Assembly (NCBI RefSeq): GCF_038502225.1
Contig: NC_091303.1
Coordinates: forward strand, 31,249,414-31,313,413
Direction: 5' to 3'
Source: Cherax quadricarinatus
Taxonomy: Eukaryota; Arthropoda; Malacostraca; Decapoda; Parastacidae
Length of the DNA: 64,000 nt
In this document: positions 1 to 64,000 of the stretch, one piece after another
Layout: the number at the start of each line of letters is the position of its first letter
Numbering within the stretch: position 1 is the first letter of the stretch
Program-made: the position numbers and the translations under genes
The notes under the pieces: model-generated
What the model saw: only the letters and a program-made list of their open reading frames with translations
Databases searched by the model: none
Told to the model about the DNA's origin: nothing

Positions 1-145
1 CAAAGTTTTTTTTCTCATTATGCACTGTGTGCTGCAGGATTTTTTTTTATACTGTGCACACTGACCACATAGACCCATTCTTTCATATGTAGGCCTACCA
101 GCTTTCTCCCACTAGATTTGAGGCCGCTAGAATTTAGGCGCACTA

Positions 146-3100
146 TTATTTATTATTTTTATTATCACACTGGCCGATTCCCACCAAGGCAGGGTGGCCC
201 GAAAAAGAAAAACTTTCACCATCATTCACTCCATCACTGTCTTGCCAGAAGGGTGCTTTACACTACAGTTTTTAAACTGCAACATTAACACCCCTCCTTC
301 AGAGTGCAGGCACTGTACTTCCCATCTCCAGGACTCAAGTCCGGCCTGCCAGTTTCCCTGAAGCCCTTCATAAATGTTATTTTGCTCACACTCCAACAGC
401 ACGTCACGTATTAAAAACCATTTGTCTCCATTCACTCCTATCAAACACGCTCACGCATGCCTGCTGGAAGTCCAAGCCCCTCACACACAAAACCTCCTTT
501 ACCCCCTCCCTCCAACCTTTCCTAGGCCGACCCCTACCCCGCCTTCCTTCCACTACAGACTGATACACTCTTGAAGTTATTCTGTTTCGCTCCATTCTCT
601 CCACATGTCCAAACCACCTCAACAACCCTTCCTCAGCCCTCTGGACAACAGTTTTGGTAATCCCGCACCTCCTCCTAACTTCCAAACTACGAATTCTCTG
701 CATTATATTCACACCACACATTGCTCTCAGACATAACATCTCCACTGCCTCCAGCCTTCTCCTCGCTGCAACATTCATCACCCATGCTTCACACCCATAT
801 AAGAGCGTTGGTAAAACTATACTGTCATACATTCCCCTCTTTGCCTCCAAGGACAAAGTTCTTTGTCTCCACAGACTCCTAAGTGCACCACTCACCCTTT
901 TCCCCTCATCAATTCTATGATTCACCTCATCTTTCATAGACCCATCCGCTGACACGTCCACTCCCAAATATCTGAATACTTTCACCTCCTCCATACTCTC
1001 TCCCTCCAATCTGATATCCAATCTTTCATCACCTAATCTTTTTGTTATCCTCATAACCTTACTCTTTCCTGTATTCACTTTCATTTTTTTTCTTTTACAC
1101 ACCCTACCAATTTCATCCACCAATCTCTGCAACTTCTCTTCAGAATCTCCCAAGAGCACAGTGTCATCAGCAAAGAGCAACTGTGACAACTCCCACTTTA
1201 TGTGTGATTCTTTATCTTTTAACTCCATGCCTCTTGCCAAGACCCTCGCATTTACTTCTCTTACAACCCCATCTATAAATATATTAAACAACCACGGTGA
1301 CATCACACATCCTTGTCTAAGGCCTACTTTTACTGGGAAATAATTTCCCTCTTTCCTACATACTCTAACTTGAGCCTCACTATCCTCGTAAAAACTCTTC
1401 ACTGCTTTCAGTAACCTACCTCCTACACCATACACCTGCAACATCTGCCACATTGCCCCCCTATCCACCCTGTCATACGCCTTTTCCAAATCCATAAATG
1501 CCACAAAGACCTCTTTAGCCTTATCTAAATACTGTTCACTTATATGTTTCACTGTAAACACCTGGTCTACACACCCCCTACCTTTCCTAAAGCCTCCTTG
1601 TTCATCTGCTATCCTATTCTCCGTCTTACTCTTAATTCTTTCAATAATAACTCTACCATACACTTTACCAGGTATACTCAACAGACTTATCCCCCTATAA
1701 TTTTTTCACTCTCTTTTATCCCCTTTGCCTTTGTACAAAGGAACTATGCATGCTCTCTGCCAATCCCTAGGTACCTTACCCTCTTCCATACATTTATTAA
1801 ATAATTGCACCAACCACTCCAAAACTATATCCCCACCTGCTTTTAACATTTCTATCTTTATCCCATCAATCCCGGCTGCCTTACCCCCTTTCATTTTACC
1901 TACTGCCTCACGAACTTGCCCCACACTCACAACTGGCTCTTCCTCACTCCTACAAGATGTTGTTCCTCCTTGCCCTATACACGAAATCACAGCTTCCCTA
2001 TCTTCATCGACATTTAACAATTCCTCAAAATATTCCCTCCATCTTCCCAATACCTCTAACTCTCCATTTAATAACTCTCCTCTCCTATTTTTAACTGACA
2101 AATCCATTTGTTCTCTAGGCTTTCTTAACTTGTTAATCTCACTCCAAAACTTTTTCTTATTTTCAACAAAATTTGTTGATAACATCTCACCCACTCTCTC
2201 ATTTGCTCTCTTTTTACATTGCTTCACCACTCTCTTAACCTCTCTCTTTTTCTCCATATACTCTTCCCTCCTTGCATCACTTCTACTTTGTAAAAACTTC
2301 TCATATGCTAACTTTTTCTCCCTTACTACTCTCTTCACATCATCATTCCACCAATCGCTCCTCTTCCCTCCCGCACCCACTTTCCTGTAACCACAAACTT
2401 CTGCTGAACACTCTAACACTACATTTTTAAACCTAGCCCATACCTCTTCGACCCCATTGCCTATGCTCTCATTAGCCCATCTATCCTCCAATAGCTGTTT
2501 ATATCTTACCCTAACTGCCTCCTCTTTTAGTTTATAAACCTTCACCTCTCTCTTCCCTGATGCTTCTATTCTCCTTGTATCCCATCTACCTTTTACTCTC
2601 AGTGTAGCTACAACTAGAAAGTGATCTGATATATCTGTGGCCCCTCTGTAAACATGTACATCCTGAAGTCTACTCAACAGTCTTTTATCTACCAATACAT
2701 AATCCAACAAACTACTGTCATTTTGCCCTACATCATATCTTGTATACTTATTTATCCTCTTTTTCTTAACATATGTATTACCTATAACTAAACACCTTTC
2801 TATACAAAGTTCAATCAAAGGGCTCCCATTATCATTTACACCTGGCACCCCAAACTTACCTACCACAAAGTTTCTCCTACTTTAGCATTCAGGTCCCCTA
2901 CCACAATTACTCTCTCACTTGGTTCAAAGGCTCCTATACATTCACTTAAAATCTCCCAAAATCTCTCTCTCTCCTCTGCATTCCTCTCTTCACCAGGTTT
3001 ATACACGCTTATTATGACCCACTTCTCGCATCCAACCTTTACTTTAATCCACATAATTCTTGAATTTACACATTCATATTCTCTTTTCTCCTTCCATAAC

Positions 3101-3730
3101 TGATCATTCAACATTACTGCTACCCCTTCCTTTGCTCTAACTCTCTCAGATACTCCAGATTTAATCCCATTTATTTCCCCCCACCGAAACTCCCCTACCC
3201 CCTTCAGCTTTGTTTCGCTTAGGGCCAGGACATCCAACTTCTTTTCATTCATAACATCAGCAGTCATCTGTTTCTTGTCATCCGCACTACATCCACACAC
3301 ATTTAAGCATCCCAGTTTTATAAAATTTTTCTTCTTCTCTTTTTTAGTAAATGTCTACAGGAGAAGGGGTTACTAGCCCATTGCTCCCGGCATTTTTAGT
3401 CGCCTCATACGACACGCATGGCTGACGGAGGAAAGATTCTTTTCCACTTCCCCATGGACAATAGAAGAAATAAAGAGGAACAAGAGCTATTTAGAAAAAG
3501 GAGAAAAACCTAGATGTATGTATATATATATGCATGTGCGTGTTTGTGAAGTGTGACCAAAGTGTAAGTAGGAGTAGCAAGATATCCCTGTTATCTAGCG
3601 TGTTTATGAGACAGAAAAGGAAAGGCAGCAATCCTACCATCATGCAAAACAGTTACAGGTTTCTGTTTCACAGTCATCTGGCAGGACGGTAGTACTTCCC
3701 TAGGTGGTTGCTGTCTACCAACCTACTTCC
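146..3730 (-). mobile_element. RTE-A non-LTR retrotransposon, full length, degenerate
   Basis: Complete copy with a 12-bp target duplication TTAGGCGCACTA at 134-145 and 3731-3742. Reading on the minus strand it has a 5' UTR of about 430 bp starting at GGAAGTAGGTTGGTAGAC, one ORF, a 3' UTR containing the CCACCCTGCCTTGGTGGGA hairpin motif, and a GTGATAATAA-type tail. Length about 3.6 kb, which defines the full-length size for this family in the window. Confidence 0.9.
404..3300 (-). pseudogene. RTE-A ORF (APE endonuclease + reverse transcriptase), broken
   Basis: The same single-ORF protein as the intact copy at 22113-25019: an N-terminal APE-type endonuclease (SETKL, GDLNAK, SDHFLV), an RT with FMDLEKAYD, GLRQGCVMSP and LLFADD, and an Arg-rich tail (GRGRPRKGW). 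Two breaks disable it: a Cys codon has become TGA at 1706-1708, just before the KNYRG motif, and about 11 nt are missing near 2865 after the endonuclease GDLNAKVGET segment, shifting frame. Translation would give only endonuclease or RT fragments. No host function. Confidence 0.9.
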
Positions 3731-3803
3731 TTAGGCGCACTAGTACGTCAAAAACCCTGGGTCGTAAGCCGTACTAGTATGGCCAAAACCCCCAAAGGGT
3801 TAA

Positions 3804-3875
3804 TTGAACCATGTGTAGAAAGAGGTTTGGTAATAAGTAATACATATTTTAGGAAAAAGAAGATAAATAAGTATA
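3804..3875 (+). pseudogene. RTE endonuclease fragment, + strand
   Basis: Encodes IEPCVERGLVISNTYFRKKK and onward, matching the endonuclease of the RTE copies (IELCIERGLVIGNTYFKKKR). It is cut on the left by the piggyBac-like MITE at TTAA and on the right by a TIR element at TA, so it is the visible remainder of an older RTE insertion. Confidence 0.75.
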
Positions 3876-4132
3876 CAGTGGAACCTCTACTTGCAATTTT
3901 AATCTGTTCCATGACCTTGCTCGCAACTGGATTTGCTTGTTTGCAGAGTCAATTTTTCTCATTTAATTTAATTGAAATGCAATTAATCCATTCCAGTGGA
4001 ATTTTTTACTTCAATAACTTTGGTAATATCAACTTTACGGCTTATTTATCTATCTCATATGATCTAATATGACATAAACAATATAAATAACATAGAAACC
4101 TGATATATAATCAAAAATGAATAAAATACGTA
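3876..4132 (+). mobile_element. Tigger-like TIR element, left end
   Basis: Starts CAGTGGAACCTCTACTTGC after TA. The same left terminus is found at 7996, 10569 and 56320, and its inverted partner ends the elements at 9553 and 17294. No own right end is identified for this copy. It passes into the nested element at 4133. Confidence 0.65.
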
Positions 4133-4687
4133 CAGGTCTCTCTCAACATTTGCGTTTTCAACTTTTGCGGGCTTCACACATTCGCGAATTCCCAAGTGCC
4201 AAATTCCCAGGCTCCAAATTCCCAGCCGCCAAATCATATTTAAGTTTCCTGCCACCTGCGAGTCCCTACTACCCTCCCTCCGCCCCCGCAACTGGCAGCC
4301 AGCCCTCCCACCAGTGTGGCGAGTGTTTTGTTTGTTCATTATTTGCTATTAAACTACAGTATAAATAATGTAAACCCATTCATGACTGCATATTGGAATG
4401 GCTATTTGGACAGGTATTGGACAGTGACATCATGTGTTTACTCTTGAACACAGCAAAGAACCAAACATTTCTGCTACTGCTAATAATAACAGTAGTAATA
4501 ATAATAATAATAATAAATGCGATAGAATTGAAGAAGGAAAGTGTACAAAAATGCGAGGGAGTGGTTGACACATCGTCAGTGTGGCTTTGTTTATGCTGGA
4601 ATGAGCATTAGTCTCCGTGCTCTTCCAAACATTTCACAATAATTCATTGTGTTTGGTGCTTGTAGATTGAGTGCGACTGGAGTGGTA

Positions 4688-5010
4688 GAAGCAGTGGTTG
4701 AGGAAGTGGGTGAGGCAGTGGGCGAGGCAGTGGGCGAGGCAGCGGTTGAGGCAGTGGATGAGGCAGTGGGCGAGGCAGTGGTTGAGGCAGTGGGTGAGGC
4801 AGTGGGCGAGGCAGCAGTTGAGGCAGTGGGTGAGACAGTGGTTGAGGCAGTGGTTGAGGCAGTGGGTGAGGCAGTGGGCGAGGCAGCAGTTGAAGCAGTG
4901 GGTGAGACAGCGGTTGAGGCAGTGGTTGAGGCAGTGGGTGAGGCAGTGGGCGAGGCAGCAGTTGAGGCAGTGGGTGAGACAGCGGATGAGGCAGTGGTTG
5001 AGGCAGTGGT
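4688..5010 (+). repeat. 12-bp minisatellite (GAGGCAGTGGTT-type)
   Basis: Tandem GAGGCAGTGGGC, GAGGCAGTGGTT and GAGGCAGCGGTT variants, about 26 units. Open frames through it (Glu-Ala-Val, Arg-Gln-Trp or Leu-Thr-His repeats) are by-products of the repeat. Confidence 0.9.
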
Positions 5011-5097
5011 ATTTAATAACATACATGTTAATAATAATAATAATAATAATAATGTTAATAATATGTATTATTATTATTTATAACATGTTATTAAATA

Positions 5098-5307
5098 CCA
5101 CTGCCTCAACTGGTGCCTCCACCATTGCCTCAACCACTGCCTCAACTTCTGCCTAAACCGCTGCCTCTACCAGCGCCTCAGCCGCTGCCTCAACCACTGC
5201 CTCAACCGCTGCCTCAACCACTGCCTCACCCACTGCCTCACCCACTGCCTCACCCACTGCCTCTCCCACTGCCTCAACCGCTTCCTCAACCACTGCCTCT
5301 ACCACTC
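5098..5307 (-). repeat. 12-bp minisatellite, inverted arm
   Basis: CACTGCCTCAAC units, the reverse complement of the left-arm minisatellite. The array is shorter than the left one, so the arms have changed copy number independently. Confidence 0.85.
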
Positions 5308-5479
5308 CAGTCGCACTCAATCTACAAGCACCAAACACAGTGAATTATTGTGAAATGTTTGGAAGAGCACGGAGACTAATGCTCACTTCAGCATAAACAA
5401 AGCCACACTGACGATGTGTCAACCACTCCCTCGTATTTTTGTACAATTTCCTTCTTCAATTTTATCGCATTTATTATTA

Positions 5480-5634
5480 CAGTGGACCCTCACCTAACGA
5501 TATTAATTGGTACCCGAGAACGAGTATCGTTAGGCGAGTTTTTTAGCATTAGCCGAGGCAAAATGTTAGCGTTAAAATGTATCGTTAGGCGAATTTAACG
5601 TTATGCGATGCGTTCGTTAGGCGAGGGTCCACTG
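5480..5634. mobile_element. 155-bp TA-target MITE
   Basis: Termini CAGTGGACCCTCACCTAACG and its inverted partner CGTTAGGCGAGGGTCCACTG, flanked by TA on both sides. It sits in the ATT run of the right palindrome arm and is absent from the corresponding position of the left arm. Confidence 0.9.
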
Positions 5635-5896
5635 TATTATTATTATTATTATTACTATTATTATTAGCAGTAGCAGAAATGTTTGATTCTTTGCTGTGTT
5701 CAAGAGTAAACACATGATGTCACTGTCCAATACCTGTCCAAATAGCCATTCCAATATGCAGTCATGAATGTGTTTACATTATTTATACTGTAGTTTAATA
5801 GCAAATAATGAACAAACAAAACACTCACCACACTGAGTGGTGGGAGGGCTGGCTGCCAGTTGCGGGGGTCGGAGGGAGGGTAGTAGGGACTCGCAG

Positions 5897-5978
5897 TGGT
5901 TGAGGAAGTGGTGGAGGCATTGGTGGAGGCAGTGGTGGAGGCATGGTGGAGGCAGTGGTGGAGGCAGTGGTATTTAAT
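5897..5978 (+). repeat. Short minisatellite GTGGTGGAGGCA
   Basis: About six degenerate GTGGTGGAGGCA/GTGGTTGAGGAA units immediately outside the right palindrome arm. Followed by a small AT-rich palindrome (TAATAACATACATGTTATTA). Confidence 0.7.
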
Positions 5979-6189
5979 AACATACATGTTATTAAACCAT
6001 AACATGTATGTATTTAGTACAATTTACGACGTTTTCATGTATTTTATGATTGTTCATGGTTCAACAAGTTAAGGAAGCAGTATTGTATTATATTTCCCTA
6101 CAATATTTTGGAGCACCAAACATTTGCGATTTTTCAACATACGTGAGGCTCTTGATCCCCTAACCCTCGCGAATGTTGAAGGAGACCTG

Positions 6190-6692
6190 TAATTTATGTA
6201 GTGGTATGGGCGGTGTTGGCGGTGGACAACAGTTTGTCTGGAGACCGGACAAAATACTTCTTGAATAATTTCGCTAATATTGTCTATATTGCTTATTTAT
6301 CAATCATAGTTCCTCTAATATGACATAACAAACAATATAAATAAAACAGAAACCTGATATATACTCTAGAATGAATAAAATATGTCATTATATATATGGC
6401 GGCGGCGGCCGACAAGTGTTTGGAGACGGGACAAAATACTCCTTGAATATTTCGCTATCATCAACTCTGTTGCATATTTATCTATCACAGTTCTTCTAGT
6501 ATGACATAACAAACAATATAAATAACATAGAAACCTGATATATACTCTAGAATGAAAAAAATGTCATTATATGTGTGGCGGCGACTGCAGCCGATGAGAG
6601 TTTGTCTGGAGACAGACAAAATACTCCTTGAATATTTTGCTATCATCAACTCTACGGCTTATTTATCTATCACAGTTCATCTAATATGAAAT
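6190..6692 (+). repeat. Tandem array, about 180-bp unit
   Basis: Recurring blocks such as TCTGGAGACCGGACAAAATA and ACATAGAAACCTGATATATA come back about every 180-190 bp (three units). Related units are at 7795-7995, 8180-8530, 10740-10860 and 56480-56590, always inside CAGTGGAACCTC-type TIR elements. Confidence 0.75.
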
Positions 6693-7790
6693 AATGAACA
6701 ATATGGGAGATTCTAAAGAAAAATTACAAAAGTTAGTGGATGAGTTTGAGAATGTGTGTAAAGGTAGAAAGTTGAAAGTGAACATAGAAAAGAGTAAGGT
6801 GATGAGGGTATCAAATGATTTAGATAAAGAAAAATTGGATATCAAATTGGGGAGGAGGAGTATGGAAGAAGTGAATGTTTTCAGATACTTGGGAGTTGAC
6901 GTGTCGGCGGATGGATTTATGAAGGATGAGGTTAATCATAGAATTGATGAGGGATAAAAGGTGAGTGGTGCGTTGAGGTATATGTGGAGTCAAAAAACGT
7001 TATCTATGGAGGCAAAGAAGGGAATGTATGAAAGTATAGTAGTACCAACACTCTTATATGGATGTGAAGCTTGGGTGGTAAATGCAGCAGCGAGGAGACG
7101 GTTGGAGGCAGTGGAGATGTCCTGTCTAAGGGCAATGTGTGGTGTAAATATTATGCAGAAAATTCGGAGTGTGGAAATTAGGAGAAGGTGTGGAGTTAAT
7201 AAAAGCATTAGTCAGAGGGCAGAAGAGGGGTTGTTGAGGTGGTTTGGTCATTTAGAGAGAATGGATCAAAGTAGAATGACATGGAAAGCATATAAATCTA
7301 TAGGGGAAGGAAAGAGGGGTAGGGGTCGTCCTCGAAAGGGTTGGAAAGAGGGGGTAAAGGAGGTTTTGTGGGTGAGGGGCTTGGACTTCCAGCAAGCGTG
7401 CATGAGCGTGTTAGATAGGAGTGAATGGAGACGAATGATACTTGGGACCTGACGATCTGTTGGAGTGTGAGCAGGGTAATATTTAGTGAAGGGATTCAGG
7501 GAAACCGGTTATTTTCATATAGTCGGACTTGAGTCCTGGAAATGGGAAGTACAATGCCTGCACTTTAAAGGAGGGGTTTGAGATATTGGCAGTTTGGAGG
7601 GATATGTTGTGTATCTCTATACGTATATGCTTCTAAACTGTTGTATTCTGAGCACCTCTGCAAAAGCAGTGATAATGTGTGAGTGTGGTGAAAGTGTTGA
7701 ATGATGATGAAAGTATTTTCTTTTTGGGGATTTTCTTTCTTTTTTTTTTTGGGTCACCCTGCCTCGGTGGGAGACGGCCGACTTGTTGAA
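6693..7790 (+). pseudogene. RTE-B 3' fragment (end of RT, C-terminal domain, 3' UTR)
   Basis: 5'-truncated at the MGDSKEKLQ segment just after the RT FADD motif. It encodes [22 protein letters not shown] and the C-terminal WFGHLERM and GRGRPRKGW blocks, with stop at 7450-7452. One premature TAA lies at 6955-6957. The 3' UTR ends with GGGTCACCCTGCCTCGGTGG and TTGTTGAAAAA. It interrupts the 180-bp tandem array, which resumes at about 7795. Confidence 0.85.
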
Positions 7791-7794
7791 AAAA

Positions 7795-7995
7795 TAAATA
7801 ACATAGAAACCTGATATATACTCTAGAATGAATAAAATACATGTCATTATGGAACAGGTGGAGGCGGCCACAACCGCTCCCTCTTTGTTGTAGTAAACAC
7901 TTCCATCTAGTGACGGCCTTTTGAAGCCATCTATTATTATAATTATTATTATGTAGTACATTATTATTATATATGTATTATTATTATTATATATA
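7795..7995 (+). repeat. Tandem-array remainder with ATT-rich end
   Basis: Continues the 180-bp unit family after the RTE-B insertion (ACATAGAAACCTGATATATA), then a block GCCACAACCGCTCCCTC shared with 8475, then ATT/TATA-rich sequence up to the next TIR element. Confidence 0.7.
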
Positions 7996-8534
7996 CAGTG
8001 GAACCTCTACTTGCGAGTTTAATCCGTTCCATGACCTTGCTCGCAACTGGATTTGCTCGTTTGCAGAGTCAATTTTCCTCATTTAAATTAATTGAAATGC
8101 AATTAATCCGTTCCAGTGGAATTCTGTACTTCAATAATTTCGCTAATATCATCTCTACGGCTTATTTATCTATCACAGTTCATCTTGTATGACATAACAA
8201 ACAATATGAATAACATAGAAACATGATATATAGTCTAGAATGAATAAAATATGTCATTCATGTAGTGGTATGGGCGGTGTCGGCGGTGGACGAGAGTTTG
8301 TCTGGAGACCGGGCAAAATTCTTCATGAATAATTTCGCTAATATCATCTATACGGCTTATTTATATATCACAGTTTATCTAGTATGACATAACAAGCAAT
8401 ATAAATAACATAGAAACATGATATATACTCTAGAATGAATAAAATATGTCATTATGTAAGAGGTGGAGGCAGCCACAACCGCTCCCTCTTTGTTGTGGTA
8501 AACACTGCTATCTAGTGATGGCCTTTTGAAGCCA

Positions 8535-8654
8535 TCTATTATTATAATTATTATATGTAGTACATTATTATTATATATGTATTATTATACATCTTATATT
8601 ATTATTATTATTATTATTATTATATGTATTGTTATTATTCATATTATTATTATA

Positions 8655-8690
<36 letters not shown>

Positions 8691-8691
8691 C

Positions 8692-8741
<50 letters not shown>

Positions 8742-8745
8742 AATT
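8535..8745. repeat. (ATT)n microsatellite
   Basis: ATT/TAT repeats with minor interruptions for about 210 bp. Poly-Tyr and poly-Leu open frames across it are artefacts. Confidence 0.95.
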
Positions 8746-8971
8746 ATTTGTAATTTTTATTCACACAAAAAATATAAGATTTACTGTTATTCCTTACTGC
8801 AATAATTGTATAAATATGTCAACCCATTCACGAATGCATATTGGAATGGACAGTGACGTCATTTGTTTACTCTGTAGCAGCCAAGCAATGGACCATTTCT
8901 CCTAGGGTGAGCTCAATTTCAAGGCACTTTTCGTCATGAAATCAATCAAAATCATATCTATTTCTGTAATA

Positions 8972-9174
8972 CAGTGGACCCCCGCATAACGATCACCTCC
9001 GAATGCGACCAATTATGTAAGTGTATTTATGTAAGTGCGTTTGTACGTGTATGTTTGGGGGTCTGAAATGGACTAATCTACTTCACAATATTCCTTATGG
9101 GAACAGATTCGGTCAGTACTGGCACCTGAACATACTTCTGGAGTGAAAAAATATCGTTAACCGGGGGTCCACTG
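8972..9174. mobile_element. 203-bp TA-target MITE, copy 1
   Basis: Starts CAGTGGACCCCCGCATAACG and ends CGTTAACCGGGGGTCCACTG, with TA on each side. A second copy of exactly the same length is at 32327-32529, differing at roughly a dozen positions. Confidence 0.92.
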
Positions 9175-9573
9175 TATATCTTCCATTCTATTAAATGAGA
9201 CCAAAAAAACGAGAAAACAACCATAAAAACCATTTGAAATTACCGCTAAGGGGTGGCTAATTGCTGAGAAGTGAACTTCATTATTTATGCTTAGATTTTC
9301 ATTTTTGGTGTACATTAAGAAGCATCTTTCCATCATACATTGCCCAAGTTTCAATAAGATAGTCCAACAAACAAATGAGATACAATTCCCGAGATCAAGA
9401 ACAAGAGCCCCTCACCAGTGTCAAGGAACCTGCCTTGAGGTCTGCTCGCTTGTGGAAATTTTGCTCGTGTATGGAAGCAAAAAATTGACCCATTGACTGC
9501 TCGTATTTGGAAAAACTCGCACGTGGACATGCTCCCAAATAGAGGTTCCACTGTATTATGTTATTATTACTTC

Positions 9574-10016
9574 TAGGTAGTAGGTTGGTAGACAGCAGCC
9601 GCCCAGGGAGGTACTACGGTCCTGCCAAGGGAGTGTAAAACGAAAGCCTGTAATTGTTTTACATGATGGTAGGATTGCTGGTGTCCTTTTTTCTGTCTTG
9701 TAAACATGCAAGATTTCAGGTACGTCTTGCTACTTCTGCTTACACTTAGGTCACACTACACATACATGTACAAGCGTATATATACACACCCCTATGGGTT
9801 TTCTTCTATTTTTCTTTCTAGTTCTTGTTCTTGTTTATTTCCTTTTATCTCCATGGGGAAGTTGTGTGTTGTAAGAGGCAACTAAAATGTCGGGAGCAAG
9901 GGCCTAGTAACCCCTTCTCCTGTACAAATTACTAAATTTAAAAAGAGAAACTTTTGTTTTTCTTTTTGGGCCACCCTGCCTTGGTGGGATGTGGCTGGTT
10001 TGTTGAAAAAAAAAAA
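9574..10016 (+). mobile_element. S element 1 (internally deleted RTE derivative)
   Basis: Begins TAGGTAGTAGGTTGGTAGAC, the same 5' end as the RTE-A 5' UTR, and follows that UTR through GTAACCCCTTCTCCTGTA. It then jumps to the RTE 3' tip (TTTTTGGGCCACCCTGCC ... TTGTTGAAAAAA). The whole ORF is missing. Related copies: 17315/31519, 25878, 45793, 54552, 55031. Non-autonomous; presumably mobilised by RTE machinery (inference). Confidence 0.8.
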
Positions 10017-10033
10017 TCTTTATTTACTACACG

Positions 10034-10255
10034 TACATGTACATGGTATACAGGCCTAGCTGACATCAGTGACTTACTATTATATAGAAAGCCCCCTTGT
10101 TATGCTAAGCATTCCAGGCAAATTAGGTCAGTGTCCCAGGATAAAACCCACACCAGTCCACTAACATCCAGGTACCCATTTACTGATGGGTGAACAACAT
10201 AGACAATAGTTGTAAAGAAACATGCCCAATGTTTCTACCCTGGCTGGGAATCGAA
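10034..10255 (-). mobile_element. SINE-like dispersed repeat with possible B box
   Basis: The minus strand reads ATTCGATTCCCAGCCA at its start, close to a polymerase III B-box/T-arm consensus. The body (AAATTAGGTCAGTGTCCCAG, CCAGGTACCCATTTACTGAT) resembles repeats I recall from decapod sequences. No A box or tail was delimited. Confidence 0.4.
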
Positions 10256-10316
10256 TATTTACCAAAAATCATATAGCATAGCTAGCCCAAGCCAGTTACT
10301 AGAAATAAGCCACTTT

Positions 10317-10390
10317 TCAGAATTTTTTTGGCTTATCCTAGGTTCTCTACACATGCTGCTATGTGTGATAATCTATGTAGAGAAAACAGC
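10317..10390 (+). repeat. Dispersed repeat TTATCCTAGGTTCTCTACAC
   Basis: The same block (TTATCCTAGGTTCTCTACAC ... GATAATCTATGTA) recurs at 19237-19292, so it is part of an unclassified interspersed repeat. The remainder of 10391-10568 shows nothing I recognise. Confidence 0.5.
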
Positions 10391-11050
10391 TTTTTTGTTT
10401 CAGTTGTTTGGTGCAGTACGAGTGTATATCACAGCCCTGTGCTATACTCAGTTTTCTCAAATGTAATCCCCTAAGACAGGGATAGGAGAATGGTGCTTGT
10501 ATCCCATATCCTCTTCATATCTCTGTCGAACTGCTCAGTTTTATGCCAAATATTTTCATTCTGGAGTACAGTGGAATCTCTACTTACGAGTTTAATCCGT
10601 TCCATGACCTTGCTCACATCTGGATTTGCTTGTTTGCAAATCCAGATGTGAGCAATTTTCCTCATTTAATTTAACTGAAATGAAATTAATCCATTCCAGT
10701 CGAATTCCAGGCATGAAAAAATACTTCAATAATTTCCCTAATATCAACTCTACGACTTATTTATCTATCAGAATTCATCTAATATGACATAATAAACAAT
10801 ATTAATAACATAGAAACATGATATATACATAGAATGAATAAAATACATGCCATTACGTACTCACCTAATTGTACTCACCTAATTGTAGTTGCAGGGGTCG
10901 AGACTCAGCTCCTGGCCCCGCCTCTTCACTCAGTGTTACTAGGTCCTCTCTCTCCCTGCTCCATGAGCTTTATCATACCTCATCTTAAAAGCTGTGTATG
11001 GTTCCTGCCTCCACTACCTCACTTGCTAGGCTATTCCACTTCCTGACTAC

Positions 11051-14000
11051 TCAGTAACTGAAGAAATACTTCCTAACTTCCCTTTGACTCATCTGGGTCT
11101 TCAACTTCCAGTTATGGCCCCTTGTTTCTGTGTCCCCTCTCAGGAACATCCTGTCTCTGTCCACCCTTTCTATTCCATGCAGTATTTTGTATGTTGTTAT
11201 CATGTCTCCCCTAACCCTCCTGTCCTCCAGTGTCGTCAGGCCAATTTCCCTCAACCTTTCTTCGTAGGACATTCCCCTTAACTCTGGAACTAACCTTGTC
11301 ACAAGCTTTTGCACTTTCTCTAATTTCTTGACGTGCTTGATCAAGTGTGGGTTCCAAACAGGTGCTGCATACTCCAATATGGGCCTGATGTGCACGGTGT
11401 ACAGTGTCTTGAACGATTCCTTACTAAGGTATCAGAACACTATTCTCAGGTTTGCCAGGCGCCCATATGCTGCAGCAGTTATCTGGTTGATGTGTGCTTC
11501 CGGAGACGTGTTCAATGTTATACTCACCCCAAGATCTTTCTCTTAGAGCGAAGTTTGCAGTCTTTGGCCACCTAGTCTATACTCTGTCTGCAGTCTTCTT
11601 TGCCCTTCCCCGATTTTCATGACTTTGCATTTGGAGGGGTTAAATTCGAAAAGCCAGTTGCTGGACCAGGTGTCGAGCCTGTCCAGGTCTCTTTGGAGTC
11701 CTACCTGATCCTCATCTGATTTAATTCTCCTCATTAACTTCACATCATCTGCAAACAGGGACACTTCTGAGTCTAACCCTTCTATCGTGTCATTTACATA
11801 TACCAGACATAGCACTGGTCCTAGGACCAACCCCTGTGGGACCCCACTCATCACAGGTGCCCACTGTGATACCTCATCACTTACCATGACTCGTTATTGC
11901 CTCCCTGTCAGGTATTCTCTGACCCATTGCAGCACCCTTCCTGTTATATGCGCCTGATCCTCTGGCTTCTGCACCAGTCTCCTGTGAGGAACTGTGTCGA
12001 AGGCCTTCTTGCAGTCCAAGAAGATGCAATCAACCCACCCCTCTCTCTTGTGTCTTACTTCTGTTACTTTATCATAAAACTCCAGTAAGTTTGTGACACA
12101 GGATTTGCCTTCCATAAAACCGTGGTGGTTGGCATTTATACTCTTGTTCCATTCCAGGTGCTCCACCACTCTCCTCCTGATAATCTTCTCCATTACTTTG
12201 CATACTATGCACGTCAGTGACACTGGTCTATAGTTTAGTGCCTCAATTATGTCTCCTTTTTTTAAATATGGGTACTACATTTGCTGTTTCCATACCTCAG
12301 GTAGTTGCCCAGTTTCAGGGGATGTATTGAAGATTGTGGTTAGTGGCACACACAGCATTTCTGCCGCCTCTGTAAGGACCCACGGGGAGATGTTGTCTGG
12401 TCCCATTGCCTTTGAGGTATCTAGGTCCCTTAGCAGCTTCTTCACCACCTCCTCAGCTGTGTGTATGTCATCTAACACTTGTTGGTATATTCTTGTTGGT
12501 GTCCCCCTCTGTTCTGTCCATCCAGAGGCCTTCCTGTCTCCACTGTAAATACTTCTTTAAATCTCTTGTTGAGCTCCTCACATACCTCTTGATCGCTTCT
12601 GGTGAGTTCCCCACCTTCTTTCCTCAGCCTGATCACCTGGTCTTTGACTGTTGTCTTCCTCCTAATGTGGCTCTACACAGTTTTGGGTCAGACTTGGCTT
12701 TCGATGCTATGTCGTTTTTGTACTGTCGCTGGGCCTCCCTCCTTATCTGTGCATACTCGTTTCTGGCTCTTCAACTAATCTCTCTATTTTCCTGGGTTCT
12801 TTGCCTCCTGTATCTTTTCCACTCTCTGTTGCACTTAGTTTTTGCCTCCCTACACCTTCATATAAACCAAGGACTCGCTTTGGTCTTCCCATTATTTCTA
12901 TTGCCCTTGGGAATAAACCTTTCCTCTGCCTCCTTGCATTTTGTTATTATGTATTCCATCAGTTCATTTACTGACTTTCCTGCCAGTTCTCTGTCCCACT
13001 GAACCTCCTGCAGGAAGTTCCTCATACCTGTATAGTCCCCCTTTTTATAGTTTGGCTTTTCCCATCCAACTCCCGTTACCCTCTCTACTTGTAATTCTAC
13101 TATGTATTCAAAACACAGAACCATGTGGTCACTAGCTCCAAGGGGTCTCTCATATATGATGTCCTCAATGTCTGAACTGCTCAGGGTGAACACAGGGTCC
13201 AGTCTTGCTGGTTCATCTTCCCCTCTGTCTCTGGTAGTGTCCTTAACCCTTTGACTGTCGCACCCGTATATATACGTCTTACGAGGTACCGTGTTTGACG
13301 TATATATACTCATAAATTCTAGCGGCTTCAAATCAAGCAGGAGAAAGCTGGTAGGCCCACATGTGAGAGAATGGCTCTGTGTGGTCAGTGTGCACCATAT
13401 AAAAAAAAATCCTGGAGCATGCAGTCCATAATGAGAAAAAAAAAACTCCGACCGTTTTTTTTAATTAAAATGCCGACTTTGTGGTCTATTTTCGTAGAGT
13501 ATTTATAGTTGTATTCTCGTTTTCTTGGTCTCATTTGATGGAATGGAAAACATATTATAGAAATAGAGGTGATTTTGATTGATTTTACTATAAAAAGAAC
13601 CTAGAAATGGAGCTCAAAGTAGGGGAAATGTTTGATTTTTGCCAATGTTCAAAAGTAAACAAATGATGCCATTGTCCAATAAATGTCCAACTAGCCATTC
13701 TAATATGTAGTCATGAATGGGTTGATGTTATTTATACAATTATTACAGTATTGCAGTAGTCTGCATAATAGTAAGTCTTCTATTTTTTGTTTGAATAAAA
13801 ATTCAAAATAGAAAGCAAGAGTAATATCAGAGGGGCCTGGAGACATGACTGATGAACAAAGAAAATGTTATTTTAGAGCCAGGAATGTCTGCATTGTTCA
13901 TTCTGGACCTTATTTTGAAATTGTCATATTTTTTAGTTTTTGTGAAATTGGCCAAATTGCAAATTTCTGACCACATTATTAGGTAGTTGAAATCGGTAAA

Positions 14001-14845
14001 TAGGCAGTTTCTTGTACTCAATCGATGGAAAAAATGGAGTTCTAAAGAAATAGCTATGAGTTTGGGCGACTGGAACAAGGGAATCAGCCGAAAATAGGGC
14101 TCAAAGTGGGCGAAATCGCCGATTTGTAAACAGCACCGAGGTCGCTAACTTCGCGAGAGCATAATTCCGTCAGTTTTCCATCAAATTTCGTTTTTTTGGT
14201 GTCATTACAATCGGGAAAAGATTCTCTATCATTTCATTAGAAAAAATAATTTTTTTTTTTAAATTTTGCGACACCAGGAGACACCTCAGGATTGGGGGTT
14301 GCGACAGTCAAAGGGTTAATATGTTGATGCATAAAGTTTTCTAGTACCACGTCCATCATTTTGGCTCTCCATGTTTTGGGACCCCTGTGTGACTCCAGGT
14401 TTTCCCAGTCGATCTCCCTGTGGTTGAAATCGCCCATAACCAGTAACTTTGCTCTACTCGAGTGAGCCCTTCTTGCCACCTCGGCCAGTGTGCCCACCAT
14501 TGCTCTGTTGCTCTATTCGTATTCCTCTCTTGGCCTCCTGCAGTTCTGTGGTGGATTATACATCACTGCAATGACTATCTTATGTTCTCCAAACTGAAGT
14601 ATACCTACTATGTAATCCCTTCCTCCAATCTCGTTCATGCCTTCCATTTCTTCAAATCTCCATCAGTCTTTTATCAGCAGTGCAACCCCTCCTTCCCCTC
14701 TGCTCCTTCTATCTTTCCTCAGTATCTGATATCCTGGTGGGAAGATTGCATCTGTTATTGTCTCAGTGAGTTTTGTTTCTGTGACAGCTATGATGTCTGG
14801 GGACTTGTCATTGATTCTTTCGTGCCACTCCTCACATTTATTCAT
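11051..14845 (-). pseudogene. CR1/L2-like ORF2 (endonuclease-RT), broken
   Basis: In coding order on the minus strand: PDIIAVTETKL (APE catalytic Glu, about 14800); VMGDFNHREIDW (about 14440); SDHMVL (about 13130); LDTSKAMGPDNISPWVL (RT start, about 12420); CIFLDCKKAFDTVPH (RT motif A, about 12030); SGVPQGLVLGPVL and SLFADDVKL (RT motifs B and C, 11850-11740); and RPILEYAAPVWNPHL near the C terminus (about 11380). Frame changes separate these blocks near 11545, 11890 and 12230-12275, and others may exist. The MITE at 13247-14315 splits the endonuclease, but its removal restores one TTAA and a continuous frame (HQHIKDTT). Dead copy. Confidence 0.82.
13247..14315. mobile_element. piggyBac-like MITE, complete copy (1069 bp)
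   Basis: TIRs CCCTTTGACTGTC and GACAGTCAAAGGG, flanked by TTAA at 13243-13246 and 14316-14319, the hallmark of the piggyBac superfamily. The interior has no transposase. It is homologous along its length to 50437-51511 and, at one end, to 1-133. Confidence 0.92.
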
Positions 14846-14866
14846 TATTCCATCAGCGTTCGTGTA

Positions 14867-15943
14867 CTAAACCTTCAACTTCTTTTCTAATACTGTGATC
14901 CTGGGAGAAGATTGGGGTTGGGGGATTGGGAGCCCTGGCAGGGGCCTACTGGGGGTTGCTATGGAGATGGGGGCAGAATTCCCATAGGGGGTTGCTGTTT
15001 GGGTGGGGTTTGTGGTGTTGGGGGTGGGGGCAGAGGGATCAGTGTGTGAGTGTCGGTTTAGATTGCTCAGTTGCCTTGGGCTTGTCACTGTTGGAGTCCT
15101 TCTGTGGGTGTTTCTGGAGGGTGTGTTTGCCCTTCCACCTGCATCTGGGTTCTTCTGCTCATCTTTGTCATTTCCTCTCATTCCTCCTTTCGTTTTTATA
15201 CTCTCTTTCAGTATCAACCTTTCCTCTTGTGTTCTGTCTCGATCGAGGTACACCCTCTGGTACTCTTGTTTGTCTCTCAGTCGTGCTTTCTCCTGCAGAA
15301 TCATGGTTCGAGTTGATTCTGCCTGGAAAATTACTTTGAGAGGCCATTTCCGTCCCCTTGCAAACCACCCAATTCTCCGAAAATTTGCCACCTGGGTCAT
15401 GTCGCCCTCACCTGTTACTTTCATGACACCTTCAATCACTTTTTTCTCCTCCTGTTTCCTTTCATCATAAGTTTCCCCTTCAACTTCATGGAGCCCATAG
15501 ACAAAAACTGATCTCACCCTTTCCTCCTCCCACTGTCTCCCCCATTGCATCCTCTGAGGTGTTTTAGATCCATCCATTGAAGTGTTCCTTCCTTCAGGCC
15601 CTTCCCTAGCTGAGGCTCCTATGCTCGGTGGACTATCTTTCCTGCTCTACTGTTTCTGGCCCCTGCAGGTGTCTGTTAGAGTCTCTGCATATGTCATAGC
15701 CTCTTCGTTGTCTTCAGACCTCTCATTTGTTACTAGTGTGCTCTTCATCTTTGCCTTGGCCCCATGTGGGTCTGATAGGGCCCTTGTATGCAGTATAGCA
15801 TCTATGCTTCCTCCAGGCCTCTTGTCTGTGCCTGGTGCAGAAGTTCCTGATGTTATGTCTGTACCATCATTTTTCTCTTTAAGCTGTTGCAGGTTTCTCA
15901 GTTCCTCTTCTAAGCTTCTGCTTCTATGGCTTGTTGCTCCCAC
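14867..15943 (-). pseudogene. CR1/L2-like ORF1
   Basis: Two open segments on the minus strand (15943-15647 and 15577-14867). The second is 236 aa and has a basic, charged region (RKQEEKKVIEGV, RDKQEYQRVYLDRDRTQEER) followed by a Pro/Ser/Thr-rich tail. Position directly upstream of the endonuclease ORF and the composition fit an ORF1 nucleic-acid-binding protein. No zinc knuckle was seen. The break between segments is at about 15580-15645. Confidence 0.6.
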
Positions 15944-16130
15944 TTCCTGCTCTCTGCAGCTATCCTCTCCTCCATTTTCCTGCCAAGCTCTTCTAGTTTC
16001 CTTCCCCAGACTTCCTTTTTTTGAGCTCTGCCTCCCAATCTTCCCTCCCAGGTTCCACCAGGCCCCTGGTTCTTGGCCTTCTTGGGTAACCCATTGAACC
16101 CCAGAACAAGTCTGTGAGCTTTCGAGTGTG

Positions 16131-16407
16131 TGTTTGTGATAGCTGAGTGTTGTAGGGAGGGGAAGGGGGGGAGGCAGGGCAGGGGAGAGAGGGATATGAG
16201 GTGGGAAGGGGGGGGACAGTGGTAGAGAGAGATTTAGGGGGTACTAGGGGATATAGGGAGGGCAGGGGAGAAGGATATGATGTGGCTTGGAGGGGGACAG
16301 CATCAGGGAGAGATTAGGGGGAGAGAGAGAGGGAGAGGCTCATGGTGGTTACAGCAGCCATTGTTGTTGTTACCAGGGTACAACAAGGTTGTTTTCAGGG
16401 TACAAGG
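16131..16407. other. G-rich purine tract
   Basis: Runs such as GGAGGGGAAGGGGGGGAGG and GGGAAGGGGGGGGACAG on the + strand. Possibly the 5' UTR of the minus-strand LINE. No gene seen. Confidence 0.5.
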
Positions 16408-16702
16408 TCTGCCACTGCTGCTTTATGTTGTCTGCCACTGCTGTTTCATGTTGTCTGCCACTGCTGTTTCATGTTGTCTGCCACTGCTGCTTCATGTTGT
16501 CTGCCACTGCTGTTTCATGTTGTCTGCCACTGCTGCTTCATGATGTCTGCCACTGCTGCTTCATGTCTGCATCTGCTGTTTCATGTTGTCTGCCACTGCT
16601 GCTTCATGATGTTTGCCACCGCTGCTTCATGATGTTTGCCACTGCTGCTTCATGTTGTCTGCCACTGCTGCTTCATGTTGTCTGCCACTGCTACCTCATG
16701 AT
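16408..16702 (+). repeat. 23-bp minisatellite
   Basis: About 12-13 tandem copies of CTGCCACTGCTG(C/T)TTCATG + TTGT, with some units shortened. Because 23 is not a multiple of 3, all three frames are read in turn every 69 bp, which explains the repeat-rich open frames here. Confidence 0.93.
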
Positions 16703-17314
16703 GTCCGCTCCCACTTTTGCTAGCGTGTTGAAGAGCTTTCCAGTATGTGAAGGTTGAGGGTCAGTGCCAATCGGACAGGTACCGGACGGTAACGTCATTT
16801 GTTTACTCTTGAACATCGTCAAAGAATCAAACATTTCTGCTGCTTTGAGCTCATTTTCAAGGTACTTTTCATTATGAAACCAATCAAAATCATATCTATT
16901 TCTATAATATATCTTCCATTCTATAAAATGAGACCAAAAAAACGAGAATACAACCATAAAAGCCACATGAAAATATACCACTAATGGGAGGCTAATGGCT
17001 GAGAAGTGAACTCCATTATTTATGGTCTGATTTCTTTCATTTTTGGTGTATGTTAAGAAGCATCTTTCCATCATACATTGCCCAAGTTTCGATAAGATAG
17101 TCCAACAAACAAAAACTAAGATCAAAATCCCTAGATCAAGAGCAAGAGCCCCTCACCAACATCAAGGAACCTCCCTTGAGGCCCGCTCACATCTGGAAAT
17201 TTCGCTCGCGTCTGGAAGCAAAAAATCGACTGAGCAACTGCTCGTATCTGGAAAAACTCACACATGCGTGCACTCGTAAATAGAGGTTCCACTGTATTTA
17301 ACATGTTTACTGAG

Positions 17315-17424
17315 GTTCTCCATGGGGAAATGGAACAGAATTCTTCCTCCGTATGCCATGCGTGTCGTAAGAGGCTACTAAAATGCCAGGAGCAAGGGGC
17401 CAGTAACCCCTTCTCCTGTATATA
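17315..17424 (+). mobile_element. S element 6, left part
   Basis: 5'-truncated S element starting at TCTCCATGGGGAAATGG and running to CCTTCTCCTGTATATA, where a TIR element begins. It continues at 31519-31602. The target duplication is GTTTACTGAG (17305-17314) and CTTTACTGAG (31603-31612), an RTE-B ORF sequence. Confidence 0.75.
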
Positions 17425-17693
17425 CAGTAGGGCCACACTTATACGGCAGGTTAGGTTCCAGGCTACCGCTGTAAAGTGGAAACACCCTTTTTTTCCCTTA
17501 TAAATGCATACAAATACATATACTAGATAACAAGTTTACACTAATGTATACACCTACCATCCGACTTATGGCCTGCTTAACATACGATGACTCGATTTAC
17601 GACCGTGTTTTTTATGCCAAATTTCTGGGAAATAAACAAGTGTTTGTGTTGCACACAGTGTTTATCCTAAACTTTACAGTATAAAATACAGTA

Positions 17694-18503
17694 CAGTGGT
17701 CCCTCGTTTTTCGTAATTAATCCGTTCCTGGAGGAGCTACTATAAACGAAATTTACGATTTGCGAATCAATTTTCCCCATAAGAAATATAATGTAAATAC
17801 AATTAATCTGTTCCTGACACCCAGAAGTATTAAAACAAAAAAAAATTTTACATGAAATATACATGTAGTACATAAACAATACAATGGGAAATGATGAATA
17901 AAACATTAACAGCATAACACTTACCTTTATTGGAGATTCTTCTTAGTGTATGGGAGACTGGAGGAGGAGGAGAGAGATTGGATTGTTTACAGTTTGGAAG
18001 GGGAATCCCCTTCCAGCAACACCTCAGGTACCAATTGCTTCTCTTCTCTGTTTCTTAATGCCACTAGGACCACCTTGAGAGTCACTCTAGTCCTGTCTCG
18101 CAAAGTAACTGTGGAGAGAGCTCTGTTTCTGGCGTCTAACACTTCCCTAAAATGGCCCAAGACTTTGTCACTGTACATATTTCTCACCTTCTTTACCACA
18201 GGCTTGGCACTAGGAGCTTTCTTTGGAGCCATGGTAGCTTATTTAGTACTTGCAAGCACTAAAATGAGTGGAATATTATGAAATATTTCCTATTAGCACT
18301 TGAGGGGACCTTCACTCACTGGTAAACAATGTCAGACTGGCTGGGTAGGGAGGCCGCCTTGGCTCACACTGTGCGTACGCGTCCCGGACGAACTACTATT
18401 CGCGAGTCAACCTATGAAAAGTGAGTCCATGTTTATACGAAAATACCCCTATGATTGGCGAAATTTACGATTACCGAGAACTACGAAAAGCGAGGGACCA
18501 CTG
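17694..18503 (-). mobile_element. Tigger-like MITE with ORF remnant
   Basis: Termini CAGTGGTCCCTCGTTTTTCG and CGAAAAGCGAGGGACCACTG, flanked by TA. 810 bp. The minus strand retains an 81-aa frame joining the two ends of a Tigger-type transposase. Confidence 0.9.
17987..18232 (-). pseudogene. Tigger-type transposase remnant (ends only)
   Basis: 81-aa frame beginning MAPKKAPSAK, like the MGPKKASSAN start of the Tigger-like protein at 34558. It then passes directly to VRNMYSDKVLGHFREVLDAR, which parallels NLYTDNVVNHFRKVIKER at the C-terminal side of the other element. The DNA-binding and DDE catalytic regions are absent, so no activity is expected. The ORF remains open across the deletion. Confidence 0.75.
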
Positions 18504-18661
18504 TACTAACAACATAAAAAGTAAAGTAAAACATGAAATACCAAAATAAAACAATAAAATAAAGTCATTACAAAAATGTTATGTTGATATTCAGTAGTAA
18601 AGTTCGACTTACGTCCATTTCAACTTACGACCGAACTCGGTCGTAAGTCGGATGGTAGGTG

Positions 18662-19214
18662 TATTAAGTTAGCAATAGAACTAGGCATCAAAAAACAATA
18701 AGTACAATACACACATAGTGCACTCATTACTTAGCATAAAATATTTATAGTCTTAATCTAGGGTGAGATGAGTAGTATTTATTGTAAGAAATCAAGTGTG
18801 GTATGTATGGTAGTTAACTGGGCTACCATACCAGACCACCCCACCCACACATACTATTCTATGATATTTAAGCATCCCAGAGTGATAAAATGCATACACA
18901 GTTCACTCATTACTTACCTTAAAATATATGTAGTCTTAATGTAGGGTCATGGGTGAGTAAACGAGATAAAACGAATAAATGAGAGAGAGAGAGAGAATGA
19001 GTACACGAGGAAGGACAAGCACAGAGTTATGTAAACAAACCAGGCGAACACCAGTTTTGTAAACAAACAAAGTGTACACGTCTGGTTTGTGTACAAGTTA
19101 CATTGTGTACAAGTTGTCTCTACATTGATATGGTAGAATAAATAAAGAAGAACACTCCCATTCTCATGTAACACCGTTTTTAGAAGAAATGACGCTCTGA
19201 GTGAAGGCAATGGA
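18662..19214. repeat. Interior of CAGTAGGGCC-family element
   Basis: AT-rich sequence matching 58930-59500 of the compact copy (AGAACTAGGCATCAAAAA, TCATTACTTAGCATAAAATA). Contains a short GA run at 18979-18996. No gene. Confidence 0.75.
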
Positions 19215-19345
19215 AATAAGTCACTCTGTCTGACTTTTTTTGGGTTATCCTAGGTTCTCTACACATATGCTGTTATGTATGATAATCTATGTAACTTTAT
19301 TTGTGTATACCTGAATAAACTTACATACATACGAAAGGAATAATT
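19215..19345 (+). repeat. Dispersed repeat ending in ATACATAC
   Basis: TTATCCTAGGTTCTCTACAC block shared with 10330, continuing to CTGAATAAACTTACATACAT. Looks like the 3' end of an interspersed element. Class unknown. Confidence 0.5.
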
Positions 19346-19355
19346 TTCTACAGTT

Positions 19356-20156
19356 ACCCCCAGTAACAACAACAATTAACCATCTCAGACCACTAATTAC
19401 CCAACAAAAGGCTGCAGTTAGAATGATAACAAATTCTCACTACAGGCAGCACACTCCACCAATATTCAATACACTAAACCTACTCACCATACAAAACATC
19501 CATACTTATTACTGCACCTATTACATACATAGAACACTTAACTCTGATATTAACCCTCCCCTCAAACATCTCCTTGCCAACCTCAACAGAACACATGACC
19601 ATAACACAAGGCACAGATCACTCTTTGATGTTCCTCGTGTTCATCTCACACTATGCAAAAACTCAATGCACATAAAAGGCCCTAAAATCTGGAATTCATT
19701 ACCTGTAAATATAAAAGAAACACTACCTGTTTATAAATTCAAGTCTCTACTCAAAGATCACTTACTCACCCAAAACCAAATAAATACTGAATAACTGAAC
19801 CTTATAAATTGTATATCTTAAATGTTTCTCACAATTATATCACATAAATGTTAAACCTAAAACCGAATCTAACTTTATTATTTTTAAATACACTACCTTA
19901 CAGAATCCTTCATATGACCTGTCTTTGTAATACTCACTTGTGCTTTATAGTAATCTGTTTACATTAATGTTTTATCACTGACTTCATCATTGCTTAGTTA
20001 ATCTTAAGTTAATTTTAAGCCAGCCCGTAATGCTATGCATAGTATAAGTGGCTTTGGCATACTGCTCTTATCTGTATTTTTTTTTTTTGTACCTCTGTAT
20101 GTGTGCACAAATTTATAATAAATAAATAAATAAAATAAATAAATAAATAAATAAAT
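19356..20156 (+). mobile_element. Jockey-supergroup LINE 3' end
   Basis: The open frame from about 19366 to 19791 encodes INHLRPLITQQKAAVRM, then LRTHDHNTRH-like and KGPKIWNSLPVNIKE segments, typical of the region after the RT in CR1/Rex-type LINEs. It is followed by an AT-rich 3' UTR and an (ATAA)n tail (20118-20156). It interrupts the TIR element, whose sequence resumes at GTTAGATTAGAGAAAATG. Confidence 0.75.
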
Positions 20157-20452
20157 ATGTTAGATTAGAGAAAATGTTATTCTTGCTGTCACTTGTACAA
20201 GTTATCTGGCTATGACATCTAATATTTATGTTTATTTATTCTATTGTGGGGTGTATTTATCATCTTTATATGTTATGTATCGTGTTTATTATATAATTTT
20301 GAAAAAAATATCATGGATGGATTAATGAAAATGTGTATATTAACGTAATATATGACATTTAATGAGACTCGGTGATTATTATTATTATTATTATCATTTC
20401 TAATATGGCATCATTTGTGCAAGTCGTCTGGCTACCACATCTCATTTTTTTT
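20157..20452. repeat. TIR-element interior with a partial tandem duplication
   Basis: Matches 59555-59800 of the compact copy. After CTAATATGGCATCATTTG the sequence restarts at GTGCAAGTCGTCTGGCTACC, a diverged repeat of 20196, so a unit of about 210 bp was duplicated. The second unit is split by the RTE-A insertion and continues at 31009. Confidence 0.7.
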
Positions 20453-20696
20453 TATTAGCACACTGGCCGATTCCCACCAAGGCAGGGTGGCCCGAAAAAG
20501 AAAAGCTTTCACCATCATTCACTCCATCACTGTCTTGCCAGAAGGGTGCTTTACACTACAGTTTTTAAACTGCAACATTAACACCCCTCCTTCAGAGTGC
20601 AGGCACTGTACTTCCCATCTCCAGGACTCAAGTCCGGCCTGCCGGTTTCCCTGAATATCTTCATAAATGTTACTTTGCTCACACTCCAACAGCACG

Positions 20697-21413
20697 TCAA
20701 ATATTTAAAACCATTTGTCTCCAGTCACTCCTATCAAAAACGCTCACGCATGCCCGCTGGAAGTCCAAGCCCCTCGCACACAAAACCTCCTTTAACCCCT
20801 CTCTCCAACCTTTCCTAGGCCGACCCCTACCCCGCCTTCCTTCCACTTCAGACTGATACGCTCTTGAAGTCATTCTGTTTCGCTCCATTCTCTCTACATG
20901 TCCGAACCACCTCAGCAACCTTTCCTCAGCCCTCTGGACAACAGTTTTGGCAATCCCGCACCTCCTCCTAACTTCCAAACTACGAATTCTCTGCATTATA
21001 TTCACACCACACATTGCCCTCAGACATGACATCTCCACTGCCTCCAGCCTTCTCCTCACTGCAACATTCATCACCCATGCTTCACACCCATATAAGAGCA
21101 TTGGTAAAACTGTACTCTCATACATTCCCCTCTTTGCCTCCAAAGACAAAGTTCTTTGTCTCCACAGACTCCTAAGTGCACCGCTCACCCTTTTCCCCTC
21201 ATCAGTTCTATGATTCACCTCATCTTTCACAGATCCATCCGCTGACACGTCCACTCCCAAATATCTGAATACATTCACCTCCTCCATACTCTCTCCCTCC
21301 ATTCTGATATCCAATCTTTCATCACCTAATCTTTTTGTTATCCTCATAACCTTACTCTTTCCTGTATTCACTTTTAATTTTCTTCTTTTACATACCCTAC
21401 CAAATTCATCCAC
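20697..21413 (-). pseudogene. Older RTE-A copy, C-terminal ORF piece
   Basis: Encodes the stretch from DEFGRVCKRRK after the RT FADD motif to the C-terminal stop, including [13 protein letters not shown] and GRGRPRKGW. It is cut at its N-terminal side by the LTR-like insertion at 21418; coding sequence resumes at about 21720. Confidence 0.85.
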
Positions 21414-21417
21414 CTGT

Positions 21418-21718
21418 CAGCATAGCTGCTGATCCCTGTATTCCCTGTATTATGTAGCATAGCATATTAGTATCATCCATGTGCTTTAGATACGAGATCC
21501 CTTGTAGGCCTGTGGCTTTGTGTGATGTCACGGGATGCAGATGTGTAGGCTCATACCTCTGCCCCGCTCTCACTAGGCGGCAGACCATTCAGCAGACAGG
21601 CAAGGCAGCTGGGCTCCATCCCTCACCATCTCAGTCTGACAATATATAGTTACCATCCAACAAGTGTGTCTACCTTCAACCTACGATATCTCCATTAAAG
21701 AACCCTTATGATACACCA
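21418..21718. mobile_element. Candidate solo LTR
   Basis: About 300 bp, unlike anything else in the window, beginning TGTCAGCATAGCTG and ending CTTATGATACA. It precisely interrupts the RTE-A ORF (normal sequence ATCCACCAATCTCTGC). CACC/ACC is repeated at the two junctions. TG...CA ends, size and short duplication fit a solo LTR, but no internal retroviral or gypsy sequence is here to confirm it. Confidence 0.5.
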
Positions 21719-21857
21719 ACCTCTGCAACTTCTCTTCCAAATCTCCCAAGAGCACAGTGTCATCAGCAAAGAGCAGCTGTGGCAACTCCTACTTTATGTG
21801 TGATTATCTTTTAACTCCACGCCTCTTGCCAAGACCCTCGCATTTACTTCACTTACA

Positions 21858-24800
21858 ATTATTTTTTTTATTATCACACCGGCCGATTCCCACCAAGGCA
21901 GGGTGGCCCGAAAAAGAAAAACTTTCACCATCATTCACTCCATCACTGTCTTGCCAGAAGGGTGCTTTACACTACAGTTTTTAAACTGCAACATTAACAC
22001 CCCTCCTTCAGAGTGCAGGCACTGTACTTCCCATCTCCAGGACTCAAGTCCGGCCTGCCGGTTTCCCTGAATCCCTTCATAAATGTTACTTTGCTCACAC
22101 TCCAACAGCACGTCAAGTATTAAAAACCATTTGTCTCCATTCACTCCTATCAAACACGCTCACGCATGCCTGCTGGAAGTCCAAGCCCCTCGCACACAAA
22201 ACCTCCTTTACCCCCTCCCTCCAACCCTTCCTAGGCCGACCCCTACCCCGCCTTCCTTCCACTACAGACTGATACACTCTTGAAGTCATTCTGTTTCGCT
22301 CCATTCTCTCTACATGTCCGAACCACCTCAACAACCCTTCCTCAGCCCTCTGGACAACAGTTTTGGTAATCCCGCACCTCCTCCTAACTTCCAAACTACG
22401 AATTCTCTGCATTATATTCACACCACACATTGCCCTCAGACATGACATCTCCACTGCCTCCAGCCTTCTCCTCGCTGCAACATTCATCACCCACGCTTCA
22501 CACCCATATAAGAGCGTTGGTAAAACTATACTCTCATACATTCCCCTCTTTGCCTCCAAGGACAAAGTTCTTTGTCTCCACAGACTCCTAAGTGCACCAC
22601 TCACTCTTTTTCCCTCATCAATTCTATGATTCACCTCATCTTTCATAGACCCATCCGCTGACACGTCCACTCCCAAATATCTGAATACGTTCACCTCCTC
22701 CATACTCTCTCCCTCCAATCTGATATTCAATCTTTCATCACCTAATCTTTTTGTTATCCTCATAACCTTACTCTTTCCTGTATTCACCTTTAATTTTCTT
22801 CTTTTGCACACCCTACCAAATTCATCCACCAATCTCTGCAACTTCTCTTCAGAATCTCCCAAGAGCACAGTGTCATCAGCAAAGAGCAGCTGTGACAACT
22901 CCCACTTTGTGTGTGATTCTTTATCTTTTAACTCCACGCCTCTTGCCAAGACCCTCGCATTTACTTCTCTTACAACCCCATCTATAAATATATTAAACAA
23001 CCACGGTGACATCACACATCCTTGTCTAAGGCCTACTTTTACTGGGAAAAAATTTCCCTCTTTCCTACATACTCTAACTTGAGCCTCACTATCCTCGTAA
23101 AAACTCTTCACTGCTTTCAGTAACCTACCTCCTACACCATACACTTGCAACATCTGCCACATTGCCCCCCTATCCACCCTGTCATACGCCTTTTCCAAAT
23201 CCATAAATGCCACAAAGACCTCTTTAGCCTTATCTAAATACTGTTCACTTATATGTTTCACTGTAAACACCTGGTCCACACACCCCCTACCTTTCCTAAA
23301 GCCTCCTTGTTCATCTGCTATCCTATTCTCCGTCTTACTCTTAATTCTTTCAATTATAACTCTACCATACACTTTACCAGGTACACTCAACAGACTTATC
23401 CCCCTATAATTTTTGCACTCTCTTTTATCCCCTTTGCCTTTATACAAAGGAACTATGCATGCTCTCTGCCAATCCCTAGGTACCTTACCCTCTTCCATAC
23501 ATTTATTAAATAATTGCACCAACCACTCCAAAACTATATCCCCACCTGCTTTTAACATTTCTATCTTTATCCCATCAATCCCGGCTGCCTTACCCCCTTT
23601 CATTTTACCTACTGCCTCACGAACTTCCCCCACACTCACAACTGGCTCTTCCTCACTCCTACAAGATGTTATTCCTCCTTGCCCTATACACGAAATCACA
23701 GCTTCCCTATCTTCATCAACATTTAACAATTTCTCAAAATATTCCTTCCATCTTCCCAATACCTCTAACTCTCCATTTAATAACTCTCCTCTCCTATTTT
23801 TAACTGACAAATCCATTTTTTCTCTAGGCTTTCTTAACTTGTTAATCTCACTCCAAAACTTTTTCTTATTTTCAACAAAATTTGTTGATAACATCTCACC
23901 CACTCTCTCATTTGCTCTCTTTTTACATTGCTTCACCACTCTCTTAACTTCTCTCTTTTTCTCCATATACTCTTCCCTCCTTGCATCACTTCTACTTTGT
24001 AAAAACTTCTCATATGCTAACTTTTTCTCCCTTACTACTCTCTTTACATCATCATTCCACCAATCGCTCCTCTTCCCTCCTGCACCCACTTTCCTGTAAC
24101 CACAAACTTCTGCTGAACACTCTAACACTACATTTTTAAACCTACCCCATACCTCTTCGACCCCATTGCCTATGCTCTCATTAGCCCATCTATCCTCCAA
24201 TAGCTGTTTATATCTTACCCTAACTGCCTCCTCTTTTAGTTTATAAACCTTCACCTCTCTCTTCCCTGATGCTTCTATTCTCCTTGTATCCCATCTACCT
24301 TTTACTCTCAGTGTAGCTACAACTAGAAAGTGATCTGATATATCTGTGGCCCCTCTATAAACATGTACATCCTGAAGTCTACTCAACAGTCTTTTATCTA
24401 CCAATACATAATCCAACAAACTACTGTCATTTCGCCCTACATCATATCGTGTATACTTATTTATCCTCTTTTTCTTAAAATATGTATTACCTATAACTAA
24501 ACCCCTTTCTATACAAAGTTCAATCAAAGGGCTCCCATTATCATTTACACCTGGCACCCCAAACTTACCTACCACACCCTCTCTAAAAGTTTCTCCTACT
24601 TTAGCATTCAAGTCCCCTACCACAATTACTCTCTCACTTGGTTCAAAGGCTCCTATACATTCACTTAACATCTCCCAAAATCTCTCTCTCTCCTCTGCAT
24701 TCCTCTCTTCTCCAGGTGCATACACGCTTATTATGACCCACTTCTCGCATCCAACCTTTACTTTAATCCACATAATTCTTGAATTTACACATTCATATTC

Positions 24801-25450
24801 TCTTTTCTCCTTCCATAACTGATCATTTAACATTACTGCTACCCCTTCCTTTGCTCTAACTCTCTCAGATACTCCAGATTTAATCCCATTTATTTCCCCC
24901 CACTGAAACTCTCCTACCCCCTTCAGCTTTGTTTCGCTTAGGGCCAGGACATCCAACTTCTTTTCATTCATAACATCAGCAATCATCTGTTTCTTGTCAT
25001 CCGCACTACATCCACGCACATTTAAGCAACCCAGTTTTATAAAGTTTTTCTTCTTCTCTTTTTTAGTAATTGTATACAGGAGAAGGGGTTACTAGCCCAT
25101 TGCTCCCGGCATTTTAGTCGCCTCATACGACACGCATGGCTTACGGAGGAAAGATTCTTTTCCACTTCCCCATGGACAATAGAAGAAATAAAAAAGAACA
25201 AGAGCTATTTAGAAAAAGGAGAAAAACCTAGATGTATGTATATATATATATGCATGTGCGTGTCTGTGAAGTGTGACCAAAGTGTAAGTAGGAGTAGCAA
25301 GATATCCCTGTTATCTTAGCGTGTTTATGAGACAGAAAAAGAGACCAGCAATCCTACCATCATGCAAAACAGTTACAGGTTTTTGTTTCACAGTCATCTG
25401 GCAGGACGGTAGTACTTCCCTGGGTGGTTGCTGTCTACCAACCTACTACC
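21858..25450 (-). mobile_element. RTE-A retrotransposon, full length, ORF unbroken
   Basis: 3' tail (TAATAAAAAAAA on the minus strand) at about 21858, 3' UTR with GGGCCACCCTGCCTTGGTGG, ORF to 25019, and a 5' UTR to TAGGTAGTAGGTTGGTAGAC at about 25450. Inserted in the older RTE-A copy between TTACAA and AACCCCATC, with no more than a few bases of target duplication. Confidence 0.9.
22113..25019 (-). CDS. RTE-A polyprotein: APE endonuclease + reverse transcriptase
   Basis: 968 codons from the GTG at 25019. The endonuclease nicks target DNA and the RT copies the element RNA at the nick (target-primed reverse transcription, established for RTE elements). Motifs: SETKL with catalytic Glu 29; GDLNAK 135-140; SDH 228-230; RT core FMDLEKAYD 605-613, GLRQGCVMSP 663-672, FADD 713-716; Arg-rich tail GRGRPRKGW near 920-930. 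No stop or frameshift is present. The frame extends upstream without an ATG (LGCLNVRG, which carries the conserved endonuclease Asn); the first in-frame ATG is residue 12, inside the endonuclease. Near-identical sequence at 51886-53548 and 62322-64000 suggests recent activity. Length is usual for RTE ORFs. Confidence 0.93.
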   Translation of the reverse strand: MRGCSADDKKQMIADVMNEKKLDVLALSETKLKGVGEFQWGEINGIKSGVSERVRAKEGVAVMLNDQLWKEKREYECVNSRIMWIKVKVGCEKWVIISVYAPGEERNAEERERFWEMLSECIGAFEPSERVIVVGDLNAKVGETFREGVVGKFGVPGVNDNGSPLIELCIERGLVIGNTYFKKKRINKYTRYDVGRNDSSLLDYVLVDKRLLSRLQDVHVYRGATDISDHFLVVATLRVKGRWDTRRIEASGKREVKVYKLKEEAVRVRYKQLLEDRWANESIGNGVEEVWGRFKNVVLECSAEVCGYRKVGAGGKRSDWWNDDVKRVVREKKLAYEKFLQSRSDARREEYMEKKREVKRVVKQCKKRANERVGEMLSTNFVENKKKFWSEINKLRKPREKMDLSVKNRRGELLNGELEVLGRWKEYFEKLLNVDEDREAVISCIGQGGITSCRSEEEPVVSVGEVREAVGKMKGGKAAGIDGIKIEMLKAGGDIVLEWLVQLFNKCMEEGKVPRDWQRACIVPLYKGKGDKRECKNYRGISLLSVPGKVYGRVIIERIKSKTENRIADEQGGFRKGRGCVDQVFTVKHISEQYLDKAKEVFVAFMDLEKAYDRVDRGAMWQMLQVYGVGGRLLKAVKSFYEDSEAQVRVCRKEGNFFPVKVGLRQGCVMSPWLFNIFIDGVVREVNARVLARGVELKDKESHTKWELSQLLFADDTVLLGDSEEKLQRLVDEFGRVCKRRKLKVNTGKSKVMRITKRLGDERLNIRLEGESMEEVNVFRYLGVDVSADGSMKDEVNHRIDEGKRVSGALRSLWRQRTLSLEAKRGMYESIVLPTLLYGCEAWVMNVAARRRLEAVEMSCLRAMCGVNIMQRIRSLEVRRRCGITKTVVQRAEEGLLRWFGHVERMERNRMTSRVYQSVVEGRRGRGRPRKGWREGVKEVLCARGLDFQQACVSVFDRSEWRQMVFNT

Positions 25451-25870
25451 TATAACCCCATCTATAAATATATTAAACAACCACGGTGACATCACACATC
25501 CTTGTCTAAGGCCTACTTTTACTGGGAAATAATCTCCCTCTTTCCTACATACTCTAACTTGAGCCTCACTTTCCTTGTAAAAACTCTTCACTGCTTTCAG
25601 TAACCTACCTCCTATACCATACACCTGCAACGTCTGCCACATTGCCCCCCTATCCACCCTGTCATATGCCTTTTCCAAATCCATAAATGCCACAAAAACC
25701 TCTTTAGCCTTATCTAAATACTGTTCACTTATATGTTTCACTGTAAACACCTGGTCCACACACCCCCTACCTTTCCTAAAGCCTCCTTGTTCATCTGCTA
25801 TCCTATTCTCCGTCTTACTCTTAATTCTTTCAATAATAACTCTATCATACACTTTACCAGGTATACTCAA
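25394..25870 (-). pseudogene. Older RTE-A copy, RT core piece
   Basis: Encodes SIPGKVYDRV, FMDLEKAYDRV and GLRQGCVMSP up to FNIFIDGV, where the full-length RTE-A copy begins at about 25450. The last codons of the open frame run into that copy's 5' UTR and are not genuine. Upstream it stops at the S element insertion. Confidence 0.85.
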
Positions 25871-25877
25871 CAGACTT

Positions 25878-26074
25878 CTTTCTTTCTTTCAACACACCGG
25901 CCGTATCCCACTGAGGCGGGGTAGCCCAAAAGGAAAAACAAAAGCTTCTCCTTTTAAATTTAGTAATATATACAGGAGAAGGGGTTACTAGACCCTTGCT
26001 CCTGGCATTTTAGTCGCCTCTTACAACACGCATGGCTTACGGAGGAAGAATTCTGTTCCACTTCCCCATGGAGG
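25878..26074 (-). mobile_element. S element 5 (5'-truncated)
   Basis: S element 3' tip (TTGAAAGAAAGAAAG as read on the minus strand) through the 5' UTR-derived part to CCTCCATGGGG. Target duplication ACTCAACAGACTT at 25865-25877 and 26075-26087. It sits in the ISLLS codons of the older RTE-A ORF, in the same orientation. Confidence 0.85.
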
Positions 26075-26087
26075 ACTCAACAGACTT

Positions 26088-29000
26088 ATTTTATTATTTA
26101 TTATCACACTGGCCGATTCCCACCAAGGCAGGGTGGCCCGAAAAAGAAAAACTTTCACCATCATTCACTCCATCACTGTCTTGCCAGAAGGGTGCTTTAC
26201 ACTACAGTTTTTAAACTGCAACATTAACACCCCTCCTTCAGAGTGCAGGCACTGTACTTCCCATCTCCAGGACTCAAGTCCGGCCTGCCGGTTTCCCTGA
26301 ACCCCTTCATAAATGTTACTTTGCTCACACTCCAACAGCACGTCAAGTATTAAAAACCATTCATCTCCATTCACTCCTATCAAACACGCTCACGCACGCC
26401 TGCTGGAAGTCCAAGCCCCTCGCACACAAAACCTCCTTTACCCCCTCCCTCCAACCTTTCCTAGGCCAACCCCTATCCCGCCTTTCTTCCACTACAGACT
26501 GATACACTCTTGAAGTCATTCTGTCTCGCTCCATTCTCTCTACATGTCTGAACCACCTCAACAACCCTTCCTCAGCCCTCTGGACAACAGTTTTGGTAAT
26601 CCCGCACCTCCTCCTAACTTCCAAACTATGAATTCTCTGCATTATATTCACACCACACATTGCCCTCAGACATGACATCTCCACTGCCTCCAGCCTTCTC
26701 CTCGCTGCAACATTCATCACCCATGCTTCACACCCATATAAGAGCGTTGGTAAAACTATACTCTCATACATTCCCCTCTTTGCCTCCAAGGACAAAGTTC
26801 TTTGTCTCCACAGACTCCTAAGTGCACCACTCACCCTTTTCCCCTCATCAATTCTATGATTCACCTCATCCTTCATAGACCCATCCGCTGACACGTCCAC
26901 TCCCAAATATCTGAATACATTCACCTCCTCCATACTCTCTCCCTCCAATCTGATATCCAATCTTTCATCACCTAATCCTTTTGTTATCCTCATAACCTTA
27001 CTCTTTCCTGTATTCACTTTTAATTTTCTTCTTTTGCACGCCCTACCAAATTCATCCACCAATCTCTGCAACTTCTCATCAGAATCTCCCAAGAGCACAG
27101 TGTCATCAGCAAAGAGCAACTGTGACAACTCCCACTTTATGTGTGATTCTTTATCTTTTAACTCCACGCGTCTTGTCAAGACCCTCGCATTTACTTCTCT
27201 CACAACCCGATCTATAAATATATTAAACAACCATGGTGACATCACACATCCTTGTCTAAGGCCTACTTTTACTGGGAAATAATTTCCCTCTTTCCTACAC
27301 ACTCTAACTTGAGCCTCACTATCCTTGTAAAAACTCTTCACTGCTTTCAGTAACCTACCTCTTACACCATACACCTGCAACATCTGCCACATTGCCCCCC
27401 TATCCACCCTGTCATATGCCTTTTCCAAATCCATAAATGCCACAAAGACCTCTTTAGCCTTATCTAAATACTGTTCACTTATATGTTTCACTGTAAACAC
27501 CTGATCCACACACCCCCTACCTTTCCTAAAGCCTCCTTGTTCATCTGCTATCCTATTCTCTGTCTTGCTCTTAATTCTTTCAATAATAACTCTACCATAC
27601 ACTTTACCAGGTATACTCAACAGACTTATCCCCCTATAATTTTTGCACTCTCTTTTGTCCCCTTTGCCTTTATACAAAGGAACTATGCATGCTCTCTGCC
27701 AATCCCTAGGCACCTTACCCTCTTCCATACATTTATTAAATGATAACACCAACCACTCCAAAACTATATCCCCACCTGCTTTTAACATTTCTATCTTTAT
27801 CCCATCAATCTCGGCTGCTTTACCCCCTTTCATTTTACCTACTGCCTCACGAACTTGCCCCACACTCACAACTGGCTCTTCCTCACTCCTACAAGATGTT
27901 ATTCCTCCTTGCCCTATACACGAAATCACAGATTCCCTATATTCATCAACATTTAACAATTCCTCAAAATATTCCCTCCATCTTCCCAATACCTCTAACT
28001 CTCCATTTAATAACTCTCCTCTCCTATTTTTAACTGACAAATCCATTTGTTCTCTAGGATTCCTTAACTTGTTAATCTCACTCCAAAACTTTTTCTTATT
28101 TTCAACAAAATTTGTTGATAACATCTCACCCACTCTCTCATTTGCTCTCTTTTTACATTGCTTCACCACTCTCTTAACCTCGCTCTTTTTCTCCACATAC
28201 TCTTCCCTCCTTGCATCACTTCTACTTTGTAAAAACTTCTCATATGCTAACTTTTTCTCCCTTACTATTCTCTTTATATCATCATTCCACCAATCGCTCC
28301 TCTTCCCTCCCGCACCCACTTTCCTGTAACCACAAACTTCTGCTGAACACTCTAACACTACATTTTTAAACCTAGCCCATACCTCTTCGACCCCATTGCC
28401 TATGCTCTCATTAGCCCATCTATCCTCCAATAGCTGTTTATATTTTACCCTAACTGCCTCCTCTTTTAGTTTATAAATCTTCACCTCTCTTTTCCCTGAT
28501 GCTTCTATTCTCCTTGTACCCCATCTACCTTTTACTCTCAGTGTAGCTACAACTAAAAAGTGATCTGATATATCTGTGGCCCCTCTATAAACATGTACAT
28601 CCTGAAGTCTACTCAACAGTCTTTTATCTACCAATACATAATCCAACAAACTACTGTCATTTTGCCCTACATCATATCTTGTATACTTATTTATCCTCTT
28701 TTTCTTAAAATATGTATTACCTATAACTAAACCCCTTTCTATACAAAGTTCAATCAAAGGGCTCCCATTATCATTTACACCTGGCACCCCAAACTTACCT
28801 ACCACACCCTCTCTAAAAGTTTCTCCTACTTTAGCATTTAGGTCCCCTACAACAATTACTCTCTCACTTGGTTCAAAGGCTCCTATACATTCACTTAACA
28901 TCTCCCAAAATCTCTCTCTCTCCTCTGCATTCCTCTCTTCTCCAGGTGCATACACGCTTATTATGACCCACTTCTCGCATCCAACCTTTACTTTAATCCA

Positions 29001-29693
29001 CATAATTCTTGCATTTACACATTCATATTCTCTTTTCTCCTTCCATAACTGATCATTCAACATTACTGCTACCCCTTCCTTTGCTCTAACTCTCTCAGAT
29101 ACTCCAGATTTAATCCCATTTATTTCCCCCCACCGAAACTCCCCTACCCCCTTCAGCTTTGTTTTGCTTAGGGCCAGGACATCCAACTTCTTTTCATTCA
29201 TAACATCAGCAATCATCTGTTTCTTGTCATCCGCACTACATCCACGCACATTCAAGCATCCCAGTTTTATAAAGTTTTTCTTCTTCTCTTTTTTAGTAAA
29301 TGTTTACAGGAGAAGGGGTTACTAGCCCATTGCTCCCGGCATTTTAGTTGCCTCATACGACACGCATGGCTTACGGAGGAAAGATTCTTTTCCACTTCCC
29401 CATGGACAATAGAAGAAATAAAGAAGAACAAGAGCTATTTAGAAAAAGGGGAAAAACCTAGATGTATGTATATATATATGCATGTGCGTGTCTGTGAAGT
29501 GTGACCAAAGTGTAAGTAGGAGTAGCAAGATATCCCTGTTATCTTGCATGTTTATGAGACAGAAAAAGAAACCAGCAATCCTACCATCATGCAAAACAGT
29601 TTCAGGTTTCTGTTTCACAGTCATCTGGCAGGATGGTAGTACTTCCCTGGGTGGTTGCTGTCTACCAACCTACCAACCTGTCTACCAACCTAC
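26088..29693 (-). mobile_element. RTE-A retrotransposon, full length
   Basis: Same organisation as the copy at 21858-25450, with an (A)ATAATAAATAATAAAA tail and a 5' UTR ending near 29693. It is flanked by direct repeats of about 130 bp (25956-26088 and 29694-29823) made of S element 5 plus its RTE junction, so the insertion seems to have split S element 5 with a very long target duplication. Confidence 0.88.
26361..29255 (-). CDS. RTE-A polyprotein, nearly full length
   Basis: 964-codon open frame from TTG at 29255 (NVRGCSADD). Same endonuclease and RT motifs as the intact copy (GDLNAK, FMDLEKAYD, GLRQGCVMSP, LLFADD). It ends five codons early at FDRSEWR because a CAA codon is TGA. Substitutions at conserved places include SKTKL for SETKL, which removes the catalytic Glu of the endonuclease, so the copy is probably unable to nick DNA although its frame is open. 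Like the others it has no in-frame ATG before the endonuclease core. Confidence 0.88.
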   Translation of the reverse strand: MNVRGCSADDKKQMIADVMNEKKLDVLALSKTKLKGVGEFRWGEINGIKSGVSERVRAKEGVAVMLNDQLWKEKREYECVNARIMWIKVKVGCEKWVIISVYAPGEERNAEERERFWEMLSECIGAFEPSERVIVVGDLNAKVGETFREGVVGKFGVPGVNDNGSPLIELCIERGLVIGNTYFKKKRINKYTRYDVGQNDSSLLDYVLVDKRLLSRLQDVHVYRGATDISDHFLVVATLRVKGRWGTRRIEASGKREVKIYKLKEEAVRVKYKQLLEDRWANESIGNGVEEVWARFKNVVLECSAEVCGYRKVGAGGKRSDWWNDDIKRIVREKKLAYEKFLQSRSDARREEYVEKKSEVKRVVKQCKKRANERVGEMLSTNFVENKKKFWSEINKLRNPREQMDLSVKNRRGELLNGELEVLGRWREYFEELLNVDEYRESVISCIGQGGITSCRSEEEPVVSVGQVREAVGKMKGGKAAEIDGIKIEMLKAGGDIVLEWLVLSFNKCMEEGKVPRDWQRACIVPLYKGKGDKRECKNYRGISLLSIPGKVYGRVIIERIKSKTENRIADEQGGFRKGRGCVDQVFTVKHISEQYLDKAKEVFVAFMDLEKAYDRVDRGAMWQMLQVYGVRGRLLKAVKSFYKDSEAQVRVCRKEGNYFPVKVGLRQGCVMSPWLFNIFIDRVVREVNARVLTRRVELKDKESHIKWELSQLLFADDTVLLGDSDEKLQRLVDEFGRACKRRKLKVNTGKSKVMRITKGLGDERLDIRLEGESMEEVNVFRYLGVDVSADGSMKDEVNHRIDEGKRVSGALRSLWRQRTLSLEAKRGMYESIVLPTLLYGCEAWVMNVAARRRLEAVEMSCLRAMCGVNIMQRIHSLEVRRRCGITKTVVQRAEEGLLRWFRHVERMERDRMTSRVYQSVVEERRDRGWPRKGWREGVKEVLCARGLDFQQACVSVFDRSEWR

Positions 29694-29755
29694 AAATTTA
29701 GTAATATATACAGAAGGGGTTACTAGACCCTTGCTCCTGGCATTTTAGTCGCCTC

Positions 29756-31000
29756 TTACAACACGCATGGCTTACGGAGGAAGAATTCTGATCCACTTCC
29801 CCATGGAGGACTCAACAGACTTATCCTCCTGTAATTTTTGCACTCTCTTTTGTCCCCTTTGCCTTTATACAAAGGAACTATGCATGCTCTCTGCCAATCC
29901 CTAGGCACCTTACCCTCTTCCATACATTTATTAAATGATAACACCAACCACTCCAAAACTATATCCCCACCTGCTTTTAACATTTCTATCTTTAGCCCAT
30001 CAATCTCGGCTGCTTTACCCCCTTTCATTTTACCTACTGCCTCACGAACTTGCCCCACACTCACAACTGGCTCTTCCTCACTCCTACAAGATGTTATTCC
30101 TCCTTGCCCTATACACGAAATCACAGATTCCCTATATTCATCAACATTTAACAATTCCTCAAAATATTCCCTCCATCTTCCCAATACCTCTAACTCTCCA
30201 TTTAATAACTCTCCTCTCCTATTTTTAACTGACAAATCCATTTGTTCTCTAGGCTTCCTTAACTTGTTAATCTCACTCCAAAACTTTTTCTTATTTTTAA
30301 CAAAATTTGTTGATAACATCTCACCCACTCTCTCATTTGCTCTCTTTTTACATTGCTTCACCACTCTCTTAACCTCTCTCTTTTTCTCCACATACTCTTC
30401 CCTCCTTGCATCACTTCTACTTTGTAAAAACTTCTCATATGCTAACTTTTTCTCCCTTACTATTCTCTTTACATCATCATTCCACCAATCGCTCCTCTTC
30501 CCTCCCGCACCCACTTTCCTGTAACCACAAACTTCTGCTGAACACTCTAACACTACATTTTTAAACCTAGCCCATACCTCTTCGACCCCATTGCCTATGC
30601 TCTCATTAGCCCATCTATCCTCCAATAGCTGTTTATATTTTACCCTAACTGCCTCCTCTTTTAGTTTATAAATCTTCACCTCTCTTTTCCCTGATGCTTC
30701 TATTCTCCTTGTATCCCATCTACCTTTTACTCTCAGTGTAGCTACAACTAAAAAGTGTTCTGATATATCTGTGGCCCCTCTATAAACATGTACATCCTGA
30801 AGTCTACTCAACAGTCTTTTATCTACCAATACATAATCCAACAAACTACTGTCATTTTGCCCTACATCATATCTTGTATACTTATTTATCCTCTTTTTCT
30901 TAAAATATGTATTACCTATAGCTAAACCCCTTTCTATACAAAGTTCAATCAAAGGGCTCCCATTATCATTTACACCTGGCACCCCAAACTCACCTACCAC
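29756..31000 (-). pseudogene. Older RTE-A copy, N-terminal piece
   Basis: From GEFGVPGVNDNGS in the endonuclease through SLLDYVLVDKR, the linker, and RT start (AAEIDGLKIEM, PLYKGKGDKREC) to ISLLS. 5' end truncated at about 31008. SDH is SEH here. After ISLLS the open frame continues into duplicated S-element sequence and is not genuine. Confidence 0.85.
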
Positions 31001-31008
31001 ACCCTCTC

Positions 31009-31518
31009 ATATTTCTGTTTATTTATTTTACTGTGGGGTGTATTTATCATCTTTATATGTTATGCATCGTGTTTATTATATAATTTTGAAAAAATATCAT
31101 AGATGGATTAATGAAAATGTGTATATTAACGTAATATATGACATTTAAATGAGACTCAGTGACTATTATTATCATTACTAATATGACTTCTCTAGATATA
31201 AGACACTCTTACTGATTTTAATGTGTACCTGCATGTCAGCACAGTATGTAAGTTTATTTAGGTACAGGTATACATAAGTGCATATAATTATCAGAGTATA
31301 TATAAAATATGAAATAACTTTTAAAAACACTTGAAATTTTGGAGTTTCCAGACATAATGGAGAGACTTAGTGCTTACGGATCTCACAGAGAATGTAAACA
31401 AACCAGGTGGGGCATGGTGACCGTATTAGAAAGTCAGGTGGTGGGAGCCGTATAGCGAGCTTTGATCATAATTTGAAATGACAGTATTAGCGGAACGCCA
31501 TAAAGCGGGGCCCTACTG
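31009..31518. repeat. TIR element right part
   Basis: Collinear with 59640-60459 of the compact copy (ACATTTAAATGAGACTCAG, TCCAGACATAATGGAGAGAC, GCGGGGCCCTACTG). No gene. Confidence 0.8.
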
Positions 31519-31602
31519 TATTAATGTAAAAGGAGAAACTTTCATTTTTCCTTTTGGGCCACCCCACTTTGGTGGGATACCACCAGTGTGTTGAAAGAAG
31601 AA
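31519..31602 (+). mobile_element. S element 6, right part
   Basis: TTAATGTAAAAGGAGAAACT, then TTTTGGGCCACCCCACTTTG and GTGTGTTGAAAGAAG, the S/RTE 3' tip. It directly abuts ACTTTACTGAGTATACCAGG of an RTE-B ORF. Confidence 0.8.
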
Positions 31603-32782
31603 CTTTACTGAGTATACCAGGTAAAGTGTATGCTAGGGTTATTATTGAAAGAATTAGAGGTAAGACAGAGAGCAGGATTGCAGATGAGCAAGGAGGCTAT
31701 TGAGTGGGTAGAGGATGTGTATATCAAGTGTTTACATTGAAACTTATATGTGAACAGTATTTAGATAAAGGTAGGGAAGTTTTATTTGCGTTTATGGATT
31801 TAGAAAAGACATATGATAGAGTGGATAGGGGAGCAATGTGGCAGATGTTGCAAGTGTATGGAACAGGTAGTAAGTTACTAAATGCTGTAAAGAGTTTTTA
31901 TGAGGATAGTGAGGCTCAGGTTAGGGTGTGTAGGAGAGAGGGAGATTACTTCCCGGTAAAAGTAGGTCTTAGACAAGGATGTGTAATGTCACCATGATTG
32001 TTTAACATATTTATATAGGAGTTGTAAAAGAAGTAAATGCTAGGGTGTAGGGGAGAGGGGTGGGATAAAATTATGAAGAATCAAATACAAAATAGGAGTT
32101 GACACAGTTGCAAAGGTTAGTGGACGAGTTTGGGAGGGTGTGTAAAGGTAGAAAGTTGAAAGTGAATATAGATAAGAATAAGGTGATGAGGGTATCAGAC
32201 AATTTAGATAAAGAAAAGTTGGATAACACATTGGAGAGAGGGAGTATGGAAGAAGTGAATGTTTTCAGATATTTGAGAGTTGACTTGTCAGCGGATGGGT
32301 TTATGAGGGATGAGGTAAACCATATACAGTGGACCCCCGGTTAACGATCACCTCCAAATGCGACCAATTATGTAAGTGTATTTATTTAAGTGCGTTTGTA
32401 CGTGTATGTTTGGGGGTCTGAAATGGACTAATCTACTTCACAATATTCCTTATGGGAAAAAATTCGGTCAGTACTGGCACCTGAACATACTACTGGAATG
32501 AAAAAAGTTCGTTAACCGGGGGTCCACTGTAATTGATGAAGGAAAAAAAAGGTGAGTGGTGCATTGAGGTATATGTGCAAACAAAGAACATTATCTGTGG
32601 AGGCAAAGAAAGGAATGTACGAGAGTATAGTGGTACCAATGCTCTTATGTGGGTGTGAGCTTGGGTTGTACATGCTGCAGTGAGGAGGCAGCTGGAGGCA
32701 GTGGAGATGTCCTGTCTAAGGGCAATGTTTGGTGCAAATATTATGCAGAGAATTCGTAGTGTGGAAATTTGGAGGCGTGGAG
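31603..32782 (+). pseudogene. RTE-B fragment, decayed
   Basis: Collinear with the RTE-B RT from LLSIPGKVY to the C-terminal region, with many lesions: stop after GGY, MSP followed by TGA, loss of the FADD region around 32090, and frame changes. A 203-bp MITE interrupts it at 32327-32529. It ends where an RTE-A insertion starts. Confidence 0.8.
32327..32529. mobile_element. 203-bp TA-target MITE, copy 2
   Basis: CAGTGGACCCCCGGTTAACG to CGTTAACCGGGGGTCCACTG, TA on both sides, inserted in RTE-B coding sequence (uninterrupted form: AATCATAGAATTGATGAGG). Same length as copy 1 at 8972. Confidence 0.93.
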
Positions 32783-33567
32783 TTACCTAGGGATTGGCAG
32801 AGAGCATGCATAGTTCCTTTGTATAAAGGCAAAGGGGACAAAAGAGAGTGTAAAAATTATAAGGGAATAAGTCTGTTGAGTATACCTGGTAAAGTATATG
32901 GTAGAGTTATTATTGATAGAATTATGAGTAAGTGGGAGAGCAGGATATCAGATGAACAAGGAGGCTTTACGAAAGGTAAGGGGGTGTAGACCAAGTATTT
33001 GCAGTGAAACACATAGGTGAACAGTATTTGGATAAGGGTAAAGAGGTTTTTGTGGCATTTATGGATTTGAAAAAGGCATATGATAGGGTGGATAAGGGGT
33101 CAGTGTGGCAGATGTTGCAAATATGTAGAGAAGTGAATGCTCGGGTGTTGGCAAGAGGTGTGGGGTTAAAAGATAAAGAATCTAACACAAAGTAGGAGTT
33201 GTCACATTGGCTCTTTGCTGATGACACTGTGCTTTTGGGAGATTCTGAAGAGAAGTTGCAAAAGTTGGTTGATGAGTTTGGTAGGGTATGTAAAAGAAGG
33301 AAGTTAAAAGTGAGTATAGGAAAGAATAAGGTGATGAGGATCACAAAAAATTAGGCAATAGAAGATTAGATATGAGATTGGAGGGAGAGAGTATGGAGGA
33401 GGTGAATGTCTTCAGATATTTGGGAGTGGACATATCAGCAGATGGGTCTATGAACGATGAGGTGAATCATAGAATTGACGAGGGGGAAAAGGTGAGTGGT
33501 GCACTGAGGAGTCTGTGGAGACATAGAACTTGATCCATGAAAGCGAAGAGGGGAATTTATGAGAGTA

Positions 33568-34826
33568 CAGTGGACCCCCGGTTCACATTATTAATCCGTT
33601 CCTGAGAGCTCATTGTAAAGCAAAATTATCGGAAAGCAAATAAATTTTCCCCATAAGAAATAATGGAAATCAAATTAATCCGTGCAAGACACCCAAAACT
33701 ATGAAAAAAAAAAACTTTTACCACATGAAATATTAAGTTTAATGCAATAGAATAATTATAATAACAATAGAATAATCACAATAGAATAAATGACACTTAC
33801 CTTTAATGAAGATCTGGTGATGATTGATGGGATGGGAGGAGGGGAGAGTGTTGAACCTATTGTTTAGAAGGAGAATCCCCCCTCCATTAGGACTTGAGGT
33901 AGCAAGTCCTTTTCCGGGGTTACTTCCCTTCTTCTTTTAATGCCACTAGGACCAGCTTGAGAGTCACTGGATTTCTGTCGCACAACATATCTGTCCATAG
34001 AGGCCTGTACCTCTCGTTCCTTTATGACTTTCCTAAAGTGGTTCACAACATTGTCAGTGTACAGGTTGCCAACACGGCTTGCAATAGCTGTGTCAGGATG
34101 ATTTTCATCATACTATGTATGCCACTACGATTCTTAAATCTTTCAAACCAACCTTTGCTGGCCTTAAATTCACTCACATCACCACTAGTTGCAGGCATTT
34201 TTCTAATTAAATCCTCATGCAACTGCCTAGCCTTTTCACAAATGATCGCTTGAGACATGCTATCTCCTACTATCTGTTTTTCATTTATCCACACCAATAA
34301 CAGTCTCTCAACATTTTCTAACACTTGCGATCGCTGTTTTGTAATCACAGTTGCACCTTTTGCAAGAACAGCTTCCTTGATTGCCGTTTTCCTGCTCACT
34401 ATAGTAGAGATGGTTGATTGGGATTTACTATACAACTTGGCCAGGTCCGACACACGCACTCCACTTTCATACTTTGCAATTATCTCTTTCTTCATTTCAA
34501 TAGTCATTAGCACCCTTGGTCTTGATGGGTTGGCACTAGAAGCTTTCTTGGGGCCCATGGTGACTTATTTTGCAGAAACAAGCACCAAAGAGTGATAATA
34601 TAGATAATATGGAATGTACCGAATGTATCCTTAGATGCACGCACACTGGCTGGCTTGTAAACAGTGGCACACACGGGGCAGTTCAGGCCACACATGGACA
34701 CGTCTCGTACGAATCGTATCGCATACCGGGTTTTGTAACGGGAACCGAGGCAAATTTTTTGCGATATAATGCTTCGGATACCGGATTTATCGGATACCGA
34801 TGACTTCGCGAACCGGGGGTCCACTG
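33568..34826 (-). mobile_element. Tigger-like DNA transposon, internally deleted
   Basis: TIRs CAGTGGACCCCCGGTTC and GAACCGGGGGTCCACTG, TA on both sides, in an RTE-A ORF whose uninterrupted sequence (GAGAGTATAGTTTTACC) is seen at 52874. 1259 bp. Encodes both ends of a CENP-B-like transposase on the minus strand. Confidence 0.93.
33864..34558 (-). pseudogene. Tigger/pogo-type transposase, DDE region deleted
   Basis: Starts MGPKKASSANPSRPR at 34558. Residues about 15-65 form a psq/CENP-B N-terminal helix-turn-helix (IIAKYESGVRVSDLAKLYSK), and about 70-150 a CENP-B/Tc5-type DNA-binding domain ending SKGWFERFKNRSGIHS. After that the frame shifts. The C-terminal tail (NLYTDNVVNHFRKVIKER to LMEGGFSF, stop at 33864) continues in another frame. 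The DDE catalytic domain between is gone. It would bind but not cut DNA. Not a host CENP-B gene, since it lies between TIRs and TA duplications. Confidence 0.88.
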
Positions 34827-35492
34827 TATAGTTATACCAACACTCTTGTATGGGTGCGAGGCATGGGTTGTGAATGTTGCAACAAAGAGAAGACTGGAGC
34901 CAGTGGAGATGTCATGTCTGAAGGCAATGTGTGGTGTGAACATAATGCAGCGAATCCATTGTTTGGAGATTAGGAGGAGGTATGGGATTACGAAAACTGT
35001 TATCCAGAGGGCTGAGGATGGGTTATTGAGATGGTTTGGACATGTAGAGAGGATGGAACGAAATAGAATGACTTCAAGAGTATCCAAATCTGGAGTGGAG
35101 GGAGGGTGGGGTAAGGGTCAGCCTAAAAAACGTTGGAGGGAGGAGGTAAAGGAGGTTTTGTGTGCGAGGGGCTTGGACTTCCAGCAAGCGTGTGTGAGCG
35201 TGTTAGACAGGAGCAAATGGAGACAAATGGTTTTTAGGACTTGACATACTGTTGGAGTGTAAGCAAGGTAACATGAAGGGATTCAGGGAAATCAGCAGGC
35301 TGGACCTGAGTTCTGGAGACGGAAAGTACAGTGCCAGCACTCTGAAGGAGGGGTGTTAATGCTGCAATTTTATAACTGTAGTGTCATGCCTCCGGCAAGA
35401 CAGTGATGAAGTGAATGATGAAAGTTTTTCTTTTTTGGGCCACCCTGCTTTGGTGGGACACGGCCGATGTGTTAATAAAAAATAAAGTAAAA

Positions 35493-35960
35493 TAAATCTA
35501 TTGGGGAAGGAAGGCAGGGTAGGGGTTGTCCCTGAAAAGGCTAGAGGGAGGGGGTAAAGGAGGTTTTGTGGGTGAGGGGCTTGGACTTCCAGCAAGCTTG
35601 TGTGAGTGTGTTAGATAAGAATGAATGGAGACAAATGGGTTTTGGGACCTGACGATCTGTTGGAGTGTGATCAGGATAATATTTTGTGAAGGGATTCAGG
35701 GAAACCGGTTAGCCAGGCTTGAGTCCTGGAAATGAGAAGTACAATGCCTGCACTTTAAAGGAAGGATTTAGGATATTGGCAGTTTGGAGGGACGTCTAAA
35801 CTGTCATATCTGAGTGACTCTGCAAAGACAGTGATTCTGTATGAGTGATGGTGAAAGTGTTGAATGATGATGAAAATTTTTTCTTTCTTTTTGGGGTTTT
35901 CTTTCTTTTTGGGTCACCCTGCCTCAGTTGGAAACGGCTGACATGTTAAAAAAAAAAATG
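35493..35960 (+). pseudogene. RTE-B 3' end
   Basis: Begins at AAATCTATTGGGGAAGGAAG (C-terminal coding region) and runs through GGACTTCCAGCAAGC, the stop, and the RTE-B 3' UTR to GGGTCACCCTGCCTCAGTTG and the A-run. Probably the continuation of 31603-32782 with an internal loss. Confidence 0.75.
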
Positions 35961-36614
35961 TATACATGCATGCATATGTAGAATCGAGGATTTTTATTGT
36001 CAGTCACAGATATAGGCTTCAGTATTCAGTATTGTACTGTGTATAAGTGTCCCTTGTTTTATGCCTTAGATGTGGTCTAAGCCCAGGACAGCTGTACAGA
36101 GCACAGTCAGGCCATAAATATTCAATTCCACTTAATAAAAATCTTCAATATGATTTGTGAACTGCTTCCCGTGCATACATTGAGTGTATAATGCATTCAA
36201 TATACATATTCAGTGATACCTGGAGAGAGTTCCGGGGGTCAACGCCCCCGCGGCCCGGTCTGTGACCAGGCCTCCTGGTAGAAATAGAAAATTGTATAAT
36301 ACAGTAAACCCTTAAATGAATGGAGCCCTGTGACAAATTTTCAATACAATAAACAGACTATTTTTCCATACAAAGCTCAGTACAACAGATTAAGTTCACT
36401 GAATGGGGCATTTGCCTTTTAGCATTACTATAGTGTGTCTGGTAGACTCCCCATATGCTGAACCAAGGTCGCTGCATAGGTCATTTGTCTTTTATGGCTT
36501 TTGTCTGTTTAAGTTAATCATGGAAAATCAGTTTCATAAATTTGATGCATCATACTTTCAGGTCAGTGACCTTTATAGCAAAAAAAAAAATTTACTTTTT
36601 AACACTACTTTCAG
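35961..36614. other. Intron sequence upstream of ABHD12 exon
   Basis: AT-rich. Contains a GC-rich dispersed repeat at 36209-36283. Otherwise nothing recognised. The open frame at 36403-36654 crosses the splice acceptor out of frame and is not coding. Confidence 0.5.
36209..36283 (+). repeat. GC-rich dispersed repeat
   Basis: ATACCTGGAGAGAGTTCCGG ... CGGCCCGGTCTGTGACCAGG, much more GC-rich than its surroundings, with a small hairpin CGGGGGTCAACGCCCCCG. Resembles a repeat I recall from decapod sequences; not verifiable here. Confidence 0.45.
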
Positions 36615-36776
36615 ATATTTCGTAAAATGCCAAAGTTCGAGTGGTTGTTCCTGAATCCTCTGGCAAAATCAGGTATCGACTTTCGTAGTGATGACCACAT
36701 TGCACATGTACAGGCACCAGTTCTTATACTACATGCTGAGGATGACCTTGTTGTACCTTATACATTAGGTCGAAAG
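36615..36776 (+). CDS. ABHD12: ABHD12-like lipase, exon with catalytic Asp
   Basis: 54 codons, phase 0 at both ends, acceptor ...CTTTCAG and donor GTCAGT. The product reads IFRKMPKFEWLFLNPLAKSG and continues to VLILHAEDDLVVPYTLGRK. The HAEDD-VVP segment holds the catalytic Asp of ABHD12 (Ser-Asp-His triad known for the human enzyme). ABHD12 is an ER-membrane serine hydrolase that cleaves lysophosphatidylserine. The nucleophile Ser (GHSLG) would be in an earlier exon, not found in this window. Spacing and length match the vertebrate protein closely, so this is a host exon rather than a pseudogene. ABHD12 rather than ABHD12B is inferred; arthropods usually have one. Confidence 0.9.
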
Positions 36777-36865
36777 GTCAGTTGTGCTGCTGTATCACAA
36801 ATTATATATTCTGTGCTATATTTTGACTAGTACTGTATATTTATAGTGAATAAATATTGAGAGTT

Positions 36866-38390
36866 ATTATTCAAAGTTATTACTGAAAGAATTATGAGTT
36901 AGACGGAGAGCAGGAGAGCAGATGAACAAGGAGGCATTAGGAAAGGTAGGGGATGTGTAGACCAATGGTTTGCAGTGAAACATATAGGTGAATAGTATTT
37001 AGATAAGAGTAAACAGGTTTTTGTGGCAGTTATGGATTTGGAAAAGGCATATGATAGGGTGGATAGGGGGGCAATGTGGAAGATGCTGCAGATGTATGGA
37101 ATAGGAGGTAGGTTACTGAAAGCGGTGAAAAGTTTTTATGAGGATTGTGAGGCTCAGGTTAGAGTATGTAGGCGAGAAGGAGATTTTTTTTCCCAGTAAA
37201 AGTAGACCTTAGACAGGGATGTGTGATGTCACCATGGTTGTTCAATATATTTATAGATGGAATTGTAAGAGAAGTGAATGCTTAGGGTGAAAAGATAAAG
37301 AATCTAACACAAAGTGGGAGTTGTCACAGTTGCTCCTCGCTGATGACACTGTGTTTTTAGGAGATTCTGAAGAGAAGTTGCAGAGGTTGGTTGATGAATT
37401 TGGTAGGATATGTAAAAGAAGGAAGTTAAAAGTGAATATAGGAAAGAGTAAGGTGATGAGAATAACAAAAAAATTAGGTAACGAAAGATTGGATATCAGA
37501 TTGGTGGGAGAGAGTATGGAGGAGGTGAATGTGTTCAGGTATTTGGAAGTGGACGTGTCAGCAAATGGGTCTATGAAATATGAGGTGAATCATAGAATTG
37601 ACGAGGGGAAAAAGGTGAGTAGTGCACTAAGGTGTCTGTGGAGACAAAGAACTTTATCCATGAAAGCAAACAGGGAAATGTATGAGTGTATAGTTATATC
37701 AGTGCTCATGTATGGGTGTGAAGCATGGGTTGTGAATGTTGCAACAAGGAGAAGGCTGGATGACGTGGAGATGTCATGTCTGAGGGCAATGTGTGGTGTG
37801 AATATAATGCAGAGAATCCGTAGTTTGGAGAATAGGAGTAGGTGTGAGATTACCAAAACTATTATCCAGAGGGCTGAGGATGGGTTATTGAGATGGTTTG
37901 GACATGTAGAGAGGATGGAACGAAATAGAATGACTTCGAGACGGTATAAATCTGTAGTGGAGGGAAGGTGGGGTAGCGATCAGCCTAGGAAAAGTTGGAG
38001 GGAGGGGGTAAAGGAGGTTTTGTGTGGGAGAGGCTTGTACTTCCAGCAAGCATGCATGAAAATGTTAGATAGGAGTGAATGTAGACAAAAGGATTTTAGG
38101 ATTTGACATGCTGTTGGAGTGTAAGCAAGGTAACATTTATGAAGGGATTCAGGGAAACCAGCAGGCCAGACTTGATTCCTGGAGATGGGAATTACAGTGC
38201 CAGCACTCTGAAGGAGGGGTGTTAATGTTGTAGTTTTATAACTGTATTGTGCCTTTTTTGTTATTTATAACTGTAGTATAAGCATGCCTCTGGCAAAGCA
38301 GTGATGGAGTGAATGATGAAAGTTTTTCTTTTTCGGGCCACCCTGCCTAGGTGGGAAACAGCCGATGTGTCAATAAAAAACAAAATTATG
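36866..38390 (+). pseudogene. RTE-A fragment in ABHD12 intron
   Basis: 5'-truncated at VITERI-like sequence after IPGKVYG. Early part frameshifted (MDLEKAYDRVDRGAMWKML). Then an open frame 37321-38106 begins SQLLLADDTVFLGD, where FADD has become LADD, and runs through the C-terminal region. The 3' UTR ends CCACCCTGCCTAGGTGGGAA, ATGTGTCAATAAAAAAC. A 20-nt foreign insertion lies at 38247-38266. Sense orientation relative to the host gene. Confidence 0.85.
38247..38266 (+). mobile_element. 20-nt Penelope-like tail insertion
   Basis: TTGTGCCTTTTTTGTTATTT, the extreme 3' end of the Penelope-like element at 43771-43790, inserted in an RTE-A 3' UTR and flanked by ATAACTGTA at 38238-38246 and 38267-38275. 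Looks like an almost completely 5'-truncated insertion. Confidence 0.7.
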
Positions 38391-38492
38391 TGTAATTGCT
38401 CACATATTTTACAGGATACTAATATTACATAGTTCAGTTTCACATGCAGTGTCTTCAGTTTTAATGTGTTGTGTCTCCATTTTTGCCACTAG

Positions 38493-38620
38493 TTATACGA
38501 GACTGCACAGAGAGTCCGACCTAAGAATGCGCCCACTGTAAAGTTTGTAGGTTTTGCTGCCAAATGTGGATATTCTCATAAATATATATGTCGTGCTCCT
38601 GAACTGCCAGAAATTCTCAG
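38493..38620 (+). CDS. ABHD12: ABHD12-like lipase, exon with catalytic His
   Basis: 128 nt, starts in phase 0 after ...CCACTAG, donor GTATGC, leaving two bases (AG) of an Arg codon. The product reads LYETAQRVRPKNAPTVKF ... CGYSHKYICRAPELPEILR. GYSHKYI corresponds to the GYRHKYI of human ABHD12, whose His completes the catalytic triad. It continues the preceding exon exactly (LGRK-LYE), and the reading phase agrees with the next exon. Confidence 0.92.
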
Positions 38621-38875
38621 GTATGCTGCAAGTTCTTAGTTTTCAGCTGTCTGATTTGCTAAAACTTCATTATATAAGATAGCCTTTCATTATTTTTTCT
38701 TGTTTATTAGTCTGTACCACTAATTATTCTCAAAGCTTGGGAAAAACTTAAGTTAACATATTGCTGTATTAAGTTGGAGCTGTGTAAAAATGGGATTAAA
38801 TTTATATTTTCAACTGAGCAAGATTATTAATTAGTTTTATTCATAGCTAAAGGCTACCTAAAATGTTCTACATAA

Positions 38876-41064
<2,189 letters not shown>

Positions 41065-41065
41065 G

Positions 41066-42777
41066 CCCACAGAGGTGGGGGGAAGGGAAATAATGAAATA
41101 AATAATGAAGGAACAGAAACACAAGACAGAAGAAAGAAAGACAACCCAGAAGAGAAAAAAGGAAAGAGGAAAGGGGAAGAAGGAAAAAACGAGGAATCAG
41201 GTTAAGTCACGGGTGTTCTGAAGTTTGGAGTATTTTACAGTGTAGTGGGAGAGGAAGGCATCTACAGAGACGAAGCCACGACAAAGATTCATACAAGGAA
41301 AGTTGTGTATTAGAGAGGATTCAACAAAACAGCGACTGTTAAAGTTGGAAGTAGGGAAGACAGTTTTAGCAGAAGACCAGTCTATAGGATGGCTGTGATC
41401 TCTGACGTGACAGAAAAGAGCATTGTTAGTGTCGGCAAGCCTAACACTATTTTTGTGCTCCCTAAGTCTGTCAGAAAGAGATCGGTCTGTTTCTCTAAAG
41501 TATTGAAGAGGACAGGAGGAGCAAGAAATAGAGTAGACACCAGGAACATCTGTAGAGGGAGGAGAGGTATGAACGAGATTAGTGCGAAGAGTGTTAGTCT
41601 GGCAGAAAGTCAGCTTGATGTCTGGGGAACAGAGAGAATTGCTGAGATTAGAAAGACTGGAAATGTAGGGGAGGCAGAGGACAGAAGAGTTCCCAGGAGT
41701 AGAGAGTTTGGGAGAGAAGAAATTACGTTTAGCACGTGAGAGGGCAGTCTATGAAATGGGAAGGGTAGCCAAGACGGGAAAGCGAATTATGAAGAGTGGA
41801 AATTTCTGCTGGAAGGAACTGAGGATCACAGATGCAGAGGGCATGGAGAAAGAGGGAGATGAGAACACTTTCCTTGACAAGGGAAGCATGATAGGAAAAG
41901 TAGTGAATGTACATGCCACTGTGCATAGGTTTGCGGTAAACGGAAAAGGAAAAACCTGTATCTCAGCGGTGGACATGGACATCAAGGAAATGAAGCAAGG
42001 AATTAGATTCCCATTCAGCTTTAAACTCAATGGAAGGGGCAAGATTATTAAGAGCTTCAAGAAAAAGTTGGAAGAGACTAGAGTCATGAGGCCGCAGAGC
42101 AAAGATGTCATCCATACAGCGGAGCCAGAGTGAAGGGCACACATCGATGGTAGGAAGAAGAACAGTCTCAATGTATTCCACGTAAAGATTAGCAAGGACA
42201 GGAGAGAGAGGAGAGCCCATAGCGACACCGAAGGTTTGAGAATATTTCCCTTGGAAGGAAAAGGAATTAGAGTCCACACAGAGGCGGATATGATCAAGAA
42301 AGACATCAGTAGGTATAGGGAGATGAAGAAACATTTCATGGGCCTTCTCTCTAAGAAAATCAGGGACATCAAGAGGGACATTGGTGAAGAGGGACTCAAC
42401 GTCAAGACTAAGCATCTTACAGGTCGGGAGAGAGCGAACCCTTTCAATGAAGTCTTGAGAGTGACGGAGGTGGGCAGGAGAAAAGGTACCAAGAAAGGGA
42501 GTGAGGGTTTTGGCCAGCCAAGAAGCAAGAGAATAAGAGACAGAACCTCTAGAGGATATGATAGGACGTAGAGGAATATCAGGCTTATGAATTTTGGGAA
42601 GGCCATAGAAATAGGGAAGAGAGGGACAGATGATATGAAAACATTGAACAAGGTCAAAGTTAGGAGGACAGAGGTCAGAGAGAGTCCTTAGTTTATTGAT
42701 GAAATTTCTCTTGATGCGATCAAGAGGGTTGGAAACGAGAGGGGTGTAGGTACGTGAGTCAGAGAGCAAGACATCAG
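41066..42777 (-). pseudogene. Penelope-like RT-endonuclease, broken
   Basis: Minus strand, N-terminally truncated at DVLLSDSRTYTPLVSNPLDR. RT motifs: YGLPKIHKPDIPLRPIISS; SLDVESLFTNVPL (catalytic Asp region); GVAMGSPLSPVLANLYVEY; LRCMDDIFAL (YxDD-type, here MDD); HFLDVHVHR. An in-frame TGA follows HVHR (at about 41962), then DTGFSFSVYRKPMHSGMY. A one-base shift in FIDCPLT is needed to reach the linker SRAKRNFFSP. The GIY-YIG endonuclease follows (GVYSISCSSCPLQYF, with RETDRSL where the other copy has GETDRSL) to stop at about 41203. Dead copy of a Penelope-like element, not a telomerase gene. Confidence 0.88.
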
Positions 42778-42782
42778 CCCTC

Positions 42783-43325
42783 TCACGTGCTAAATGTAAT
42801 TTCTTCTCTCCCAAACTCTCTACTCCTGGGAACTCTTCTGTCCTCTGCCTCCCCTACATTTCCAGTCTTTCTAATCTCGACAATTCTCTCCGTTCCCTAG
42901 ACATCAAGCTTACTTTCCGCCAGACTAACACTCTTCGCACTAATCTCGTTCATACCTCTCCTCCCTCTACAGATGTTTCTGGTGTCTACTCTATTTCTTG
43001 CTCCTCCTGTCCTCTTCAATACTTTGGAGAAACTGACCGATCTCTTTCTGACAGACTTAGGGAGCACAAAAATAGTGTTAGGCTTGCTGACACTAACAAT
43101 GCTCTTTTCTGTCACGTCAGAGATCACAGCCATCCTATAGACTGGTCTTCTGCTAAAACTGTCTTCCCTACTTCCAACTTTAACAGTCGCCATCTTGTTG
43201 AATCCTCTCTAATACACAACTTTCCTTGTATGAATCTTAGTCATGGCTTCGTCTCTGTAGATGCCTTCCTCTCCCACTACATTGTAAAATACTCCAAACT
43301 TCAGAACACCCGTGACTTAACCTGA
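42783..43325 (+). pseudogene. Penelope-like GIY-YIG endonuclease, second copy
   Basis: 180-codon open frame without its own start: SRAKCNFFSPKLSTPG linker, then GVYSISCSSCPLQYFGETDR (GVY and YFG correspond to the GIY and YIG blocks), SDRLREHKNSVRLAD, DHSHPIDW, NFNSRHLVESSLIHNF, HYIVKYSKLQNTRDLT and stop. Compared with the inverted copy at 41203-41745 it keeps the Gly of YFG. Continuous with the terminal repeat at 43651. Confidence 0.87.
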
Positions 43326-43790
43326 TTCCTCTTTTTTTTCTTCTTCTCCTTCTTCTCCTTTCCTCTTTCCTTTTTTCTCTTCTGGGTTGTCTTTCTTCTG
43401 TCTTGTGTTTCTGTTCCTTCATTATTTATTTCATTATTTCCCCTCCCCCCCACCTCTGTGTTCTTGCTCTCCCTCTGTGGGCACCCAGCTCTCTTGCAGT
43501 GCTCCCCTTTCTTTGTATTTGACTGGCTCCTCCTCCTTACTTCCCCATTACTACTTCCTTCCATCTCCGCTGCTGCCTCCTCCTCTTCTTCAACAAGAAC
43601 AACAACAACAACAACCACCGCCGCCACCGCCGTCCCCCCCCCCATATATACCTGTCCTGCTCTACTTCTCTTTAGTGTGACTTTGTAAATGGTCCAAGTC
43701 AGACCGAAACATCGTCGTAAGCTCCTCTCTTCTATGTGCTGGTTATTTGTGTATCTTCCATTCACGATATTGTGCCTTTTTTTGTTATTT
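43326..43790 (+). mobile_element. Penelope-like 3' UTR, terminal repeat and tail
   Basis: Pyrimidine-rich 3' UTR with CAACAAGAACAACAACAAC (source of the CTG/TTG tract in the other copy), then CCTGTCCTGCTCTACTTCTC, GGTCCAAGTCAGACCGAAAC, and the tail ending TTGTTATTT before the target duplication. Confidence 0.85.
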
Positions 43791-44180
43791 ATGTTCTACA
43801 TAATTATGGGATTTACATGTATGGTATAAAATACTGATAACTTTTCCTTGGACTACATGTGCAACACCTTGGAACATAATTTATTTTGTTTATGACCTTT
43901 TGATGAGCTTGTAAATAGACTTGGGCATAGGCTCAGACGACCCACTACTTCGCAAGTTGTCTGAGCCAGAAAAATCTCTAGTTTTGCTGCTCTTTGTCTA
44001 CCTTACTCCCATTATCTTTATTTCACCTAACTGAAACTTTCTGTTAAAGATACGGTACGACTGGTAGACTTCATCCATTAGTATATTGAGTTCTTGATAA
44101 AAGAGTTCAGGAAAACAGTAATCCATTATAATGTTGCATGATAAATATGTATTTCTCCTAATATATTTTTTTATTTTTAG

Positions 44181-44217
44181 GGAATTCTTCGATGAAGCAG
44201 TAAAGGCAAATAATTAG
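44181..44217 (+). CDS. ABHD12: ABHD12-like lipase, last coding exon
   Basis: Acceptor ...TTATTTTTAG. The first G completes the Arg codon (AG|G), then EFFDEAVKANN and TAG at 44215-44217. It matches the ILREFL start of the vertebrate C terminus, with a tail of similar length. It fixes the gene's 3' end and orientation. Together the three exons encode 108 residues. Confidence 0.88.
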
Positions 44218-44884
44218 AGTGCAGCAGTTGACTGGAAGTAATGTGATTAACAGTATTAAAAATGAATTGTGTTGCCAGTAATTGGTCATGCAAGACAACG
44301 ATTTCTTTTTTTTTCTCTCTCTCCAATGAATGCCCTGTTGAATATTTGTATGTGTGTATACCAGAGCTAGTTTGTGTTACATGTTTCCAGATAACCTGGC
44401 TATATCAGCCCAGGCATGGACAACATTAAGAGAACTGACATTGTGGTTTAGATATACACTAACAGTGTGGGATACATTTGTAGCTAGTCCTGTGATAGTG
44501 TAGTTTATATATCCACTAACTGTATGCGGGATACACTTGTAGTAATTCTATGAATTCTGGATAAATTAAAACAGTTTGTCATATTTTTTTTATTAAATAA
44601 TTCTTAAATGTTGGTGCATATTATTCTTAGTGTTTGATTGAAAGCAAGTTATTTTTTTAAGCATGTCTTTCAATTTCCCTTTCTGCTATGAGAGCCTGTG
44701 TGGTCCACCTGACGAGTGCTACACCTCATTCACACTATTCCTCACTTCCCTAGATTACAGCAAAGTCTGTACATATGTTTTCTCTCAACAATAATATTTA
44801 CTTGGAAAAAGACACCTATGTACAGTTAGTGGCTTCTTCAGCCCTGAAGAAGCCTCTCATGGCAAAATGTTTCCTCTAATAAAT
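44218..44884 (+). other. ABHD12 3' UTR (probable)
   Basis: Follows the stop directly. An AATAAA lies at 44878-44883; an earlier ATTAAA is near 44594. The exact cleavage site cannot be told from sequence. The terminal 120 bp resembles a Penelope-type terminal repeat, so the signal may be transposon-derived. Confidence 0.5.
44842..44872 (+). other. Hammerhead-like motif, degenerate
   Basis: CTGAAGAAGCCTCTCATGGC followed by AAAATG resembles the hammerhead core CTGATGA-stem-GAAA, with AGCC/GGC as a short stem II, but both core boxes carry substitutions. Probably a fossil of a Penelope-type terminal repeat. Confidence 0.35.
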
Positions 44885-45781
44885 GTCCTGAACTGTATAT
44901 AAGTGTTTTTTTCCACATCTTGTCTTTATCACCATATCATTTTTCAGTGATCTTTACCTCCAGTTACCTTGCATTATTTGCTTGTTATAAAAGGCATCAC
45001 CTGAGGCTCCCAGAGTGTACCGGAATCCCATTTTCATCCTCTTATCATGTCAACAACCCTGCGCTTTTCCTGCCTTCACTGTTCAGTGTGTATAGGTACT
45101 GCACAAGTATGAATACTTTATTTCTCAGGAGTAATTGGAACTCTCCAGTAACTTTCAAGATTTGTGGCAGTCCCTACTGCTTTTCAGTATACTATTCTTT
45201 TATGGATGAAAATTTGCTTTCCCTGGCAGACACAGCTTGATACCCATTATGACTTCCTTCCGTTGGGTTGGGCCCACTCATGCCCTTAAAAGCCTTCATA
45301 CAAGTATTCAGTATAAAATTATCCTCATTTCCATGCCATATTCTGTGCCATGCAAATTCTTATTGGCTTTAAGTTGGTATCATTTGATGGTATCCACAAC
45401 CTTTCCCTTATCTTTTCCATTTTCTCATGACTGAGGATTCTACTTCTAGTTGAGGAGCTGGTCTCTGCCTGTTTTCATGGCTCACCAGGCTTTGGCAACC
45501 TTCCCACTTTTCAGGCAGTCTCACAGCCTGAGAAGAGAGCCTTTCCTGACCTCAACTCTTGTTTGAGAGAGTTTCCTAACCTCTTTTTTTTCTTTCTTTC
45601 TTGCTTTTACAGTGAAACATTTTCTGTGATGGGAAGTGCATCTTCTTTCCTCACACTAACTTAGGCACCTCTGTAAAGGAAAATGACATTGTACAATCAG
45701 TGGTGGGACCAGAAAATTCTAATATTATGGGACAACCTTTAACAGAATTTTTACCTCCTTTGAAAGAAAGCTGAACACACG
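44885..45781. other. Intergenic, no recognised feature
   Basis: Unique-looking AT-rich sequence. The 106-aa frame at 44920-45240 has no motif and no codon support. No RNA gene seen. Confidence 0.5.
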
Positions 45782-45792
45782 TGAATGAAAAT

Positions 45793-46256
45793 CTTCTTCT
45801 TTCAACAAACCGGCTGTATCCCACCAAGGCAGGGTGGCCTAAAAAGAAAAATGAAAGTTTCTCTTTTTAAATTTATTAATTTATACAGGAGAAGGGGTTA
45901 CTAGCCCCTTGCTCCCGACATTTTAGTCGCCTCTTACAATACACATGGCTTATGGAGGAAGAATTCTGTTCCACTTGCCCATGGAGGTAAGAGGAAATAA
46001 ACAAGAACTAGAAAGAAAATAGAAGAAAACCCAGAGGGGTGTGTATATATATGCTTGTACATGTATGTGTAGTGTGACCTAAGTGTAAGTAGAAGTAGCA
46101 AGACATACCTGAAATCTTGCATGTTTATGAGACAAGCAAAAGATACCAGCAATCCTACCATCATGTAAAACAATTACAGGCTTTTGTTTTATACTCACTT
46201 GGCAGGACGGTAGTACCTCCCTGGGCGGTTGCTGTTTACCAACCTACTACCTAGGA
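45793..46256 (-). mobile_element. S element 2, complete, in unique DNA
   Basis: 464 bp with target duplication TGAATGAAAAT at 45782-45792 and 46257-46267. On the minus strand it starts TAGGTAGTAGGTTGGTAAAC, follows the RTE 5' UTR, and ends GGCCACCCTGCCTTGGTGGG, GTTTGTTGAAAGAAGAA. Its clean duplication in non-RTE sequence defines both ends of the S unit. Confidence 0.9.
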
Positions 46257-46422
46257 TGAATGAAAATATTCGGCCATAAAACTTAAGCAAAATATTTACT
46301 ACTTATCTAGACAATTTGTTTTGTGCTGACATATGTTTGGTATTACAGTATTGCAGAATAGTATGTCTGCATTCTGTTCTACACTAAAAAATTGTTTAGG
46401 AATACTCATCAATTAGATTTCT

Positions 46423-47424
46423 TTTTTTTTTAATATGTCTGCAGTTTCCCACCAAGGCAGGGTGACCCAAAAGAAAGAAAGAACCCTGAATGAAAGAAAA
46501 AACTTTCATTATCAGTCAACACTTTCACCATCACTCATACATAATCACTGTGTTTGCAGAGGCACCCAGATACGACATTTTAGATAGTCAATCCAAACTG
46601 GTGATATCCCAAACCCCTCCTTTAAAGTGCAGGCATTGTACTTCCCGTTTCCAGGACTCAGGTCCAGCTAACTGGTTTCCCTGAATCCCTTCACAAAATA
46701 TTACCCTGCTCACACTCCAACAGCTCGTCAGGTCCCAAAAACCATTCGTCTCCATTCGCTTCTAACACGCTCGCACACGCTTGCTGGAAATCCGAGCCCC
46801 TCGCCCACAAAACCTCCTTTATCCCCTCCCTCCAACCTTTTTGAGGATGACCCCTACCCCACCTTCCATCCCCTACAGATTTATACGTTCTCCAAGTTGT
46901 TCTACTTTGTTCCATTCTCTCTAAATGACCAAACCACCTCAACAATCCTTCTTCAGCTCTCTGACTAATACTTTTAGTAACTCCACACCTCCTCCTAATT
47001 TCCTCACTACTAATTCTCTGCAGTTTAAAAACTGTAGTGTAAAGCACCCTTCTGGCAAGACAGTGATGGAGTGAATGATGGTGAAAGTTTTTCTTTTTCG
47101 GGCCACCCTGCCTTGGTGGGAATCGGCCGGTGTGATAATAATAAAAATAAAATATTTACACCACATATTGCCCATAGACAGGACATCTCCACTGACTCCA
47201 GCCACCTCCTCGCTGCAGCATTTACAACCCAAGCTTCACACCCATACAGGAGTGTTGGTACCACTATACTTTTGTACATTCCCTTCTTTGCCTCCATAGA
47301 TAACGTTTTTGTTTCCACAGATACCTCAACGCACCACTCATCTTTTTTCCTTCATCAGTTCTGTGGTTAACCTCATCCTTCAGAAACCCACCCGCTGACA
47401 AGTCAGCTCCCAAATATCTGAATA
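46423..47424 (-). pseudogene. RTE-B 3' fragment
   Basis: Minus strand 3' end with CCACCAAGGCAGGGTGACCC, then the C-terminal coding region ([21 protein letters not shown]) up to the YLGADLSAGG segment at 47424. Interrupted at 47019-47150 by a short RTE-A 3' end in the opposite direction. Meets an oppositely oriented RTE-B head to head at 47425. Confidence 0.85.
47019..47150 (+). mobile_element. RTE-A 3' end, about 130 bp
   Basis: GCAGTTTAAAAACTGTAGTG through TTTTCGGGCCACCCTGCC to GTGATAATAATAAAAATAAA; an extremely 5'-truncated RTE-A insertion in RTE-B coding sequence. Confidence 0.88.
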
Positions 47425-47802
47425 AGGTGGTAAGTTATTAAATGCTGTAAAGAGTTTTTATGAGGATAGTGAGGCTCAGGTTAGGGTGTGTAGAAGAGAG
47501 GGAGATTACTTCCCGGTAAAAGTAGGTCTTAGACAGGGATGTGTAATGTCACCATGGTTGTTTAATATATTTATAGATGGGGTTGTAAAGGAAGTAAATG
47601 CTAGGGTGTTCGGGAGAGGGGTGGGATTAAATTTTGGGGAATCAAATTCAAAATGGGAATTGACACAGTTACTTTTTGCTGATGATACTGTTCTTATGGG
47701 AGATTCTAAAGAAAAATTGCAAAGGTTAGTGGATGAGTTTGGGAATGTGTGTAAAGGTAGAAAGTTGAAAGTGAACATAGAAAAGAGTAAGGTGATGAGG
47801 GT

Positions 47803-47810
<8 letters not shown>

Positions 47811-47840
<30 letters not shown>

Positions 47841-50121
47841 GTCGGCCGTCTCCCACCGAGGCAGGGTGACCCAAAAAAGAAAGAAAATCCCCAAAAAGAA
47901 AATACTTTCATCATCATTCAACACTTTCACCACACTCGCACATTATCACTGTTTTTGCAGAGGTGCTCAGAATACAACAGTCTAGAAGCATACACATATG
48001 AAGATACACAACATATCCCTCCAAACTGCCAATATCCCAAAACCCCTCCTTTAAAGTGCAGGCATTGTACTTCCCATTTCCAGGACTCAAGTCCGACTAT
48101 ATGAAAATAACCGGTTTCCCTGAATCCCTTCACTAAATATTACCCTGCTCACACTCCAACAGATCGTCAGGTCCCAAGTACCATTCGTCTCCATTCACTC
48201 CTATCTAACACGCTCATGCACGCTTGCTGGAAGTCCAAGCCCCTTGCCCACAAAACCTCCTTTACCCCCTCTCTCCAACCCTTTCGAGGACGACCCCTAC
48301 CCCGCCTTCCTTCCCCTATAGATTTATATGCTTTCCATGTCATTCTACTTTGATCCATTCTCTCTAAATGACCAAACCACCTCAACAACCCCTCTTCTGC
48401 CCTCTGACTAATACTTTTATTAACTCCACACCTTCTCCTAATTTCCACACTCCGAATTTTCTGTAAAATATTTACACCACACATTGCCCTTAAACAGGAC
48501 ATCTCCACTGCCTCCAACCGTCTCCTCGCTACTGCATTTACCACCCAAGCTTCACACCCATATAAGAGTGTTGGTACTACTATACTTTCATACATTCCCT
48601 TCTTTGCCTCCATAGATAACGTTTTTTGACTCCACATATACCTCAAAGCACCACTCACCTTTTTTCCCTCATCAATTCTATGATTAACCTCATCCTTCAT
48701 AAATCCATCCGCCGACACGTCAACTCCCAAGTATCTGAAAACATTCACTTCTTCCATACTCCTCCTCCCCAATTTGATATCCAATTTTTCTTTATCTAAA
48801 TCATTTGACACCCTCATCACCTTACTCTTTTCTATGTTCACTTTCAACTTTCTACCTTTACACACATTCCCAAACTCTTCCACTAACCTTTGCAATTTTT
48901 CTTTAGAATCTCCCATAAGCACAGTATCATCAGCAAAAAGTAACTGTGTCAATTCCCATTTTGAATTTGATTCCCCAAAATTTAATCCCACCCCTCTCCC
49001 GAACACCCTAGCATTTACTTCCTTTACAACCCCATCTATAAATATATTAAACAACCATGGTGACATTACACATCCCTGTCTAAGACCTACTTTTACCGGG
49101 AAGTAGTCTCCCTCTCTTCTACACACCCTAACCTGAGCCTCACTATCCTCATAAAAACTCTTTACAGCATTTAATAACTTACCACCTATTCCATATACTT
49201 GCAACATCTGCCACATTGCTCCTCTATCCACTCTATCATATGCCTTTTCTAAATCCATAAATGCAATAAAAACTTCCCTACCTTTATCTAAATACTGTTC
49301 ACATATATGCTTCAATGTAAACACTTGATCTACACATCCCCTACCCACTCTGAAACCTCCTTGCTCATCCGCAATCCTACATTCTGTCTTACCTCTAATT
49401 CTTTCAAATATAACCCTACCATACACTTTTCCTGGTATACTCAATAAGCTTATTCCTCTATAATTTTTACAGTCTCTTTTGTCCCCTTTCCCTTTATATA
49501 AAGGGACTATACATGCTCTCCGCCAATCCCTAGGTACCTTCCCCTCTTTCATACATTTATTAAACAAAAGTACCAACCACTCCAACACTATATCCCCCCC
49601 TGCTTTTAACATTTCTGTCATGATCCCATCAGTTCCAGCTGCTTTACCCCCTTTCATTTTACGTAATGCCTCACGTACCTCCCCCACACTTACATTCTGC
49701 TCTTCTTCACTCCTAAAAGATGGTATACCTCCCTGACCAGTGCATGAAATTACTGCCTCTGTTTCTTCCTTAACATTTAAAAGTTCCTCAAAATATTCTC
49801 GCCATCTACCCAATACCTCCATCTCCCCATCTACTAACTCCCCTACTCTGTTTTTAACTGACAAATCCATATTTTCCCTAGGCTTTCTTAACTTGTTTAA
49901 CTCACTCCAAAATTTTTTCTTATTTTCATTAAAATTTCTTGACAGTGCCTCTCCCACTCTATCATCTGCTCTCCTTTTGCACTCTCTCACCACTCTCTTT
50001 ACCTTTCTTTTACTCTCCATATACTCTGCTCTTCTTATAACACTTCTGCTTTGTAAAAACCTCTCATAAGCTACCTTTTTCTCTTTTATCACACCCTTTA
50101 CTTCATCATTCCACCAATCAA
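47811..50121 (-). mobile_element. RTE-B copy nested antisense in RTE-B
   Basis: Begins with an 18-24 nt A-tract (T-run on +), 3' UTR with CCACCGAGGCAGGGTGACCC, and open coding sequence up to DWWNDEVKG at about 50121, where it is truncated. The target duplication ATCAAAT is at 47803-47810 and across the 50121 junction. Confidence 0.9.
48167..50121 (-). CDS. RTE-B RT, long open frame (endonuclease missing)
   Basis: About 650 codons from DWWNDEVKGVIKEKK to [13 protein letters not shown] and stop. RT motifs: AAGTDGIMTEM, PLYKGKGDKRDCKNY, FMDLEKAYDRV, GLRQGCVMSP, LLFADDTVLMGD; C-terminal GRGRPRKGW. No frameshift or stop, so a young insertion, but the endonuclease half was lost on insertion and there is no promoter. 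The open frame continues upstream into flanking RTE-B antisense sequence ([10 protein letters not shown]), which is not part of the protein. Confidence 0.85.
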
Positions 50122-50436
50122 ATGATTTAGATAAAGAAAAATTGGATATCAAATTGGGGAGGAGGAGTATGGAAGAAGTGAATGTTTTCAGATACTTGGG
50201 AGTTGACGTGTCTGCGGATGGATTTATGAAGGATGAGGTTAATCATAGAATTGATGAGGGAAAAAAGGTGAGTGGTGTGCTGAGGTATATGTGGAGTCAA
50301 AAAACGTTATCTATGGAGGCAAAGAAGGGAATGTATGAAAGTATAGTAGTACCAACACTCTTATATGGGCGTGAAGCTTGGGTGGTAAATGCAGCAGCGA
50401 GGAGACGGTTGGAGGCAGTGGAGATGTCCTGTTTAA

Positions 50437-51511
50437 CCCTTTGACTGTTTTCGACGTATAAATACGTCTTACGAGCCAATGTTTCTGACGTATATATACT
50501 CATTAATTCTAGCGGCTTCAAATCAAGTGGGAGAAAGCTGCTAGGCCCACATGTGAGAGAATGGGTCTGTGTGGTCAGTGTGCACCACATAAAAAAAATC
50601 CTGCAGCACACATTGCGTAATGAGAAAAAAAAACTCTGATCGTTTTTTTGGAATAAAACGCCGACTTTGAGGTGTATTTTCGTATAGTATTTATCGTTGT
50701 ATTCGCATTTTCATGGTCTTAGGTGATAAAATGGAAAACATATTACAGAAATAGAGATGATTTTCATTACTTTTACGATGAAAACGACCTTGAAACTGAG
50801 CTCAAAGTAGCGGAAATGTTCGATTTTTACCAATGTTCAAGAGTACATAAATCACACCACACATCCAATACACGTCAACTGGGGAGTCTAATATTCTTTC
50901 ACTAGTGCACTGATATTATTTATACCATTTTTACAATAATGCAGTCGTCTGCATAACAGTAAATTTTGTATTTTTTTGTATGAATAAAAAATCAAAATAG
51001 AAAGCAATAATAATATAAGAGGGGCCTAGAGATGTGACTAATGAACAGAGCATATGTTATTTTAGTGCCACGAATGTCTACCTTGTTTATTCTGGACCCT
51101 ATTTTGAAATTGGCATCTTTTTTATTTTGCGTGAAATTGGCCAAATTGCCAATTTCTGACCACCATATTGGGTAGTCCAAATTAGTAAATGGGAGGTTTC
51201 TTGTACTCAGCTGATAGATAAAATGGAGTTCTAAAGAAATAGCTATGAGTTTGGTCAACTGGAACAATGGAATTGGCTGAAAATTGGGCTCAAAGTCGGC
51301 GAAATCGCCGATACGCATATGTCGCCGAGACCGCTAACTTCGCGGGAGCATAATTCCACGAGTTTTCGACCAAATTTCGAACTTTTGGTGTCATTACCAT
51401 CGGGAAAAGATTCTCTATCATTTCATAAGAAAAAATAATTTTTTTTTTTTTTTCAAAAATTGAGCGACATAGAATGACAGTTTCAGATAGGGGCCTGAAA
51501 CAGTCAAAGGG
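50437..51511. mobile_element. piggyBac-like MITE, complete copy (1075 bp)
   Basis: TIRs CCCTTTGACTGTT and AACAGTCAAAGGG (right end CAGTCAAAGGG), TTAA at 50433-50436 and 51512-51515. The uninterrupted RTE-B sequence with a single TTAA is at 39549 (CCTGTTTAAGGGCAATG). Confidence 0.95.
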
Positions 51512-51885
51512 TTAAGGGCAATGTGTGGTGTAAATATTATGCAGAAAATTCGGAGTGTGGAAATTAGGAAAAGGTGTGGAGTTAATAAAAGTATTAGTCA
51601 GAGGGCAGAAGAGGGGTTGTTGAGGTGGTTTGGTCATTTAGAGAGAATGGATCAAAGTAGAATGACATGGAAAGCATATAAATCTATAGGGGGAGGAAGG
51701 CGGGGTAGGGGTCGTCCTCGACAGGGTTGGAGAGAGGGGGTAAAGGAGGTTTTGTGGGCAAGGGGCTTGGACTTCCAGCAAGCGTGCGTGAGCTTGTTAG
51801 ATAGGAGTGAATGGAGACGAATGGTACTTGGGACCTGACGATCTGTTGGAGTGTGAGCAGGGTAATATTTAGTGAAGGGATTCAG

Positions 51886-53299
51886 TGGTTGGTGCAATTA
51901 TTTAATAAATGTATGGAAGAGGGTAAGGTACCTAGGGATTGGCAGAGAGCATGCATAGTTCCTTTGTATAAAGGCAAAGGGGATAAAAGAGAGTGCAAAA
52001 ATTATAGGGGGATAAGTCTGTTGAGTGTACCTGGTAAAGTGTATGGTAGAGTTATAATTGAAAGAATTAAGAGTAAGACGGAGAATAGGATAGCAGATGA
52101 ACAAGGAGGCTTTAGGAAAGGTAGGGGGTGTGTGGACCAGGTGTTTACAGTGAAACATATAAGTGAACAGTATTTAGATAAGGCTAAAGAGGTCTTTGTG
52201 GCATTTATGGATTTTGGAAAAGGCGTATGACAGGGTGGATAGGGGGGCAATGTGGCAGATGTTGCAAGTGTGTGGTGTAGGAGGTAGGTTACTGAAAGCA
52301 GTGAAGAGTTTTTACGAGGATAGTGAGGCTCAAGTTAGAGTATGTAGGAAAGAGGGAAATTTTTTCCCAGTAAAAGTAGGCCTTAGACAAGGATGTGTGA
52401 TGTCACCGTGGTTGTTTAATATATTTATAGATGGGGTTGTAAGAGAAGTAAATGCGAGGGTCTTGGCAAGAGGCGTGGAGTTAAAAGATAAAGAATCACA
52501 CACAAAGTGGGAGTTGTCACAGCTGCTCTTTGCTGATGACACTGTGCTCTTGGGAGATTCTGAAGAGAAGTTGCAGAGATTGGTGGATGAATTTGGTAGG
52601 GTGTGCAAAAGAAGAAAATTAAAGGTGAATACAGGAAAGAGTAAGGTTATGAGGATAACAAAAAGATTAGGTGATGAAAGATTGAATATCAGATTGGAGG
52701 GAGAGAGTATGGAGGAGGTGAACGTATTCAGATATTTGGGAGTGGACGTGTCAGCGGATGGGTCTATGAAAGATGAGGTGAATCATAGAATTGATGAGGG
52801 AAAAAGAGTGAGTGGTGCACTTAGGAGTCTGTGGAGACAAAGAACTTTGTCCTTGGAGGCAAAGAGGGGAATGTATGAGAGTATAGTTTTACCAACGCTC
52901 TTATATGGGTGTGAAGCGTGGGTGATGAATGTTGCAGCGAGGAGAAGGCTGGAGGCAGTGGAGATGTCATGTCTGAGAGCAATGTGTGGTGTGAATATAA
53001 TGCAGAGAATTCGTAGTTTGGAAGTTAGGAGGAGGTGCGGGATTACCAAAACTGTTGTCCAGAGGGCTGAGGAAGGGTTGTTGAGGTGGTTCGGACATGT
53101 AGAGAGAATGGAGCGAAACAGAATGACTTCAAGAGTATATCAGTCTGTAGTGGAAGGAAGGCGGGGTAGGGGTCGGCCTAGGAAGGGTTGGAGGGAGGGG
53201 GTAAAGGAGGTTTTGTGTGCGAGGGGCTTGGACTTCCAGCAGGCATGCGTGAGCGTGTTTGATAGGAGTGAATGGAGACAAATGGTTTTTAATACTTGA
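51886..53299 (+). pseudogene. RTE-A RT, one frameshift
   Basis: RT and C-terminal region of RTE-A. An extra T in ATGGATTTTGGAAAAGG (about 52210) shifts frame in the FMDLEKAYD motif; otherwise it is open to the stop at 53297-53299. Motifs: [53 protein letters not shown]. It belongs to the SVPGK variant shared with 22113-25019 and 62322-64000. Confidence 0.9.
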
Positions 53300-53548
53300 C
53301 GTGCTGTTGGAGTGTGAGCAAAGTAACATTTATGAAGGGATTCAGGGAAACCGGCAGGCCGGACTTGAGTCCTGGAGATGGGAAGTACAGTGCCTGCACT
53401 CTGAAGGAGGGGTGTTAATGTTGCAGTTTAAAAACTGTAGTGTAAAGCACCCTTCTGGCAAGACAGTGATGGAGTGAATGATGGTGAAAGTTTTTCTTTT
53501 TCGGGCCACCCTGCCTTGGTGGGAATCGGCCGGTGTGATAATAAAAAA
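51886..53548 (+). mobile_element. RTE-A copy, 5'-truncated, young
   Basis: Inserted in the RTE-B 3' UTR with duplication ATTCAG. Starts at WLVQLFNKCMEEGK and runs through the 3' UTR to GTGATAATAAAAAA. Over about 290 bp it is identical by eye to 63712-64000. Confidence 0.92.
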
Positions 53549-54551
53549 ATTCAGGGAAACCGGTTATTTTCATATAGTCGGACTTGAGTCCTGGAAATGG
53601 GAAGTACAATGCCTGCACTTTAAAGGAGGGGTTTGGGATATTGGCAGTTTGAACGGATATGTTGTGTATCTTTATATATGTATGTTTCTAACCTGTTGTA
53701 TTCTGAGTACCTCTGCAAAAACAGTGATAATGTGTGAGTGTGGTGAAAGTGTTGAATGATGATGAAAGTATTTTCTTCTTGGGGATTTTCTTTTTTTTTT
53801 GGGTCACCCTGCCTCGGTGGGAGACGGCCGACTTGTTGAAAAAAAAAAAAATCACTACTTCCATACTCCCTCTCTCCAATGTGATATCCAGTTTTTATTT
53901 ATTTATATCATTTGATACTCTTATCACCTTACTCTTATCTATGTTAACTTTCAACTTTCTACCTTCACACACCTTCCCAAACAAGTCCACTAACCTTTGT
54001 AACTTTTCTTTAGAATCTCCCAAAAGTACAGTATCATCAGCAAAAATTGACTGTGTCAACTCCCATTTTGTATTTGATTCCCCATAATTTAATCCCACCC
54101 CACTCCCCAACACCCTAGCATTTACTTCTTTTACAACCCCATCTATAAATATATTAACCAAGGTGACATTACACATCCTTGTCTAAGACCTACTTTTACC
54201 GGGAAGTAATCTCCCTCTCTCCTACACACCCTAACCTGAGCCTCACTATCCTCATAAGAACTCTTTACAGCATTTAATAATGTACTACCTATTCCATATA
54301 CTTGCAAAATCTGTTACATTGCTCCCCTATCCACTCTATCATATGCCTTTTCTAAATCCATAAATGCAATGAAAACTTCCCTACCTTTATCAAATACTGT
54401 TCACATATATGCTTCAGTGTAAACACTTGATCTACACATCCTCTACCCACTCTAAAGCCTCCTTGCTCATCTGCAATTCTGCTCTGTTTTACCTCTAATT
54501 CTTTTAATAATAACCCTATCATACACTTTACCTGGTATACTCAGTAAACTT

Positions 54552-55019
54552 CTTTCTTTCAACACACTGGCCGTATCCCACCGATGCAGGGTGGCCTAAA
54601 AAGAAAAAGGAAAGTTTCTCTTTTTAACTTTAGTAATGTATACAGGAGAAGGGGTTACCAGCCCCTTGCTCCTGGCATTTTAGTCGCCTCTTATGACACC
54701 CATGGCTTACGGAGGAAGAATTATGTTCCACTTCCCCATGGGGATAAGAGGAAATAAACAAGAAGAAGAACTAGAATGAAAATAGAAGAAAACCCAGAGG
54801 GGTGTGTATATATATGCTTGTACATGTATGTGTAGTGTGACCTAAGTGTAAGTAGAAGTAGCAAAATGTACCTGAAATCTTGCATGTTTATGAGACAGAA
54901 AAAAAGACACCAGCAATCCTACCATCATGTAAAACAATTACAGGTTTCCGTTTTACACTCACTTGGCAGGACTGTAGTACCTCCCTGGGCGGTTGCTGTC
55001 TACCAACCTACTACCTACA
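54552..55019 (-). mobile_element. S element 3, complete
   Basis: 468 bp; 3' tip GTGTGTTGAAAGAAAG next to AAGTTTACTGA; 5' end GTAGGTAGTAGGTTGGTAGA. Flanked by TCAGTAAACTT at 54541-54551 and 55020-55030. Confidence 0.9.
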
Positions 55020-55030
55020 TCAGTAAACTT

Positions 55031-55484
55031 CTTTCTTTCTTTCTTTCAACACACCAGCCGTATCCCACCGAGGCGGGGTGGCCCAAAAGGAAAAACGAAA
55101 GTTTCTCCTTTTACATTTAGTAATATATACAGGAGAAGAGGTTACTAGCCCCTTGCTCCCGGCATTTTAGTCGCCTCTTACAACACGCATGGCTTACGGA
55201 GGAAGAATTCTGTTCCACTTCCCCATGGAGATAAGAGGAAATAAACAAGAATAAGAACTAGAAAGAAAATAGAAGAAAACCCAGAGGGGTGTGTATATAT
55301 GTGCTTGTACATGTATGTGTAGTGTGACCTAAGTGTAAGTAGAAGTAGCAAGACGTACCTGAAATCTTGCATGTTCATGAGACAGAAAAAAGGACACCAG
55401 CAATCCTACCATCATGTAAAACAATTACAGGCTTTCGTTTTACACTCACTTGGCAGGACGGTAGTACCTCCCTGGGCGGTTGCA
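55031..55484 (-). mobile_element. S element 4, slightly 5'-truncated
   Basis: Directly follows S element 3, separated only by one TCAGTAAACTT; the third copy of that duplication is at 55485-55495. Truncated at CAACCGCCCAGG. Same orientation as S element 3. Confidence 0.9.
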
Positions 55485-56319
55485 TCAGTAAACTTATTCC
55501 CCTATAATTTTTACAATATCTTTTGTCTCCCTTCCCTTTATATAAAGGAACTATACACACTCTCTGCCAATCCCTAGGCACCTTACCCTCTTTCATACAT
55601 TTATTAAAAAATGCCAACCACTCCAACACTATATCATCCCCTGCATTTAACATTCTGTCTTGGTCCTATCAGTTCCAGCTGCTTTACCCCCTTTCATTCT
55701 ATGCAATGCCTCATGCACCTCCCCCACACTTACATCCTACTCTTCTTCATTTCTAAAAGGTGTTATTCCCCCCTGGCTAGTACATGAAATTACCGCCTCC
55801 CATTCTTCATCGACATTTAAAAGTTCCTCAAAATATTCCCGGCATCTACCCAATACCTCCAACTCCCCATCTAATAACTCCCCTATCCTGTTTTTAACTG
55901 ACAAATCCATTCGTTCCCTAGGCTTTCTTAACTTGTTTATCTTACTCCAAAATTTTTTTTCTATTCTCAGCAGAATTTCTTGGCAGTCCCTCTTCCACTC
56001 TATCATTTGCTCTCTTTTAGCACTCTCACCACTCTCTTCACCTTTCATTTACTCTCCATATAGTCTGCCCTTCTTTTATCACATCTGCTTTGTAAAAACC
56101 TCTCATAAACTATCTTTTTCTCATTCATCACACCCTTTACTTCATCATTCCACCAGTTACTCCTCTTTTCTCCTGCACGCACGTTCCTATAGCCACGAAC
56201 TTCTGCCCCACATTCTAATACTGCATTTTTAAAACTATCCCATCCCTCTTCAATTCCCCCCCCCCCCCCCAATTACCCATACTTGCACTAGCCCACTTTT
56301 CTGCCAATAGTTGCTTATA

Positions 56320-56793
56320 CAGTGGAACCTCGGCTTGCGAATTTAATCCGTTCCATGACCTTGTTCGTATCCTGATTTGTTAGTATCCTGAGTCAATTTT
56401 CTTCATGTAAATTAATTGAAATGCAATTAATCCATTCCAGCCTCTCAGGAGGCATGACAGAATATGTAATGCTAATATCAACTCTACGACTTAGTTATCT
56501 ATCATAATTCATCTAATATGACATAATAAACAATATTAATAACATAGAAACATGATATATACTCTAGAATGAATAAAATAGGCCATAATATGGCAAGTGA
56601 TGGCGACACCGGCAGCGGCAGAAAGCATCCGCCGTTTACTCTCCCACTCTAGTATCTTCCCAGTCCATAACCCCACACCTAGCTTGTGTTTATCTATGAT
56701 TAGTGGTGAGGTTGTCACTGGGCATCAAGGACTGGGGGCAGTGTATAATGAGATGCACCTACACCCTGGTAGATCAACTGTTGCTTTTGCCAT
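56320..56793 (+). mobile_element. Tigger-like TIR element, left end
   Basis: CAGTGGAACCTCGGCTTGCG after TA, followed by array-type sequence (GAAACATGATATATACTCTA). No right terminus recognised downstream. The 56590-56793 part has no match elsewhere in the window. Confidence 0.65.
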
Positions 56794-57016
56794 CTGAGAT
56801 TGCACCAGTGGGAACTTAAAAGTCTTCCCTTTTTTTTTTTTTTTTTTTTTTTTAGTTAACTGCACAACTGTGATGTTCATGTCTGTTCCCAAATCCTTTA
56901 GTGGGTTTAGCTAAAGGATTTGGGAATGGACATGAACATCACAGTTGTGCAGTTAACTAAAAAAAAAAAAAAAAAAAAAAGGGAAGACTTTTAAGTTCCC
57001 ACTGGTACAATCTCAG
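56794..57016. repeat. Near-perfect 107-bp inverted repeat
   Basis: Arms 56794-56901 and 56911-57016 with a 9-nt loop. Left arm: CTGAGATTGCACCAGTGGGA ... T-run ... AACTGCACAACTGTGATG; right arm is its complement with only a few mismatches and different lengths of the T/A run. Confidence 0.95.
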
Positions 57017-57105
57017 GGGCCTGGGGATCTTTTTGGGACCTGGGGACCTATTCTGGGGCCTGGGGACCTTTTCTGGGGCCTAGGGACCTTTTCTGGGGCC
57101 CAAGT
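57017..57105 (+). repeat. 20-bp minisatellite
   Basis: Four to five copies of GGGGCCTGGGGACCTTTTCT with substitutions, immediately after the inverted repeat. Confidence 0.85.
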
Positions 57106-57905
57106 GCATATAGTGATTAGTTTATGCATCATTCTTTCTTGATAACTAGGTGTCCTTTGATATTATCCCTCATGTTTCCAAAATTCTTGTTACCTTGATT
57201 TTCCCTCTGGTTAATGATGTCCCCAAGTTCCCACAGCAGAAAGCCATTTTTTGAGAATAACAAACCACCTTTCCTGGTTTAGTCACTGTGGGGAGCCTAG
57301 GGTTGTGTTTTGGTTGACAGCTGGATTCCAGCGCACTCTGGAAGTCACTTGTTACATCATTCATAGGCTAATAACCCTCAACGATTGGAAGTCAGTGAGA
57401 CAGTCACTGAGTACAGTATGTGTGTACAGACATTGTTGGGGTCTATGGAAATGAGTATGTGCATACATGAGGTGTAGCCTGTTCTAGGTGGACTTTTCTG
57501 GATCCCACAGCTGAAATGCCTCTTTTGTTAAGGACAAAATGCTATTTTCTTTATGCTTTTCAAAATGCATGTCAGATTGCTTGATAATAATAAATATTTA
57601 TTTGAAAATATAGAAATTCATTGTCAGGGTGTTGGCTCAATGAAACTGTGATCGTTGGATTAGATAAGATGTAACCTATCTTATTTTCTTTTGAAACTTT
57701 TCCTTGCTTGAAGGTATTGCCTAATTGCTTGACCTGCTTAAATAGACTGATGTAGATCCTGATATAGAAAGGTAAAGAAATTTATAGGAGAAAGGGACCA
57801 ATTATTTAGGAAGACTAATGAAGGCATAGTATGAGAGAGGCTTGTCTGCAGCAGTATGTATCCAAGCATACGTGCAGTGAGATCACAAGAAACAGGTAAT
57901 ATCTT
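57106..57905. other. No recognised feature
   Basis: AT-rich sequence without a convincing ORF, RNA gene or repeat shared with the rest of the window. Confidence 0.5.
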
Positions 57906-58050
57906 AATATGCTATATAACCACAGTGAAAAATAGTATTATTCCAGGTGCTTTTGTGATTTCTCACATTACCACAGTACAACTTTGATAATGTGAGAGAT
58001 CACAAAAATGCTTGAAATAATGCTGTTTTTGACTGTGGTAGAATTATATT
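57906..58050. repeat. 145-bp imperfect hairpin
   Basis: ACCACAGTGAAAAATAGTAT ... TTTTGTGATTTCTCACATTA pairs with TAATGTGAGAGATCACAAAA ... GACTGTGGT, loop about 17 nt. Palindromic MITE or hairpin-RNA-like structure. Confidence 0.8.
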
Positions 58051-58309
58051 GCATACCTATCATATGTACATTACATTATTTGATATACACTAGAAAGGCT
58101 GAAACTATGCCTTTTGAATGACCAAATCAAACTATTCCAAATGATTCTCAATTCATGTTGCAAATATGTATATTTCTTCATTGAGAACTCGTGTAGCAAT
58201 ACTAAAACCATAGAAAATAAGTGAGAGCTTTACTAATCTTGTAGATGCATAGTGGAGCATTTATAATATTTTAAGAGTAAAATATTTAGTTTTGTATTCT
58301 TGAGAACAT

Positions 58310-58560
58310 GATTGCAATTTTTTTCTTTTGCATCAGCCATTTTCCACCGAGGCAGGGTGACCCAAAGAAAGCAGATTCCCCATCACTTGCCCCATCAGTC
58401 TTTTTTGAGGTGCACAGACATAACAGTCCATTTATGACCTAGTAAAACAGTCACAACATTCCCACCTGATGTAAAAAGTGCAGGTGTCATACTTCCCACC
58501 TTCAGAACCAAAGTCTGGCTAGCTGGTTTGTGTGACTTCCCTCATGACTATTATTGTAGT
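58310..58560 (-). mobile_element. Old RTE-like 3' UTR
   Basis: CCACCGAGGCAGGGTGACCC and following blocks correspond to the RTE-B 3' UTR but are well diverged; no coding sequence remains. Confidence 0.6.
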
Positions 58561-58815
58561 CATGCCCTGATGGCACCTCAACTCCCCAAAGACCACTTGC
58601 CAGTTAACAAGTACAAGTTTCTGTGACAGAATAATCATGCTGTCTTTTCACCTCATAAGTCTTAAAGCCAAAAAAGTTATTATTACACTATTCTATAGTA
58701 TTCATTTCACTTACAGAACTTTAGTCCAATTTATCATTTAGTGTACATATTATATTTTCCTTATTCTTTTTATCTGAATTTTTGTGTAAATATACCTGAC
58801 AGTCATTAGATTCTA

Positions 58816-60459
58816 CAGTATGGCTCCACTTATACAGGAGGTTAGGTTCCAGGCCACCACCGTAAAGTGAAACACCATTTTTTCCACTGATAAATGCATA
58901 TAAATGCCAGATGACAAGTTTACACAAACATATATAAAGTTAACAGTAGAACTAGGCATTAAAAACAATAAAAAATAAAATACACACTCACAGTACATTC
59001 ATTACTTACCTTAAAATATTTGTAGTTTTAATGTAGGGTGAGAGGTGAGTATTGTAACAGGTGTGGTAGCTCCCACACCTGCTACCACACCTACACGAAA
59101 TATACGACTTAAAGTGCCCCAGAGCGATTATTATTCTTATTATTACCATCGACATTCCTTGTTCACCGAGTTTAATAATTTCTAACTACTACCCTTAGAT
59201 GCCAACATAAACGATAGAGAAGAAATAAACAAGAGAGGAGATAGATGCTGAGAATGTAGACAAACAGACACATAAGGGGAGTCACTCAGTCAGACAAACA
59301 CGTATTAATACGTGTCCACTTTTGTTTAATTTTCATACATTTTCATGAATTGGTGAAACTTTTACCCGCAGTACAAACACCCTTATATTGTGTACAAGTT
59401 GTACAGGTTGGTGCAGTAGAATAAATAAATAGCAACATTCCCATACTCAAGCAACACACCATTTTTAGAGTGAATGATGCTAGATTGAAGGCATACAAAT
59501 GGAATATTTTTCTGCAGTTACCCCCCAGTAATACCATTGTATACACATTTTCTCTGGTGCTGAACTAGAGAAAATGTAATTCTTTCCATCACTCCTACAA
59601 GCTGCCCGGCTACCACATCTTACATTTATGTCAATTTATTCTGCTGTGGGTGTATGTAACATGTTTATATGTTATGTAATGTGTTTCTTATATAATTTTG
59701 AAGAAAATATCATTGATGGATGGACTAATGAAAATATCTATAATAAAGTAATAAATGACATTTAAAGTGCCCCATAGCTATTATTATTATTATTTTTATT
59801 ATTATGGCATCAAGACTAGTGAGACACTCAGTGATTTTAATGTGTACCTGAATGCTAGCACAGTGTGTAAGTTTATTTAAGTACAGGTACATGTAAGTAT
59901 AATTATCAGAGTATGTATATATAAAATATGCAGTAACTTCAAAATACAGCCTCTTCTCACTTAACGATGGAGTTCCATTCCTAAGACCACGTCAGTAAAT
60001 GAATTCTTCACTAAGTGAGGAGCATACTGTAATTGTAGTGAGTTTGTGTCAGCCATCTTTGAAATTGTTTTAATGTCACCTGTCCACCATTTATAACATT
60101 TCTGGGATATATTTTTAATTGTTTATACAATAGTGTACTGTATATTGTAATAAACAGAATGGAGGAAATCAGCTTCAACATACATTATTTAGGTATGCGT
60201 ACTGATCAGAGAGCCCGTCATAAGTCCGAGTTGTCGGTAAACGAGTATATTGCTAAGTGAGGAGAGGCTGTACTTGAAATTTTGAAAGGTTTCCAGACAT
60301 AATGGAGAGACGTGGCACTCACAGAGAATGTAAACATACAGTACCACATGGAGGCCGTATTAGCGAATCAGGTGGGAAGGGCGGGGAGCCATATAACGAG
60401 TTTTGGTCATAATTTAAAATGTCCCTATTAGCAAAACGCCGTACAGTGGGGCCCTACTG
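58816..60459. mobile_element. TIR element (CAGTAGGGCC family), compact copy
   Basis: CAGTATGGCTCCACTTATAC to GTGGGGCCCTACTG, TA both sides, 1644 bp including a nested element. Serves as the reference for the invaded copy at 17425-31518. No transposase. Confidence 0.88.
59947..60270. mobile_element. TIR element (CAGCCTCTTCTC family)
   Basis: CAGCCTCTTCTCACTTAACG to TAAGTGAGGAGAGGCTG, TA on both sides, 324 bp. The matching site in the other host element (about 31325) is empty. Confidence 0.9.
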
Positions 60460-60815
60460 TATTTATAATGTTTTATTGTTTAGCAACACATTATTCTTAA
60501 ATTTAAGAAGAGATTAGAAATTATGTTGAGTTTCTATTTTAATCATTATTTTACACTATTAACTTAACACGCCTTGGTCACAAAAAATGTATATAGTCAT
60601 TTGTCATAGTTTTTAACATTTTAATTTACAGGCTATGAGCTGTTATTCTGCCTTAGCTCACATCAAGCTTATCCCTGTATAAGGTATATTACCACCCATA
60701 AGATACATCTTACTACAATCTACTAACACTTGGGTATTTATTTGCTGCTAAATGAATAGCACCAGCTCTTAATTCTTACCATGTCTAACCAGCTAGAATT
60801 TGTCATTTTTTTAAA
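60460..60815. other. No recognised feature
   Basis: AT-rich; no ORF or shared repeat recognised. Confidence 0.45.
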
Positions 60816-61025
60816 CATCAGGCTATTTTGGTTTGCCCACTTTATTGATATCTGTAATTTTTTTGGCATCTTCTACTGTGGCAACTTTCGTGCTGACTTT
60901 GGTATCATCCACAGAGGATGATACAAAGCTGCAGTTAGTGTTATCTACTGGTATGTCTGCTGTGAAGATAAAGAGTAAAGATGCCAGAACTGTGCCTTAT
61001 GGTAATGAACTCTTCACTTTCCTAT
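60816..61025 (-). pseudogene. Ancient Jockey-supergroup RT fragment
   Basis: The minus strand reads GTVLASLLFIFTADIPV then SSSVDDTKVSTKVATVEDAK, recognisable as the region from RT motif B (normally PQGSVLGPLLF) to motif C (ADDTK), with a stop replacing the Gln. Too decayed to assign a family. Confidence 0.6.
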
Positions 61026-61487
61026 GACTGAATTTGGTTGTGGTCTCGAAGACCAACATCATACTTCACTGCTGTATATCAAAATAAGGTACTTCAGGGA
61101 ACATTGTAATTAAAATTCTTATCGTGCTTGTAAATTTCACATATAATAAGCAAGAGCTTGTATGCTAGTTGTGTTTTGTTTCAGTATATTATACTGAAAC
61201 ACTGAGATTAAACTGTTTTGAACCCTCATTAATTTAGCACATTTGTTCTTAGGGCACAACTGTGGTTTCCTCTCTTTCTCCTTTTAACAGCCTTGATGCT
61301 GGTCAAGGGCTCTTGATCCATGAAATTAAAGCTACTCTCTTCTTCCTTGGAACAGACCTAATTAATTTCATTCCAAAGGCAGTTTTAGGGAATATGATAA
61401 TATTACTACACAGTAATAAACAGTTGAGAGCCTCACTGATCATTCCATACTTAGTATATAATACAACTTTTCTGCACTCTGTATTGC
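61026..61487. other. No recognised feature
   Basis: No motif-bearing ORF. The 92-aa frame at 61262-61540 has no recognisable domain. Confidence 0.4.
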
Positions 61488-61900
61488 TGAGTGCATGGTC
61501 AGTTTTAGTCAGTTCTTTATTATTGCATAGGGTATATTGATGAGTGCCTCTCAAGGAAGATGCATTGATGCTTGTCAGGTGCTCTTGATTCTAGGAAGTG
61601 GTTCTGTCCTCTTCTCTTGATCAAACCTGATTGCCTCCTGTTCTCCAGGTGCTGTATGACCCTTATGGGTTTAGTACTTTCCTGTGAATATAAAAATAAA
61701 TGTATTTGCTGAGTGCATAGTCCATTCTTTGTTTCATGGAGTATATTGAGTGCATGGTTCATTCCCTGTTTCATGGGGTATATTATTGAGTGCATGGCCT
61801 GTTCTTTGTTTCATGGGGTATTATATTATTAAATGCATGGTCTGTTCTTGTTTCATGGGGGTATGTTAATGAGTGCAAGGTTAGGTCTTTACCATTTAGT
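61488..61900 (+). repeat. Degenerate tandem repeat, about 45-55 bp unit
   Basis: GAGTGCATGGTTCATTC ... GTTTCATGGGGTATATT recurs several times with indels, densest at 61705-61880. An inserted block (CTCCAGGTGCTGTATGACCC ... AAAAATAAAT, about 61620-61703) looks like an unrelated dispersed repeat. Confidence 0.75.
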
Positions 61901-61986
61901 GATGTATGCTACTGAATTCATGATCAATTCTGGTTAGTTTTTACACTTTTTCTGGTGTGTGTTTCAAGTGTTTTGACCATTTCTTT

Positions 61987-62078
61987 GCCAACTTGAGTCA
62001 GCAACATATGTTAGGTACTGCATGATCTTTGCCAGTTGGAGTCGTCAACATATGTTAGGTACTGCATGATCTTTCAGT
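61987..62078 (+). repeat. Tandem duplication, about 46-bp unit
   Basis: GCAACATATGTTAGGTACTG and TCAACATATGTTAGGTACTG with the same flanks (CATGATCTTTGCCA / CATGATCTTTCAG). Confidence 0.85.
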
Positions 62079-62321
62079 TTATTCTCATAATACAAATTCC
62101 TCATTATTAGTAAATGAATATTGCTATACTGTATTAAATTAAATCATATGTGATATTTCCTAAGCAGGGATATGAAGAACCTTGCAGAAGAAATGCTGAC
62201 AGTATGTGAGAAGATGTATATATGTATTACATATTTTCTGTCATATAGGATGCCCCTCTACATTTAAGCCACCCCAATCTTAATTTTTTTGTTGAAAACA
62301 ATATTTGGTGTACATTATTAT
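62079..62321. other. No recognised feature
   Basis: Short AT-rich stretch before the RTE-A copy. Confidence 0.4.
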
Positions 62322-64000
62322 GTTTCAGTGGGGGGAAATAAATGGGATTAAATCTGGAGTATCTGAGAGAGTTAGAGCAAAGGAAGGGGTAGCAGTAATG
62401 TTAAATGATCAGTTATGGAAGGAGAAAAGAGAATATGAATGTGTAAATTCGAGAATTATGTGGATTAAAGTAAAGGTTGGATGCGAGAAGTGGGTCATAA
62501 TAAGCGTGTATGCACCTGGAGAAGAGAGGAATGCAGAGGAGAGAGAGAGATTTTGGGAGATGTTAAGTGAATGTATAGGAGCCTTTGAACCAAGTGAGAG
62601 AGTAATTGTGGTAGGGGACCTGAATGCTAAAGTAGGAGAAACTTTTAGAGAGGGTGTGGTAGGTAAGTTTGGGGTGCCAGGTGTAAATGATAATGGGAGC
62701 CCTTTGATTGAACTTTGTATAGAAAGGGGTTTAGTTATAGGTAATACATATTTTAAGAAAAAGAGGATAAATAAGTATACACGATATGATGTAGGGCGAA
62801 ATGACAGTAGTTTGTTGGATTATGTATTGGTAGATAAAAGACTGTTGAGTAGACTTCAGGATGTACATGTTTATAGAGGGGCCACAGATATATCAGATCA
62901 CTTTCTAGTTGTAGCTACACTGAGAGTAAAAGGTAGATGGGATACAAGGAGAATAGAAGCATCAGGGAAGAGAGAGGTGAAGGTTTATAAACTAAAAGAG
63001 GAGGCAGTTAGGGTAAGATATAAACAGCTACTGGAGGATAGATGGGCTAATGAGAGCATAGGCAATGGGGTTGAAGAGGAATGGGGTAGGTTTAAAAATG
63101 TAGTGTTAGAGTGTTCAGCAGAAGTTTGTGGTTACAGGAAAGTGGGTGCAGGAGGGAAGAGGAGCGATTGGTGGAATGATGATGTAAAGAGAGTAGTAAG
63201 GGAGAAAAAGTTAGCATATGAGAAGTTTTTACAAAGTAGAAGTGATGCAAGGAGGGAAGAGTATATGGAGAAAAAGAGAGAGGTTAAGAGAGTGGTGAAG
63301 CAATGTAAAAAGAGAGCAAATGAGAGAGTGGGTGAGATGTTATCAACAAATTTTGTTGAAAATAAGAAAAAGTTTTGGAGTGAGATTAACAAGTTAAGGA
63401 AGCCTAGAGAACAAATGGATTTGTCAGTTAAAAATAGGAGAGGAGAGTTATTAAATGGAGAGTTAGAGGTATTGGGAAGATGGAGGGAATATTTTGAGGA
63501 ATTGTTAAATGTTGATGAAGATAGGGAAGCTGTGATTTCGTGTATAGGGCAAGGAGGAATAACATCTTGTAGGAGTGAGGAAGAGCCAGTTGTGAGTGTG
63601 GGGGAAGTTCATGAGGCAGTAGGTAAAATGAAAGGGGGTAAGGCAGCCGGGATTGATGGGATAAAGATAGAAATGTTAAAAGCAGGTGGGGATATAGTTT
63701 TGGAGTGGTTGGTGCAATTATTTAATAAATGTATGGAAGAGGGTAAGGTACCTAGGGATTGGCAGAGAGCATGCATAGTTCCTTTGTATAAAGGCAAAGG
63801 GGATAAAAGAGAGTGCAAAAATTATAGGGGGATAAGTCTGTTGAGTGTACCTGGTAAAGTGTATGGTAGAGTTATAATTGAAAGAATTAAGAGTAAGACG
63901 GAGAATAGGATAGCAGATGAACAAGGAGGCTTTAGGAAAGGTAGGGGGTGTGTGGACCAGGTGTTTACAGTGAAACATATAAGTGAACAGTATTTAGATA
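62322..64000 (+). mobile_element. RTE-A copy, 5'-truncated, continues past window
   Basis: Starts inside the endonuclease at GTTTCAGTGGGGGGAAATAA. Joins the SVPGK group of young copies. Confidence 0.93.
62326..64000 (+). CDS. RTE-A endonuclease-RT, open, partial
   Basis: Open frame from QWGEINGIKSGVSERVRAK to the window edge (IYEQYLD region of the RT), about 558 codons with no stop seen. Contains SVYAPGEERNAEE, GDLNAKVGET, SLLDYVLVDKR, ISDHFLV, GIDGIKIEMLK, PLYKGKGDKREC and SVPGKVYGRV. The endonuclease N terminus with the catalytic Glu (SETKL) is missing through truncation. Two residue changes against the intact copy are visible (EEEWGRF for EEVWGRF; EVHEAV for EVREAV). Not a host gene. Confidence 0.9.

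What the first reader, a model, noticed from the sequence alone, without database searches (positions are those of the whole stretch)
17305..55495. S elements repeatedly occupy one nucleotide position in RTE ORFs
Four of the six S copies (S3 and S4 at 54552-55484, S5 at 25878-26074, S6 at 17315/31602) lie in the ISLLS codons of RTE ORFs. Every one has its 3' tip against AAGT(C/T)TG/AC-TGAG and runs in the ORF direction. The hosts belong to two subfamilies (RTE-A for S5, RTE-B for S3/S4/S6). Copies at 1-3730, 22113-25019, 26361-29255, 47811-50121 and 51886-53548 are uninterrupted there. Either the S element has a sequence-specific target inside its parent's ORF, or a chimeric RTE carrying S at that site is itself propagating. 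The first would be a non-autonomous parasite that disables its own helper.
Basis: partly seen in the sequence, partly recalled or inferred. Interest (0 to 1): 0.82.

Follow-up and report, generated by a model that had tools for sequence, protein, structure and literature searches.

The report
Retrotransposon hotspot inside its own gene
A very abundant jumping element in a large, probably crustacean, genome keeps landing, together with a small parasite derived from it, at one exact spot inside its own gene, which breaks the copies it hits.

Summary
S3, S4 and S5 (and, less surely, S6) have their 3' tip at one position of the RTE ORF, AT^AAGTYTRYTGAG, with 11-13 bp target-site duplications (TSDs).
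Genome-wide (3.95 Gb), exact patterns find the S tip at this site 178 times, the RTE tip 155 times, and 38,246 uninterrupted sites. A control stretch about 80 bp downstream gave no real S junction. Near-identical hosts carry S copies with different 5' junctions or tails: repeated targeting, not one chimeric lineage.
The site is not exclusive: 2 of 60 context-unselected S copies lie there; 17 of 60 lie in TA repeats. Twenty other S insertions give the T-run-then-T^A signature published for RTE-clade elements, and by it the site ranks 4th-9th of thousands of positions in the element. Best reading: an ordinary endonuclease preference with an unusually good match in its own ORF, hit by the element and its parasite alike. 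Three to eight positions score higher and could not be counted, so extra specificity stays open.

The parts
54552..55017 (-). S3, near full-length S element; TSD AAGTTTACTGA; probably inserted before S4
55031..55482 (-). S4, S element in tandem with S3 at the same site; flanked by AAGTTTACTGATG on both sides, which favours insertion into the 5' copy of S3's TSD
53852..54551 (-). host RTE-B ORF, part downstream of the site
55496..56251 (-). host RTE-B ORF, part upstream of the site (blast match runs on into the TSD to 55492)
25878..26074 (-). S5, 5'-shortened S element; TSD AAGTCTGTTGAGT
26088..29693 (-). full-length RTE-A inserted at the same nucleotide, into the 5' TSD copy of S5; ORF 26361-29255
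29694..29822 (-). left copy of the roughly 130-bp TSD of that RTE (site plus start of S5)
25956..26087 (-). right copy of the same TSD (overlaps S5)
29823..31008 (-). host RTE-A ORF, part upstream of the site
25454..25877 (-). host RTE-A ORF, part downstream of the site
31523..31601 (+). right piece of S6, tip at the RTE-B site (ACTTTACTGAG)
17317..17424 (+). putative left piece of S6, preceded by GTTTACTGAG; joining it to 31523 is inferred

Best explanation
The repeats are an RTE-type non-LTR retrotransposon (one ORF with endonuclease and reverse transcriptase) and a short non-autonomous derivative, S, made of RTE-like 5'UTR and 3'-end sequence. The RTE endonuclease (inferred agent) prefers a T-run about 10-12 bases upstream of a purine-T^A/G step. 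The ISLLS codons of the RTE's own ORF (AAAATTATAGGGGGAT^AAGTCTGTTGAGT) are a very good match. The strand opposite the coding strand is nicked at T^A, the element RNA is reverse transcribed from there, and a duplication of usually 12-14 bp results (these steps are inferred from junctions and general knowledge of target-primed reverse transcription). The duplication leaves the upstream context on the 5' copy only, so a second element can land at the 5' copy: certain for the S5/RTE nest, likely for S3/S4. The effect is repeated independent disruption of RTE copies by S and by the RTE itself.
For: 178 exact S-tip and 155 exact RTE-tip junctions at the one position, reversed-pattern controls 0; control stretch about 80 bp downstream: 1 match, which is RTE ORF sequence, so no real S junction, with a control word of similar frequency. 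Of 30 S-at-site loci, 26 have an upstream copy of the site within 900 bp; in 21 of the 26 the TSD is perfect over 12-14 bp, in 5 it carries mismatches. Those 26 show 17 different 5' junctions; of 52 pairs with closely similar hosts, 50 differ in junction or tail, and all 12 pairs at 99% or more differ in junction. Twenty non-site S insertions: T at -12/-11/-10 in 70/80/75%, T at -1 in 90%, A at +1 in 85%; by that matrix the site ranks 5 of 7118, 4 of 7178 and 9 of 4132. The signature matches the Tn-TA signature of Bov-B, plant RTE elements and their SINEs (PMC13295347: abstract, passages, section 17). The TSD of the nested RTE contains the start of S5, so the RTE came second, at the 5' copy.
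Against: The matrix rests on 20 hand-picked sites; 4, 3 and 8 other positions score higher in the three RTE copies, and their S counts could not be obtained. If those are rarely hit, the short signature does not explain the hotspot. RTE target sites outside the ORF were not sampled, so the shared signature is inferred from S. The site itself has only TT at -12/-11. Only one control stretch was answered. Only exact matches were counted, and a few listed junction pairs (C14:36085498/36087041, C7:58135629/58138327, C24:621930/645044) could be later duplications, so 155 and 178 need not all be independent events. 4 of 30 loci showed no TSD in reach.
Confidence: 0.68

Rival explanations
1. The RTE enzyme has a longer, specific recognition of its own ORF site beyond the T-run/T^A signature, that is, true self-targeting on top of weak general preference.
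For: 178 and 155 hits at one position against no real S junction at a downstream control; three to eight other positions score higher by the short signature, yet in the context-unselected S copies none of them was hit more than once.
Against: The short signature alone already ranks the site in the top 9 of thousands of positions; 58 of 60 context-unselected S copies are elsewhere. The unselected sample is too small to compare positions.
Confidence: 0.24
2. One or a few chimeric RTE copies carrying S at this site are propagating and account for the repeated position.
For: Some host and S pairs are both nearly identical, e.g. L038/L050 (host 0.990/0.992, S 0.996); host identity correlates weakly with S identity (rho 0.30); 2 of 52 close pairs share junction and tail.
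Against: All 12 pairs of hosts at 99% or more have different 5' junctions; those 2 of 52 pairs have S only 0.935-0.938 identical; hosts span two subfamilies; the RTE uses the site too. That an interrupted RTE would have to move in trans is an inference.
Confidence: 0.04
3. The excess is only a by-product of RTE abundance: any frequent sequence collects insertions, and the site is not preferred over other RTE positions.
For: 38,246 exact sites exist, and other RTE positions are also hit (reference positions 1143, 1935, 2803, 2906; antisense 2030; and L116).
Against: The control stretch has no real S junction within up to 30 free bases, and 2 of 60 unselected S copies fall on this single nucleotide.
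Confidence: 0.04

Closest known systems
Bov-B LINE / Sauria SINE and plant RTE LINE/SINE pairs with the Tn-TA insertion signature (PMC13295347: abstract, passages, section 17)
   Same: T-run about one helical turn upstream of a T^A first-strand nick; LINE and its SINE share it; 3' ends with microsatellite-like repeats; SINE copies start about 12 bases after the nick
   Different: There such LINEs are spoken of as having indiscriminate integration sites; here one signature match lies in the element's own ORF and is hit hundreds of times
ingi/RIME of Trypanosoma brucei (PMC2323293: passages)
   Same: RIME keeps the ends of the LINE with the central coding part deleted, as S does; a T-rich motif lies upstream of the related elements; relative site specificity
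   Different: A trypanosomatid pair; nothing in the passages seen describes insertion into the partner's ORF
SR3 and other RTE-clade elements (PMC1291365: passages)
   Same: RTE-type element with 10-12 bp TSDs and AT-rich targets
   Different: Described as having no tight target specificity; no self-hotspot in the passages seen
Nested plant LTR retrotransposons that target specific regions of other elements (PMC6911290: search listing only)
   Same: Transposons recurrently inserted in particular regions of other transposons
   Different: LTR elements with another integration mechanism; regions, as far as the listing shows, rather than one nucleotide of the own ORF
Strictly site-specific non-LTR elements such as R2 and R4 (named in PMC1291365 passages; otherwise recalled)
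   Same: Repeated use of one nucleotide in a multicopy target
   Different: Those live almost wholly in the target; here 2 of 60 unselected S copies do

Membership tests
RTE clade of non-LTR retrotransposons | single ORF with endonuclease and reverse transcriptase, no ORF1 | tested here: met
   RVT_1 and Exo_endo_phos in ORFs 22113-25019 and 26361-29255; no ORF of 150 aa or more between the 5' end and the ORF of the 29693-26088 copy
RTE clade of non-LTR retrotransposons | phylogenetic placement of the RT among RTE elements | not tested
RTE clade of non-LTR retrotransposons | Tn-TA insertion signature | tested here: met
   From 20 S insertions, not from RTE insertions themselves
SINE with small-RNA-derived head (tRNA/7SL/5S) | small-RNA-derived 5' head | tested here: not met
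   S 10-377 aligns to the RTE 5'UTR at 82-84%; no tRNA gene by ARAGORN with bacterial settings; no Rfam match at gathering score in the window
SINE with small-RNA-derived head (tRNA/7SL/5S) | transcription by RNA polymerase III | not testable with these tools
   no expression data
RIME-like deletion derivative of a LINE | 5' and 3' ends shared with the LINE, coding centre absent | tested here: met
   S 10-377 to RTE 5' part; S 392-458 to RTE 3' ends at 80-82%, and S3 to the RTE-A 3' end at 87% over 47 bases; an RTE parent with a GAAA tail was not identified
Site-specific non-LTR retrotransposon | most copies at one target | tested here: not met
   2 of 60 context-unselected S copies at the site; not measured for the RTE

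The most novel reading that the evidence does not exclude
The ORF site is a maintained self-target: a retrotransposon that limits its own active copy number by nicking its own gene at a conserved codon position, with the non-autonomous S exploiting the same site, so that helper and parasite share one built-in brake.
Probability: 0.1. Interest if true: 0.85.

Novelty: new variant of a known kind. Interest (0 to 1): 0.5.

Why it matters
It gives a natural, many-times-repeated record of where one LINE machinery inserts, at nucleotide resolution, in a target that is itself the element. The junctions allow direct measurement of endonuclease preference, order of nested insertions and TSD length, and they raise a testable question about whether a LINE can damp its own activity by self-targeting. 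If it is only an incidental signature match, it still warns against reading nested or chimeric copies as new composite families.

Tried and rejected
Chimeric RTE lineage as main cause: disfavoured by different junctions in near-identical hosts. S as a tRNA-derived SINE: not supported. HDV-like ribozyme at the 5' end (a GGUAGUA/UACUACC stem is predicted, but the fold is not better than many shuffles, z -1.39): no Rfam match at gathering score in the window, and on 25200-25520 only two weak plus-strand matches (GAIT, mir-297; E 2.6 and 3.3, far below gathering); left aside. The piece at 29694-29808 as a separate S insertion: rejected, it shares S5's letters over about 130 bases and ends where the nested RTE begins. 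Other decapod genomes: not searched; G000 has no relatives held.

Not obtained because the genome search stayed busy: S counts at the two other high-scoring positions, the genome-wide number of the control word and the total of RTE tips. The total of the 14-base S tip used was planned but never asked; the 5517 is for a longer 24-base tip, so 178 of 5517 is not a true fraction. An RTE-tip control at the downstream stretch was also planned and not asked. The control word's frequency was estimated from the window and unselected loci, which include L001, a piece of the window.

Rows dropped before counts: one search listed 29 sites; the matrix uses 19 of them plus L071. Dropped were L001 and L073 (the site itself), L002 twice and L083 (simple repeats), L009, L019 and L022 (S inside S-like sequence), L025 (RTE antisense, close to the site; it fits the signature) and L067 (tandem S). 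One search also printed unclear TSDs (such as L076, L079, L080, L082, L087, L093, L096, L098) that were not used. L005 and L075 lie in RTE-like sequence and were kept; L005 is an RTE-B position, which is circular for that position. The unselected S sample is rows 1-30, 31-50 and 91-100 of the 100 listed, all on contig C1: 60 of 5517.
Full report
What the sequence shows. The window lies in a eukaryotic-sized assembly of 3.95 Gb. A crustacean host is likely; the species is not known. The two RTE ORFs tested have endonuclease and reverse transcriptase domains. S aligns over positions 10-377 with the RTE 5'UTR at 82-84% and over 392-458 with RTE 3' ends at 80-82%, so it looks like a LINE deletion derivative with a GAAA-type tail, while the RTE copies end in AATAAA-like tails.

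The site in the window. The coding strand reads GGGGGAT^AAGTCTGTTGAGTATACC in RTE-A and GAGGAAT^AAG(T/C)TTA(C/T)TGAGTATACC in RTE-B. S5 has a TSD of AAGTCTGTTGAGT and S3 of AAGTTTACTGA. S4 is flanked on both sides by AAGTTTACTGATG; the two extra shared bases favour S4 as the later insertion, at the 5' copy of the site, but two bases could agree by chance, so that order is likely and not certain. The RTE at 29693-26088 also joins its 3' tail to AAGTCTGTTGAGT. Its TSD is about 130 bp and contains the start of S5, so it came second and used the 5' copy. S6 is probable, but its left half lies in other sequence 14 kb away.

Genome-wide counts by exact pattern. S tip, 0-20 free bases, then AAGTYTRYTGAGTRTACC: 178 matches, reversed-pattern control 0. 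RTE tip, 0-25 free bases, same site: 155, control 0. Uninterrupted site with upstream ORF context: 38,246, control 0. A 24-base form of the S tip: 5517, control 0. A stretch of the same ORF about 80 bp downstream, with 0-30 free bases after the S tip: 1 match, which is RTE ORF sequence and not an S junction. That control word is about as frequent as the site word in the window and unselected loci: 13 against 16 exact, 25 against 23 with up to two mismatches. Only one control stretch was answered, and none for the RTE tip. These are exact-match counts, so they miss diverged copies; a few listed pairs may be later duplications of one event.

Independence. Of the 30 fetched S-at-site loci (30 of 178), 26 have an upstream copy of the site within 900 bp: 21 with a perfect TSD of 12-14 bp, 5 with mismatches; four have none in reach. 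One (L056) has an RTE-like tail just before its left TSD, which may be another nested case. The 26 show 17 different 5' junctions and 22 combinations of junction and tail. Of 52 pairs with closely similar hosts, 50 differ in junction or tail; all 12 pairs with hosts at least 99% identical on both flanks differ in junction. A weak correlation of host and S identity remains (rho 0.30), as related copies of about the same age would also give.

How exclusive it is. In 60 S copies not chosen by context, 2 were at the site (L073, and L077, where the site is followed by another S), 17 lay in TA repeats, and a few were elsewhere in RTE sequence. So S is not a site-specific element, and the 4 of 6 seen in this window is a local excess.

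Why this site. Twenty other S insertions with TSDs show T at -12 to -10 and T^A at the nick. That is the Tn-TA signature reported for Bov-B, plant RTE elements and their SINEs (PMC13295347; abstract, passages and section 17). Scored with a matrix from those 20 sites, the ISLLS site ranks 5 of 7118, 4 of 7178 and 9 of 4132 positions in three RTE copies. After an insertion only the 5' TSD copy keeps the upstream context, which fits the order seen in the S5/RTE nest and probably in S3/S4. I therefore take the hotspot as an incidental strong match of the element's own endonuclease signature, used by RTE and S alike. The endonuclease step is inferred; there is no biochemical evidence here.

What stays open. 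Four, three and eight positions score higher than ISLLS in the three copies, and their hit counts could not be obtained. If they are cold, a longer recognition of the site is needed, which would be the more novel case. On checking the calls I found more higher-scoring positions than I first wrote and a less certain S3/S4 order; for these I lowered the best explanation from 0.72 to 0.68 and raised the longer-recognition rival from 0.20 to 0.24.

Literature. I searched for RTE target sites, self-insertion and own-copy targeting and for crustacean repeats. In the titles and abstract openings listed I saw no RTE element with a hotspot in its own ORF; PMC6911290 (listing only) reports nested plant LTR elements that target specific regions of other elements. 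This is limited to open-licence papers and to these terms. PMC10454600 (passages) reports recent LINE and SINE activity in Procambarus, which is compatible but does not identify this host. PMC1291365 (passages) says that L1 TSDs can reach several hundred bases, so a 130-bp TSD is unusual but not without precedent.

Noticed in passing
window 29822-29694 and 26087-25956: An RTE insertion with a TSD of about 130 bp, ten times longer than the usual 12-14 bp, at the hotspot.
   Followed up: partly
L009, L019: S tips joined to the 5' end of another S or RTE (ggtagt^AGGTTGG, ggttggt^AGACAGC), possibly a second self-hotspot that makes tandem S arrays.
   Followed up: no
L067/L068: A tandem S pair at another site (GACTTCTAAACT) in what looks like a different RTE 3'UTR, similar in build to S3/S4.
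   Followed up: no
window 25431-25480 and other RTE/S 5' ends: The 5' end GGTAGTA...TACTACC can form a 7-bp stem at the very 5' terminus; Rfam finds no known ribozyme.
   Followed up: partly
L061-L120: 17 of 60 context-unselected S copies sit at TA repeats, so S may favour or mark dinucleotide repeats.
   Followed up: no
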